Under the pieces are notes generated by a model. The model did not search any database. It saw only the letters and a program-made list of their open reading frames with translations, and was not told the origin of the DNA. From assembly GCA_033032865.1 (NCBI GenBank), contig JAWHQI010000075.1, positions 4,464,001 through 4,528,000 of the forward strand: a DNA stretch of 64,000 nt. Direction: 5' to 3'. This DNA is from Dactylorhiza incarnata (lineage: Eukaryota > Streptophyta > Magnoliopsida > Asparagales > Orchidaceae). Below are positions 1 to 64,000 of this stretch, piece after piece. Each line of letters opens with the position of its first letter. Position 1 is the first letter of the stretch. Made by a program: the position numbers and the translations under genes.

Positions 1-59
1 AAATCAGAGCCAGACAGAGGGGTTCTGATAAGTACCTTCCCAGTGGAAGTGTTCTCATC

Positions 60-1294
60 CTAGATGTCTTCATTTACGGCCATAAGGCCAATGAGTGCTT
101 CCTCCTCAGATTCTGAGGAGCTTGAATCAGAATCACTTAATGTTCTGATTTTCATTGCAATGAATCCTTTTTTAGTTTTCTTCTTGTCCTTTGGATTTCT
201 TCTATCTTCATACTTATTTGATTCCCTCTTTTTAGAGGGGCAGTCAGTTATCATGTGGCCTATTTTCTTGCAGCAATAACACACTGTATTAGCTAAATCA
301 TATTTATTGGGTTTAGATTTATACTGTCATCCCTTGATGATTTAGATTTGTCATGATGACTAGATCTCCTGGAACTAGATGAGGATGACATGTGGCTGTC
401 TCTTCTCCTTCTTGACATTAGCTTTTAAAATTGTTTGGAGAAGAGTGCCAGCTCCTTGTCTGTGTTGTCTGATTTTGATGTGCTGACATCAGAAGCCTCA
501 TCGCTTTCAGATTCATCCTGAATTATAGGAGTCTTATCTTTGGTTCTCCATTAGCTCTCTGCCTTATGAGCCACAGACCTTTCTATGTTGCTTCCCCTTG
601 AGCTTTTCTCTTCAGCTTTTCTTGTGTTAAGTTGAAGTTAATGGGACAACATCTTTCCGTACAGATTTTTGGGCTCCATGATGCCCAGATGTCCCATCTC
701 CCTGATGGTACATATCTTGATGTCCCATTCCTTAGTGAGTGATCAAATGAATTTGTCATTAAGATCAGAATTTGTGAACTCCCTTCCATAATTTCTTAGG
801 CCATTCACAATTTTGAAAAATCTCTCATAACAGTTAGAGATGGTTTCATTTTTGCTTTTCATGAATGCCACATACTCCTAGTTCAGAAAGGACTTCCAGT
901 CTTCCCTTAATTCTTATGTCCCTTCCATGTAGACAATTAAGGAATCCCACATCTCCTTGGCAGATTTGCAGTGAATGATATTTTGGAGGGTGGAGTCACT
1001 AATTGCACTTACTATAATGTTTTGAGGCCTTTTATCAAGGCCAACTAAAGCAAGCTCATCCTTGCTCATATCAAAGTACTTGTTTGGTACTCTCTTTGTA
1101 GGATCTATAGTAGAAGCTATCATGGGTATTTGGGGTCCCTCTTGAATAGCAACAAATACCCTGGGATGTGCACCATCCATAAACAATCTGACTATTTCTT
1201 TCCAAATAGGGAAATTTTCCTTAGAGCACACTGGAAGTTTCGTGTACCTCATCTTTTTGTACTGATCACCTCCAGCCATTGGGAATAGTTCCAA
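60..1294 (-). pseudogene. Copia gag of element A, broken
   Basis: Gag packages element RNA into virus-like particles. The first 126 codons (1294 to 914) resemble the N-terminal half of plant Copia gag (UBN2/DUF4219 type), with the FPIWKE and AKEMWDSL blocks. The middle part (913 to 285) is only recognisable across several stops and frame changes. The last 74 codons (284 to 60) hold a canonical CCHC zinc knuckle (CYCCKKIGHMITDC, spacing C-x2-C-x4-H-x4-C), followed by a basic stretch and a Ser/Asp/Glu-rich stretch. The start at 1294 follows the primer site by about 40 bases. It is a pseudogene in this copy; the protein family call is firm and the exact breaks are not. Confidence 0.75.
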
Positions 1295-1336
1295 AGATCT
1301 AGATCTGACTGATAAATCACTTTTTTGTCAACCTAC

Positions 1337-1349
1337 CTCTGCTACCACT
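1337..1349 (-). other. Primer binding site of element A
   Basis: On the minus strand the LTR end is followed by AGTGGTAGCAGAGG. This is one change from the AGTGGTATCAGAGG primer site of element D, which matches the 3' end of initiator Met tRNA. It fixes the LTR edge at 1350 and the orientation as minus. Confidence 0.7.
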
Positions 1350-2690
1350 TGTTGTTTATGGAACTATCACCTAGAGGGGGGGGGGGGGGGAGAATAAGTG
1401 TTGTGACTATTTTGAAATTTAAACCATAAATAAAATAATGTAAAACACAGTAAAGATCACAACCACAGAACACAACACATAGAGACTCCAGATTTATAGT
1501 GGTTCCCCAAGACAATGTGTCTTAAGTACTCCACTATCCCTTGCGCCCATCTAGCAATATGCCAGAGTCAACGAACACCACCAAAAACCCAAATCTCCTC
1601 CACAAATCCTACAGCTAAGGCACAACATGCCCTACAACTCAGATCCTCTCAAGATCCTATCTCAGGTTCCTGGAACCCTACAGCTCAGGCATAACAAGCC
1701 TTACAGCTCAGATAAACAATAGAGCCTACCTCAGGTTCTCATAGAACCCTATAAATCATATTCAAAGGAGTCCTACAGTGAATGAAAAGGTTTACAAATT
1801 TGAATAACACTTCACATAATAAGGAATCAAAATATCCTGAAGAGTCTTCTGGGGCCTGAAGCAGACTACCTCTGGATCTAAAGAGTAAGCCTTGAAGAAC
1901 TATTCACTGATGCACAAAAGGTTCTCTTTGATCCAATTCTTCAATCTGGAACAAGCCTATCAGTCGATGATGCCTGACTGAACCTTAGAGAACTGTGTGC
2001 AATGTTCTCAAAAATTTTCTTTCTTCTGAAAGCCGTTACACTATTCAGATTCGATGGATCCTTTTTCTCTCTCTGAGTTCTGTCATTTTTAGGGCATACA
2101 TATTATCCATATATCACAAGAATGTCTAAGGGTCTATTCCAAGGTCTATTAAATTTCAGAAGCCCATTCCTAAATAGCATCCTCTAATTGGACCCTTAGA
2201 CAGCGACATTAAATGCAGACAGCGCATTTCAAAAAATCTCGGTCTGTCTTGACGATATGAACATTATCTCCATGACAGAACTTGTCGTCTCAACGATCCA
2301 TCTTGGACTTAGTCAACTCTTCAACTCTTTTGAGATCTTCCCCTCGAATAGGTATCTCGACGATATGAACACTATCTCGACGACAGAACTTGTCATCTCA
2401 GCGACATGTTCACTTAAGACAAAATATGGTCTTCTCGTCGATATCATCATGATACTCTTGACGATATCTAATAGCATACAGGACGACATAGCTCCTTCAC
2501 TACAATATTTGTACTTATTCCACGAGAATTCTATACTATTTCAACGATATGTCTATACTTTCTCAATGATATGTCCAATCCTTTCTTAACGATAAGTCTA
2601 ATCCTTCTCAATGATTTTGGACTTAGAGATATATGAGAATTACTGGACATACTATCTATACAATGCATTCATATATAAGATATAATATCA
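1350..2690 (-). repeat. 5' LTR of element A
   Basis: The right edge of the primer site defines the LTR 3' end (plus-strand TGTTGTTTATGG). Inside are a 15-base G run (1376-1390) and a U5/R zone (1490-1760) of imperfect repeats around CTGAGGTAGG or its complement. Further upstream in the sense of the element (2230-2610) is a U3 zone rich in GACGATAT. The outer end near 2690 is a guess based on where element B coding similarity resumes. Confidence 0.6.
2230..2610 (-). repeat. U3 motif array of element A (GACGATAT type)
   Basis: GACGATATGAAC, TCGATATCATC, GACGATATC and related near-palindromes recur through this stretch. A longer unit ending in GACAGAACTTGTC occurs twice (about 2250-2300 and 2355-2405). 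The same core is repeated in the LTR of element B. Confidence 0.6.
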
Positions 2691-2706
2691 AATACATAGT
2701 GCTTTT

Positions 2707-3111
2707 ATGATTGACCTGAGCACTTCTTCAAATCAGGAACATTACTGGGCAATGTTGCCAACAAAAAGTAATACAAATGATACTACAAGTGAGGGGGAGC
2801 ATTACACTGAGCTCCTTGCTCAAGTAGTAGGGATGATACATAAAATCACTAAGGTTGAGGATGCTACCCACAATGGTGTAGCAGTCCAAAAGAGTCTGTC
2901 TGAAGCTCCTAAGGATAAGAGCCCAAAAAAGTGTGCCGTCAACTCAAGTAAATCTACAAAAGCACCTATCTGAAGAAGCCCCAAAGGGGAGAGGAGATCA
3001 ATGATTAAGACTAGTGTGGCTACTTCTCCTGCCACATCTGAAGCATCTACTGCTGCTGCACAAGGCAAAGGGAAGGAGACTATTCTACTCCCTGCTCTTA
3101 TCATCAGTTAA
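2707..3111 (+). pseudogene. 3' terminal reading frame of Copia element B
   Basis: This frame runs 88 codons, meets a TGA at 2971-2973, and then stays open in the same frame for about 45 more codons. The product is Ser/Thr/Lys/Ala-rich with no catalytic motif. It lies directly upstream of the polypurine tract and 3' LTR of element B, where some plant Copia elements keep a low-complexity tail or an extra ORF. I cannot name a function. Its 5' continuation is interrupted by element A. Confidence 0.4.
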
Positions 3112-3158
3112 TTTTCATTAGTGCAATTTATCATTGACTGGGTTATGACTTCTTCAAA

Positions 3159-3169
3159 TAGGGGGAGAT
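3159..3169 (+). other. Polypurine tract of element B
   Basis: The tract TAGGGGGAGAT lies immediately before the LTR start TGTTGGG. It is the usual plus-strand primer of Copia elements and shows that the following LTR is a 3' LTR in plus orientation. Confidence 0.75.
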
Positions 3170-3339
3170 TGTTGGGAACACTACCTAATATGCTTCAGAT
3201 TAGGAGAAGTCCCTATGTCATTGATAAGTACATTTTATATTTGAAACTTATTTGATGTGACATGAGCAGGTGAGAACATGATATATCTTATATGAAATGT
3301 TTGGAGATCAAGCATAAATGTGTAAGTTAAATATCATCG

Positions 3340-3715
3340 TGTATATAACACTCACATGACGATATCGTTTTGATCACTCACAGAAGGCAGTAGAAAAAGT
3401 CAGTCAACAATTGACTTGATAATAAGAAGAACATGACGATATCATCGTGTCAACAAGGTACACACGACGATATCGTTGTAAGAACTCAAAGAAAGTATGT
3501 TAAGGCATATATCTTCGTGTCAACAAGGTACACACAAGGATATCATTGTGAACTCAACGAAAGTATGCTAAGGCATATATCGTTGTGTCAACAAGGTACA
3601 CACGATGATATCATTGTGAGGACTCAATGAAAGACTCGTGAAAGTCAGCTAAGGCATATATCGTCGTGTCAACAAGCTTCACACAATGATATCGTTGCGA
3701 GGACTCAAGAAAATC
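3340..3715 (+). repeat. U3 tandem array of element B (GACGATATCGTC dyads)
   Basis: About four imperfect units of roughly 70-80 bp contain the repeated block GTCAACAAGGTACACACGAC and the palindrome-like core GACGATATCGTC. The CAACAAGG anchor occurs near 3451, 3521, 3589 and 3670. More units follow the element C insertion at 17790-17960. The TATA-like box of this LTR is further downstream at 18091. Confidence 0.75.
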
Positions 3716-3720
3716 ATCTT
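3716..3720. repeat. Target site duplication of element C (left)
   Basis: ATCTT immediately precedes the 5' LTR of C and is repeated exactly at 17780-17784 after its 3' LTR. This shows a single clean integration into the LTR of B. Confidence 0.9.
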
Positions 3721-3842
3721 TGTACAACTCTCATATTTGCCGAGCCGACGTGGCCTAGCACATGTAAGGGGCAAGCAAACCAAACCATCGGAGATCGTTA
3801 AGAACTGAAAAAAGAAAGCCTGGGGGGGGCAAGCTCTCTTGG

Positions 3843-4140
3843 GCGAGTGGACCATCGGTCAACTCGCCCGGGCAAGGGGGCGAGTGGACCATCGGTCCAC
3901 TCGCCCGGGCGAGGGGGCGAGTGGACCGTCGGTCTACTAGCCCGGGCAAGGGGGCGAGTGGACCGTCGGTACACTCGCCCGGGTCTGGGGGCGAGTGGAC
4001 CATCGGTCCACTCGCCCAGGCAAGGGGGAGAGTGGACTCAAGGTACACTCGCCCCCAGGCCAGAAGGCGAGTGGACCTATGGTCCACTCGCACAGGGTGA
4101 CCGGGGCAGCTAGGCGAGTGGCCCTATGGTCCACTCGCCC
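3843..4140 (+). repeat. U3 array of 37-bp inverted-repeat units in the 5' LTR of C
   Basis: Eight units start near 3844, 3881, 3918, 3955, 3992, 4029, 4068 and 4114. Each is a near-perfect dyad, GGCGAGTGGACC, three bases, GGTCCACTCGCC, joined by a CGGGCAAGGG-like linker. A diverged ninth dyad lies at 4188-4221. The array ends about 80-160 bp upstream of the TATA box. The changes in some arms break the symmetry. Confidence 0.9.
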
Positions 4141-4303
4141 TGCACGGATGGTGGACCTCGATCCATCCATCTAACCCCCGGCGAGGAGGGGGAGTGGACA
4201 TCTCGAGCTCCACTCGCCCCCCTCATGTTTCGGTCATTCGGGTTGGTTGTTGGGCTGCGGATAGTGGATTTTTGGCTATCCGCAGCCCAGTTTTTGGGAA
4301 GTC

Positions 4304-4310
4304 TATAAAT
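4304..4310 (+). promoter_or_regulatory. TATA box of the 5' LTR of C
   Basis: TATAAAT in the context GTCTATAAATAGAC lies downstream of the U3 dyad array. It is conserved in the 3' LTR near 17443. It is the likely core promoter for the element transcript. Confidence 0.7.
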
Positions 4311-4722
4311 AGACACCCATGGGCACCTTGGGAAGGGATGTTGATACCCCCCTCCCTCACGTGTGTGTTGTGATCAAACACTACCCTTCCCCTCCCCCTG
4401 TCATTGAACGTGGACGGTGAGGTGATCCTTAGTGCCCTCCAAGGTGCCCAGGCTCAGCATTGGCTTGGGAGGGGAAGTTCCTAGAGAGCTTCCGGGTATG
4501 TGGTGGGACCTCCACGATGCAGCTTAAGGGGTTCGTTTGTGGACTTAGAAGTTTTCCAAGGGTTAGGTTCTTCGGTTCTTAGTGACTGGTCAAGGGTCTA
4601 GCTCAGGTCAAGTAAGGGTTAGCTGCATCTCCCTTTCGAACGTCGAGACCAGTTCTCTGGTTTCAACATTTTGGTGCGGTGAGCGAGGAAGCAGCTAGTT
4701 CGGAAAGCCCTGAGTAAGTCTC

Positions 4723-5215
4723 ATGGCTGGAAGTGATGAGATGGGGGACTCGCCCCCTGCCGGTGAGTATGTGAAGAAGGGTGATTTTGACGAGTTTAGG
4801 AAGATGATCCTGGAGCTCTTGCGGGTCACACTCCCCTCTCACGGCGAGTGCTCAACACCTCCCGCACCCACACTCGCCTCGCCCTCTCTGATTGAGGCGG
4901 AGCAAGCACATCGGCAAGGGAAGGAGCCAGTCATAGGGGAGGGCTCGGGTCTCCAGGCGTTGGTGCTTTTCAACAGCTCTCCCGGGACTGGTTACCCCAG
5001 TGGGGAAGTGGAGAAGGCCCTTTCGAGTCGTCAGGGAGGTTGGGGAAGTCCCTTCTGCAAGCTGATCATCTCGGCTCCCATTCCCGATGGGTTTAGGGTT
5101 TAGGGTTTAAAACCTGCCATGTCTAATTATGCGGGGAAGGACGACCCAGTTCAGCACCTTTAGTGGTTTAAAGACATGGCCTCGATCAGGCAGATGTCGG
5201 ATGCCTTCAAGTGCA
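4723..5215 (+). pseudogene. Tat-type gag of element C, N-terminal part
   Basis: The frame opens with ATG at 4723, 54 bases after the LTR, and runs 126 codons to a stop at 5101-5103. The next part (5119-5215), with SNYAGKDDPVQHL and AFKC blocks, is the start of the standard gypsy gag domain. The break at about 5090-5109 is a triplicated GGGTTTA heptamer, and a further TAG follows at 5161. The reading is cut at 5215 by element D and resumes at 12664. The function would be RNA packaging; this copy is inactive. Confidence 0.75.
5211..5215. repeat. Target site duplication of element D (left)
   Basis: GTGCA precedes the left LTR of D and recurs exactly at 12659-12663. Removing D and one copy rejoins the gag codons of C at the conserved Cys (KC / RLF). 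Confidence 0.93.
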
Positions 5216-5918
5216 TGTTGGATCGGTAGGCGCCCTTAGAGGGGGGGGGGGGGGGTGAATAAGGGTTTTAAAAACTTTTGATATATTTTGAATATTTTAG
5301 AAAAAGCTTTGATTATTAAACTAAAGAAGATCAAGACATATCAAGTGAAGTAAAAGTAAAGACATGATTTTATTAACTTGAGAAGCATGATTACAAAACT
5401 TGATCTCTTATCGAAGCTAGAAATCAAAGCTAATAGAAAAAGACTCCTTTTTATTTTCTATCCCGACTCGCTTCCCCACGAACCGGTGGCCCTAGCCTAT
5501 CCTCCCCGGATTCGGCCTCAAGCCGCTCTAGCCAACCCTCCCCCGGATATGGCCTCGAGCACCCCCTAGACCTAGCCTAGATCTAGTCACACGAGGAGAA
5601 TTCCATCCCTAAGTCCTACCCAGACCTAGTCGCCAACACGAGGCGAATTCACTAACGATTACAAGAATAAAGATGTGAAAAAAAACATCAATAATAAAAA
5701 CTCCCTCTAAGAACTTCTGAAGTTGGAGACGTTTGACCGCTGTAGTATAAGCGTTGTTGAAGCGGTCGCCGGTCGGATGAAGCGTGAAGAAGTCCTCCTT
5801 CAGAAATTCTCTCTAAGCTTTTGGTGGGAGTATCTCTCTAAACCTTCCTCTATATGTTGTGGCACGAAGCTCTGGAGTTTAGGGTTATAGAAGAGTAAGG
5901 AAGACGGAGCCAATGGGT

Positions 5919-5930
5919 CCTTTTTATAGC
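5919..5930 (-). promoter_or_regulatory. TATA box of the left LTR of D
   Basis: The minus-strand sequence GGCTATAAAAAGG lies directly downstream of the dyad-rich U3 block. The same box is at about 12209-12220 in the other LTR, which as the 5' LTR would drive the element transcript. Confidence 0.65.
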
Positions 5931-6195
5931 CTCAGCGCTAGCGCCTGCGCTAGTGCTACCGTCGGCGCTATCCCATATTAAGTAATATTTTGCGCGCGAG
6001 AATCTTTAATCCGGGGAAACAATTTCGCCATTCCTCTTGTGCTCCGCGCTACCGCCAGCGCTGGTAGATACCGCCTGCACTAGCTGCTACCACCTACGTT
6101 AGCTGACCGCCTGGCGCTAGCACCTTCTAAAATTATTTCCGAGATTTTCTCAAGTCCGCGCTAGCGCTAGTGCTAGCGCCGGTGCTAGCGGGCAT
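5930..6195 (-). repeat. U3 motif cluster of D (GCGCTAGCGC type)
   Basis: Many variants of GCGCTAGCGC, AGCGCTAGCGCT and CGCCTGCGCTAG recur, several of them perfect palindromes. The cluster lies immediately upstream of the TATA box in element sense. The partner copy is at 12220-12505. Confidence 0.85.
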
Positions 6196-6349
6196 GTTGG
6201 AATTTTGGCTTCAAATTATGGCGCAGCATTCTTATGTTATCCTTGAGTCATGTGGACTTGTTATCCTGCACACTTAAACACACAAGATCAAATACACATA
6301 GGATTTGTTATTCTCAAACCTAGAAGATGCGGAAGACCATGTTCCAACA

Positions 6350-6363
6350 AACTCCCCCTTTTG
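6350..6363 (-). other. Polypurine tract of element D
   Basis: On the minus strand TCAAAAGGGGGAGTT abuts the LTR start TGTTGG. The same tract is present at the matching place in element I. Confidence 0.8.
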
Positions 6364-6842
6364 ATAATAACAAATCCATTAATGATAAATCAAAGCATTA
6401 ATAAATAAGCATGATGAAACTATACTTGTGTGTTTGTGAGAGTGATGACATAGGATAATTATTGATTTTAGCATTTAGAATTGCTCCCCCTAAATACATG
6501 CTCCCCCTAAGTGAATGCTCCCCTAATATGTAAGCTATCATCTGAATTTGTCATGTTGGGTTTATGATAGCGGGTTTTATTTATCATGTTAGTTCTCCCC
6601 CTTTGTTATTAGAAAAAGTGGGTAGGGAAACAAAGCACTAAAAATGTGTAAATAAAAGAGAAGGCATGATCGAGCTTTTTAAGTAAATGATAAGGAGTTT
6701 TAGAATTGTTTTTCATTTAAATAGATCAGAGTTATAAGCATTACAAAAATTTTCATAGAAGGAAATCAGAGTTTTTAGCATATAAAAGTAATGATTTTCA
6801 CTTTATATAAAAATTTTAAGCATAAAAATAAGGATTTCCAAA

Positions 6843-7085
6843 TAACCAATCTACCCAGACAATATGTCTACACCCTAGCCCCGTACTAAGTGACGGATGG
6901 GCTTGAGGAGATGCAAACATGCCGTAGGTTGGGGTGTTAGTCCCATATGCAAACACTAGACAAAACTCAACCTAGCACTCTTTCCCCCCAGTGCCTCACA
7001 AGGCCCCACTAGAACCCTCCCCGGTTAAGGACAAGACATGACTAAAGATAAGTTTATCTAATGTCTACAACCCTACGCCCCCGCT
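6843..7085 (-). other. Conserved non-coding block shared by elements D and I
   Basis: About 240 bp, including CTAAGTGACGGATGGGC, CCATATGCAAACACTAG and CCTCCCCGGTTAAGGACAAG, recurs with few changes at 61083-61325 in element I. The flanks are otherwise AT-rich and poorly matched. No long frame spans the block on either strand. Selection on an RNA or DNA function, such as packaging or replication, is an inference. Confidence 0.65.
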
Positions 7086-8040
7086 ATAGTGAGATATGAA
7101 GTCACGGATAATAGTTTTTTGAAACGTGAAGCTTTTAAATATAATGGGAAGAATCATAATTGAATTTTTTGAAATAAAACTTACTTAGCTATATTGAAAT
7201 TCATGAATGTATCAGAGTTTGAGCATTGCGGAAGATTTCAAAAAAGAAACACCATAATACTAAATAAGAGTTTAAGTTAAAAAGGAGATGTTTTTGAGTT
7301 TCAAAACTAACTTTATAAAGATAAGAGTTGAAGCATTTTGGAAGAAAGAAACAACATCCTTTTAGCAATATTTCACTTGTTGGAAGAGCGTTTAGCATAC
7401 ACGTTTATATTGAAATAAATCAGAGTTTGTTGCTATAAAAATGATATGCATGTTAGAACAACCAATATAAATTCTACCAAGCAAGTCTACCACTTGTTTT
7501 TAAGAAAAAATTGAGATTTAAGACTTGATATAAGCATGAAAGTGCAAGGTAAAAGATATATGGTGATGATGCGGAAGACTTGTAGAAATAAATGAAACAT
7601 CTTATTGTAATCAAGAATAATCCAAAAAAATATATATGAGTTTAATTTCAAATAGAAGATGTTTATGTAAATCATGTTTCAATGAAAATCTTTTATGGTT
7701 GACAAAAATAACCAAGCATGAAATAATATTATCACCAAGAGATTACTACAATGTTATTTCAATTCACAATTTCAAATCATACCAAACATTATAGAAACAC
7801 ATGCTAGGTTATCTAGTGCATTTCATAAATAAAAGCTAATATAGAATTAGCATTAGGATCCAATACTCATGAGAAGAAGTGTTATGGAACATAATGATGT
7901 GCACATAAGTGTATTTTTGAGTAATGTAAACAAATGTTTTAATAAAAAATACAAGATATATGTAAAGTACGAGCACAATAAAACACAAATAAGATTACTT
8001 CCACACACTTTAATGCACAATAAAAAGTACAACTACCAAG

Positions 8041-8275
8041 GTGCTCTGCACACACAATGCTCATTAAGACTTATCAGAGTGCAAAGTAGTGCTTGGGGGA
8101 TCACATATTTTATTTTGAATTTTGAGACTAGTGATCCGGTGTACTTAAGAGTAAGTGGTTTTTCTTATTTTTGAAAGAAAGATTTGATTTGCACAAGACA
8201 CTTTACTATTCTTTCCAAGGTGCTCAACCTCACAATGCTTATTAAGACTTACAGGAGGTTTAAATAGTGCTTGGT
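8041..8275 (-). repeat. Duplicated 60-bp motif in element D interior
   Basis: Two related copies (8041-8100 and 8215-8275) contain CACAATGCTCATTAAGACTT followed by an AGTGCTTGG segment. A matching pair occurs in element I at 49936-50000 and 50085-50150, so the pair predates the separation of the two elements. Confidence 0.7.
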
Positions 8276-9027
8276 GGAGTTATCTTTGTCATTTATTTTA
8301 TAATTTTGTTTTGTACAAAGTTCTCCTAATACACTTGTTTTGCAAATCAATAGAATTTATGAAAAACATAACCACTTTTCTTAATTTTTAAGAGTACAAA
8401 ATAAGGAGTGTAAGTAAGATACTTGTGCAATTTTAATCCATTGTACTAATACAAAACATACACAAGTATTCTTAGATTAAACACATATGTAGACAATGCC
8501 AAAAAGGGTGAGTGAAAAAATATCATTATCAAACATAAAACATTTACTCATATTTAGAGGCATGCTAAGCTTAGTTCTACACAACCTTTAAAATATAATT
8601 GATGCACATATTAATAGATATATCAAAGCATGATGAAAACAATGTTCAACGTAGTTTGGAAAGATAAATTGCAACATTGTAGAATTTCTAAATAATAGAC
8701 TAAATCATGCTTGATTATCACAGGAAAGTCCATACAGTATTTTTGATAGTTTTAGTGTTTTATATTTTTGTATTTTGATTTTAGCAAATACAAGCATATT
8801 TTTGTAATTTTTGCTTTTGTATTTGATTTTTGCATAAAAATACACTTTTAAACAACAAAAACAAAAATAGGAAAAAACATATTTTTGTAATTTGGTTTTT
8901 GTAGTTTTATATTTGATTTTTCAAAAAATAAAGAAAAACAGAAGTGCAAAACTAAGTAGAAAATATTTATTAAAATATTTTTAGAAATTTTTCAAAATTT
9001 TAAAATTGCAAAAATTGAACATGGACA

Positions 9028-9055
9028 CTAGCGCCTGCGGTAGCGCTAGCGCGGG
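9028..9055 (-). other. LTR-type GCTAGCGC motif inside the internal region of D
   Basis: CTAGCGCCTGCGGTAGCGCTAGCGCGGG is an isolated GC-rich patch in AT-rich surroundings. It has the same motif as the U3 cluster of D's own LTRs. Element I has the equivalent patch at 62025-62060. Confidence 0.6.
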
Positions 9056-9946
9056 AAACAGTGAACGATTTGTTATGATTTTGAATATTTTAATTATTGA
9101 TTTTGATTAAGTGTCCCAATAGCAGTTCCATGCTGAAATATCAGATTTTTAGGAGATGTTTAGATAGTGCAAATTGCATGAAACATTAGTGATTTAGTGT
9201 ATGACTTGTCAACGCATGATGTATATTTTCTTATATTTTCATTTTCATTTTTCTAAGACTCATATTTATCAATATAATGTAAATTGAAACTGATAGGAAA
9301 TGTAAGCACAAGATATCATGTTTGAATAAGCCAAATGATATATGTTCTAATGATTAATCCATAAACTATGTGTTTGATGGAATTTTAGTATTCTATTATG
9401 ATTTCAAATCACATAACATCATAAATATTGTACCTAGCATAGATACACAAGCATAAACCAAAAAGTGATGCTAGGATGATGAGTTTGGATGCGGTATAAT
9501 CATGCATTTTGTGAAAAATATTTTTCTTCATTATAAGGGCTAACATAATCAACAAAACAAGATCAACAATTTCGCATTTTAATCTTTAGCCTAAGCCCTT
9601 TAATAAACCATTTAAATCCATTAAAATATTATCATTAGTCTTGGCAATAATTTCAATTTACAATTCATAATTCAAGACATTTATTAGGTAATGGATTTAG
9701 AAGGTAAAAATAAAAAGGATAAGTATATCACTAAACAGAATGATATGAATTTAATTCGCTTTTATTGATTCATTTATGAATTATGGTTTATGAAAGTCAT
9801 ATCACAAGATTTATAGAGTGATCATAGCATGTTAGTTTAAACAAAACAAAAGAAAATAAACAAAAACGAAAGTTTAAGCATATCATGAAGTAGAGAAGTG
9901 ATATTTCATTTTTAGTTGATTTCTACTTCATGCAAATGATGAGATA

Positions 9947-11152
9947 CTAATGAATGAGAGATTTAGGTATCCAAAGAGGACCGGGTGTGACGGTTCCTTT
10001 GGGTACCCAAATAAATCGTGTTTGCTTTTGGGGAGATAGTGATGAGTGGAGCCTTTCTTTTGACATTAGTGCGTTATTCTTAAGAATGGGTCTCCATTCA
10101 TACTTTGGTTTAATGTTAATCTTATATGTCAAATTTCCATTATGATAATCTTTATATTGATGATTATGATTGTAATGATTATTGAAGGTATTTTTCATAG
10201 GAAATTTGTGAACGTTTAATTTTTCGTTGGGAGAAGATTGATATTGTAAATGATGATGATGATAGCGTTTTGGAATTTCATTTACAATCTTTTGATGTTT
10301 TTTATTCCGATTGTTTGGTTTATTCATATTTTGAGATATCATATTTAACTTGCTTTTAGAGTTTGTTTGATATTGAGAATTTTTCTTTAAGATTTCCTTA
10401 AGCAAGATAATTTTAGTTTCTAATTCATTGTTCTTAAGTTTCAAGTTATGTCTAGCTTTGTTATATGCAATTGTGCTATTTTTAAGAGTAGAAACAATTG
10501 AATCAATATGGTTTTGGTATTCATTTCTGTATTCCTCAAATGTTTCATCCATCTCTTCAATTTCAATTTTATAACTTTTGCATGTAGCACAATCACCTTT
10601 TAAAGATGAATTTTCTAAACATAATTTTTCAGTATGTTCTTTTATACAAATAATTTCTTTTTCAAGTTCCTTAAGTTTTTCCTTAAAATTATCATAATCA
10701 AAACAAGGTTTTGTGTTTTCAAGTAAAGGACAAGATGGTGAAACCACATCAAAATTAGATTCTAAATTAACAATAGTTTTTAATCTCTTATTTTCTAAAC
10801 GTAAATTTTTAATAGTAATTTTCAATTTCTTGATCTTACGTTTAGCAGTTTTTAGTATATTGAAACTAGAAATGGAAGTTATCACACAAGAAAAAGATTT
10901 TGACTTTCTTACAGCGCTTTTGGTAGAGGCAAAATGTGTGCATGAAGTTCCTTCGTTATCTTTTGCGCCTTCCTCCATCATAGATGAATTTTCATCTTCT
11001 TTTTCTTTCGATGTATTGCTCTCCTTTTCCAAGTTAGTTTCCATGATTTCCATGGCTTTGCAACGAGAGAGATCTTCTTGAATAGTAGTGGATGCTTGTA
11101 TGTTCTTCTCCTCCTGTGTTTGATCTATACCTGCGAGAGGAAAATCATACAT
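9947..11152 (-). CDS. Coiled-coil gag-like ORF of element D
   Basis: This is a 401-codon open frame. The N-terminal third is acidic and Ser/Glu-rich. Residues of roughly 105-260 are a Lys/Leu/Glu heptad-like coiled coil (IKKLKITIKNLRLENKRL and later EKLKELEKEI). The C-terminal part is Asn/His/Gln-rich and ends in WVPKGTVTPGPLWIPKSL. A WVPKG box close to the gag end is common in plant Copia polyproteins, where protease and integrase would follow; here a stop follows instead. I see no zinc knuckle. The protein in element I (63703 to 63074) has the same C-terminus, which indicates that the truncated architecture is inherited. It probably forms or joins virus-like particles. Confidence 0.7.
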   Translation of the reverse strand: MYDFPLAGIDQTQEEKNIQASTTIQEDLSRCKAMEIMETNLEKESNTSKEKEDENSSMMEEGAKDNEGTSCTHFASTKSAVRKSKSFSCVITSISSFNILKTAKRKIKKLKITIKNLRLENKRLKTIVNLESNFDVVSPSCPLLENTKPCFDYDNFKEKLKELEKEIICIKEHTEKLCLENSSLKGDCATCKSYKIEIEEMDETFEEYRNEYQNHIDSIVSTLKNSTIAYNKARHNLKLKNNELETKIILLKEILKKNSQYQTNSKSKLNMISQNMNKPNNRNKKHQKIVNEIPKRYHHHHLQYQSSPNEKLNVHKFPMKNTFNNHYNHNHQYKDYHNGNLTYKINIKPKYEWRPILKNNALMSKERLHSSLSPQKQTRFIWVPKGTVTPGPLWIPKSLIH

Positions 11153-11199
11153 TTCTTCAAGAAATTGCCAAACTTTGTATGCACTAGAAAAGCAATATA

Positions 11200-11460
11200 T
11201 TAATTTGAAAATTTCATTTGATAGAGCACAAAATAATAATGTTTGGCTTTTGCATTTAGTTGACGTTCTTTTTTATTTAATTCATCCGCAGGTCTTACAA
11301 TGGCTAAATTCCATACTTCGATATCTAAAGTCTTAATAATTTTTTCAATTAAAATTTTCCATCTTTTATAATTTCTCCCTTCGAATAACGGTAGTTTAGG
11401 AGATTTTTCTTCTTCATAAAAATTTACCCCACTAGTAGAAGCGAGATCATGAGACGCCAT
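11200..11460 (-). CDS. Copia gag N-terminal domain of element D
   Basis: An 86-codon frame begins MASHDLASTSG about 50 bases from the LTR. It contains LPLFEGRNYKRWKILIEKII, a typical Copia gag start (DUF4219/UBN2-like), and ends at a TAA. The 401-codon frame begins 48 bases downstream in another frame. The two were probably one longer gag; the UBN2 middle section is missing. Confidence 0.7.
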   Translation of the reverse strand: MASHDLASTSGVNFYEEEKSPKLPLFEGRNYKRWKILIEKIIKTLDIEVWNLAIVRPADELNKKERQLNAKAKHYYFVLYQMKFSN

Positions 11461-11497
11461 TATTCCCGGTTGTTAAGCCGATTTGGAATAACCTCCC

Positions 11498-11509
11498 TCT
11501 GATACCACT
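11498..11509 (-). other. Primer binding site of element D
   Basis: On the minus strand AGTGGTATCAGAGG follows the LTR end CCAACA. It matches the initiator Met tRNA 3' end closely and fixes the minus orientation. Confidence 0.85.
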
Positions 11510-12658
11510 TGTTGGATCGGTAGGCGCCCTTAGAGGGGGGGTGAATAAGGGTTTTAAAAACTTTTGATATATTTTGAATATTTTAGAAAAAGCTTTGATT
11601 ATTAAACTAAAGAAGATCAAGACATATCAAGTGAAGTAAAAGTAAAGACATGATTTTATTAACTTGAGAAGCATGATTACAAAACTTGATCTCTTATCGA
11701 AGCTAGAAATCAAAGCTAATAGAAAAAGACTCCTTTTTATTTTCTATCCCGACTCGCTTCCCCACGAACCGGTGGCCCTAGCCTATCCTCCACGGATTCG
11801 GCCTCAAGCCGCTATAGCCAACCCTCCCCCGGATATGGCCTCGAGCACCCACTAGACCTAGCCTAGATCTAGTCGCCAACACGAGGTGAATTTCAGCCCT
11901 AAGTCCTACCCCGACCTAGTCGCCAACACGAGGCGAATTCACTAACGATTACAAGAATAAAGATGTTAAAAAAAACACCAATAATAAAAACTCCCTCTTA
12001 GAACTTCTGAAGTTGGAGACGTTGGACCGCTGTAGTATAAGCGTTGTTGAAGCGGTCGCCGGTCGGATGAAGCGTGAAGAAGTCCTCCTTCAGAAATTCT
12101 CTCTAAGATTTTGCTGGGAGTATCTCTCTGAACCTTCCTCTATATGCTGTGGCACGAAGCTCTGGAGTTTAGGGTTATAGAAGAGTAAGGAAGACGGAGC
12201 CAATGGTTTCTTTTTATAGCCTCAGCGCTAGCGTCTGCGCTAGTGCTACCGCCGGCGCTATCCCATATTAAGTAATATTTTGGGCGCGAGAAACTTTAAT
12301 ACATGGAAACAATTTCGCCATTCCTCTTGTGCTCCGCGCTACCACCAGCGCTAGTAGATACCGCCTGCGCTAGCTGCTACCACCTGCGTTAGCTGCTACC
12401 ACCTGCGTTAGCTGACCACCTGGTGCTAGCACCTTCTAAAATTGTTTTCGAGATTTTCTCAAGTCCGCGCTAGCGCTAGCGCTAGCGCCGGTCCTAGCGG
12501 GCATGTTGGAATTTTGGCTTCAAATTTTGGCGCAACATTCTTATGTTATCCTTGAGTCATGTGGACTTGTTATCCTTCACACTTAAACACACAAGATCAA
12601 ATACACATAGGATTTGTTATTCTCAAACCTAGGAGATGCGGAAGACCATTTTCCAACA
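11510..12658 (-). repeat. 5' LTR of element D (right end)
   Basis: This 1149-bp LTR is nearly identical to 5216-6349. U3 dyads lie at 12220-12505 and a TATA box at 12209-12220. Small differences include an extra copy of a GCTGCTACCACCTGCGTTA unit near 12380-12410. Confidence 0.93.
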
Positions 12659-12663
12659 GTGCA

Positions 12664-13480
12664 GACTCTTCGTCGTCACGTTCAGGGGAAAGGCGAGGGA
12701 TTGGTTCCACCAGCTCCCGGTGGGGACCATCTACGGCTTCGAGTACCTGCGTTGGAGTTTCTTGCTGAGGTTCTCTACTTCAAAGAAGAGGAGGAAAGGG
12801 GCGGAAGCGCTGTTCTGAATTTGGCAAAGGTCAGGAGAAACGTTGGGAAGTTACATGGATAGGTTCCAGGAAGAGGTGCTCCTAGTCATTGAGGTGCCCG
12901 GGCACACCCTGCAACTGGCCTTCACCCTCGGGTTGCAGTAGGGTTTGTTCAGGATGAGTTTAACTCGGGACCCTGGGTGTCTTTCGAAGAGCTGATGGAG
13001 CGTGCTGCTCGGGAGATCGAGTGTGAAGCAACAAATCAGGAGTTCATGGCAACGTTGCCCAAGGGCGTGGAAGAGGAGAGGAAGGAGCAGGGAGGAAGAA
13101 GGAGAGAGGAAGTGAGGAGTCAGGGACAGCATGGACCCCCGCTGGGTCGGAGCAAGGTTGGAGGTCTCAACCACCAGCCGCCCGACCAGCTTGGAGGTCG
13201 CCTGGGGGACCCTTTCACGGCCAAGGAAGAGGCCACTTCCATGGAGGAGGATGCTATCACAGAAGGCAGGGACCGTTCAATCCGGTGGGCTGGCAGGCCG
13301 ATGCAAGGCCGCTGCAATCCCTGCACCTGCAAGCTATGGCGATTGGACGAAAGAAGGGAGGAAAGAAGAGGGCCCGCCCGGAGAACGGGGCAGGCGAGCT
13401 GGCACTGTTGTATTGTGACTTCCATCAGCAGGAAGGTCATGTGACCACAACCTCCCCTGAGTTCCTCGAGATAAGAGAAG
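12664..13480 (+). pseudogene. Tat-type gag of element C, C-terminal part
   Basis: After the D insertion the gag domain resumes with RLFVVTFRGKARDWFHQLP, the hallmark block of gypsy gag. It then continues through SYMDRFQEEVLLV and SFEELMERAAREIE in shifting frames. A basic Arg/Glu-rich tail follows, then a knuckle-like C-x-FH-x3-GH-x-T segment (about 13415-13450) that lacks the final Cys. At least two frameshifts and two stops are visible. Confidence 0.75.
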
Positions 13481-13714
13481 GAGGGAAATCCCCAGCAGGG
13501 GGAAAGCAGCTCTGTCTGGAGGGTCCGAGGGGAAGAGGAGAAGGGAAGAAGAAAGAAGAAGAAGAACAGTGCGAAGAAAGAACCGACCTGGGGGCCCTGG
13601 GTGGGATCGGGGTGATTCACGGAGGAGTGGGTATAGAGGCCACCCGAAAGGGTAGCCTCCATACCATATATCGTCGAAGCATCGCTTCAACCTCCCGATC
13701 CCCACCCCCTGGCA

Positions 13715-14259
13715 AGAAGATTACCTTCTCGGCCCAAGATATGCCGTCCCACGAGGATCCCTTCTGCGACGCACTCATCATCAAGGCCGCCATCGAAAAC
13801 TTCACGGTCTCCTGAATCCTGGTCGACAACGGGAGCTCGGTGAACGTGGTGTTCAAGAAGGCTTTTGACAATATGAAGGTCGAGGCGAAGCGGGTGTTAG
13901 CGTCAGACGGGCCACTCTTCGGGTTCTTCGGAGAAAGGAAGGAATTGGAGGGAGGAGTCGAACTCCTCGATACTTTGGGGGGTACGTCCAAAAACTGTCG
14001 GTTCGTCATCGTGGACATGCCGAGTAGTTACAACGCCATCTTCGGGCATCCCCTCATCAGCGCGTACCAGTGTGTGCCATCCTCATACCACAAGTGCTTG
14101 AAATACAGCACTGGAGGAGTCCAGGTCTGGGTCAGAGGAGATCCCAGGGAGGTGCGCCAGTGCTACGTCACAGCTGTCAACACGGTCGAGCGGATGAAGA
14201 AGGCAGAAGAGATGGGAGAGGTGATGGAGGAGAAGGCCGGGGAGTATGTGGCCATTTAA
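13715..14259 (+). pseudogene. Retropepsin-like protease of element C
   Basis: The domain starts with ITFSAQDMP and DALIIKAAI (13720-13800), a spacing typical of Tat proteases. It is followed by a TGA (13813-13815) and then LVDNGSSVNVVF, where D-N-G takes the place of the usual D-T/S-G catalytic triplet. Later blocks are FVIVDMPSSYNAIFGHPLI and YHKCLKYST. The frame ends at 14257-14259 after an acidic tail. In full-length Tat elements reverse transcriptase would follow; here a tandem array does. The in-frame stop and the active-site change make this copy inactive. Confidence 0.75.
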
Positions 14260-14456
14260 GCGCAAGGAGGCGCGGTGTGATGAACTTGTATCATCTCGAC
14301 TATGAATGAAAATAGTTTCTTTCTTTTTTTAGATAACACCCAGTTGGTAAGATCCCCGACTAGAGACCATTCTTCGGGCTCAGTCATGCCGGCAGATGGG
14401 ATACTCACCGGGTCGACTCACTATTTGGCTAAGCAACTTGGAAAGATGATAAGCAC

Positions 14457-14770
14457 CTCCGCCTCCAGGTAAGCTAGGCCCCTTGGATGTGGATGGGCAT
14501 TCCACCTCCAGTTGGTTTGAATAAGTGTTGAGTTTCTCCGCCCCCAGGTAAGCTAGGCCTCTAGGACGTGGATGGGTAATCCGTCCCCAATTGGTTTGGG
14601 AATGTGCTGGGTTCCTCCGCCTCTAAGCAAGCTAAGCCCCTAGGGCGTGGACGGGTACTCCGCCCCCCAAATGGTTTGAAAAGGTTTCGAATTCCTCTGC
14701 CTCCAGGTAAGCTAAGCCTCTAGGACGTGGACCGGCACTCCTCTCCTAGTTGTTCTAGCAGGTTGGTCCA
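14457..14770 (+). repeat. 79-bp tandem array downstream of protease in C
   Basis: About four units start near 14461, 14540, 14619 and 14699. Each contains CCTCCAGGTAAGCTAGGCC and a GGACGTGGATGGG-like segment, with the third and fourth units more diverged. It occupies the place where Tat elements such as F carry 3' UTR arrays. The stretch from 14771 to 15015 holds nothing I recognise. Confidence 0.8.
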
Positions 14771-15015
14771 AGGTATGACAAGATAGTAAACTCTCTTCAT
14801 CATAGGACGAGATCTCAAACCAAACAGTTGATTATGCTTGAACAGCGAATAGTTGAAGAAACTAGAAGGTTTGCCAAATAGTTGCATGTTCATTGATAAT
14901 ACAGTTTACATAGACAGGCACTTTGCTCTTAATAATTAGCATACGGTTGAAGATACAAAGTAATCATGGCCTGCGGAAAATTAAAAAGAGAGGAGGTTCC
15001 TATCAACTCCGACGT

Positions 15016-16673
15016 TTAGGGGGAATAGCCGCCGTAGGAAGGGGGCGAGCTGGGATGCACAGGGGAGGGGTATTGCTCAAAAAGGATATCGCTAGCAGAG
15101 CCCCCCCCCCCCCACCATCCGTCACGAAGGGCGTCCGCCCTATGAAGGGAAACCACCAAGGCCTCGGCCGTTGTCTTCGCAATCTCCGTCCGGGTGCTCT
15201 CAGCCATAGCAGGAGAAGGCAGGACGAGGGCCGCCGTACGCGAGGGTCTGCCTCTCTCCCCCTCCCGCAACTGCCTCTAGGCTTCAGCAAGTTGAGCCCT
15301 TAGGTCCTGCACCTCTCAATCTGACTCCTCGCATCGCCTCCTGAGCGATTCATCAGGCTCTGGCCCCTGCAGGTAAAAAAGCTAAAAGGGTTTCAGACGT
15401 TGAAGAAAAGAAAGGTGAAGAAGAAGGGGAGAGTACCCAAAGCAAGCACGAACCAGCCCTCAAATGACTGCTCCAGGAGCCTCTCAGAGGTGAATAGGCA
15501 TGTGGTGAGGTCAGAACCTTCTCTTCGGCAGCCCGACTCGACGCATCGGCCTGCCTCAGCTTCTTCGAGAAACTAAGACCTCAGCGTGCGGTAATATGCG
15601 AGAGTTTTGCTGCGTGAAGTAGGGCTTGCGAGCTCATGTAGGCAAGGTCATGCATAGACTATTTTTTGTAGGCCGTTCAGCGCGAATAAAAGCCGTTCAG
15701 CGCGGCATCCACTTCCAGAAACCTTGATCCTGGGTGCACGATGACACCCCCTGCATACACCTGATGCATTATTTCATTACGGCAATCTCCTCACCCGCGG
15801 TGCCGACGCTAGCCTCAACCCGACGTATGTGGTCTGCGAGTGGCGCAGCTATACCTACGGACGCAAGCCGGACCTCCCCCCTTAGCAGATTAAGCTCGTT
15901 TTTCAACCTCTCCATCTGCTTCTCTAGCGCGCAGACGCGGGCGAGAGGGTCAGGTCCGGCGGACCACCTTCCATCACGCAGCTCAAGAAGAAAGGCCTCC
16001 TGCCTCCGCACCGTATCAGCCAAAATATTCAGACACTTGAGGATGTTGGGCTGGTCCTCGGCAGGTTCCTCAACCATAGTAGGGGATAAGGTTGGTGGGA
16101 AAACCTCCATCTGGCTCGACTGACCTGTCGAAGTCTTGTCCCCTTCTGCAAAAAGCGTAGCTTTAGACACCGAAGCACTCACACCGATAGAGGCTCTCAC
16201 AGCAACATTACCTTGCGAATCCTCAATCCCTTGGCTTTACGAGGAAGGGTTGTCATGGGCAGTTGAGAGAGTAGCAGGAACCTGAGCAAGAATGGCAGGA
16301 CTTACTCGAACGCCTGCACCCGACGTTTCCATCGCACTACGGGCCCCCTCGGGATGGTTTGGAAAAAGCTATTAGCATTCAAGAAGCATGTCTTAATTGG
16401 TGCGGTATGACCGCAAAAAAGAGGTGAAGATAAGGAATGAGTCGATACTGCGTCTAGCTCCAAGTCCCGGACATAGTCGGTCACCCCGTGGGAGGTTGAC
16501 GATGCCACCTCTTTCACCAAATCGGGTCGGAGTTTCTTACGCGGTGATCGCGCCATCGGCCAAGTAGGGGAGGGCGGAACGCCGCTGACCATGGACCTGA
16601 GCTCCGCCAAGTCATTCTGGTCCCTCACAGCAATGGCTTTGAAACGGGCCCTGAAGTGTCGAGGAGGGTCCAT
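15016..16673 (-). pseudogene. Antisense gene of element C, coiled-coil product
   Basis: Three minus-strand frames follow one another. The first (16673-16302, starting MDPPRHFRARF, 123 codons) ends just past a consensus splice donor GTAAGT at 16305-16300. The second (16200-15769, 143 codons) contains a heptad-like stretch (LARVCALEKQMERLKNELNL). The third (15270-15016) is Ser/Pro-rich with a 13-base C run inside. A minus-strand TATAAAA lies about 75 bp before the first ATG. Additional antisense ORFs before the 3' LTR are known in some Tat-lineage elements. I do not recognise a catalytic domain. It may be a multi-exon gene or its remains. Confidence 0.5.
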
Positions 16674-16742
16674 CCGACTCGAAGGAAAGGGGGGAAGGGA
16701 GAACTCTCAGGAAGGGTGCTCTCCTCACCTCCCCATCTGGAG

Positions 16743-16755
16743 GCTTTTTATAGCC
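16743..16755 (-). promoter_or_regulatory. Possible core promoter of the antisense gene in C
   Basis: The minus-strand sequence GGCTATAAAAAGC stands about 70-80 bp upstream of the ATG at 16673. It is outside the LTR, so the antisense unit could be transcribed on its own. Confidence 0.45.
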
Positions 16756-16840
16756 GTCCTGCGGGACCCTCAGTAGATTCCCCTAAGACCCCACTTGACT
16801 CGTCAAATAGGTGGGTTGGACTTTCTTTCCGTGCTTAGAA

Positions 16841-16864
16841 CAAGCTCGAAAAGAGCAGGGATTG
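16841..16864 (+). other. Polypurine region of element C
   Basis: The purine-rich stretch GAAAAGAGCAGGGA lies just before the 3' LTR start TGTACAAC. It is less uniform than in the Copia elements. Confidence 0.5.
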
Positions 16865-17779
16865 TGTACAACCCTCATATTTACCGAATCGACGTGGCCT
16901 AGCACATGTAAGGGGCAAGCGGACCAAACAATCGGAGATTGTAAGAACCGAAAAAAGAAAGCCCTGGGGGGCAAGCTCTCTTGGGCGAGTGGACAATTGG
17001 TCCACTCGCCCGGGCAAGGGGGCGAGTAGACCATTGGTCCACTCGCCCGGGCTAGGGGTGAGGGGGCGAGTGGACCATCGGTCCACTCGCCCGGGCAAGG
17101 GTGCGAGTGGACCGTCGGTCCACTCGCCCGGGCCTGGGGATGAGTGGACCATCGGTCCACTCGCCCAGGCAAGGGGGCGAGTGGACCCAAGGTCCACTCG
17201 CCCCCATGCCAGCAGGCGAGTGGACCTATGGTCCACTCGCCCGGGCAGCTGGGCGAGTGGCCCTATGGTCCACTCGCCCAGCACGGATGGTGGACCCCGA
17301 TCCATCCATCTGACCCCCGGTGAGGAGGAGGAGTGGACATCTCGAGCTACACTCGCCCCCCTCATGTTTCGATCGTTCGGGTTGGTTGTTGGGCTGCGGA
17401 TAGTGGATTTTTGGCTATCCGCAGACCAATTTTTGGGAAGTCTATAAATATACCCCTATGGGCACCTTGGGAAGGGATTTTGATACCCCCTCCCTCGCGT
17501 GTGTGTTGTGAGCAAGCACTATGGATGGTGAGGTGATCCTTAGTGCCCTCCAAGGTGCCCAGGCTCAGCATTGGCTTGGGAGAGGAAGTTCCTAGAGAGC
17601 TTTTGGGTATGTGGTGGGACCTCCACGCTGCAGCTTAAGGGGTTCATTTGTGGACTTAGAAGTTTTCCAATGGTTAGTTTCTTCGGTTCTTAGTGACTGG
17701 TCAAGGGTCTAGCTCAGGTCAAGTAAGGGTTAGCTGCATCTCCCTTTCGAACGTCGAGACCAGTTCTCTGGTTTCAACA
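16865..17779 (+). repeat. 3' LTR of element C
   Basis: This 915-bp partner of 3721-4668 also ends TTTCAACA and is followed by TSD ATCTT. It carries the same 37-bp dyad array (16984-17285) and a TATA box near 17443. It lacks a short segment present in the 5' LTR around 4370-4400. Confidence 0.93.
16984..17285 (+). repeat. U3 array of 37-bp dyads in the 3' LTR of C
   Basis: This array has about eight GGCGAGTGGACC/GGTCCACTCGCC units, in the same order as in the 5' LTR. One linker has an extra insertion (around 17050-17066). Confidence 0.88.
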
Positions 17780-17784
17780 ATCTT
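17780..17784. repeat. Target site duplication of element C (right)
   Basis: ATCTT directly follows the 3' LTR and equals 3716-3720. Confidence 0.9.
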
Positions 17785-19164
17785 AGGCTTCTATCATCGT
17801 GACAACATGCTTCACACAACAATATCGTTATGAGAGATCAAGAAAATCTATTTATGTACTTATCGTCGTGACAACAAGGTGCAAACGACGTTATCGTTGT
17901 AAGAACTCAAGAGAAGACCGTTGAATATAACATTGTGATTAACCAACTTCAAACAACGATATCATTTTTTCAAGCTCAGAAGGCGGTATTTCAAATCGAC
18001 GGAGTCGACAAAAGCAAATATCAAATCAATCATGTCTGAAAAGTGGTCTGATATAAAACTTTTTAGATTCTTGACCGTTAGAAGAATCAGAGCTATAAAA
18101 TGATAAGAAAGGTTTGGCTAACCCTAATCTTTGATTATATATTGTTGAGAAATCAAAAAGAGTAAACCTTGTCTACCGCCAAAACGCAATAGAACAATAA
18201 AAAGCAAGTCTTTTCAAAGAAAGAAGAAGAAGAAGAAAAAGAAGAAGCCAAGCTTCAATAAGAAATCTCACTCTTGAGAGCAAGAAGACTTCTTAATATA
18301 AGAAGTTTAACACTGATCCTGGAAACAAAGCTCATCTATTGAAGATCCAGTGTTGTTGCTAAAGAGATGGCTTTCTTTTCAAAAAGACCTAAGAAGATTC
18401 AAGCTGCTTAAAGTTATATCTTTTAGAGTCTATATGATGTAAACCTTGTTCTAATCTCTAATTGTAAGATCTTTTTGAGATCTGAGGTAGGGCTATGCTG
18501 ACAGCCTTAGTGTAGGGCTTGTGAGAAGGCCTGAGTGTAGGCCTTTGCTAAAAGTCTAAGGTAGGGTCTGTGAAGACATGAGGTAGGATTTCTGAGGAAA
18601 TCTGAGTTGTAGGATCCTTGCTAGGGATCTAAGTTGTAGGAGTGTCTGCACTCTGAGGTATGGTTGCTGCTGGCACCTGAGGTAGGATTCTATGATGGAA
18701 TCTAAGGTAGGGGACTTGCTGAGTTCCTGAGTTATAAGATCAGAATATCTGAGTTTTTCGAGGAGTTGGCCTAGCCTAGCACACTGCTAGATAGGTGAAG
18801 GGGGATAGTGGAGTACCCATCATCTGGGGAACCAATATAAACAACTGTATGCTTTTTTGTGCTTTTTTATTTTACATTCTCTGCACTAGATTAGTCAACA
18901 ACATAAAAGAGACTAAAATATTTTTGAAACGCCTATTACCCCCCCCCCCCCCCCCCCCTTTAGGTTACTAGACTACTGATCAAACTTTCAATGTCTTTAT
19001 TTGTTCAATAAAATTGATTTGGTTTTCATATCTTGCAATTTACTTTTGATCCAATCTATTTCTTATATAATATCAAAAGTTTTCATTGCTAATACAAATG
19101 TTTCTAAAACTCTCATTCACCCCCCCCCCCCCCCCCCCCTCTAAGGGCGCCTTAAGATCCAACA
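17785..19164 (+). repeat. 3' LTR of element B, second part
   Basis: The GACGATATCGTT-type array continues to about 17960. A TATA-like GCTATAAAATG lies at 18091-18101. It is followed by a zone of imperfect repeats around CTGAGGTAGG (18480-18780) and the GTGGAGTACCC / GGGGAACC segment. Two long C runs follow (18939-18958, 19120-19139). The end CCAACA at 19164 mirrors the start TGTTGG. The last 170 bp also resemble the LTR ends of D, so an alternative end near 18991 cannot be excluded. Confidence 0.65.
18480..18780 (+). repeat. Imperfect CTGAGGTAGG repeats in the LTR of B
   Basis: Short units containing TCTGAGGTAGG or TGAGTTGTAGG, each beside a small inverted repeat, recur about every 25-35 bases. 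The complementary strand of element A's LTR (1600-1760) holds the same kind of repeat downstream of the promoter. Confidence 0.6.
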
Positions 19165-19620
19165 TAATTGAATTCTTAAAAAGGGAGATTTTGGATATCA
19201 TCCCATATTAACTCCTAGTACTGTTGCAAACCCTTCACCGGGTAGTCCTCGGGAAATCTAAGACTAATAAAATCTTAAAATTTACTATCTTATATTTATA
19301 TATTTTTAAACAAAAAAACAAAATTTTTTAATTTCTCTTCATTTTCTACCTTTTACTTTTTGGTGTATGACCCAAGTTGGTTCCGGAAATCGTGCAAACC
19401 ATTCATCTATGCTTAAGATTCCAAGGAACCAATTCTCAATATTGGATTGAGGAATCAATATGTGACACTTCTTTTCCTCCTTTGTTTTCTTCTTCTTCTA
19501 CTACTACTATAACTACTACTACTACTACTTCTTCTTCTTCTTCCTCCTCCTCTTCTTCTTCTAATATGGGTGATCTGAACCTGGATACGTCCGCGCAATA
19601 GACTATGTCATATTATTCTC
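19165..19620 (+). other. Unresolved repeat fragment between elements B and E
   Basis: A purine tract (AAAAAGGGAGATTT) is followed by a segment (CTCCTAGTA ... TCCTCGGGAA) that recurs at 45309-45400 after the right-hand Copia LTR. A frame at 19377-19601 is mostly Ser/Thr from a CTT/ACT microsatellite (19486-19562). A GCGCAATA-x-ACTATG stretch near 19593 recurs near 46900. It is probably a remnant of a gypsy-type element; no domain is recognisable. Confidence 0.4.
19486..19562. repeat. CTT/ACT/CTC trinucleotide microsatellite
   Basis: Runs of CTT, CTA/ACT and CCT triplets are present. They encode poly-Ser and poly-Thr in the overlapping plus frame. Confidence 0.85.
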
Positions 19621-20752
19621 TGTCTAATATGGAAGATACTATTAAAAAATTTGAGGTCTGGAGTTGAAGTAAAAAATGCGGAACACTTCACAAACTTTCC
19701 ACAAGTGTAGCAACACAATGACAATGGGAAGACCGAATAGTGCTTTGACATTAACTATCTCTTTACAATTTGAGGTATACATGGCGAGACATGATTCATA
19801 AGAATCACGGACGAGAGAAGCACAAAATACAAAAAACTACAAGCTGCTGACAACCTGACAAACTGAGATCGCCAGACCGCACGAACAGACAAGCCGTGCA
19901 GTTAACTCCTGAGACCGCGCGAACAGAGCAGACCGCACCTGTCAGCCAGCAACCACAGACTGCTCGACCTGCTGCTTTATTCAACTCCTGAAAGATAACC
20001 TGTTCACACTTCAGACCGCCAGACCAAGAGGTCGCCCGATCACTGAAGCTACCTGCGAACACTTGACCAAGAAACTGTTTCCTGCTGCAGACCGCAACTC
20101 AAGACCGTCTGATCAACTGAGTTCGCTGAATAGTCCAAAAACACCTAAACATAGTCCACCCAGACAGATCGCTGCCGGTATGGTTAATTCAAAGCTAGAA
20201 GATGGGAGAATGCTGACGGTAACTGCTAGCCGCTAACAGTTCTTAGTTACAAATGATGGGCCCAATAACCCTATTTATAGGCAAGAGGACGGATGTCGTC
20301 ACCGCCGAAAGAGGGATACAATAACCGCCCATCAACCCGCATGCGGTCTCGCAAAGCAGACAACCTGAGCTCAGCATAGCCGACAACTCCCTTATTAAAC
20401 CAAACGGTTATATACAAACCGCCCGGAACAACGGTCTCCCAAAATAGACCGCCCAGTCTTTATTGCAAAAGCAAAACACTTCTTCAGTAACCAAGACTGA
20501 CTAGAACAAGTTAACAGACCGCCCGGTCACTGCAAGAAGGCAGACCTACTTGAACATCTGGCCGACTTGAAAAAGTTGCCAGAACAACCCGCGCAAGCCG
20601 CCCGAACACTTTGCGGTGTCCCAGATCGGACCTCCCAGAACAGATCACCTGAGACGAACCAACCAGAACACCAGCGCAGACTATGCGGTCACTGCGGTCT
20701 CTAATCTGCAGACCGCCCAGCACCTTTCCACTTCCACTTCAAAAATTTAACA
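19621..20752 (-). repeat. 3' LTR of element E
   Basis: The LTR start is fixed by the polypurine tract (minus-strand TGTTAAATTTTTGAAG at 20752). The far end is approximate; 19621 (TG) is a candidate only. AGACCGC / GCGGTCT and CCGCNCGAAC motifs recur throughout (19855-20130 and 20300-20720). A minus-strand CTATAAATAG at 20271-20280 is a likely TATA box. Confidence 0.65.
20300..20720 (-). repeat. U3 motif cluster of E (AGACCGC / GCGGTCT)
   Basis: AGACCGCCC, GCGGTCTC and CCGCCCGAACA repeat irregularly upstream of the TATA box. The opposite-handed copies create many potential short hairpins. A second cluster lies downstream at 19855-20130. Confidence 0.7.
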
Positions 20753-20766
20753 CTCCCCCTTGATGT
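20753..20766 (-). other. Polypurine tract of element E
   Basis: On the minus strand CATCAAGGGGGAG abuts the LTR start TGTTAAA. Confidence 0.75.
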
Positions 20767-20860
20767 GGGAAGTGTAAGTCAGCCCAAGCAAACTCCGCAA
20801 CCAACCAAATAGTCCCTTTGATAGTGGCTTAGTAAATATGACAACAACATTATCCTTACT

Positions 20861-21538
20861 CTACACATGCTCGACAGTCAGATATCCCTCCAACACCTTC
20901 TCACGAATGAAATGGTAATGAATCTCTATGTGCTTCGTACGCGTGTGACAAACTGGATTGTTCCCCAGTTTGAGATAACTCTCGTTGTCACCACGTAGCA
21001 GAGTAGGAACTCGCACCTCCCTATGAATGTCCTCCACAAGCCTCCTAAGACAGATGGCTTCCTGAGCTGCCAAAGCCGAAGTTTTGTACTCCGCTTCTGT
21101 GGTAGAGACAGACACAGAATCCTGCTTCTTGCTGCACCATGATATAGATGTAGAGCCTGTCATAAAGACATATCCAGACATCGATCTCCGATCATCTGAA
21201 TCTTCTCCATAATCAGCATCCATGTACCCGAGCAAGCAAAAGCCCGAATCTCTCCCGTAGAAGAGACCCAATTCCGAGGTGGATTTGACATACTTAAAGA
21301 TACTCCTAGTCGCCACAAGATGAGGATTCCGAGGCTCTACCATAAACTGACTCACCCCACCAACTGCATAAGCAATATCTGGCCTTGTGATCGTCAAGTA
21401 TATCAGACTTCCAACCAAAGCCCGGAACACCAAAAGATCCGTAAGAACCTTCCCTTCATCTCGTCGAAGATGAACTCCAACCTCAAGTGGAGTAGAGCTG
21501 CTCTTCCCCCTTCTATGCTGAGCCTCTTCACGATTCAA
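20861..21538 (-). pseudogene. Copia RNase H region of element E
   Basis: This 225-codon frame carries the Copia RT thumb and RNase H. The landmarks are LVGSLIYLTITRPDIAYAVG, GYMDADYGEDSDDRRSMSGY and STTEAEYKTSALAAQEAI, then LRGDNESYLKL and RTKHIEIHYHFIREKVLEG. The DADY, EAEY and GDNES blocks keep the expected acidic residues. RNase H removes the RNA template during reverse transcription. The frame overlaps the next RT frame by a few bases in another phase, so a frameshift separates them. Confidence 0.88.
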
Positions 21539-22197
21539 TCCGCATATACTTTTTGGGAAACAACCATATCGCTCCCTTTCCTCTCCACTTCGAGCCCAAG
21601 GAAATGGTGGAGCTCACCCAAATCCTTCATCTCGAATCTGATAAATAGCTCAACACGAAGCCTAGCTACCTCTACTTCAGAATTCCCCGTGACGATCATA
21701 TCGTCAATGTACAACAGCACCAAGACCTGAAGCTCCCCTGTCTTCTTTATGAATAGGCTTGAATCTGAATCTGAAGCAAAGCATCCGCAAAACTGGAGGT
21801 ATTCTGCGATTTTCCAGTACCACGCCCGAGGCGCTTGCTTCAAGCCGTAAAGAGCCTTCTTTAGCTTACAAACATATCTTGGGTGCTCTTCGGAAACATA
21901 ACCAGGTGGCTGATCCATGAAGATATCCTTGTCAATCTCGCCTTATAAGAAAGCATTCTTCACGTCAAGTTCCCAAATCTTCCACCCTTGGCAAGCTGCC
22001 AATGCGATCACCACCCGAACTGAAGTCATCTTGGCAACGAGGCTGAATGTCTCTTCATAATCCACCCCGTACTTCTGAGAGAAACCTCGAGCTACAAGGT
22101 GAGCCTTGTACCGCAAAATACTTCCATCATCCTTCTTCTTCAGTTTGAAAACCCACTTGCAAGTCACCGGGGTAATACCCTCAACATTAGGCACCAA
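21535..22197 (-). pseudogene. Copia reverse transcriptase of element E
   Basis: Two frames (22197-21943, 21918-21535) join across a stop near 21940. The first has CKWVFKLKKKDDGSI, YKAHLVARGFSQKYGVDYEE and WELDVKNAFL. The second has YVCKLKKALYGLKQAPRAWY, then the catalytic YIDDM box, DLGELHHFLGLEV and a C-terminal QKVYAD. Those are the standard Copia RT blocks in order. The stop falls in the loop after NAFL. Confidence 0.88.
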
Positions 22198-22215
22198 GTC
22201 CCAAGTCTCATTTTT

Positions 22216-22632
22216 TCAGAGGGCAGCCATCTCTTCATCCATGGCTCCTTCCCACTCCTTGACTCCAACGGTATTTTCATAACAAGATGGCTCTCTCTCA
22301 TCCAGGGGAACTGTAATGAAACATGAGACAAAGCTCACCAAGTTTCCGCCCGTATACCGATCTGGTGGAATAATGCTCCTCTTGGACCTCCTCAGAGCTT
22401 GACTCTGAACCACCTCTTCAACTGCAGTTTCTGGACTAGCACTCCTTTCAGGTAAACATGGAGCATCACTCCCCCTGCTTCCAGAACCTGAAGCACCTGA
22501 CCTAGAGCTAGAGATACTTGGAGCACCTGGAAAAATTGGCAACTCCACCAGAACTTCTCTTGTAGCTTCCTCTGGTCCACCATCTAACCTGCTTCCTTGT
22601 AACTCTATAGAAGAGCTACCTTGGAATGACAT
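22216..22632 (-). pseudogene. Copia integrase C-terminal linker and RT start of element E
   Basis: A 138-codon Ser/Gly/Glu-rich linker contains ALRRSKRSIIPPDRY. This is the usual stretch between integrase and RT, ending EWEGAMDEEMAAL, the first block of Copia RT. Confidence 0.75.
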
Positions 22633-22639
22633 TAGCTAA

Positions 22640-23411
22640 TCAAATACCACATCCCTAGAGACCACATATCTCTGTGTCTCGGGATCCATGCATCTCCACC
22701 CTTTCTTCCGGTCATCATAACCGACTGAAGAGTAGTTTCGTTGCCTTTGCATCTAGCTTCATTCGAAGGGCATCTGGAACATGCACGTAGCTGGTAGAAA
22801 CAAACACTCGAAAGTGTTCCACACTTGTCTTCTCCTTGAACATCAACTCATGAGGGGTCTTCAAGTTGATGGGACTGAGAGGCATCCGGTTGATGACATA
22901 AGCTGCACAAGACATTCCCTCTGCCCAGAAGGACTTTGGGATACTCTTGGCATGGAGCCAACATTTGCAGGTCTCCGTCAGATGATGGATCTTCCGCTCT
23001 GCAACTTCATTCTGTTGTGGAGTGTGAGCACAAGAAAGCTCCCTTTGGATGCCATGCTTCCTGCAGAAGTTAAAGAACGCCTTGGAGGTGAACTCCCCTC
23101 CATTGTCTGTTCTGAACCTCTTGACTCACAGGTTGAGCCGACCTTCCACCGGCTCTTTGAACTCCACAAACCTCTCAAACGCCTCCGACTTCTCCTTCAG
23201 AAAATATACCCAAGTATATTTGGTGAAGTCATCAACCAAAATCAGCATATACCTACTACCTCCAAGACTGACAGTGTTGGTAGGTCCAAATAGATCACCA
23301 TGTATACACTCCAATGGTGCTTTGCATCGGCTTTGTGATTTGTTAAATGGAAGACGTTGAGCCTTACCAAACTAACAACCTGCACAAACATGACAATCCC
23401 CAAAAGATGAC
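22640..23411 (-). pseudogene. Copia integrase of element E, interrupted by F
   Basis: Reading from 23411 the remains include CHVCAGC-like zinc residues with a stop, GKAQRLPF and IHGDLFGPT. These are followed by YMLILVDDFTKYTWVYFL (first catalytic Asp region), then after a TGA a RTDNGGEF block (second Asp). A PQQNEVAERK-like block follows in another frame (third catalytic residue Glu), then CAAYVINRMP. Integrase inserts cDNA into the genome. At least one stop and two frameshifts disable it. Confidence 0.8.
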
Positions 23412-23703
23412 TGTTGAAACCAATTTCTTGGTCTCTTGTGAAGCTCGGGCCTCAACAAGTTGAGGGGCAGCTAGCCCTTACTGATCCCTCAGAAAGAGCA
23501 GACTGGAGATTCAGAACTAGACTTAGACCTTAGTCGCAGCGAGGAGGTCCCACCACAAACCCGGAAGATCGTTGAGTGCTTCCCCTCCCAAGCCAAAGAT
23601 GAGACTGGGCACCTTGGAGAGCTAGAGAGCTAAGCCAAAGTAACCTAGGGAGGAAGAAGCTCAGAGTCTGAGATTGGAATCCTCTCCAAGGTGCCCTTCA
23701 AGG

Positions 23704-23713
23704 TCTATTTATA
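23704..23713 (-). promoter_or_regulatory. TATA box of the F LTR
   Basis: Minus-strand CTATAAATAG lies at about the same distance from the LTR 3' end as in element C. Confidence 0.65.
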
Positions 23714-23874
23714 GTTTTTTGTTCATGGTCTGCTAATAGCGAAATTCCGCCTTTTGGTTTTACTAAACGCACCCCAATTTGGTCTGCTAACAGCCAAACT
23801 CCGCTGTTTGGAGGGGCTAATGGCGAACCACCAGGGGCAGAGGGGTAATTTTGCCTCCTCAGCCTATGGGCAAG

Positions 23875-24070
23875 AGGCCTACGAGAAGGCCACTCGCGAA
23901 GGCTCCCGCGAGTCTCCTCGCGAGTATGGCTCGCGAAATCCCTCTTAGGAGAGCACTCTGCGAAGGCCCCGCTCGCCCTCCTTCTAGAGACATCCACCGA
24001 GGCCAGGTCTCGGATTCCCTCCTGTGAGCTCCCCTCGGCCCGTACCCCCTAGCTCTCGCGACCCCTTAGT
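23875..24070 (-). repeat. U3 motif cluster of F (CTCGCGAG)
   Basis: CTCGCGAAGG, CCGCGAGTCTCCTCGCGAG, CTCGCGAAATCC and CTCTCGCGACC recur. CTCGCGAG is a perfect palindrome. The cluster is looser than the arrays of C and J. Confidence 0.65.
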
Positions 24071-24144
24071 GGCGAGATGACCGCTTCCAGCCCACGCATA
24101 CTAATCTTCGGGCCTTACCTCCCCAAGCGAACACAGGGTTGTAC

Positions 24145-24160
24145 ATAATCCCCACTATTT
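24145..24160 (-). other. Polypurine tract of element F
   Basis: On the minus strand CAAATAGTGGGGATTA abuts the LTR start TGTACAAC. It confirms that 23412-24144 is a 3' LTR. Confidence 0.65.
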
Positions 24161-24344
24161 GCGAGATTACTCTAAGCTCGCAAAGACTCATCTAACCCTG
24201 GATGTTCGCCGGCGACTGTTGATCTATCAAGAATCTTTCTCGTGGGTCCCACCCCATCGCTAGAAATACTGCCTAAGCCGGGGCGATGCGCGCCATTACT
24301 CTCTCTTATTCCACCTCCTTACACTATATCTGCAGGAGAATGCC

Positions 24345-25322
24345 CCTTTCCGAAGAACTCCAGCCTCGCCTGAGGGCGTCCATGGCGGGCGAGCTCTCCA
24401 CCATGGCCAACGCCGCCTCCTGGATGACTCGCCAGACCACTCTTCCTGCGCCTGTGATAAAAAGGCGAAGCCGCTCCGCTTACCCCCAGGGGGAAGGGGT
24501 CGTACTGTTGGACTCTTCTCCTGACGATAGGCCTGCTAAAAAGTTAATGGACAATCCTTCTCGCTTAACTATTCATTCAGTTTCTCTGAACCTCGCCTGA
24601 CTGCAGGACCCTCCCCCTGCCGATCAGGACGCGGGCGAAGACCCAACCGAGACTCGCCTCGATCCTTCGGCGAGGACTGATCCTGTTAATGGAAAAGCTG
24701 TTGGTATGTGCCTCGTTCTCACATACCCAGATAAACTTCCTGCCAGATGGTTCTCATTTTTTCTTCTTACAGCCGCCCCCCCCCCCCCCCCCCCCGCGCG
24801 ACTCCGGGTCATCCAAGTTCGCGACCTCAGACGCCGGTCCCTCCCCCCCCCCCCCCCCCCCCCCCCGCGACATAACCCTTAACATCCAGGGATTCAATCT
24901 CCTGAGGGGGGAGGGTTCCAGTGGCTCGTTTCCTGCCCCCACTGTTCTTGCCGACGACGCGACGCGATGCGGTGGTCATGGGAAGTCTATCTTGCTCCCC
25001 TTCACTACTCTCTTTCAGGGCCGGCCTACTACTTCTCGCCCGTCTGCTGCTAATGGTTTTGCTGCATCTGTCGAGACGCCACTCTCCATTCTATTTAAAG
25101 GAAAATATCGTTAATGGCTAACGATGCTTAGATTTGTTCTCAGGTGTTTTCGAGACTCTCCCCTCCGACTCTGACTTTGGGGAGGAAGAGATGTCGCCCC
25201 TCCCCTTGCCGGAGCAGATGGATGATTTCCTGGGCGACCCATGGGATCCCGAGGCCATGAAGAAGCGAACCTCGGAATTGTTTCAGAAACAAGGACGAAT
25301 GTTGCAGGATATTCACCTCTAA
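24345..25322 (+). pseudogene. Antisense reading frames of F near the 3' LTR
   Basis: A plus-strand frame (24286-24600; internal ATG 24345, MPLSEELQPRLRASMAGEL) is followed by Pro/Asp-rich segments containing two long C runs (24776-24795, 24843-24866). A second frame (25134-25322) is acidic and contains PLPEQMDDFLGDPWDPEAMKK. Splice-like signals (TCTGCAG before 24339, TTCTTACAG near 24772, TTCTCAG near 25142) suggest a spliced gene running against the element. I do not recognise a domain. It may be a duplicate or upstream part of the Transposase_28-type gene. Confidence 0.4.
24776..24866. repeat. Long poly-C runs in the antisense region of F
   Basis: Runs of 20 (24776-24795) and 24 (24843-24866) C lie within plus-strand frames. 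A run of 26 occurs at 29804-29829. Similar G or C runs are at 1376-1390, 5241-5255, 15101-15113, 18939-18958, 19120-19139 and 42932-42944. Their lengths may be unreliable. Confidence 0.9.
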
Positions 25323-25940
25323 GTGAGGAGGGATAGGGAAATTGCCGAGGAGCGGCATGCCTCTTTGCTGGATGAGTACGCGTGGCTCCGCGACTAGATA
25401 CCGCAGGATATTGGCGAGACGGCCACTTCCCAGGGACACATCTCGCACGAGTGAATGATTATGCTCGCTTTATTCAATGCTAGGAGCACGCTGTAAACGC
25501 ATATCACTACCCTAGGATTCTGCCTCGGTCAGGAGTACGAGGTCGTGGTAGGTGGAAATGGATACACTACAAGTCCTCTCTCGCACTCCTCTACCCGACG
25601 AGATCCCCCACGATGCCTAACATTATGTTTAAGATTCGCTGAACAATTTCACAATTTTTATCTTTTGTTAACTATTTCTCTCCCACTGTTGGGGCTTTCG
25701 CGTGCTCATTATTTGTCTGTGCGATAACGGCTAGTGATGCCCGTTCTATCTTTTTTATTTCCGCTCTTTCTTGTCGCTCTCGCATGGAACTTTCGCTTAT
25801 ACTAACCTCGCAGGTGGGTCTCGCTTGCTAACGTATCTGGGGTCGCTTTATGCTCTCGCATGCAACCAAACATGGGGCTTTGCCTAACCGCCCCCCCCCC
25901 CTCCCCCGTCGCTTCGACTTCTTTCCCGCGCTTTTTAATT

Positions 25941-25951
25941 CCAATAAATAG
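25941..25951 (+). promoter_or_regulatory. Possible core promoter of the antisense gene in F
   Basis: CCAATAAATAG lies about 120 bp upstream of the ATG at 26070, followed by a CT-rich leader (25988-26057) typical of plant 5' UTRs. Confidence 0.4.
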
Positions 25952-26577
25952 GTTTCGTCGCTGAACCCACCTACCGCATTTAACTCTAGCCCTTCTTCTT
26001 CCTCTGTCTGCGAGATCTCACGTTCTCTCTCTCTCGCACCTTCTTCTCTTTTTCTCACAGATTTCACTAATGGTTGGTGACGCTAGCGAGGCGGAGGGCC
26101 GGCTCAGTGCGCCTGGGCCTTCACCGACCATACCTTCTTCAACAGCAATCTAACCGAGGCAGAATACCTCACTATCGTCGCTGACTTTTTGTCGTCGGGG
26201 TTCTCCACCCGCTGCCCTAGCGAGGACGATGTGATCAACATCCCTATGCAAGACCAGCTCGCCATCCCTACTGTCCACTTTGGGGTCGGCCTGCGCCTGC
26301 CTCTGTGGTCAGAGGTTCGCCAGGTACTTACTGGTCTTGCTTACTTTCAAATCTTTTCATAATTTAAACTCTCGCTCGCTTCTGTAACATCTCGCCATTT
26401 TGCTCGCCAAGTGCTCAAACACTTCGGCGTGATACAGGGTCAGCTGACCTCCAATGGCATGGCGGTCATCTTGCGTTCACATGCTATATTCGAGAAGAAC
26501 GCATCGAGTTTAGCTTACCGGTCTTCCGGAAGCTATTCTCCTTCAGGGACTATAAGGATGGCACCGCCTACTTCGTG

Positions 26578-26582
26578 GGCTC
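26578..26582. repeat. Target site duplication of G (left)
   Basis: GGCTC is repeated exactly at 28590-28594. Removing the insert restores the Gly-Ser codons of the antisense gene. Confidence 0.88.
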
Positions 26583-26646
26583 TGAAAGTCCAATTGATAT
26601 GCTTTGATACCAATTGAAAGTCCAATTGATATGCGTTGATACCAAT
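26583..26646 (-). repeat. Two 32-bp repeats with primer-site sequence at the end of G
   Basis: Units 26583-26614 and 26615-26646 differ at one base. Each starts TGAAAGTCCAATTG and ends TTGATACCAAT. On the minus strand each begins ATTGGTATCAA, like an initiator-Met primer site, and ends CTTTCA, like the LTR end. The TSD lies outside both units, so they were part of the integrated molecule or arose at once with it. Confidence 0.85.
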
Positions 26647-28014
26647 TGAAAGGAGTGTTTTAGTTCTTATATATTTTAAAGATCTTTGTTTAAGTTTATT
26701 TCAAAATAATGTTATATATAAATATATGAGTGTGTTGAGTGAGTAATAACAACAAATACTAAGAGTGCATAAGTAAACACAGCACAACAAAACATAAAAC
26801 AAAGCAAACAAGGCAAACATCCAGATGACACAAGATATATAGTAGTTCCCCAATCAACCTGGGTACATCTACTCTTCTACCCACTGGTAGGAATCCACTG
26901 GAGGTTGTTGATAAGGTGCCGTCACACCAAGGGGTTTTTGATAAGGTGTTCACACACCAATAGAGGTTTGATCAGGTGCCCAAATCACCAATAAGCTTTT
27001 GATAAGGTGCTTAAAAACCAAGGGAGCTTTTGATCAGGTGCTCTAACAAAGATGCAGGTTTTTGCTAAGGTGGCCTGTCACCAGGAGTTAACTTTTGAAG
27101 GGAGTTATAACCCTTTACAAGATGGGAAGGAGAAGGGGAGAAGATATATTGTTCTTCTCTTTTTGCTGAGAAGACTCTTGATGATCATGATGAGATGTTG
27201 TGTTTGGATCTTGATGATGATGTTGAAGAAAGCTCCCCCTGTCTGATTTAGATTGATGACAGCTTGTGGAAGGAGCTTCTTCTCTAGAATGTGATACTCC
27301 TCTTTTCTTCTTGCAGTTTAGATCCCTGAGCACTTGATATAGATTGGTGTCTCAGGTTGTAGATGATCTGCAAGGAAAGAGTTAGCAAAAACAAAACAAG
27401 ATAGAGTAATAAAGTTGTTCTCTGTTTTTGCTGATGTTCTTCTTTTTCTTTTCTTCTTCTTCTTCTTGCAGTTTTGATCCTGAGCAAATAATGGTGATTG
27501 GTGTCTCAGGATGTATATGATCTGCAAAGAAAGAGTTAGCAAAAAGAACATAATATATATTAGATCTGCTTCTTTTTGCTCCTCTGTTTTTCTTCCTGTA
27601 TCTTCCTTTTTCTGTCGCTATCTGCTATCTTATTCTGTACAACAATTCTTGATATGTTTTGTATATATGTTCTGTACAGCAATATGTTCTGTTCTTTCTT
27701 CCTGCTTCTTTTCTTTGCTCTTCTCCTTTGTATATTTATTCTGGAGAGCTTTCGGCTGATTTGAATTCTTGCCGACAAAAGAGGAAAGAAATAATATCTC
27801 TTTTATTTCCCAGATCCTCGAGCAGACAAATTGCCGTCTTTGACTTGCTGCAATGGCTCTATTAATTAATGCTGCAATGACTATTTCAAAGGAAAGGCAG
27901 CAATATATATAGCAATATATAAATAGAATTAATAAAATATTGCTTTAAATAAATTGACAGCATATATATAATTTTAGTCGAGCTGAATGATATAAAAATA
28001 ATGTTGCAGATATT

Positions 28015-28425
28015 TCGTCGAGCTCAGCTTCACGTTCGTTGACCTCATCATTTGATTCGTCGTTCTGAACATTTGTTGAAGATTCGCCGAATGCAGACTT
28101 GAGTTCGTCGAACGGAAGGATTCGTCGACCGCTGAGCCTGGATAATATCGTCGAAAGCTGAAGTATTGAGCTATTCGTCGAACGCAGACTTGTGTTCATC
28201 GAACGCAACTTTTCATCGACCGCTGAGCCTGGATAAATTCGTCGACCGCTGAGCTTGATCAAAAGCTTCTACCGCTGAGCATGAGCAAAAGCGTCGACCA
28301 CTGAGCTAGAGCAAAAGCGTCGAGCGCTGAGCTTGAGCAAAAGTGTCGAGCGCAGAATGAGTACCATTAGTCGAGCGCAGAGCGCCGCTTGTCGAACGCA
28401 GATGGCCATTCGTCGAACACAGAGA
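28015..28425 (-). repeat. U3 motif cluster of G (TCGTCGAACGCAG)
   Basis: TTCGTCGAACGCAGA, TCGTCGACCGCTGAGC and AAAAGCGTCGAGCGCTGAG variants recur, partly as 20-30-bp tandem units (28210-28360). The core TTCGTCGAACG is shared with LTRs of elements I and J. Confidence 0.8.
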
Positions 28426-28589
28426 ACATGTGTTATTTTTATTCTTCTCTTATTTTCTTAGCCTATTAATTATGTCTCTTTTCAGCCTTCTTTCTTAATA
28501 GGATTTGATCTAAGTTATAAGATATGTTATGATAGAAACTTAGACAGTAAAGGTGGATCCTAACTCAAATCAAAACTAAGGTTACAACA

Positions 28590-28594
28590 GGCTC
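28590..28594. repeat. Target site duplication of G (right)
   Basis: GGCTC is identical to 26578-26582. Confidence 0.88.
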
Positions 28595-30049
28595 GGGGCT
28601 CAAGGTCGTCGAGACCGTCAACAAGAGCCACTACTGGGCGCAGAAGTTCCTCTTCGTCAAAGGGAACTTCGGCAATGTTCCCTTCTCGCCCATTCAACAC
28701 GGCGAGAGCACCTACCCTCCCCCGCCTCTCTGCGTCCATGACGCCGCCTTGTTCCAGTTCTTCAACAAGAAGAACTTTGAGGTGGTCCATCTCCGCCGAA
28801 ACCTCGACTCTCTGCCACCAGTGCTTCCTTGGGAGGGTACGTATCTAGCTCGCTTGCTTATTTTTATTAAGGCTTTCGCCGAATACTTCTAATCATGAGA
28901 TCACTGTAGGTGAGCGAGACATCCCCGTCCATCCTCCTAACGCGAGCAATCGGCTAGCTCCTGCGGGCCTCGCTCTCGCCCAAATGGGAGCGGATGCCTG
29001 CCACGAGACTACCCGCACTACTACCCCGCCTACCAGGAAGAGGGCTGAGTCTTCGGGCCGCCAGGATTCCTCCTCGCACCCCCTGCAGAAGAAGAAGAAT
29101 CCCCCCTTCTGAGAAGGGCAAGGGGCATGCCGAGGCTTCCCCAGGCGAGATCCTACCAGCCGACCTCCCCGAGGAAATGGAGTCCGTCGAGCTGGTCGAA
29201 AAAGTCGCCAGGATATCTTCCCTGCCAGTACCGCGAAACCACTGGAACTTTGGACTCGACCAAAGGCACAAGGACGAGTCCGGCGAGTTCCTGCTCAACT
29301 GGAATCCCGAGGTCAACAAGGTCTCCATCTCCGCTCTCCTCCCTTATTGGGTGGAGCAGCCGACAGTCAATGGACAGGTGTTCTCACTCTCCTTCGGACT
29401 GAATGGACGCGAGGACGCCTCAGACTTCAAGGTAGAGACCGCTAGGACCCTAGCATATGAGAGTGCGCGAGCCCAGCTCCGCTCCTTGGAGCTCGACCAC
29501 ATGACGGGTCGGCGCTGCCTTCAGCTGGAGCGCCATAACGAGGAGCTCGCCCACGCCTACAAAGATTATGCTGTCGAGATTTCGAGTCTAAAGGAGAGGC
29601 TGCTCGCCTCTGACGAGCTTCTCCTCGACCATCAAGATGGAGTGGTAAGTCTTCGAGCTCTCGCTTTCCTAACAACACTTCTCTGGCTTACCTACTCTCT
29701 TCTTTACAGGATGCTGAGACTGCCCGTGATCTCCACGCTCGCATCTCCAGCCTAGAGAATGAGGTCGCCGGGTTGAAGACTTACAACCAGGAGTTGATCC
29801 GTGCCCCCCCCCCCCCCCCCCCCCCCCCCGTCTCCTCGCCGTCTGAGGAACGACCCGCAAGCTAGGGAGGAAGAATGCCGCGAGGCTTCTGTCACCACGC
29901 CGTGCTATATTTTTTGGGCCATGTAGGGAGTCGGCCTGCTGTCCTCCGAGGCGGCCGACCTGATGATCGAGGACGTGGTCCCGGAGCTGTTTACGCCATC
30001 CCCGCCACCAACGGACAGCGAGGACGAACGGTCTGCCGATGAATCTTAA

Positions 30050-30596
30050 AAAAGGACTTGTATTTTTGGATGGCGAGATCGCGGCAACACCTGTAACTGA
30101 CTTTAATGAAATGGAAATGACAATTTTCCCCTATTTATTGTATTCTCACTTTCTATATTTTTGTTGTTTTTCCCACGCTTATCATACTTTCTATCGCGTT
30201 CACTGCACTCGCATCTGCTTATCGCATAGCCGCCCAACTTCGGCACAGGGCGTGTTTTTGTAAATACCTCCTTGCCTTTTTCGCCTACTTTAGGTTTGCA
30301 TTCAAGGGTTAAACTTTTTGAGTCCCCATCTCGCGGGGAGTGGGCCTTCACCCTTTAGTTTTCGGCGAGCGAGGCCCCTATATGGCCTCTCGCACCGTCC
30401 TCGGGGATTTGAGTGTACACCCCTCTTATGTTTCAGCCTGCCTATCTGGGATGGTCACCGCTTTTCCCCCTCTATATTTTGCGAGGGCTCTGTCTTGCGG
30501 GAGGCCTTCTGCCCCTAGCACGCGAGGAGAGCTCTTTCTTCCTTTGTTGTGCGAGGTCATCCCTTCTCGCCGAGCGAGATGACCCCTTTTCTGGTA
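30050..30596. other. Non-coding stretch of F between antisense gene and tandem array
   Basis: An AT-rich stretch (30080-30200) could hold polyadenylation signals for the antisense gene. A GC-richer part follows with CTCGCG and GCGAGG words like those in F's LTR. No supported gene is present. Confidence 0.5.
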
Positions 30597-31362
30597 ACCC
30601 TGCCAGCCTCTCCAGAGATCAACCTGACCCACCGTCTATGAGAGCCCGGCAGCGGAATCAATCTAGGGCACTCCAGCGCCAAAGAACTTGCCACTTGCCA
30701 ACCTCTTCATAGATCAACCTGACCCACCGTCTATGAGATTCCGGCAGCGAAATCGATATGGGGCACTCCAGCACCAAAGAACTTGTTACTTTCCAGCCTC
30801 TCCAGAGATCAATCTGACCCACCGTCTTTGAGAGCCCGGCAGCGGAATCGATCTGGGGCAATTCAGCACCAAAGAACTTGTTACCTGCCAGCCTCTCCAG
30901 AGATCAACCTGACCCACAGTCTATGAGAGCCCGGCAGCGGAATCGATATGGGGAACTCCATCACCAAAGAACTTGTTACTTGCCAGCCTCTCCATAGATC
31001 AACCTGACCCACCGTCTATGAGAGCCCGGCAACGAAATCGATCTGGGGCACTCCGGCACTAATGAACTTGTTACTTGCCAGCCTCTCCAGAGATCCACCT
31101 GACCCACCGTCTATGAGAGCCCTGCAGCAAAATCGATATGGGGCACTCCAGTACCAAAGAACTTGTTACTTGCCATCCTCTCCAGAGATAAACCTGACCC
31201 ACCATCTATCAGAGCCCGGTAGCGGAATCGATCTGGGGCACTCCAACACCAAAGAACTTGTTACTTGCCAGCCTCTCCAGAGATCAACCTGACCCACCAT
31301 CTATGAGAGCCCAGCAGCGAAATCGATTTGGGGCACTCCAGCACCAAAGAACTTGTTGTTTG
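30597..31362 (-). repeat. 95-bp tandem array in the 3' UTR of F
   Basis: Eight units have a strict 95-bp period; the GATC anchor sits at 30617, 30712, 30807, 30902, 30997, 31092, 31187 (GATA) and 31282. Units contain CAACCTGACCCACCGTCTAT and CACTCCAGCACCAAAGAACT. The array starts about 70 bases after the integrase stop in element sense. Such 3' UTR arrays are a known Tat-group trait and a proposed source of satellites. Confidence 0.93.
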
Positions 31363-31428
31363 CTCAAAAACTACTTCAAAATCTATGTATGGAAAAGGAA
31401 ACATACAACAAGTCAGTTACAAAAATCT

Positions 31429-32562
31429 TTAAGGATAGAATCTTTTCAAATCATCCCCACTCCTGGCTCGGCCGAGAGGTACCCCTTCCACATCCTGGAG
31501 GTGGTACCCTCCTGACTTGAGCACTTCGCTTACAATGTAAGGCCCCTCCCAGTTGGGCTCAAGCTTACCTACAGCGCCCCCTCTTCCTGCCGCATCTACT
31601 TTCTTCAGGACCAAGTCCCCCCTTTCAAACTGTTTTATTCTGATGTGTTGATCAAAGTATCGGGCCATCCGCCTCTTGACTTCCTCCTACCGAACAGCAG
31701 TGAGATCTCGGAGCTCTTCTACCAGTTCCAAGGATAGCCTTTGTTCTGCATCATTTTTCACTAGCCATTCTTCATCCCCTTCGCCCGCGGTGATCACCCT
31801 GGCGGTTTTCACCTCGAACTCTATCGGGAGGACAGCCTCGGACCCGTGAGAGAGTTTGAATGGAGTCTCCCTGGTGGCGGTATTTGGAGTAGTCCTCAAG
31901 TCCCAAAGGACTGAGGGCAGCTGCTCTACCCAGTTGCCCCTGAGATTCTCCACCTTCTTCTTGTGTAGGTTGGCAATTACCTTGTTCGCTGCCTCCACCT
32001 GGCCATTACTCCTCGGGTGGTGGAACGATGAGAACCTAAGGGCTATGCCGAGTTGGGTGCAGAAACTGACAAATTCTTCGCTGGCAAATTGTGGCCCATT
32101 GTCCGTCACTATGGCCAGTGGGAGCTCGTGCCAGCAAATTATCTCACCCCACAAAAAATTTCTTACCACTTGGGATGCTACATTGGCCAGCGCTTTTACT
32201 TCTACCCACTTGGAGAAGTAATCGATCATTACCAATAGAAACTTCCTTTAGCCACTAGCTTGCGGGAAAAGGACTACCAGGTCCAAACCCCATATAGCAA
32301 AGGTGCAGGGAGCCGTGATGGTTCAGAGTCTCTGAGCTGGCAAGAGCTGGAGAGGAGCGAACAACTGACACTTTGAACATTTTCTTGTGAACTCTACTGC
32401 ATCTTTGCTCAGGGTGGGCCAAAAATAGCCTTGCCTCAACGCTCTACCTTCCAAGGTTCGGCTCCCGGAGTGACTGCCACATTCTCCCGAGTGGATTTCT
32501 TCAAGGACTCTCGGGACTTCCTCCTCTGACACACAACGGGCCAGGATCCCCGAGAGTGTTTT
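31429..32562 (-). pseudogene. Tat integrase of F, split by H
   Basis: Reading from 32562 the zinc domain has HSGECGSHSGSRTLEGRAL and CSKCQLFAP. A stop-containing gap follows, then WGLDLVV (first Asp), YFSKWVEVKAL, AIVTDNGPQFAS (second Asp), FHHPRSNGQVEAANK (Glu) and LWDLRTTPNTATRETPFKL. After a stop near 31686 the C-terminal domain (31668-31429) has RRMARYFDQHIRIKQFERGDLVLKK in two parts and ends KRFYP. It continues upstream across the H insertion at 41374. All catalytic positions are still visible. Stops make it inactive. Confidence 0.88.
32558..32562. repeat. Target site duplication of H (left)
   Basis: GTTTT precedes the 5' LTR of H and recurs at 41374-41378. Confidence 0.9.
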
Positions 32563-34741
32563 TGTAACACCCCAAAGATCGTGGTTCAGCGAGGTAGGCG
32601 GAATGGTAGTATGGCGCTCGGGATAGGCTCAAGATTCCAGATCAGATCAATGCGCACGACCATTGTCCTCTTCGCGCACGACCAGTGATCGTGCGCCAAT
32701 GATCGTGCGTAACCCGCAAAGAATTGGAGTTCTGTCTCGGCTTATGCGCACGACCATTGTCCTCTTCGCGCACGACCAGTGATCGTGCGCCAGCGATCGT
32801 GCGTTAATTCAGAAGAGAATCAAGTTCTGTCTCGGACAGTGCGCACGACCTTTTCCCTCTTCGTGCACGACCAGTGATCGTGCGCCCTGTTTATTCTGTT
32901 CCGCGATTTTGAGCGGAGAAGAAGATCGGACTGTCCAAATCTTTTGGAAATTGATCCAACGGCTAGGTTTAGTTGCGGGAGACTATTAGGGCTGATGAGA
33001 GGGGGTTAAACCTCATATTCTCTAAGCCATTCTCTCTCCAAACCCTAGAGAAAGAAGGAGGAGCCAAGGAAGAAGAAGGGAGATTTCGCCATTGATGGAG
33101 CTCCGGAGCTCCGATTCGCGAGCCGTTTCCAGATTTGGAGAGTGCAGCCCGGTGCGGTCGTTTCTCTCCGTGTAGAATCTCGGATCTATGGCGAAAAAGA
33201 ACGCTCCTAGTGTAACGATTTCTTCTCCCATTGTTTGGACTTGTCTTTTGTCCTCTCCTTCATTTCTCTATGCTTGCATGAGGAATCCCTTTCACCAAAT
33301 GGGTGAAGTGTAGGATTTCCTCAAGTTCTTCGGAACTCCGGGTCGATTGTGTCCGTCCCCGGCATATTGCATGTAGAAAATCCGGTAGTCGTGCGGATTT
33401 AGGCATTGTGTGTGAAGCCTATTCGTGGCCGTGAGCCCGAATCGGTGATGCTTGATTTGCGATGTTGCATTTAGGTTAAGCCTAGAATACGTGCCGGAGA
33501 ATGACTCTGTGATATAAGCGATAGTATTGCGGGATTTAAGCGTAGGCATCTTGTGAAGATCCTAACGGAAGCCCCATGCTTTGCGAGTGGTTGAATGCAA
33601 ACCTTCACCACTAGAATTGTTGAGGAGTGGTCTTGTACCTCCTGTTTGGTTACGTATAAAGCCCTAACGATCCCTCATGCCCTCCGGCCGAAAGGCGGAG
33701 TCGGGTCTTGAGTCGTTACAAAGTAAACTTTTAATGCTTGGGTGTTGTAACTTATGTTTTGTGTAGCACTAGCGAGTGTTAAACCCTTACGGGCCGAGGT
33801 GATGTCATACCCGCATCGTGTGTTCAATCGATGACAAGAGCACGTGAATTGGCTGAACTGAACCCGTTTCCAGGTGTGGCGGTAGGGGGATTTATCTCTT
33901 GTAAACCCGAACGACCTTGGGAGAGGTTGGGAAGGGCGTCTTACCTAGACCGACCAAAAGCTCTTTTCTATCTAGAGTTTCCAGACTCATGATGGTGTTG
34001 GTGCTCGGGAAGAAGTACCTTTGGTGCATGCCTTGTGAGCATGGAGTGTGCGGTTGTGTGTACCCACGTTTGTGATGAATTGATGTTGTTAGCCTCATGC
34101 GGTTGTGTAGGCGGTTGTGGGAACCTTCGGGTGAACCCAACCAACATCATGTGCATACCTAGGTTCCTTTCTTTTGATGCTCAACCTAGAAGATTGATTG
34201 TGCTTGAAACCTCACCTTGTGTAGTTGCACATTCTTTATATTAGTACTTGTGCTAGTATGGCTTGCTTGCAGGGTAGAATCTCCGCCACCCCGGGAAAGG
34301 GGTGGGGTCGTTATAATTTGGTCAGCTTTGCTGACCGTTACCTTGTTTGCCACCGCTTGGTGGAATGTTCTTATGCAGGTGCAGGTGAGCCTAGCGGAAA
34401 ATAGCGGGCGGTGGCCCTTATGCTGAGTTGGCCCTCGAAGGCCAGCCTCTTTTCTGTTTTCCTGGTATTGCCGGCCTGCGTGCCGATGTATGTTTGGAGT
34501 TTTTATCACATTTGGTAAATATAAGGCCTTAAGGCCGTAACTCTATATTTTGGTTTCATTCCAATGATAGTGGACAGTTCTAATTGAAATGGTTTAATTA
34601 ATGCTTCCGCTTACGTTTTGTACTCTCGTTAGTTGTTACTTTTCTGGTTATCACCTTTTAACTCCTATCTAGTGTGGTTTGTATGGCGTGGGGTCCCGGC
34701 CGGACCTGCTGTTATACTCTTCGTACTGGCAGGGTGTTACA
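32563..34741 (+). repeat. 5' LTR of element H
   Basis: This 2179-bp LTR runs TGTAACACCC ... GGGTGTTACA. U3 holds the GCGCACGA/TCGTGCGC array. From about 33290 onward it strongly resembles the LTR of J, while U3 does not. The main difference from the 3' LTR is one fewer CAGCGATCGTGCGC unit (near 32884). Confidence 0.93.
32655..32885 (+). repeat. U3 dyad array of H (GCGCACGA / TCGTGCGC)
   Basis: Three longer units of about 90-105 bp each contain GCGCACGACC, CTCTTCGCGCACGACCAGTG and GATCGTGCGCC, giving inverted pairs with short loops. The partner array is at 39272-39520. Confidence 0.9.
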
Positions 34742-34755
34742 ATTTGGTATCGGAC
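34742..34755 (+). other. Primer binding site of element H
   Basis: ATTTGGTATCGGAC directly follows the LTR. It is close to the initiator-Met pattern TGGTATCAGAGC and identical to the site in J. Confidence 0.8.
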
Positions 34756-34965
34756 TTAAGGTGTCGATCCGTAGTTTAGCGAATTCGGGACGAATTCCTT
34801 TTAAGGGGTGGTGTGCACGGGATGTGCATTCACCTAAAATGACAAAAACTAATAAGAATGTCCACTTAGGAATGGAAAAACATACTTGTTTGCGGAACCT
34901 GAGCGTTCCATGATTGTTGTTTTGCTATGCTTTCAGTCACTAAATTGTCTCTTACACGATTATAG

Positions 34966-36135
34966 GTGACTAGGAGTGGTGCGGGGCCGTCTCAACCCCG
35001 TAGCACTGCTGAAAGTAGTGGGTCGTCTGAGGTGACAGCGACCACTCCTTTGGCTGAGATGATCAAGTTAGTCGCTGAAGCGGTCTTCGCGATGATCAAC
35101 ACTCAGTCTGGGCAGCTTGCACAGCCTACTACTCCGACTCTGGATGTGGCCCCTGTAACTGTTGCTGTAGTGGAACCTGCGGTAGAACTGAGGGTGGAAC
35201 GTTGAGTTGCGCAGGTAGTAGTGGGGCGAGCGCGTGACCAGCAATTAAAGTACTTTCTGATCCTCAACCCTCCATCCTTCGAGGGGACGGAATCCCCTGG
35301 GAGAGCTGCTGAGTGGTTGTCAGAAATAAAGAGGACTTTAATGTCAATGCTTATAAGCAAAGATATGTTGGTAACCTTAACCTCCTTCCTACTTATAAGA
35401 GAAGCAAGACTTTGGTGGGAAGGGGAGTTGTTGCACAAGTTTGGTGGGAGACAACTTTCTGAAATCTCTTGGGAAAGCTTCCATGAGTCATTCCTTCTAA
35501 AGTTTCTACCCCTAACTGAGATTCCTGAACTACAAGATCAGTGTTCACACCTAGAGCAGGGAGAACACTCAGTGGATGAGTACCTGATTGAGTTCATCAG
35601 TCGGAATCGTTATGAGAGGTCTATGTGGGAAGATGAGGAAACCAAGGTCAACGAGTTCTACAATGGTCTGCGAGATGACCTAAGACTAATGCTTGTGGGT
35701 CCAAAGTTACTCGGCTTCAACGTCTTAGTGAAAACAGCTAAATCTCTGGAAATGGATAAGAAGAGTATGCCGTGCGCGAAAGACTTCAATGAGTTTCATG
35801 CGTCGGTCTCTCAGTCCAAGTCTGAGTTCAGAAGAAACAAGAGAAAGTTTAACTCTGTGGAAGCTAAGACTGCACGGTGTTCCTTAATTTGTTTCACTTG
35901 TGGAAAGGTGGGACACAAAGCCGCGGTGTGTCGAAGTGGTCCCCTAAAAGCAAAAAGCGGAGAAGTGGACTATGCTCGTGCGATGGGTTCAGCTCCTATG
36001 GAGAAAGGCAAAGCGGTGGAGTCTTCGATTCCCCAATATTCTCTAACCCAGCCGAGAGTCTACTCTTATGGCCAGCAAGAGGTCATTCAGCAATGCGATG
36101 TTGCCACAGGTATGGATGATCATATCCAAATATGA
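34966..36135 (+). pseudogene. Gag of element H
   Basis: The frame opens at 34966 with GTG in place of the expected ATG (V-TRSGAGPSQPRS), runs to a TGA at 35203-35205 and stays in the same frame to 36135. The gag core has KYFLILNPPSFEGTE, RAAEWLSEI, ARLWWEGEL, SWESFHESFLLKFLP, LEQGEHSVDEYLIEFISR and FYNGLRDDLRLML. A CCHC knuckle CFTCGKVGHKAAVC (about 35890) has perfect spacing. It is about 390 codons in all. RNA packaging is the expected role. The premature stop and lost start disable it. J has the same protein in a more broken state. Confidence 0.88.
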
Positions 36136-36482
36136 TTTATACCCCGTGTGCGGTTAACGATAAAATTATGTCCACTGTATCTGTTGACAACAAAATTTTA
36201 TGCCTTGTATTTGTGTGCAATTAGGCCTTGTCCTAATTATCGACTATTCGACGAGAGCTCTGTTGGTGGGGGAGCATCGCTCTCCTATTTGTCTAAGGAC
36301 TTCGTGTTATGAATCGAATTGTCATTTACCTTAGTCAAGGATAGATTGGAGGTAATGCTGCCTAATAGATCTCGAGTGAGCGCGAATAGGAGAAGCCGTG
36401 AAAAGGCGCGAAGATGTTCTTCACCTTGTTGAAGGATTCGGGGCCTAAGACCAGTTTTGTGTTGTCCTAGTAGTAGCGGACC
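36136..36482 (+). pseudogene. Protease remnant and deletion junction of H
   Basis: Only a fragment of the retropepsin remains: a LFD block, six extra residues, then GASLSYLSKDFV (about 36241-36310), with stops around it. The rest of protease and the RT N-terminus are missing. The same shortened arrangement, base for base recognisable, occurs in J (56285-55940), so the loss happened before both insertions. Confidence 0.75.
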
Positions 36483-39168
36483 AAGCTGACCGAGAGGAAC
36501 TGTTATCCGATTCCGAGAATCGACGATTTACTTGACCAACAGGTTGGGTCGACGGTATACTCTATGCTTGACTTAAGGTCCGGCTACTATCAGCTTAGTA
36601 GTAGGGAATGTGATATTCCAAAGTCAGCGTTCAGTACCCGCTTTGGGCACTATGAGTTCACGGTGATGCCGTTCGGTCTGTCTAATGCACCGTCGGTATT
36701 CATGGACTTTTTGATTAAGACATTCCATGAGTATTTGAATCAATTTGTGATCGTCTTCATCGACGACATTTTGGTATACTCTCAATCGGAAGAGGAGCGT
36801 GTAGGGCATCTGCACGCAGTTCTGAGCACCTTGAGGAAGAGTCAGCTATATGCCAAGTTCTCCAAGTGCGAGTTTTGGCTACCGTCAGTAGCATTCCTTG
36901 GTCACGTCGTTAGTGGAGATGGAATTGCTGTTGGTCCATCGAAGATAGAAGCGATCCGAGCCTGGCCTTTGTTGAAAAACGTAGCGGAAGTCCGAAGTTT
37001 CTTAGGACTTGCCGGCTATTATAGGCGCTTTGTGGAAAACTTCTTGAGGATTGCACTTCCTCTCACTAAATTGACTAGGAAAGTTTATAAGTTCGTTTGG
37101 TCGCCCGAGTGCGCACGAGCTTTTGAAGAGCTGAAGAGCCGTCTGACCACGGCGCCCATTCTATGCTCGCCATGTGGTACAGAAGGCTACGAAATTTATA
37201 GCGACGCCTCAGGGAGTGGTATGGGTTGTGTCCTAGTGCAGTTCGGTAAGGTAATTGCCCACGGCTCCTGGCAGTTGAAGGTTCGCGAGAGGAATTACCC
37301 GGTCCATGATTTGGAGCTAGCGGCCGTGGTATTCGCTCTTAAGCTTTGGAGGCATTATTTGTATGGCGTGAAGATCGACATCTTTACCGACCACAAGAGC
37401 CTCAAGTACTTGCTAGATCAAAGGGAGTTGAATATGCGACAGAGGAGGTGGTTGGAGTTCCTTAGGGACTACACCTTCGACATCAAATATACTCCTGGAA
37501 AGGGAAATGTAGTTGCGGACGCGTTGAGTCGTCGGGCTCTCGCTCAAGCAAATTGGATTTTGATGCATGATGAGCGTCTAATCCGTGAGCTGGAAGAAAT
37601 GGAGATCATTTGCGTTGATCGAAGAGCGTCTACTTCAGCATGCTTGAACTGGACGGAGGTTCAATACCACCTTGCCGACCGAGTTCGACAGGCGTTGGAG
37701 CTGGATGAGAGCATGAAACGCTACAAAGCAGAAACCGTTGACGGGTTAAACGCTGATTTCTCTTTCGAAGATGGCCTTATGTGGAAGAATGACAGATTGT
37801 GCGTCCCAAACGTTGGTACTCTACGGGCGGAGTTGATGTACGAGGCTCATCATACCAAGTACTCTATCCACCCGGGGAGCACGAAAATGTTCATGGACAT
37901 GAAGAAACTTTTCTGGTGGCCGGGTATGAAGAAGGACATTGCCCTCTGCGTGGCCAAGTGCAACACCTGCGCGTTGGTGAAGGTGGGATGTCAACGTCCC
38001 GGTGGATTTTTGAAGTCCTTGCCGATTCCAGAATGGAAGTTTGACGATATTTCGATGGATTTCGTGCACGGATTGCCGAGATCGCAGCATGGAAATGACA
38101 CCATCTGGGTGATCATGGACGGACTGACAAAGGGATCGCATTTCATTCCGAACTGGAAGGATGATTCTGTAGAAAAGCTAACGAAGCTCTGTGTCGATAG
38201 TATTGTGCGGCTGCACGGTGTCCCTCGTAGCATCGTCAGCGATCGTGACGGGCGTTTCACATCGAAAGATTGGAGGCTTATCCATGGACTGTTGGGCACT
38301 AAATTGAAACTTAGCACGGCCTTCCACCCGCAAACGGATGGACAGACCGAGAGGACCAACAGGACTAATGGAGGATATGCTCCGAATGTGCGCTCTAGAT
38401 TTTGGAAAGAAGTGGGAAGATCATCTCTATATGATCGAATTCGCCTACAATAATAGCTACCAAGCCGGTATAAAGATGGCTCCTTTCGAGACCCTCTATG
38501 GTAAGAAGTGTCGTACGCCGTTGTCTTGGGCAGAAACGGGCGATACTAAGCTTTTAAAGCGAAAGGATGTTGAGGAAGCAACTTCGACGATCTGAGCTAT
38601 TCGAAAAAGGCTATTGATTGCCCAGGATAGGCAAGCAAAATATTACAACGCCAAGCTTAGGAACCTAGAGTTCGCCGTCGGTGACCGGGTTTACTTGAAG
38701 ATCAAACCGTTCAAAGGGGTATCAAGGATCCGACGCTTGAAAAAGCTCAGTCCAAGGTACTTAGGATCGTTTGAGTTTGTCGAACGTATTGGTGATGCGG
38801 CTTATCGGCTTGCACTATCTGCAGAGCTGAGCGGTCTGCACGGCGTGTTTCACATTTCAGTTCTGAGGAAGGCAGTGCAAGAGCCTACTCATATCGTGGC
38901 GGTTGGCAAAGTGTCGGTTGATAGTGGGTTGTCGACGAAAGTCAAACCCTTACGCATCGAGGATAGCGAGGTAAAGCAGTTGAGGAACAAGTCCATTCGG
39001 ATGGTAAAGGTCCGGTGGGATAATTGCGGCCGAGAGGAGCTAACTTGGGAGAGAGAGCAAGCGATGCTTGCGGAGTACCCCGAGCTATTTCTCTCAGGAA
39101 AATTTTCTTTAAAAACTGTAAATTCCTGCTGTTACTGTTTTCGAAATTTCGGGACGAAATTCTTGTAA
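36483..39168 (+). pseudogene. Pol of element H (RT, RNase H, integrase, chromodomain-like tail)
   Basis: RT begins in frame at about 36483 ([19 protein letters not shown]) and has [25 protein letters not shown] and the catalytic FIDDILVYS. RNase H follows with [41 protein letters not shown] and ADALSRR. Integrase has an HHCC zinc domain ([11 protein letters not shown] ... CNTCALV), then [23 protein letters not shown] and [15 protein letters not shown]. Here a frameshift (about 38340-38370) moves the reading to 38338-38595 ([19 protein letters not shown]), with a TGA at 38593-38595. The C-terminal part (38614-39168) has the GDRVYLKIKPFKG block and ends in a chromodomain-like tail (VKVRWDNCGREELTWERE). 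All catalytic residues are present. Confidence 0.9.
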
Positions 39169-39180
39169 GGGGGGTGGAGT
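39166..39180 (+). other. Polypurine tract of element H
   Basis: GTAAGGGGGGTGGAGT directly precedes the 3' LTR start TGTAACACCC. Confidence 0.85.
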
Positions 39181-41373
39181 TGTAACACCCCAAAGATCGT
39201 GGATCAGCGAGGTAGGCGGAATGGTAGTATGGCGCTCGGGATAGGCTCAAGATTCCAGATCAGATCAATGCGCACGACCATTGTCCTCTTCGCGCACGAC
39301 CAGTGATCGTGCGCCAATGATCGTGCGTAACCCGCAAAGAATCGGAGTTCTGTCTCGGCTTATGCGCACGACCATTGTCCTCTTCGCGCACGACCAGTGA
39401 TCGTGCGCCAGCGATCGTGCGTTAATTCAGAAGAGAATCGAGTTCTGTCTCGGACAGTGCGCACGACCTTTTCCCTCTTCGCGCACGACCAGTGATCGTG
39501 CGCCAGCGATCGTGCGCCCTGTTTATTCTGTTCCGCGATTTTGAGCGGAGAAGAAGATCGGACCGTCCAAATCTTTTGGAAATTGATCCAACGGCTAGGT
39601 TTAGTTGCGGGAGACTATTAGGGCTGATGAGAGGGGGTTAAACCTCATATTCTCTAAGCCATTCTCTCTCCAAACCCTAGAGAAAGAAGGAGGAGCCAAG
39701 GAAGAAGAAGGGAGATTCCGCCATTAACGGAGCTCCGGAGCTCCGATTCGCGAGCCGTTTCCAGATTTGGAGAGTGCAGCCCGGTGCGGTCGTTTCTCTC
39801 CGTGTAGAATCTCGGATCTATGGCGAAAAAGAACGCTCCTAGGGTAACGATTTCTTCTCCCGTTGTTTGGACTTGTCTTTTGTCCTCTCCTTCATTTCTC
39901 TATGCTTGCATGAGGAATCCCTTTCACCAAATGGGTGAAGTGTAGGATTTCCTCAAGTTCCTCGGAACTCCGGGTCGATTGTGTCCATCCCCAGCATATT
40001 GCATGTAGAAAATCCGGTAGTCGTGCGGATTTAGGCATTGTGTGTGAAGCCTATTCGTGGCCGTGAGCCCGAATCGGTGATGCTTGATTTGCGACGTTGC
40101 ATTTAGGTTAAGCCTAGAATGCGTGCCGGAGAATGACTCTGTGATATAAGCGATAGTATTGCGGGATTTAAGCGTAGGCATCTTGTGAAGATCCTAACGG
40201 AAGCCCCATGCTTTGCGAGTGGTTGAATGCAAACCTTCACCACTAGAATTGTTGAGGAGTGGTCTTGTACCTCCTGTTTGGTTACGTATAAAGCCCTAAC
40301 GATCCCTCATGCCCTCCGGCCGAAAGGCGGAGTCGGGTCTTGAGTCGTTACAAAGTAAACTTTTAATGCTTGGGTGTTGTAAATTATGTTTTGTGTAGCA
40401 CTAGCGAGTGCTAAACCCTTACGGGCCGAGGTGATGTCATACCCGCATCGTGTGTTCAATCGATGACAAGAGCACGGGAATTGGCTGAACTGAACCCGTT
40501 TCCAGGCGTGGCGGTAGGGGGATTTATCTCTTGTAAACCCGAACGACCTTGGGAGAGGTTGGGAAGGGCGTCTTGCCTAGACCGACCAAAAGCTCTTTTC
40601 TATCTAGAGTTTCCGGACTCATGATGGTGTTGGTGCTCGGGAAGAAGTACCTTTGGTGCATGCCTTGTGAGCATGGAGCGTGCGGTTGTGTGTACCCACG
40701 TTTGTGATGAATTGATGTTGTTAGCCTCATGTGGTTGTTTAGGCGGTTGTGGGAACCTTCGGGTGAACCCAACCAACATCATGTGCATACCTAGGTTCCT
40801 TTCTTTTGATGCTCAACCTAGAAGATTGATTGTGCTTGAAACCTCACCTTGTGTAGTTGCACTTTCTTTATATTAGTACTTGTGCTAGTATGGCTTGCTT
40901 GCAGGGTAGAATCTCCGCCACCCCGGGAAAGGGGTGGGGTCGTTATAATTTGGTCAGCTTTGCTGACCGTTACCTTGTTTGCCACCGCTTGGTGGAATGT
41001 TCTTATGCAGGTGCAGGTGAGCCTAGTGGAAAATAGCGGGCGGTGGCCCTTATGCTGAGTTGGCCCTCGAAGGCCAGCCTCTTTTCTGTTTTCCTGGTAT
41101 TGCCGGCCTGCGTGCCGATGTATGTTTGGAGTTTTTAGCACATTTGGTAAATATAAGGTCTTAAGGCCGTAACTCTATATTTTGGTTTCATTCCTATGAT
41201 AGTGGACAGTTCTAATTGAAATGGTTTAATTAATGCTTCCGCTTACGTTTTGTACTCTCGTTAGTTGTTACTTTTCTGGTTATCACCTTTTAACTCCTAG
41301 CTAGTGTGGTTTGTATGGCGTGGGGTCCCGGCCGGACCTGCTGTTATACTCTTCGTACTGGCAGGGTGTTACA
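39181..41373 (+). repeat. 3' LTR of element H
   Basis: This 2193-bp LTR is nearly identical to 32563-34741. It has one more TCGTGCGC unit near 39500. It is followed by TSD GTTTT. Confidence 0.93.
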
Positions 41374-41378
41374 GTTTT
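41374..41378. repeat. Target site duplication of H (right)
   Basis: GTTTT is identical to 32558-32562. Confidence 0.9.
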
Positions 41379-42473
41379 CCTGTATAGTCCTCCTGCATGC
41401 AAGGAATAATAAGATGACTTGTACCTGAAGTGTCGTTTATCCACGTCCCCTTCGGGGAACTTTCCCGATGTCAGGAAGGCGATGAAGGGATCCATCCATG
41501 ATGCTCGCTGATCCACCTCCATTAGCTCTCCTTCATCGATAGAAGGCCGGAAGAGTTCCGATACTGTCCCCCCAGCTCGAGGGCCAAACATGGCTAGGAG
41601 GTCCACCAGGGCGCTCTCCTCCCTTGGCACATGCTTGATGGAGAAAGTGCGAAATTGACCAATGACCCCCTTGACCTTCTCCAGGTAGCGTTGGAGGGTC
41701 GGCTCCTTTGCTTCAAATTCCCCCCTGACTTGGCATGCTACCACCATGGAGTCCGTTGAGACCTCCACATCTTGTACTCCCAGCTCTCGGGCCAGCCGTA
41801 GGCCCGCTATCACTGCCTCGTACTCGGCCTGGTTGTTAGTAATTGGAAAATGAATACTTAAGGCTTGCTCGATCTTAGTCCCTTGGGGGCTTATCAGGAT
41901 GATTCCTCCTCCATAGGAGTGTTTCCCTGATGCACCATCCACCAGCATCTTCCATGCCACCGGGGGAGGTGATTCATGCTCCCCCACTTCGGTTGCGTAG
42001 TCCGCCATGAATTCTGCCACCGCTTGCGCCTTGATCGACATCCTAGGCACATATGCGTTGTCGAACTCACTCAGCTCCATGAACCATTTTGCTAGCCTCC
42101 CATAGTGCTCCACCCCTTCCATGACTTTGCAAAGCGGGTGGTCGGTCACCACTTTGTTCGAGTGTGCTTGGAAGTAAGGTCGGAGCTTCCGGGCCGATAC
42201 TACCAATGCGTAGGCCAACTTTTCTAAAATGGGGTATCAGAGCTTCGACTTCCTCAACACTCGGCTGACGTAGAAGATTGGAAACTGCCTTCTCCCTTCT
42301 TCCCGGACCAATACCGAACTTACTGCCTCAGAATCTACCCCCAAGTACAGGGATAGATCCTCTCCTTGCCTTGGCCCCTGGAGTAGAGGAGTCTGAGTGA
42401 GTTGCTCTTTCAAAGCTTGGAAAGCTTCCTCACACTCTGAGGTCCATTCGAATTTTTTATTTCCCCTTAGCAC
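41379..42473 (-). pseudogene. Tat RNase H and archaeal-type RNase H of F
   Basis: Frame 42473-42237 has FEWTSECEEAFQALKEQL and LYLGVDSEAVSSVLVREE, the gypsy RNase H start. After a stop and shift, frame 42218-41379 continues with SARKLRPYFQAHSNKVVTDH, LAKWFMELSEFD and AQAVAEFMADY. It then has a separate RNase H of archaeal type: MLVDGASGKHSYGGGIIL (Asp), ITNNQAEYEAVIAGLRLA (Glu) and VEVSTDSMVVACQVRGEF (Asp). A second RNase H between RT/RH and integrase is diagnostic for the plant Tat lineage. The 3' end joins integrase across H. Confidence 0.9.
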
Positions 42474-43250
42474 CTTGAAGAAGGGTGTACACTTCTCACC
42501 CGCATTAGAGAGGAACTACTGAGCCAGACCAATTTTCCCATGAGTCTCTGAACCTCCTTCAAATTTCTTGGCGACCCCAACTCCATGATTGCTTTAAGTT
42601 TATCTGGGTTAGGCTCTACCCCTGCTGGGGGGAGCAAGTGACCTAGGAACTTTCCCCGACTAGCCCCGAAGACACACTTTAGGGGGTTGAGCTTCATCTT
42701 ATACGTCTGTAAGGTCCCAAAGGTCTCTTCGAGGTCTTGGAGGTGGGACTCGAGATCTCGGCTCTTTATTATGAGATCGTCAACATAGACCTCCAGATTT
42801 CTCCCCTTCTGCTCTCGGAAGACCCTGTCCATCATTCGTTGGTATGTGTCCCCTGCATTATTGAGCCCAAAGGGCATCATCTTGTAACAATAGCACCCAT
42901 CCCCCGTGATGAAGGAGACGTTCTTGACGTCGGGGGGGGGGGGGTGCATGCGGATTTGATGATAACCTAAAAATGCATCTAAAAAAGACATTATAGAGAA
43001 AATGATGGCTGAATCAACCAGCGCGTCGATTCTAGGCAAGGGGTAGCAATCCTTAGGGCATGATTTATTAAGTAGTGAGAAATCAACACACATGCGCCAC
43101 TTATCTCCTCCTTTTTTCCATAACTACGTTGGAGACCCAGCCTGGGCACTGGACCTCCGATACAAAACCTGCTCGGAGGAGCTTGTCCACCTCTTCCCTG
43201 ATGGGGCCTTCCAGCTTGTCGACGATGGCTCTTTTCTTTTGGCGGATGGG
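42467..43250 (-). pseudogene. Tat reverse transcriptase of F
   Basis: The RT start (RPIRQKKRAIVDKLEG, about 43250-43130) runs into a frame break. From 43093 it reads CVDFSLLNKSCPKDCYPLPR, MSFLDAFLGYHQIRMH, MMPFGLNNAGDTYQRMMDRV and the catalytic EVYVDDLIIKS, then GKFLGHLLPPAGVEPNPDKL. A 13-base run of C on the minus strand (42932-42944) expands the MHPP loop. The order and spacing are those of gypsy RT, and the wording is typical of Tat. Confidence 0.9.
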
Positions 43251-43537
43251 TCAGGAGCCGGGATCGAGGTTGAGACGGTGGTATGCCACATCCGCATCAA
43301 TCCCAGCCATCTCCGCCGCGCTCCAAGTGAAGACGTCCACGTTCTTCTTCACGCAGGCTAGGATTTTCTCCTTCTCCTCCAGGCCGAGTTCCCCGCTGAT
43401 TCGGACCTTCTCCACCACCCTAGCCCAGGTGGTGACCTCGAGCTTCATGACCTCCTCTATGACCTCCAGCCGAGATTTCTCTCCCACATCGCCTTCCTTC
43501 CCCTTACTGTTAGTGAACGCTTCGGCCTCCTCAACTC
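43251..43537 (-). pseudogene. Protease-RT linker of F and deletion junction
   Basis: EEAEAFTNSKGKEGD and LGLEEKEKILACVKKNVDVF are the usual stretch between protease and RT in Tat elements, ending at DPGS. Just beyond (43538 and up) the minus strand reads LENELAKSTHEL, which is Copia gag. The two are fused within about five bases, so F's protease, gag and 5' LTR are gone. Confidence 0.75.
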
Positions 43538-43897
43538 ATGAGTCGACTTAGCTAGCTCATTTTCCAGGAACTGTAGCCTCGCTACATTCTTCTTGTTAAA
43601 CAGCCCATCCAGGGCTCTCCAGATCTCGGTAGCTGATCCACACTCTAAGATGTGATCGAATAGGTCAGGTGAAATTGCACTTTTCAGGGTGAACTCTGCT
43701 TTCGCATTAATCCTTCTCCAATTCCTCAACTCATGACCATTATCCCCAACTGGGACAACTTCCTCTGTGCTATCACCTCCAACAACCTCCCATAGGTCAT
43801 CGCCCAGAAGATAACTCTGCATGCACGACTTCCACTTCTTGAAGTTAGTCAACGTGAGCATCTCAATTCCAAGACCTCTTGCAAAACCTGCTTCCAT
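43538..43897 (-). pseudogene. Copia gag N-terminus, truncated
   Basis: The frame starts MEAGFARGLGIEMLTL and has FKKWKSCMQSYLLGDDLWEV, WRRINAKAEFTLKSAISPD and SATEIWRALDGLFNKKN. These are the DUF4219/UBN2 gag blocks. About 120 residues remain. The next residues belong to F in another frame. The ATG lies about 76 bases from the primer site, and another possible start is further upstream. Confidence 0.8.
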
Positions 43898-43973
43898 GGC
43901 TCTACCACCGGTTCCTTCTTCACAAAGGCCATGGCAACTTTAAGTTGTTCACTGCTCTATCCACTCCGACCTC

Positions 43974-43985
43974 GCTCTGATAACA
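43974..43985 (-). other. Primer binding site of the 5' Copia half
   Basis: On the minus strand TGTTATCAGAGCGAGG follows the LTR. It resembles the initiator-Met pattern TGGTATCAGAGC with one change. Confidence 0.7.
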
Positions 43986-45197
43986 TGTGAAATTTTCCGT
44001 AGATCTAGGAGTGAGCAGGAATCGTACAACTTAAAGTTATAGCCAACAACCAGAAGCACATGAAGCAAAGCAATCTTTATTGATAATAGCAGAAATCTTC
44101 ATTACAGGGCGATGTATACATGGAGAGACATGATTTCGCCAGTACACAAACAAAAGGAAAGATACAAGCTGAAGAAAGATAACTGGCGGTCTGATCACAG
44201 AAGACCGCCAAACCGCGCGGTCTGAATGTTCGCGCGACTAGAAAGGGAGACCGCGGGAACAGACTGACGACGGCCTGAACAACACCACTGAAGTCGCGAC
44301 CTCCCGAACTCCACTGATTCTCTCGAACTCCAGCAACCCACACTGCAAGCTGCGAGACCGCCCGAACACCTTATAAGAAGAGGTGATCGTTGCTGTCCGC
44401 ACAATCCGCAGAAGCTGTACAAGGAAAGTTCAATTAGCAAACCGGCCGGTCACAAAAACGAGACCGCAAGAACTACGCGCGAACTCAGCTTACACTTGGT
44501 GCGATTATTTTGCTGCTACAGTGGCTCCTATTTATTGGCGTGCGACCTGATCCAGTCACAACCCTATGAGATAGAGTCACCGCCCTGATCGCGTGACCAA
44601 GACCGGTCAACCCGCACGATCAGCAGAAGATCGCTCTGCGCTTTGTGAGATCGCCGACTTCAAACCAACCAGGAGATCGCCACTCCTCCAAGAAGCCCCG
44701 CGATCATGACAACTCGCAACATCATGATGCCCACCACCAGTGTTCGCCAATATGAGACCTCCCCCAGAGACCGCAAACACAGCCAAGTCGACTAGGGCAA
44801 CAGCCCGCCAAGTCGACCAAACACCAGTGACCACATATATGAGCAGATCGCCAAAGGACCAGCTATGCGAACACAAAAGAGGAGACCGGGCGACTAAAAA
44901 ATCCCTAGTCCACGAGCACCAACAAGAACCCGGACATCCACCAGACAGGACTGCCCCTTCCAGAACAAACACCTGTGCGGTCAACAGTTTAACCCGCACA
45001 GTACAGAACAGCTCGCCACGCAGTCTCACAAACCAGACTGCGCGGCCTCACCTCGGCAACCTTGAATAAAGAAAGGCGATCAGGCTACGGCTAGACCGAG
45101 CAAGTCAGACCGCACAGGAGACCGCAAGCTCGCGCGGTTAGACCAGACCGCGCGACCTCCTCCCAGACCGCCAACTTCCACTTCAAAATTTTTAACA
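43986..45197 (-). repeat. 5' LTR of the Copia half
   Basis: The LTR is about 1212 bp. On the plus strand it begins TGTGAAATTTTCC (43986; an alternative is 43988) and ends TTTTTAACA at 45197. AGACCGC, GCGCGGTC and CCGCNCGAAC motifs recur from 44190 to 45170. A minus-strand AATAAATAGG at about 44528-44537 is the likely TATA region, with most motifs upstream of it. Confidence 0.75.
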
Positions 45198-46861
45198 TTT
45201 CTCTTAGCCTGTCATAAAGTGCTTAGAGGTAATTCAAGAGAAATGACAAGAAGGGTATTCTTACGGGTAGCTACCAATAGCATTAAGTACCTTGGAAAGG
45301 GAGCTTTGGTGTGTCATCCCAGTATAGCTCCTAGTACCATAGCGAGCCCCTAACAGGGTAATCCTCGGGAATTCCAAGATTTACCATAAATTGTAGGGAT
45401 AAGTTGATATACAAGATTAACTTAATAACGCACACACCCACACCCCGTGGTTAAGGTAGGTTAGTGGGTTTGGTTTTACGAGTAGTAGGCTCATGGTTGA
45501 AGCAACTGACTAGTTAGTCCGGTGAGCTTGTGACTCAGTAAAGCTTGTTGGTACGGATGGGTTGGTCCAGCGAGCCGTTGGCTCGAAAGGTTATGATGAC
45601 GGGCAGGTTAGCATGGGGAGTTTATGGCTCGGGATATAGTAGTACATGTTTGCATGGGCATGAAGGTGGTGGGTCTTCGGTATTGGATGGTCGTTCACAC
45701 CGACGTCAATACGTTGACTCGGCAAGTGTGGAATTTGCATTTAGCCATGAAAGTCTGGTGGTCCAGCCAGTAAGAGTACGCAGATGCTCGGCAGTTTTGT
45801 GTTGAGGCGTACGATTGGCCTAGGTTAGGTAGTGTGAATACCAACCTAGAGGTGGGCGAGGCCCAACCCACCGCTTCCGTTTGCCATTACGGGAGTATCC
45901 TGGGAGTCTTGCTAGCTCCAAAAAGGGGGAACTAAAGGTCTGTGCGCATAGAGTCGAAGTGTGTGAGTTGCACTTGTATGAACATAGCATAAACGACATA
46001 ACTCTACATGTCATGGCATAATCATTGCATTTCAACCCCTACCCCTATCGTATAAATTGGTTATGGGACTCTTTATATGATAGGCCTTGCTAAACGACCC
46101 CTTGGTCTATAGGTTTGTATGGGCATTCCTATAAATCAATGGTTACTTTTCTATTATATACATGTCTTTGCTTAATGTACCTTACTTGTCCTCTACCCTG
46201 TTTTACTTACTGCTTCAATTATCTATATACATATGTGTAGTTGTAGAAACATTCCCTGTAGATTATGCCCATGTCACCTGCTATTGTTTATACCCCTTGA
46301 TGTCCTCCAATTCATCCTTCCCGGACGGTACCTAGGAGTCACTGGGGGAGGGGTGGGGGATTGACATAGTCTTTTGACTAACGGTCGGTGGACCTTATCA
46401 TTTTAGGGGATCGAGGAGATGCTGCAGCACCAGAGGCCGGTGCAGATGGAGATGGGGCAGTCTAGCACAGGAGCACCGATGGCAGGATCCGTGAGCATTG
46501 TTTTGTTCTAGTATTTTATGCTTCCGCGAGTGACTATGTAGTGAGGATTTGATGTATATGGAATGAGCCCCTTTATTATTGTAACTTTGTTATTTCAGTT
46601 ATACCATGTGGATATATATAGCATGTGATTTGTGGACTTGAACTTCTATTGTTCGTTTATACTTTTCTTCTTCTGTGATCGATATGGCTGGCAGGATCGG
46701 CATTTTGTAGTGGCGACCTTCCTAAGCGAGGTGATCGATATGGCTGGCAGGATCGGCATTTTGTAGTGGCGACCCTCCTGAGCGAGGGTGTCACCGCAAA
46801 GTGGCGGTTTTGGGCATAAGACCCGGGTTTTTGAAGGAAAAAATGGGGTCTTACACCCGCT
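45198..46861 (+). other. Diverged LTR-like region after the Copia half
   Basis: A purine tract (GGAAAGGGAGC, about 45299) precedes GGTGTGTCATCCCAGTAT, a segment shared with 19185-19265. The rest has no supported gene. It contains a direct 56-bp duplication (46675-46786) and ends ATGGGGTCTTACA (46854) shortly before a Tat-like gag. It is plausibly the LTR or leader of that gag-bearing element, but I could not pair it with a second LTR. Confidence 0.45.
46675..46786. repeat. 56-bp tandem duplication
   Basis: Two copies starting GTGATCGATATGGCTGGCAG at 46675 and 46731 differ at two or three positions. Confidence 0.9.
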
Positions 46862-47522
46862 CCATCCATGACAATTACACAAATAATGTTGGTGTATCTG
46901 CGCAATACACTATGCCGTCACCTCTAGTCGCTCCATCCACTCAGTACGATGATTCTCAAGAATCATTTACTCCCCTCAATATTACCATGGATGAGGTTGT
47001 CGAAATTCTACGAAAGAGGCCTGACTTCAAGAAACCTACTCCTCTGAGGTCAGATATTAGAAATTGCATTCCAAACCTCTTCTATGAATACAACAATAAT
47101 GGAGGGCATCTGACTGAAAGTTTTAGGCCCTCCTCTTATTGATTGAAAGACTCTTGGGAGAGGGGAAGCTCCAAGGTTTGGTTAGAAAAGAGATGCCTAC
47201 TTAACCGTCAACTTCAAAGGGGAAGGAAACAGTAGAAGTCAGTTGGGAGTGTGCTGATGTGGAGGATGTCGGCTATTACGGTGACATTTATCCTACTACT
47301 GTATGCATCAAAGTAAATGACGAGGGTCCCCTCGGTAACATTTATTGCATTCATGGAGGGGTTGGGCCTGAATCTTATAGAAAGTCAAGCGTGGCATGAG
47401 TCTTCAAGCAGGAAGTGGCAGCGACTTCTACTTCTGCACCGGAAAGGTCGATCGTTACCTTTGGCCAGGATGACTTTCCCCCGAATGCAAATCCATTCGA
47501 TGATGCTGTGGTAATTAAATCT
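46862..47522 (+). pseudogene. Tat-like gag-protease fragment
   Basis: A plus-strand frame has DEVVEILRKRPDFKKPTP, then a degenerate zinc-region EYNNNGGHLTES (the family has FH...GH-T-E-C). In shifted frames there are LGEGKLQGLVRKEMP-like words and IVTFGQDDFPPNANPFDDAV, the pre-active-site block of Tat protease. It is cut at 47522 by element I just before the catalytic motif. The remainder should lie beyond element I, outside the window. Several frameshifts are present. Confidence 0.65.
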
Positions 47523-48866
47523 TGTTGGATCTTGAGGCTCCCTTATAGGGGGGTGAATAAGGGTTTTAAAAACTTTAAAGTTTAATATAAAACTTTTGAT
47601 ATTTTATTTGAATAAGAGTTAAATCAAGAGTAAAGAGATTGTAAATTGGAATAATGAAATCAATTTTATTCAACATGAAAAGGCATGATTATCATTTATA
47701 AAATTGATTATAAAATCTGATTTCTATGACGCTAGAAATCAAGGCGAATAATGAAAGACTCTTTCATTTTCTATACCGACTCGTATCCCCACGAACTGGT
47801 TAGCTTTAGTCGATCTCTCCCCAAATACGGCCTCAAGCCACTCTAGCCAATCTATCACCAGAAAGGCCTCGAGGACCCCCTAGATCTACTCCCTAGACCT
47901 AGTCGCCAATATGAGGTGAATTCCTCCCTAAGTCCTACCCAGACGTAGTCGCCAACACGAGGCGAATTCACAAACCGATTAAGAAGATGAAATAAAGGAC
48001 AAATACAAAATACAAATATAAAACTCCATATGAGGTAATCTGAAGGAGATGTCGAAGAATCGCTGAAGATCGTTGAAGTCCAAGCGTGCGTTCTACACGT
48101 TGAGTTAGCGTGTTGATCCAAGCCTCCTTTGATTCCTCCTTTTGAAATAAGAGTGGGAGATGTGTTGATCTTGAAATACGGCCCTCATAAAGTTTCTGAA
48201 GTGCTGGAATAGGGCTCTTGACAATCAGTAGTTGGAGAAGACAAAATCATCCAATATATAGACTTTGAGATAACGCCGCGCGTTGACCATGTATAGCAAC
48301 ATATTGATGGCTCGGATCTTTAGAAGAGGAAGGAGATTCTGCACTTTAGGAATTGTTCTATTTTAGGCAATACTAACGCCGACGTTAAGGCTAACGCGGG
48401 GCGTTGGGCAAATCATTCCTAAAGTTCCTCCTGCAATCACGGCTGCTTTCTCCTTGCCAAATTTGTCGACCGGATAGCGCCCAGCATTAAGACCTAACGC
48501 CTGGCGTTGAGTTCCTTCCTCACCATTTCGTCGAATGGCATCTTCGTCGAACGTCTCATTTCGTCGAACGAAGTTTCATTTCGTTGAACGCCACTCATTT
48601 CGTCGAACGGGCTTCTTCTTTTATCGAACAGAATTTCATCGAACGCCGTTTTCATCTAGCGCTAACGCCCAACGTTAAGCTTAACGTCTGGTGTTAAACA
48701 ACATTCAATCCTTCAGCTTGTGGTTAGTGTCAGACCATTGTTGCAGCAACCTGGTGTCATAACTGTCCAAACCTGCATGCTAAAAACACAATGGCAAACA
48801 AGATCAAATACAAGTAGTATTTGTTATTCTCAAATCAAAGGGATGCGGAAAAACCATGTTCCAACA
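47523..48866 (-). repeat. 3' LTR of element I
   Basis: This 1344-bp LTR runs TGTTGGATCTTGAGGC ... GTTCCAACA. It is related to the D LTR in U5 (for example TCCCCACGAACTGG, GGCCTCAAGCC-like words). U3 (48270-48700) has two motif types, TAACGCC/GGCGTTA and TTCGTCGAACG. A minus-strand TATATATTGG near 48253-48262 is the likely TATA box. Confidence 0.85.
48350..48700 (-). repeat. U3 motif cluster of I (TAACGCC/GGCGTTA and TTCGTCGAACG)
   Basis: GCTAACGCGGGGCGTT, CTAACGCCTGGCGTTGAG and TAACGTCTGGTGTTA flank a block (48520-48640) of ATTTCGTCGAACG repeats. The second core is the same as in G and J. Confidence 0.8.
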
Positions 48867-48881
48867 ATCTCCCCCTTTTGA
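48867..48881 (-). other. Polypurine tract of element I
   Basis: On the minus strand TCAAAAGGGGGAGAT abuts the LTR start TGTTGGAAC. Confidence 0.8.
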
Positions 48882-50632
48882 TAATAACAAATCCAATAGA
48901 GATAAATCAGATTCATAGTTAAAGAATTTGTGTTTTTATAAGGATATATGACACTAAGCAATTATAAGATAATGATAAGAATTATAGATCATTTAAAAGT
49001 GCTTCCCCTACAAAAATGCTCCCCCTTAGTGTATACTCCCATATACTAGATACATGCTCCCCCTTAATCTAGTGAATCCTACTCTGTTAATCAATATGAT
49101 TTAGCATTTTATTCTCCCCCTTTGTTATTAGCAAAAGAGGGTGGAGTGAAACATAACTAGAATAAAGACGACAAAAGTTGGGACACAACTAAGAGAGGAA
49201 TAAGAGTTTTGTGTAAACAAAAAGTAAGTCATGATTGAGCTAAGGGAGAGAGTAGCACAGTGGAAAAATATATGATAAGCGTGAAAGAACATCATTCAAA
49301 GATTATACCAAATGAATGTAATCACTTGCTTTTTTAATTTTATTTTAAGAGTGATTCTACTTATTAAGATAGATGCAAGTTTATTTGAAAAAGAAGAAGT
49401 GAAAACAAAATGTAGAAATAAGCATGAGAACACATGATATAAGGATACATGATTAGATAGAGAAATGCGTACAACAAAAACAAAACAAATAAGAGTAGTA
49501 TTGTTGTTATAGTTTGACTATTCCAACAATATGTCTAGACTTTTCACGTTTGAGCATTTTAACTTTGAAAATTTTCATAACAAATAGGCAAGCATGAATT
49601 AACATATTCAAAAAGTAATAACTACAATGTAACCAATTCGTATTTCAAGTAAAGAAAACATTGTAGAAATCATGCATTGCAATCTAGTGCTTTTACTTGA
49701 GTTTTTAGAGAATTATGTAATGTTTGCATTAGGATCCAATTCTCATGAGTAGAAGCTTTTTGAAAATCAATGATGTGTGCATTAGGTGTTTTGATAAAAG
49801 TATACAAGTGAAATAATCAAAACACATGACATATGTAGTGAAATAGTAACAACATTAAGATTGTAATCATATAATTAATTTCACACATCACATCTAGAAT
49901 AAAATTTCAAAGCACATAACATACGTACAACTACCAAGGTGCTTCACCCACATAATGCTCATTAAGACTTATCAGGGAGCGAAGTATTGCTTGGGGGACC
50001 ACATAAGCATTTTTTATAATCCAGTGTACAAATAGAAGTGATAAAAAGAAATATGTTTGCACAAGACACTTTACAATTCTTTCCAAGGTGCTCAACCTCA
50101 CAATGCTCATTAAGAATTATCAGGAGGGTGAGTAGTGCTTGGTGGAGTTATCTTTGGCTTTTTATTTCAGTTTTTTATTTTGGGCCGAAGGTCTCCGAAT
50201 TCACTTGTTGTTGCAAACATTAATATTATTGAAATAACACTTCTATAGCATGCATGAAATTTATTTTTGAAAGACGGTGTAGGTAATTTAGACATACAAC
50301 TTAATATGTTAAAACTATTACACTACACCATCATGCAAGACAAAGATTATGAGCACATGTAGATTACAAAAATAGTGAGTGTATAATTCATTGATTAACA
50401 TAAAGCATTACTCATACTTAGAGGCATGCTAGGCAATCATACACAATTTTATATACACCATTTCATTGCACATAATAAGATTAAGGTCAAGGCATGACAA
50501 GATAAAACAATGTTTATGAAATTTGAAATAAAAATAAGACATTGAAGACAATCTTTAAGTGTATGCCTAAAATCAATTTTGACCATTTGAAACAAATATG
50601 ACAAAGATGTTTGCTTTTGTGAAGTCTTATAG
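48882..50632 (-). other. AT-rich interior of element I, part 1
   Basis: No supported gene is present. Plus-strand CTCCCCCT words (49010-49125) parallel those in D. The paired 60-bp motif lies at 49936-50000 and 50085-50150 (CACAATGCTCATTAAGAATT and relatives). Confidence 0.65.
50628..50632. repeat. Target site duplication of J (left)
   Basis: TATAG is repeated exactly at 60472-60476. Confidence 0.9.
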
Positions 50633-52479
50633 TGTAACACCCTACCAGTACAAATAATATAACAGTAGGTCCGGCCGGGATCCCACGCCATACTATACAC
50701 ACTAGCTAGGCATTAAAAGGTGATAATCAGAAAAGCACACAACTACACGAGAGTATAAAAAGCGTAAGCGGAAGCATTTGGATTAAACATCTTTTAGAAT
50801 TGTCCACTATCCCAGGAATGAAACAAATAGAGTTACGGCCTTAAGGCCTTACATGTATCAAATGTTTAGAAACTCCAAAAACATACATCGGCATGCAGGC
50901 CGGCAATACATGAAAAGCAGAAAAGAGGCTGGCTTCGAGGGCCAACACAGCAAAAGGGCCACCACCAGCTATTTCCTGCTAGGCTCACCTGCACCTGCAA
51001 CCAACATCCAATTAGAGGTAAACTAGGGTCAGTTATGAGCTGACCACAAACCACGTAATAATCCCCCCCGGCCCTCTAGCCGGCTTAGGGGCGTGTCACC
51101 GCTAACCTGCAAGCAAGCCGTACATGCAACATGTAATAATATAAAGAAAGTGCAAACTACACTACACAAGATGAGGTTTCAAGCACAATCAATCTTCTAG
51201 GTTGAGCATCAAGTAAAAGGGAACCTAGGTATGCACATGATGTTGGTTGGGTTCACCCGAAGGTTCCCCACAACTGCCTAAGCAATCGCATATGGCTAAC
51301 ATAACATCATTTCAAAACATCACAGACGCGGGTACTCACGACCACACGCTCCAAGCTCACAAGGCATGCAAACAAGGTTCTCTTTTGCGAGCACCAACGC
51401 CTCTCTAAGTTAGGTAACCTTAGGTGGGAATAAGAGCATCAGGCCTATCTAGGTAAACACCTTGTACGGCCTCTCCCATGATCAGACGGCTTTACAAGAG
51501 GTAACTTCCTCCTACCGATAGGAATGGAAATGGGTTCGGTTCAGACAATGCCCGTGCTCTTGTCATCGTGATCGAACGCACGATGTGGGGATGGCATCAC
51601 CTCGGCCCGTAAGGGTTTATCACTTGCAAGTGCTACACAAAACATAAGTTACGCACCTAATCCATTCACGAGGAGCTAGTCTTCACAAATAATTAACAAA
51701 GGAGGTACAAGTCACTCCACTTCAAATCGCGTGGTGAAGGTTTTCATTCCACCACTCTCAAGCATGAGGCTTTTGTTAGGAGCTCCAACAGCCGTCTAAT
51801 CTCAAGTCCCGCAATACGATAGCAAATATCACGGAGTTATTCTCCGGCACGCATTCTAGGCTTATCCTAAATGCAACGTCGCAATCCAAGCATCACCAAT
51901 CCGGGCTCACGGCCACGAATAAGCTTCACACAAAATGCCTAAATCCGCACGACTACCGGATTTCTAAATGCAATATGCCAGGGACGGACACAATCGACCC
52001 GGAGTTCCAAAGAACTTGAGGAAATCCTACACTTCACCCATTTGGTGAAAGGGATTCCTCTTGCAAGCATAGAAAAGGAATGAGAGGACAAAACACGGCC
52101 TAAGACTGGGAGGAAGGATCGTTACCCTTTGAGCTTTCTTCTTCGCCATAGATCTGAGATTTCGCTCGGATAGAAAGAACCGCAACGGGCTGCTCTTTCC
52201 AGATCTGAAAACAGCTCACGATTCGGAGCTCTGAAGCTCCGGCAATGGCAGAAAACGTCTCCTTCTTCTTCCTCGCTGTCGTTGTTTTTCTCTCGGCTTC
52301 CTTCTTTCGCAAACTTTGTGAGATAAAGTTTTAATCGTTAAAGAGGATATATATACTCCTCTGTACAAACTCTAAGATACCCCGGAAAGAAATCCCAACG
52401 CTTGGATTTAAAGCCCTGGATTAGACGACCATGATCAAGAAGTCACGGGTCTGCTATTTAAAAAAATCGTTGTGCTGAT

Positions 52480-53098
52480 ACTGCGTTCGACGAATCCTTT
52501 CATGATGCGCTCGACGAACAGCTTTGATTCTGCGTTCGACAAATTTCAGTAATGTTGCGTTCGACAAAGGTTATAAAGTTGCGTTCAACGAACAGCTAAT
52601 ATACTTGCGTTCGACGAACGGCTGAAATGCTGCGTTCAATGAACAACTAATAATCTGCGTTCGATAAACGGCTGCCTGCATTCGATGAATGGCTGCTAAA
52701 CCTGCGTTCGACGAACGACTGCCTACGTTTGACGAACGACTGAAAACCTGCGTTCGACGAACGGCTGCTAAACCTGCGTTCGACGAACGGCTGCCTGCGT
52801 TCGACGAACGGCTGAACACCTGCGTTCGACGAATAGCTGCTAAACCTGCATTCGATGAACGGCTGCCTGTGTTTGACGAACGGCGGCCTGCGTACAACGA
52901 ATGGCTGCTAAACCTATGTTCGACGAATGGCTGCCTGCGTTCGACGAACTGCTGCTAAACCTGCGTTCGATGAACGGCTGCCTGCGTTCGACGAACGACT
53001 GAAAACCTGCGTTCAACGAAGGGCTGCTAAACCTGTGTTCGATGAACGGCTGCCTGCGTTCGACGAATGACTGCCTGCGTTCGACGAACGGCGGCCTG
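52480..53098 (-). repeat. U3 array of J (TTCGACGAACG)
   Basis: About two dozen irregularly spaced copies of CTGCGTTCGACGAACGGCTG and variants lie about 20-45 bp apart. CGTTCGACGAACG is close to a perfect palindrome. The matching array in the other LTR is 59588-60230. Confidence 0.9.
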
Positions 53099-53139
53099 AA
53101 GGCATTTCTTGTTCCCGAGAACTGGCACTTCCTGCCCTT

Positions 53140-53325
53140 ACGATTTCTCGAGAAGTTTAATTTCTGCATATTTGATTTCTCGAGAAATCAATTCTCTGCT
53201 ATTTAAATTTCAGGAAGTATTTTCCTTCCCATTTGATTTCTCGAGAAGAATATTCCTAACTATTTGATTTCTCGAGAAATCAATCCTCCTGCCCTTATGA
53301 TTTCTTGAGAAATGCATTTCCGGAA
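53140..53325 (-). repeat. Second U3 dyad array of J (TTTCTCGAGAAA)
   Basis: TTTGATTTCTCGAGAAATCA and half copies occur five to six times about 35 bp apart. GATTTCTCGAGAAATC is a perfect 16-base palindrome. Between 53099 and 53140 is a single CCCGAGAACTGG variant. The partner is at 60265-60450. Confidence 0.9.
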
Positions 53326-53339
53326 TTTGGGGTGTTACA

Positions 53340-53356
53340 AATCTCCCCTCCTTTAA
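53340..53356 (-). other. Polypurine tract of element J
   Basis: On the minus strand TTAAAGGAGGGGAGATT abuts the LTR start TGTAACACCC. Confidence 0.85.
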
Positions 53357-53399
53357 GGAATTTCGTCCCGAAATTTTAACAGTGCAAGAAACAAAAGAT

Positions 53400-55985
53400 A
53401 CAAAATATAGCTTGTACCTCAACGGAACAATTCGGGGAACTCGTCTCGCAGGGTTTTCTCCCGCTCCCATGAAAGCTCCTCACGACCACAATTGTCCCAG
53501 TGGAATTTGAACATTCAGATCATTTTATTCCGCAACTGCTTCACTTCAGTGTCTTCAATGCAAATGGGCTTGACTTTCGTCGCTAGCCCACCATCTACTG
53601 ACACTTTGTTGTCCGCAACTACCAGACTAGGCACTTTGACAGCCTTCCGCAACACAGAGATATGAAATACGTCATGCAGCCCGCTCAGCTCCGAAGGTAG
53701 AGCAAGCAGGTAGGCAACTTCACCAATGCGCTCCAAGATCTCGAACGGTCCTAAGTATCTCGGACTTAGCTTTTTCAAGCGTCGGATCCTCGATAATCCT
53801 TTGAACGGTTTGATCTTTAGGTAAACCTAATCACCAACGGCGAACTCGACGTTCCGGTTATTTGCATTGTATTACTTTTCCTGCCTATCCTGGGCAATGA
53901 GCAACCGCTCTCGTATTGCCTGGATTGATGTATTTGCTTCATCCACGTCCTTGCATTTCAACAACTTCGTGTCGCCCATTTCAGCCCAAGCCAATGGTGT
54001 ATGACATTTTCTACCATAAAGAGCCTCGAAAGGTGCCATCTTTATACTTGCTTGGTAGCTGTTGTTGTAGGCAAACTCAATCAAATAGAGATGATCTTCC
54101 CATTTCTTTCTGAAGTCCAGGGCGCACATCCTTAGCATGTCTTCCATCGTCCTATTGGTCCTTTCGGTCTGTCCATCCGTTTGCGATGGAAGGCCGCGCT
54201 AAAATTTTAGCTTGGTACCCAATAATTGATGAATCAGCCTCCAATCGTTTGATGTGAACTGCCCATCACGATCGCTCACGATGCTATGGGGAACCCCATG
54301 CAACTGCACGATATTATCAACGTATAACTTTGCTAGCTTTTCCACGGAGTCATCTTTCCAGTTCGAAATAAAGTGCGAAACTTTTGTCAGTCGATCTACG
54401 ATCACCCAGATGGCGTCGTTTCCATGTTGCGATTTCGGCAATCCGTGCACGAAATCCTTCGAAATATCGTCAAACTTCCATTCCGGGATCGGTAAAGACT
54501 TTAGAAACCCACCAGGTCTTTGACATTCAGCCTTCACCAACGCGCAAGTGTGACACTTGGCCACGTAGAGTGCAATGTCTTTCTTCATTCCTGGCCACAA
54601 AAAGAGTTTCTTCATATCCATGTACATCTTTGTGCTCCCAGGGTGGATCGAGTACTTGGTAAAGTGAGCCTCGTACATCAATTCCACCCGCAATGTACAA
54701 ATATTTGGGACGCACAATCTACCATTTTTCCACATAAGATCATCTTCAAAGGAGAAATCAGCGTTTGACCCATCCACGGTCTCCGCTTTATATCGCTTCA
54801 TGCTCGAATCCAGCTCCAATGCTTGTCGAACTCGATCGGCCAGGTCGTATTGAACCTCCGTCCAGTTCAAACATGTTGAAGGAAACGCTCTTCTATCGAC
54901 ACAAATGATCTCCAAGGCTTCTAGCTCCCGGATTAGACGCTCATCATGCATCAAAATCCAGTTTGCCTGTGCAGGAGCCCGACGACTCAACGCATCCGCG
55001 ACTACATTTCCTTTCCCAGGAGTGTATCGAATGTCGAAGGTGTAGTCCCCAAGGAACTCCATCCACTTCCTTTGTCGCATATTCAACTCCTTCTGATCAA
55101 GCAGGTACTTGAGGCTTTTGTGGTCCGTAAAGATGTCGATCTTCACGCCATACAAGTAGTGCCTCCAAAGTTTAAAAGCAAATACACGGCCGCTAGCTCT
55201 AAATCATGGACCGGGTAGTTCCTCTCATGTACCTTTAACTGACGGGAGCCATAGGCAATCACCTTACCTAATTGCACTAAGACGCAACCCAAGCCACTCC
55301 CCGAGGCGTCGCTATATAATTCGTAATCTTCTGTTCCACATGGCGAGCATAGAATGGGCGCCGTGGTCAGACGGCTCTTCAGCTCCTCAAAAGCTCGTGC
55401 GCACTCGGGCGACCAAATGAACTTATGATCTTTCCTAGTCAGTTTAGTGAAAGGAAGTGCAATCCTCGAGAAGTTATCCACAAAGCGCCTATAATAGCCA
55501 TCAAGTCCTAAGAAACTTCGGACTTCCGCTACATTTTTCAACACAGGCCATGCTTGGATCGCTTCTATCTTTGAAGGATCGACTGCTATTCCTTCTCCAC
55601 TAACAACATGACCCAGGAATGCTACTGACGATAGCCAAAACTCGCACTTGGAGAACTTGGCATATAGTTGACTCCTCCTCAGGGTGCTCAAAACTGCGTG
55701 CAGATGCTCTACATGCTCCTCCTCCGACTGAGAGTATACCAAAATGTCATCGATGAAGACGATCACAAATTGATACAAATACTCTCGGAATGTTCTATTC
55801 ATTATGTCCATGAATACCGACGGTGCATTAGAAAGACTGAACGACATGACCGTGAACTCATAGTGCCCAAAGTGGGTACTGAACACTGTCTTTGGAATGT
55901 CACAATCCCGTATACCAAGCTGATTATAGCCGGACCTTAAGTCTAGCTTAGAGTATACCGTTGACCCAACTAGTTGGTCGAATAA
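53400..55985 (-). pseudogene. Pol of element J (RT, RNase H, integrase, chromodomain-like tail)
   Basis: RT (from about 55985; open frame 55886-55143) has [24 protein letters not shown] and [13 protein letters not shown]. RNase H has [36 protein letters not shown] and ADALSRR, crossing a frameshift near 55150. Integrase (55155-54199) has [43 protein letters not shown] and [11 protein letters not shown], then stops near 54199. It resumes at 54147 ([24 protein letters not shown]) and at 53778 (LKKLSPRYLGPFEI), and ends in a REELSWERE-type tail. At least four breaks are present. PFGLS is changed to SFSLS. Confidence 0.88.
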
Positions 55986-56289
55986 GTCATCGATTCTCAG
56001 AATCTGATAATGGTTCTTCTCGGTCAGCTTATTCCGCTACTACTAGGACAACACCAAAGCTGGGCTTTGGCCCTGAATCCTTCAACAAGGTGAAGAACAT
56101 CTTCACGCCTTTTCACAGCTTCTCCTATCCGCGCTCATTCAAGATCTATTGGGCAACATTACCTCCAATCTATCCTTGACTAAGGTAAACGACACTCCGA
56201 TTCATAACACGAAATTCTTAAATAGATAGGAGAGCGATGCTACCGCACCAATAAAGCTCTCATCGAATAGTCGGTAATTAGGACAAGGC
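55940..56289 (-). pseudogene. Protease remnant and deletion junction of J
   Basis: This is the counterpart of 36136-36482 in H. It has the same short remnant around the former protease active site, followed by the same non-coding-looking stretch, before RT starts at KLTEKN-like codons. It is shared with H although the two insertions are independent. Confidence 0.7.
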
Positions 56290-57520
56290 CTAATTGCACA
56301 CAATTACAAGACACCAAATTTTGTTGTCATTGGATACGGTGGCCACACTGCTATCTCTATCCGCACACGGGGTAGAAATCATATTTAAACGATGATCATC
56401 CATACCTGTGGCAACATCGTATTGCTGAATGACCTCTTGCTGGCCATAAGAGCAGACTCTCAGCTGGGTTAGAGAATGTTGGGAAGTCGAAGACTCCACC
56501 ACCTTGCCTTTCTCCATAGAAGTTGAACCCATCGCACGAGCATAGTCCACTTCTCCGCTTTTTTCCTTTGGGGGACCACTTCGAGACACTCGGGCTTTGT
56601 GTCCCACCTTTCCACAAGTGAAACAAATTAAGGAACACCGCGCAGTCTTAGCTTCCACAGAATTAAACATTCTCTTGTCTCTTCTGAACTCAGACTTGGA
56701 CTGAGAGACCGGCGCATGAAACTCCAACTTCTTTACATTGAAGTCTTTCGCGCGCGGCATACTCTTCATATCCATTTCCAGAGATTTTGTTGCTTTCACT
56801 AAGACGTTGAAGCCAAGTAACATTGGACCCACAAGCATTAGTCTTAGGTCATCTCGCAGACCATTGTAGAACTTGTTGACCTTGGTCTCCTCATCTTCCC
56901 ACATATACCTCTCATAACGACCCAGACTGATTAACTCATTCAGGTACTCATCCACTGAGTGCGCTCCCTGCTCCAGGTGTAAACACTGGTTCTGTAGTGC
57001 CAAATGCTTTGTTGAGAGCATGTACCTTAAAAGGAATGACTCATGGAAGTTTTCCCAAGAGATTTCGGTAAGTTGTCTCCCACCAAATTTTTGCACCAAC
57101 TCTTCTTCCCACCAGTCTTGCTTCTCTTATAAGAACGAAGGTGGCCAATGCTACCAACAAATCCTTAGTTATAAGTATTGATGTTAAAGTCCTCTTTATT
57201 TCTGACAACCACTCAGCAGCTCTCCCAGGGGATTTGGTCCCCGCGAAGGATGGAGGGTTGAGGCTCAGAAAGTACTTTAATAGTTGATAGCGCAATTGCG
57301 GTTCCGCTTCTGGCTCACTTCCCCTTGTCGGAACCGGGGCCACAATAAGACAGGGAGGCAGTACCAGTCTTCCTAGCCATGCATTCTGTGCGGCCATGAC
57401 CGCTTCTGTGACCACTCGAATTGTTTCAGCAGAAGAGAGGGTTGCACGTACATGGATAGACACACTATTCTCCATAGTGTTAAGGGGTTGAGACTGCCCC
57501 TCACCACTCCTAGTAACCTA
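56290..57520 (-). pseudogene. Gag of element J
   Basis: Two overlapping frames (57475-57041 and 57099-56290) make up the protein found in H. Landmarks are KYFLSLNPPSFAGTKSPG, RAAEWLSEI, SWENFHESFLLRYML, HSVDEYLNELISLGRYE, FYNGLRDDLRLML and the CCHC knuckle CFTCGKVGHKARVS. In the knuckle the last Cys is changed to Ser. The expected start codon (before TRSGEG-like codons near 57520) has become TTA. The next ATG is at 57475. A frameshift lies near 57070. Confidence 0.85.
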
Positions 57521-57726
57521 AAATCGTGTAAGACACAATTTAGTGACTGAAAACATAGCTAAACACAATCATGGAACGCTCAGGTTCCGCAAACAAGTAT
57601 GTTTTTCCATTCCTCAGTGGACATTCCTATTAATATTTATCGTTTTAGGTGAACGCACAACCCGTGCACACCACCCCTTAAAAGGAATTCGGCCTCGAAT
57701 TCTTTAAACTATGGATCGACTCCTAA

Positions 57727-57740
57727 GTCCGATACCAAAT
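57727..57740 (-). other. Primer binding site of element J
   Basis: On the minus strand ATTTGGTATCGGAC follows the LTR end and is identical to the site in H. Confidence 0.8.
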
Positions 57741-59587
57741 TGTAACACCCTGCCAGTACAAATAATATAACAGTAGGTTCGGCCGGGACCCCACGCCATA
57801 CTATACACACTAGCTAGGCATTAAAAGGTGATAATCAGAAAAGTACACAACTACACGAGAGTAAAAAAGCGTAAGCGGAAGCATTTGGATTAAACATCTT
57901 TTAGAATTGTCCACTATCCCAGGAATGAAACAAATAGAGTTACGGCCTTAAGGCCTTACATGTATCAAATGTTTAGAAACTCCAAAAACATACATCGGCA
58001 CGCAGGCCGACAATTCATGAAAAGTAGAAAAGAGGCTGGCCTTCGAGGGCCAACACAGCAAAAGGGCCACCACCCGCTATTTCCCGCTAGGCTCACCTGC
58101 ACTTGCAACCAACATCCAATAAGAGGTAAACGAGGGTCAGCTATGAGCTGAACAAAAACCACGTAATGATCCCACCCCCGGCCATCTAGCTGGCTCACGG
58201 GCGTGTCACCGCTAACCTGCAAGCAAGCCGTACATGAAACATGTAATAATATAAAGAAAGTGCAAACTACACTACACAAGGTGAGGTTTCAAGCACAATC
58301 AATCTTCTAGGTTGAGCATCAAGTAAAAGGGAACCTAGGTATGCATATGATGTTGGTTGGGTTCACCCGAAGGTTCCCCACAACCGCCTAAGCAATCGCA
58401 TAAGGCTAACATAACATCATTTCAAAACATCACAGACGCGGGTACTCACGACCACACGCTCCAAGCTCACAAGGCATGCAAATAAGGTACTCTTTCGCGA
58501 GCACCAACGCCACTCTAAGTTAGGTAGCCTTAGGTGGGAATAAGAGCTTCAGGCCTATCTAGGTAAATACCTTGTACGGCCTCTCCCATGATCACACTGC
58601 TTTACAAGAGGTAACTTCCTCCTACCGATAAACATGGAAATGGGTTCGGTTCAGCCAATGCCCGTGCTCTTGTCATCGTGATCGAAAGCACGATGCGGGT
58701 ATGACATCACCTCGGCCCGTAAGGGTTTAGCACTTGCAAGTGATACACAAAACATAAGTTACGCACCTAATCCATTCACGAGGACCTAGGCATCACAAAT
58801 AATTAACAAAGGAGGTACAAGTCACTCCACTTTAAATCGCATGGTGAAGGTTTGCATTCCACCACTCTCAAGCATGGGGCTTTTGTTAGGAGCTCCAAAA
58901 GCCGTCTAATCTCAAGTCCCGCAATACGATAGCAAATCTCACGGAGTCATTCTCCGGCATGCATTCTAGGCTTATCCTAAATGCAACGTCGCAATCCAAG
59001 CATCACCGATCCGGGCTCACGACCACGAATAGGCTTCACACAAAATGCCTAAATCCACACGACTACCGAATTTCTAAATGCAATATGCCGGGGACGGTCA
59101 CAATCGACCTGGAGTTCCGAAGAACTAGAGGAAATCCTACACTTCACCCATTTGGTGAAAGGGATTCCTCAAGCAAGCATAGAAGAGGAATGAGAGGACA
59201 AAACACGTCCTAAGACTGGGAGGAAGGATCGTTACCCTTGGAGCTTTCTTCTTCGCCATAGATCTTAGATTTCACTCGGATAAAAAGAATCACAATGGGC
59301 TGCTCTTTCTAGATCTAAAAACGGCTCGCGATTCGGAGCTCCGAAGCTCCGGCAATGGCAGAAAACGTCTCCTTCTTCTTCCTCGCTGTCGCAGTTTTTC
59401 TCTCGGCTTCCTTCTTTCGCAAACTTTAAGAGATAAAGTTATAGGAGTTAAAGAGGATATATATACTCCTCTGTACAAACTCTAAGATACCCCAGAAAGA
59501 AATCCCAACTCTTGGATTTAAAGCCCTGGATTAGACGACCATGATCAAGAAGTCACAGGTCTGCTATTTAAAAAAATCGTTGTATTG

Positions 59588-60230
59588 ATACTGCGTTCGA
59601 CGAATCCTTTCAAGCTGCGCTCGACGAACAACTTTGATTCTGTGTTCGACGAATTTCAGTAAAGCTGCGTTCGACGAAGGTAATAAAGCTGCGTTCAATG
59701 AACAGCTAATATACCTGCGTCCGATGAACAGCTGAAATGCTGCGTTCGACGAATGGCTAATAATTTGCATTCGACGAATGGCTGCCTGTGTTTGACGAAT
59801 GGCTGCTAAACCTGCGTTCGACGAACGGCTGCCTGCGTTCGACGAACGGCTGCCTGCGTTCGATGAACGGCTGAAAACCTGTGTTCGACGAATGGATGCT
59901 AAACCTGCGTTCGACGAACGGCTGCCTACATTCGACGAACCACTGAAAACCTGCGTTCGGCGAATGACTGCTAAACCTACGATCGACGAACGGCTGCCTG
60001 CGTTCGATGAACAGCGGCCTGCGTTCGACGAACGGCTGCTAAACCTGCGTTTGACGAACGGCTGCCTGCGTTCGACGAACGGCGGCCTGCATTCGACGAA
60101 CTACTGCTAAAGCTGCGTTCGACAAACGACTTACTGCGTTCGACGAACGGCTGAAAACCTGCGTTCGACGAACGACTGCTAAACCTACGTTCGACGAACG
60201 CCTGCCTGCGTTCGACAAACGGCGGCCTGA
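59588..60230 (-). repeat. U3 array of J in the 5' LTR (TTCGACGAACG)
   Basis: The motif is the same as at 52480-53098 but the arrangement is rearranged, with several units gained, lost or altered relative to the partner. Confidence 0.9.
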
Positions 60231-60264
60231 AGGCATTTCTTGTTTCCCGAGAACTGGCATTGCC

Positions 60265-60450
60265 TGCCCATACGATTTCTCGAGAAGTTTAATTTTTGCC
60301 TATTTGATTTCTCGAGAAATCAATTCTCTGTTATTTAAATTTCGAGAAGTATTTTCCTGCCCATTTGATTTCTCGAGAAGAATATTTTTATCTATTTGAT
60401 TTCTCGAGAAATCAATCCTCCTGCCCTTTTGATTTCTCGAGAAATGCATT
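60265..60450 (-). repeat. Second U3 dyad array in the 5' LTR of J
   Basis: TTTCTCGAGAAA palindromes recur, as in the partner LTR at 53140-53325. Confidence 0.9.
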
Positions 60451-60471
60451 TCCGGAATTTGGGGTGTTACA

Positions 60472-60476
60472 TATAG
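60472..60476. repeat. Target site duplication of J (right)
   Basis: TATAG is identical to 50628-50632. Confidence 0.9.
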
Positions 60477-63073
60477 TCAAACTACAATTTTGTGAAATTT
60501 TTTTAAAGCAAAACAAATACCAAAATCATGTTTTTGAGCATTTTGAATTTTTAATTGTTTTTGTATTTTGGAATAAAATAACCAAATTAATAACAAAATA
60601 ATTTCAAATCTGAGAAACTAAACAGAGAAAAATCATTAGAAAAATATTGGAAATAGTGCAGAGAAAGCAGAATTTCAATCCGAAAAAAGCTAACGTCTGG
60701 CGTTAACTAGTTAACGCCGAGATAGTACGTTGTTTTTGAGATTTTTTGAAAAACTTTTCTTTGGCATAGATAGTATGTATATAGTCCTTATTAGTGTAGA
60801 AATTTCAGAGAAGTTGGAAATGATTAGAAGGCTATATAAGCATGTTTTATTTGTTCAAAAGTGATTTTTATATTTTTATTTGGTTTTCATATATTTGTGA
60901 CTTACAAGATCATTAGAGCTCAAAAATGATAAAGAATGCAAAACACAAGATAAGCATGTTCGATCAAAACAGGAATGCATGAGCATGTTCGATCAAAAAC
61001 AAGAATGCATGAATAATATAATCATAAAGAGTGCATGCAAAATATATGAAATAGGAATGTCCTAGATTATAATACCCTAACTGTATGCCTACACACTAGC
61101 CCGATACTAAGTGACGGATGGGCATGAGGAGCTGCACACATGCAGTAGGATGTGGTGTTAATCCCATATGCACACACTAGAGAATGCTCAAACTAGCACT
61201 CTTTCCCCCTAGTGCCTCGCAAGGCCCCACTGGAACCCTCCCCGGTTAAGGACAAGACATGACATTGAGGTTAGGTCTTCTAATGCATACAATCCTACGC
61301 CCTCGCTATTGTGAGACACATAATGTGGGTGAATGATCATGGACATCCTAAGCATTTTGTACTATGGAAACAATTTAAAGTCACATAGATATTTTATCTT
61401 TCAATTTTTCTACTTTAAGATGGATTTATTATGGCATTATTGATAACTAACATGAATCATAATATTTATTAGTTGATAATGCTAGTATGATGAGTTCATA
61501 TTATGCCATAAGAATATTGCATGTCTTTTATATCGATAGAAATTCAATTTGAAGACCTAGAATTAAGTGATGATATGATTTGATGTTATTGATATCAAGG
61601 TAATTCTAAGGTCTAGATATAGTAAGGTACATGCAATCACTATACATAATTTATTCATATAATTATCATGATCACCAATTTTATGAAAGAACCAAAATGA
61701 TCTTTTGTAGTTATGTGTAATGTTTGAATTAAAAGATCTTTTGATATTACATAATATAATTATGATCATTAATTTTATCACATAGAGATTTTGATACTCA
61801 TAATAATTATTGTAAGTGAAATATATAACACAATTCATATTCAACCTATTCAAAATATTAAAGAGAAAGATTGCAAGGTGAATTATGAATACAATGAGAA
61901 ACTATTTTTTGGTTATTTTTGAAAGGTTTTATAAATTTTCTCTTTGGTTTTTGAATATTAAACAAAAACATATATTTTTAGTGATTTTTCAGAATTTTAA
62001 AATTACAGAAAATCGGATACTTGAGCTAGTGCCGGCGTTAGGTCCTAGCGCCTGCGTTAGCTCACAGAGAGTGCTTATTTTAATTATATAGCCTATATTT
62101 TCTTCGATTTTGCTTCTGATTTTACTTAATTATATTTGTGCAATGTAAGGCATGTCTAATGAAGTGAAGAGACGAGAAGAAATCTCAAAAAGTTGCGGAA
62201 GTTAAAATTTTAGTACATGGGTTTCATATTCATTAAAGCTCCATATTCATTAAACCTTAATTCTTGAGTTTTGCACAACCATTTAAGCTTAATATTATAG
62301 GATATGCAAACAAAGAAGATATGATTGAACACAACAAATATGCATGATTTATTGATAAGTACGAGATGATGTTTTTGCAAATAGTAACATGGATATGCCC
62401 TAACATATAAAACTAACATAGATATTAATATTCTTTAGGTGACAATGTTAGTATGATAAATTTGAGATTAATGTTATGCCAAAGTTTGATAGTGTTTCAA
62501 CTTATAGACCTAGAATGAAGTGAAGATTTTATTTGATTTGATCTTGTTGATATCAAGATGATTCTAAGGTCTAAACTTGACATAAATCACAATACGTACA
62601 TAATACACCAACCATGATATGTAATCATATAATTCAAGCAAAAACATATTAATAATTGAGCTTTCTTTTAGATCTTGATCTTTCTTTTAGATCATGTTAT
62701 TTCTCTAATTTGGCTGATGTTGGCTATAGAGCTTAATAGCCAAATCATGATTAACATATCTTATAGCAAATTTATAGTTCAATTTTATATGAATACTATA
62801 TGATATATATATATATATAGGTAATGAATATAAGAATAATAGATTGGTCATCAAAATAAAATATGATTTTGAATTTTGATTAATTTGATTTATAAACTCA
62901 TTAAGTTTTAAGAAATAAGATCATATTTCCTGTAATATATAAGATGACCATAACATGAAAGCTTAAAGAATAAGAAAACAAAAAGAAAATAGAAAGACAT
63001 TAAAGCATGTCATGAAGTAGAAAATGGATATTTCATTTTTAATTGATTTCTACTTCATACAAACGATAGGATA
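60477..63073 (-). other. AT-rich interior of element I, part 2
   Basis: No supported gene is present. It contains two patches of the LTR motif (TAACGTCTGGCGTTAACTAG with TTAACGCCGA at 60690-60722, and 62025-62060) and the conserved block 61083-61325. Several A+T stretches resemble the D interior (for example 62990-63060 against 9880-9940). Confidence 0.6.
61083..61325 (-). other. Conserved non-coding block of element I
   Basis: This is the counterpart of 6843-7085 in D, with words ACTAAGTGACGGATGGGC, CCCATATGCACACACTAG and CCTCCCCGGTTAAGGACAAG. It sits much further from the 3' LTR (discounting J) than in D. Confidence 0.65.
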
Positions 63074-63961
63074 CTATTGAATGAGAGATTTAGGTATCCA
63101 AAGAGGACCGGGTGTGACCGTTCCTTTGGGTACCCAAATACATCGTATTTGCTTTTGGGGAGATAGTGATGAATGGGCCCTTTTGAGTGGAGTTTGTGTT
63201 TCATCTTTAACTTTGGGCCTCCATTCAAACCTTGGTTTAATATTGTTTTTATTTGTCAAATTTCCATGATGATTTTGCAAAACATTATTTATAGGAAATT
63301 TGTTTATCTGTAAGTTTGTGTTGGGAGAAAAATGATGTTGTAAATGATAATGATTTGGAATTTCATTTTCAAGCATTTGATATTTTTCATTTCCTTTGTT
63401 AGGCTTAGACATATTATGAAAATTCATATTTATCTTGCTTTTGGAATTTGCTTGAAATGATTGATTTATGTGTTGAGAATTTTTAGTTATGTTTTCCTTA
63501 AGCAAGTTGATTTTAGTTTTTAATTCATTATTCTTAATCTTTAAATTATGTCTAGCTTTATTATAAGCGATTGTGCTATTTTTAAGAGTGGAAACAATTG
63601 ATTCAATATGATTTTGATAGTTATTTCTATATTCATCAAATATTTCATCCATCTCTTTAATTTTAATTTTATAGTCTTTACACTTAGCACAATCATTTTT
63701 CAAAGATGAATTTTCTAAACATAATCTTTCATTTTATTCTTTTATAAAAAGAAGTTCCTTTTCATGTTTCTTGTGTTTTTCTTTTAATTCATTATATTCT
63801 ACACAAGTTGTAATGTTTTCAACTAAGGAGCCATGGGTAGAACTAGATAAATTAGAATTTGATTCTTCATTAATTTTTGCCTTTAAATTTTTATTTTCTA
63901 AGCACAAATGTTTATTAGCATTTTTTAATTTCTTAAATTTGCGCTTTGTAGTTTGAAGCAA
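63074..63961 (-). pseudogene. Coiled-coil gag-like ORF of element I
   Basis: Frames 63961-63734 and 63703-63074 are one protein broken by a stop near 63735. Blocks KFKKLKNANKHLCLENKNLK, DCAKCKDYKIKIKEMDEIF, STLKNSTIAYNKARHNL and the end WVPKGTVTPGPLWIPKSL follow the order in D's 401-codon ORF. The shared C-terminus followed by a stop shows that the pol-less form is the family standard. The upstream part lies beyond the window. Confidence 0.75.
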
Positions 63962-64000
63962 TTGTAATGTAGAAATAGAAGTACAAAAAATGGAATTTGA

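What the first reader, a model, noticed from the sequence alone, without database searches (positions are those of the whole stretch)
1350..60471. Family-specific CpG-rich palindrome arrays in the U3 of nearly every LTR family
Seen directly: nine or ten LTRs from Copia, Tat and chromovirus families each carry an array of short dyad-symmetric motifs, and where a TATA box is visible the array lies mainly upstream of it. The motifs differ by family: A/B GACGATATCGTC; C GGCGAGTGGACC/GGTCCACTCGCC; D GCGCTAGCGC; E AGACCGC/GCGGTCT; F CTCGCGAG; G and I TTCGTCGAACG; H GCGCACGA/TCGTGCGC; J TTCGACGAACG and TTTCTCGAGAAA. Tobacco Tnt1 is known to have palindromic and tandem U3 boxes, but the same design in unrelated lineages with different motifs suggests a genome-wide process. 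Candidates are co-opted binding sites for dyad-binding factors, hairpins in read-through RNA, or a mutational mechanism that builds palindromes. Which one is inference.
Basis: partly seen in the sequence, partly recalled or inferred. Interest (0 to 1): 0.78.

Follow-up and report, generated by a model that had tools for sequence, protein, structure and literature searches.

The report
Mirror-image switches in jumping-gene promoters
Several unrelated jumping genes in this stretch of plant DNA carry rows of short mirror-symmetric sequences just upstream of their start sites; they look like docking sites for paired regulatory proteins, a design already published for one plant group of such elements and seen here in others too.

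Summary
The window is a nest of plant LTR retrotransposons, probably from an orchid. Dyads exceed shuffles strongly in U3 of six of eleven LTRs (B, C, D, E2, H, J), weakly or not in A, E, F, G, I. The A/B motif as written has no exact copy, and E/E2 boxes lie on both sides of the TATA-like box assigned by eye. Related LTRs (C/F, D/I, H/J) align in U5 but not in the array.

Best reading: arrays of binding sites for a dimeric host factor, grown largely by whole-unit duplication. Comparing the two LTRs of one element separates changes made before insertion from those after. Before insertion the arms hardly vary (C arms 2/208 against centre 10/24; J core 2/225 against flanks 13/175); after insertion arms and surroundings decay alike. 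Compensatory changes are not in excess. The core TTCG-W-CGAA recurs in G, I and J.

The general design is published: palindromic CpG-rich boxes upstream of TATA in Sireviruses (PMC2829016). New here are clear Ty3/gypsy cases, the shared core and the before/after test. Genome-wide extent was not testable.

The parts
1350..2763 (-). LTR A (Copia gag beside it); array region about 2220-2620 with CTCGACGATAT-like repeats
   Evidence: termini and repeats read; gag_2 match below cut-off in 917-1327; dyads not enriched (z 1.3); TCGACGA 7-mer enriched
3170..3720 (+). LTR B, first part (U3 with 68-bp array, dyad ATATCATCGTGT-N11-ACACGACGATAT); AGGGGGAGATTG at 3160-3171; LTR continues at 17785
   Evidence: z 5.7, both parts; P 0.010
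17785..18990 (+). LTR B, second part (rest of U3 to about 18088, TATA-like box near 18092, then R-U5; 3' end approximate)
   Evidence: similarity of the two parts
3721..4668 (+). LTR C, 5' copy; array 3841-4140 of eight 29-bp dyads GGGCGAGTGGACC-N3-GGTCCACTCGCCC; TATAAATA about 4304; TSD ATCTT at 3716-3720 and 17780-17784
   Evidence: (z 11.2)
16865..17779 (+). LTR C, 3' copy; array 16983-17279
   Evidence: (z 12.5)
5216..6349 (-). LTR D (Sirevirus-like), left copy; GCGCTAGCGC / TAGCGC boxes 5935-6190 beside a TATA-like box (5921-5928); TSD GTGCA
   Evidence: (z 3.2)
11510..12658 (-). LTR D, right copy; boxes 12225-12490
   Evidence: (z 6.2)
19680..20752 (-). LTR E (Copia; left end approximate); AGACCGC/GCGGTCT boxes on both sides of the TATA-like box near 20270
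   Evidence: positions; RVT_2 in 21538-22215; dyads not enriched (z 0.5)
23412..24145 (-). LTR F (related to C); CTCGCGAG-like boxes 23891-24062; TATA-like box about 23706
   Evidence: 84% to C over 87 bp; z 1.3
26583..28589 (-). LTR G, apparently a solo LTR, TSD GGCTC; TTCGTCGAACG-type array 28010-28425
   Evidence: (z -1.0)
32563..34741 (+). LTR H, 5' copy (chromovirus); array 32652-32886 (GCGCACGACCA-G-TGATCGTGCGC); TSD GTTTT
   Evidence: (z 4.6)
39181..41373 (+). LTR H, 3' copy; array 39270-39518
   Evidence: z 7.1; P 0.017
43986..45197 (-). LTR E2 (Copia gag at 43460-43939; left end approximate); AGACCGC/GCGGTCT boxes
   Evidence: (z 6.2)
47523..48866 (-). LTR I (Sirevirus-like, related to D); TAACGCC..GGCGTTA and TTCGTCGAACG boxes 48270-48700
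   Evidence: (z 2.6)
50633..53339 (-). LTR J, left copy (related to H); TTCGACGAA array 52481-53095 and TTTCTCGAGAA array 53142-53315; TSD TATAG
   Evidence: (z 12.7)
57741..60471 (-). LTR J, right copy; arrays 59591-60225 and 60274-60446
   Evidence: (z 16.1)

Best explanation
The arrays are clusters of dimer-type protein binding sites (enhancers) upstream of the LTR promoter. A dyad-binding host transcription factor docks on each palindrome, and many copies raise expression or give it a particular trigger. Sites multiply by duplication of repeat units, so arrays change quickly while the body of the element stays alike. While the family is active selection keeps the arms; once a copy is inserted and presumably silenced the arms decay like anything else, with CpG loss. 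Shown here: dyad excess, unit-length gains and losses, constraint on arms before but not after insertion in two elements, a core shared by otherwise unlike LTRs.
For: Dyad excess in U3 of B, C, D, E2, H, J. In C, variants present in both LTRs (before insertion) fall in 2 of 208 arm cells against 10 of 24 centre cells (P 1e-9), private ones in 14/208 against 3/24 (P 0.40); in J shared variants in the 9-bp core TTCGACGAA 2/225, flanks 13/175 (P 8e-4), outer CG pairs 10/100; private 26/225, 24/175, 22/100. The core constrained in J recurs in LTRs G and I, which give no element-sense alignment with J at E <= 1e-3. The 7-mer TCGACGA is enriched in A, G, I and J; a 7-mer enriched in three or more lineages arises in 71 of 5000 CpG-matched draws. 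The 11-mer TTCGTCGAACG lies on the other element strand in J than in G and I, as an orientation-free site may. Indels between the two LTRs of one element include five of array-unit length: 21, 21, 21 (J), 14 (H), 19 (D).
Against: No binding, expression or methylation data. A, E, F, G and I have little or no dyad excess. E/E2 boxes lie also downstream of the assigned TATA-like box. TATA-like boxes were read by eye. G and J share letters beyond the dyad, which suggests common origin of that array, so they may not be independent. The two array indels in C (7 and 10) are not unit-length. RNA structure is strong in C and raised in J, H, B. In the before/after test units are related by duplication, so one old change can be counted more than once (6 of the 10 shared centre changes in C are the same triplet in two neighbouring units) and the P values are too small; the consensus came from the same data. 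Arm-to-arm conversion before insertion cannot be excluded. Motifs were not matched to any transcription factor library.
Confidence: 0.6

Rival explanations
1. The palindromes act as RNA hairpins in the 3' end of the genomic RNA (U3 precedes R there) or in read-through RNA, either for 3' end function or as templates for small RNAs by which the host silences the element, as proposed for maize Sireviruses.
For: U3 arrays fold more stably than 30 shuffles in C (z -21.0), J (-7.0), J2 (-6.5), H (-6.1), B (-5.5), D (-3.6), E (-3.1), E2 (-2.6); six R-U5 controls range from -2.5 to 0.1. Palindrome-rich LTR regions are small-RNA hotspots in maize Sireviruses (PMC10760457 and PMC5311732, passages).
Against: Arrays of G, F and I fold no better than shuffles (z 1.1, 0.0, -1.3); single units of G/I and CTCGCGAG give no fold, those of D, J1, J2, I only -2.9 to -5.0 kcal/mol. 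Double arm changes are not in clear excess. In J the outer CG pairs, which would stabilise the stem, vary before insertion (10/100 shared variants).
Confidence: 0.2
2. The sites are read by an element-encoded DNA-binding anti-silencing protein that co-evolves with its own motif array, as VANC proteins do with VANDAL transposons.
For: Family-specific, fast-changing tandem motif arrays in non-coding parts resemble VANC targets, which form tandem repeats that vary between related elements (PMC5735166, passages). Arrays differ between related LTRs here.
Against: In 32 different ORFs scanned (two of them frames within arrays) the Pfam matches above cut-off are retrotransposon domains and DUF4219, the latter in a Copia gag ORF; but several ORFs, among them those of C, D, F and I, have no match above cut-off, so an unknown DNA-binding protein is possible. 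A core shared by three lineages argues for a shared, thus host, reader. The VANC21 motif YAGTATTAY is not a palindrome.
Confidence: 0.08
3. The palindromes are by-products of a mutational mechanism (slippage or template switching at hairpins in reverse transcription or replication), without function.
For: Unit-length indels show that slippage or unequal exchange acts on arrays; palindromes can provoke template switching (general knowledge). In J, 4 of the 5 double arm changes are complementary.
Against: Tandem growth alone does not give dyads: 0 of 8 tandem rows outside LTRs have a dyad unit. Double arm changes are close to independence: J 5 seen, 3.6 expected; C 0 and 0.35; D 2 and 1.2; J2 1 and 0.64; H 0 and 0; the four complementary ones in J are all G-C to A-T in CpG context, as double CpG loss gives. 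Arms constrained before insertion only. Same core in otherwise unlike LTRs.
Confidence: 0.12

Closest known systems
Sirevirus repeated motifs (RM boxes), Bousios et al. 2010, PMC2829016 (abstract, sections 6, 9, 19 and passages read)
   Same: Palindromic boxes in high copy, CpG-rich, mostly in the upstream half of the LTR shortly before the TATA box; element-specific sequence; further copies in the internal region of some. D and I have the Sirevirus hallmark of several AGGGGGAG copies near the LTR (four each, 6352-6595 and 48869-49114). The E/E2 half-site CGGTC is that of the Osr10, Osr8 and Vitis boxes.
   Different: There the boxes are called Sirevirus-specific and absent from classic Copia elements; here they also occur in Ty3/gypsy LTRs (C/F, H/J) and in Copia LTRs E/E2, where one PPT octamer was seen beside LTR E (20753). 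Of the motifs here E/E2 carry the CGG-CCG halves; those of D, I, H and J do not.
[quoted passage not shown] 2016, paper not held; described in PMC10760457 and PMC5311732, passages)
   Same: Palindrome clusters in the regulatory LTR part, high variability, strong predicted RNA structure.
   Different: Maize Ty3 elements generally lacked such a structure peak (PMC10760457); here the Ty3/gypsy LTRs C and J have the highest dyad z.
Tnt1 U3 boxes of tobacco (recalled; passages: PMC2829016 names box I as symmetric, PMC3601003 the U3 tandem repeats)
   Same: Symmetric box and tandem repeats in U3, variable U3 among related subfamilies (recalled).
   Different: Fewer copies and a link to stress induction (both recalled); nothing is known of expression here.
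VANC target arrays of VANDAL transposons (PMC5735166, passages)
   Same: Family-specific short motifs multiplied by tandem repeats, fast turnover among relatives.
   Different: DNA transposons (recalled), motif not palindromic, reader encoded by the element.

Membership tests
Sirevirus RM boxes (D, I) | Several identical AGGGGGAG PPT copies near the 3' LTR | tested here: met
   Four octamers each beside D and I; B has two (2792, 3160)
Sirevirus RM boxes (D, I) | Terminal PPT followed by AT and the TG of the LTR | tested here: inconclusive
   AGGGGGAGATTG exact for I (48865) and B (3160); D has TT instead of AT
Sirevirus RM boxes (D, I) | Palindromic boxes in high copy (8 or more per element) upstream of TATA | tested here: inconclusive
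   D: 11 and 10 matches with up to 2 mismatches in its two U3, 7 and 5 with up to 1; I: U3 dyad z 2.6, TTCGTCGAACG 6 times with up to 1 mismatch at 48527-48645
Sirevirus RM boxes (D, I) | CGG-CCG core signature | tested here: not met
   D GCGCTAGCGC, I TAACGCC..GGCGTTA by reading; one of 13 published RMs (Tnd-1) lacks the core too. D and I are therefore called Sirevirus-like only
Sirevirus RM boxes (D, I) | Pol of Sirevirus type | tested here: inconclusive
   One ORF each of D and I scanned, no Pfam match above cut-off; they may be non-autonomous
Sirevirus RM boxes (C, F, H, J) | Member of Ty1/copia | tested here: not met
   H and J: RVT_1, RT_RNaseH, SH3_Tf2-1, Chromo below cut-off in H. F: rve in 31690-32247, RVT_1 and RVT_3 in 41304-43123, assigned to F from the nesting; C by LTR similarity to F. 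They may work like RM boxes but are not members
VANC-type target array | Element-encoded DNA-binding anti-silencing protein | tested here: inconclusive
   No such Pfam match in 32 ORFs; ORFs without family remain
Transcription factor site array | Bound by a factor and needed for LTR transcription | not testable with these tools
   Needs binding and reporter assays

The most novel reading that the evidence does not exclude
One host dimeric factor that reads TTCG-W-CGAA is exploited by LTRs of both superfamilies (I Sirevirus-like, G tentatively Copia, J chromovirus), some by independent gain and some (G and J) by exchange of an array module between families; the CpG in every half-site lets the array also sense or resist methylation, so palindrome arrays would be a general promoter design of plant LTRs, not a Sirevirus peculiarity.
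Probability: 0.22. Interest if true: 0.75.

Novelty: new variant of a known kind. Interest (0 to 1): 0.45.

Why it matters
How plant LTR promoters gain their expression switches, and why U3 changes so fast, is an open matter. The comparison of changes shared by both LTRs with private ones separates selection during the active life of a family from decay afterwards, needs only sequence, and can be run on every genome. If the shared TTCGWCGAA core holds up, it names a concrete site for which the factor can be sought. It would also widen a design described for Sireviruses to Ty3/gypsy elements.

Tried and rejected
Genome-wide test: the genome search on the own genome was asked five times with the same request and never answered; so the refuter 'only these few LTRs' is open. 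Relatives by DNA: the pol ORF of H in viral contigs gave none; a two-copy TTCGTCGAACG pattern gave six viral contigs, not examined, presumed chance. The J array read as protein had no relative at E <= 0.001 among the 7994 candidates scored. The exact-palindrome measure with spacer up to 8 misses spaced dyads such as B, so an imperfect-dyad measure was used as well. Counting enriched 6-mers that are palindromic gave too few to test. Pol III B-box and heat-shock element readings of the cores were considered from memory and dropped for mismatch. The cross-lineage 7-mer test is modest (71 of 5000 draws) and some arrays may share descent, so the shared core rests more on the exact 11-mer in three LTRs.

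Full report
What the window is. The 64 kb are nested LTR retrotransposons. Copies with target site duplications: C (TSD ATCTT) nested in LTR B, D (GTGCA) in C, solo LTR G (GGCTC) and H (GTTTT) in F, J (TATAG) in I (read). H and J are Ty3/gypsy with gag, RVT_1, RNase H, integrase and SH3_Tf2-1 domains and a chromodomain match below cut-off in H, so probably chromoviruses. F, read as spanning G and H, has integrase at 31690-32247 and RT with an RVT_3 RNase H at 41304-43123 on the minus strand, as Tat elements do (the label is from general knowledge); C shares its termini and 84% over 87 bp. E has Copia RT, E2 Copia gag, A a Copia gag match below cut-off. D and I carry four AGGGGGAG octamers each near the LTR, the Sirevirus hallmark of PMC2829016. 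Among the 120 listed relatives of the H pol ORF the highest identities are to the orchid Platanthera zijinensis (76 and 71%), although the best score goes to a Tanacetum protein of 51% identity; an orchid host is inference.

Observation. Exact motif copies were counted; the A/B motif has none and F has one. With a measure that allows mismatches and spacers up to 15, U3 of B, C, D, E2, H and J is far above dinucleotide shuffles, U3 of A, E, F, G and I is not, or weakly. R-U5 is mostly at shuffle level, with I (4.0) and J (4.4) as exceptions, and some internal regions are raised too (up to 4.0, few shuffles); U3 exceeds R-U5 in 7 of 10 LTRs, P 0.03. Tandem rows outside LTRs do not have a dyad unit (0 of 8), rows in U3 of B, C, H and J do, rows in U3 of A, D, G and I do not, and one of four rows in R-U5 does. 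So the pattern is real in about half of the LTRs, Copia and Ty3/gypsy both, and it is mainly a U3 feature, but not one of nearly every LTR.

Turnover. Related LTRs align in U5 and partly at the ends, not in the array: H/J 79-85% from position 505 of H on, D/I 74% plus the first 72 bp, C/F 87 bp (element sense, E <= 1e-3). Yet half-sites persist: ACTCGC 15 times in C and 3 times in F (about 0.2 expected each), CGGTC 8 and 10 times in E and E2 (0.9 and 1.6), TAGCGC 12 times in D and the variant TAACGC 5 times in I (0.7 and 0.3). Of the indels between the two LTRs of one element five have array-unit length (21, 21, 21 in J; 14 in H; 19 in D), while the two array indels of C (7 and 10) do not.

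Selection test. Differences shared by both LTRs of an element arose before insertion, private ones after. C, 8 unit pairs: arms 2 shared and 14 private in 208 cells, centre 10 shared and 3 private in 24 (shared P 1e-9, private P 0.40, shared against private P 7e-4). J, 25 unit pairs: core TTCGACGAA 2 shared and 26 private in 225, flanks 13 and 24 in 175 (shared P 8e-4), outer CG 10 and 22 in 100. The core of J holds four CpG positions and should decay faster, so its constancy before insertion is conservative. Caveats: units are related by duplication, so old changes can be counted twice (in C, 6 of the 10 shared centre changes are one triplet in two neighbouring units) and the P values are too small; pairing of units in J came from a simple alignment; the consensus came from the same data. 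Only C and J could be tested this way.

Shared core. TTCGTCGAACG occurs exactly in G (2), I (3) and J (22); 20 shuffles of the window gave none, and with two mismatches there are 115 matches against 10.75. Its strand relative to the element differs between J and G/I. The arrays of G and J also share flanks (62-80% over 45-202 bp, E down to 9e-12), so they may have a common origin, whereas I gave no such alignment with G or J. The 7-mer scan finds TCGACGA in A, G, I and J; a 7-mer in three or more lineages appears in 71 of 5000 matched draws. That G is Copia rests on a weak likeness to A (68% over 88 bp).

Mechanism. Double arm changes are about as frequent as independence predicts (J 5 against 3.6, four of them complementary but all of the kind that double CpG loss gives; C 0 against 0.35; D 2 against 1.2), which gives no support to arm-to-arm copying or stem selection. 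RNA structure is strong for C, raised for J, H and B, and absent for F, G and I, so hairpins are unlikely to be the common denominator; short dyads with spacers of 0 or 1 suit a dimeric protein. The most economical account is an enhancer array for dyad-binding factors, kept by selection while the family transposes. Which factor, and whether it activates, is unknown.

Known and new. Palindromic, CpG-rich, multicopy boxes just upstream of TATA were described in 2010 for 13 Sireviruses and called absent from classic Copia elements (PMC2829016); later work links maize Sirevirus palindromes to small RNAs and states that cis-regions of several TE families are often arrays of sometimes palindromic repeats (PMC10760457, passages). 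So the kind is known. New here, as far as the searches named above show: clear Ty3/gypsy examples, a core shared across superfamilies, and the before/after-insertion constraint. The genome-wide claim stays untested because the genome search did not complete. Confidence in the best explanation was lowered slightly, from 0.62 to 0.60, and that of the mutational rival raised from 0.10 to 0.12, after the recount showed the non-independence of units and the four complementary changes in J.

Noticed in passing
9029-9052 and 60690-60715, 62035-62060: TAGCGC/GCGCTAGCGC boxes inside D and TAACGC/GCGTTA boxes inside the I internal region, far from any LTR array, like the linker copies of Sirevirus boxes.
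   Followed up: partly
30601-31357: Eight-copy 95-bp tandem repeat, 88% matches, in the internal region of F; no dyad unit.
   Followed up: partly
19060-19166: End of what looks like a further Sirevirus-like LTR (poly-C, CTCTAAGGGCGCC..GATCCAACA) directly after LTR B, apparently truncated.
   Followed up: no
16839-17444 and 59567-60100: The C and J arrays lie in stop-free frames of 202 and 178 codons; the J frame has no protein relatives and the C frame only a below-cut-off Pfam match; presumably an accident of the repeats.
   Followed up: partly
9950-11272 and 63077-63733: ORFs of D and I without Pfam match above cut-off, in AT-rich internal regions; D may be a non-autonomous Sirevirus relative.
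   Followed up: partly
1608-1751, 26901-27048 and about 18480-18760: A and G carry tandem repeats in R-U5 as well, and B shows similar loose repeats by eye; A/B (67% over 148 bp) and A/G (68% over 88 bp) are weakly alike there.
   Followed up: partly
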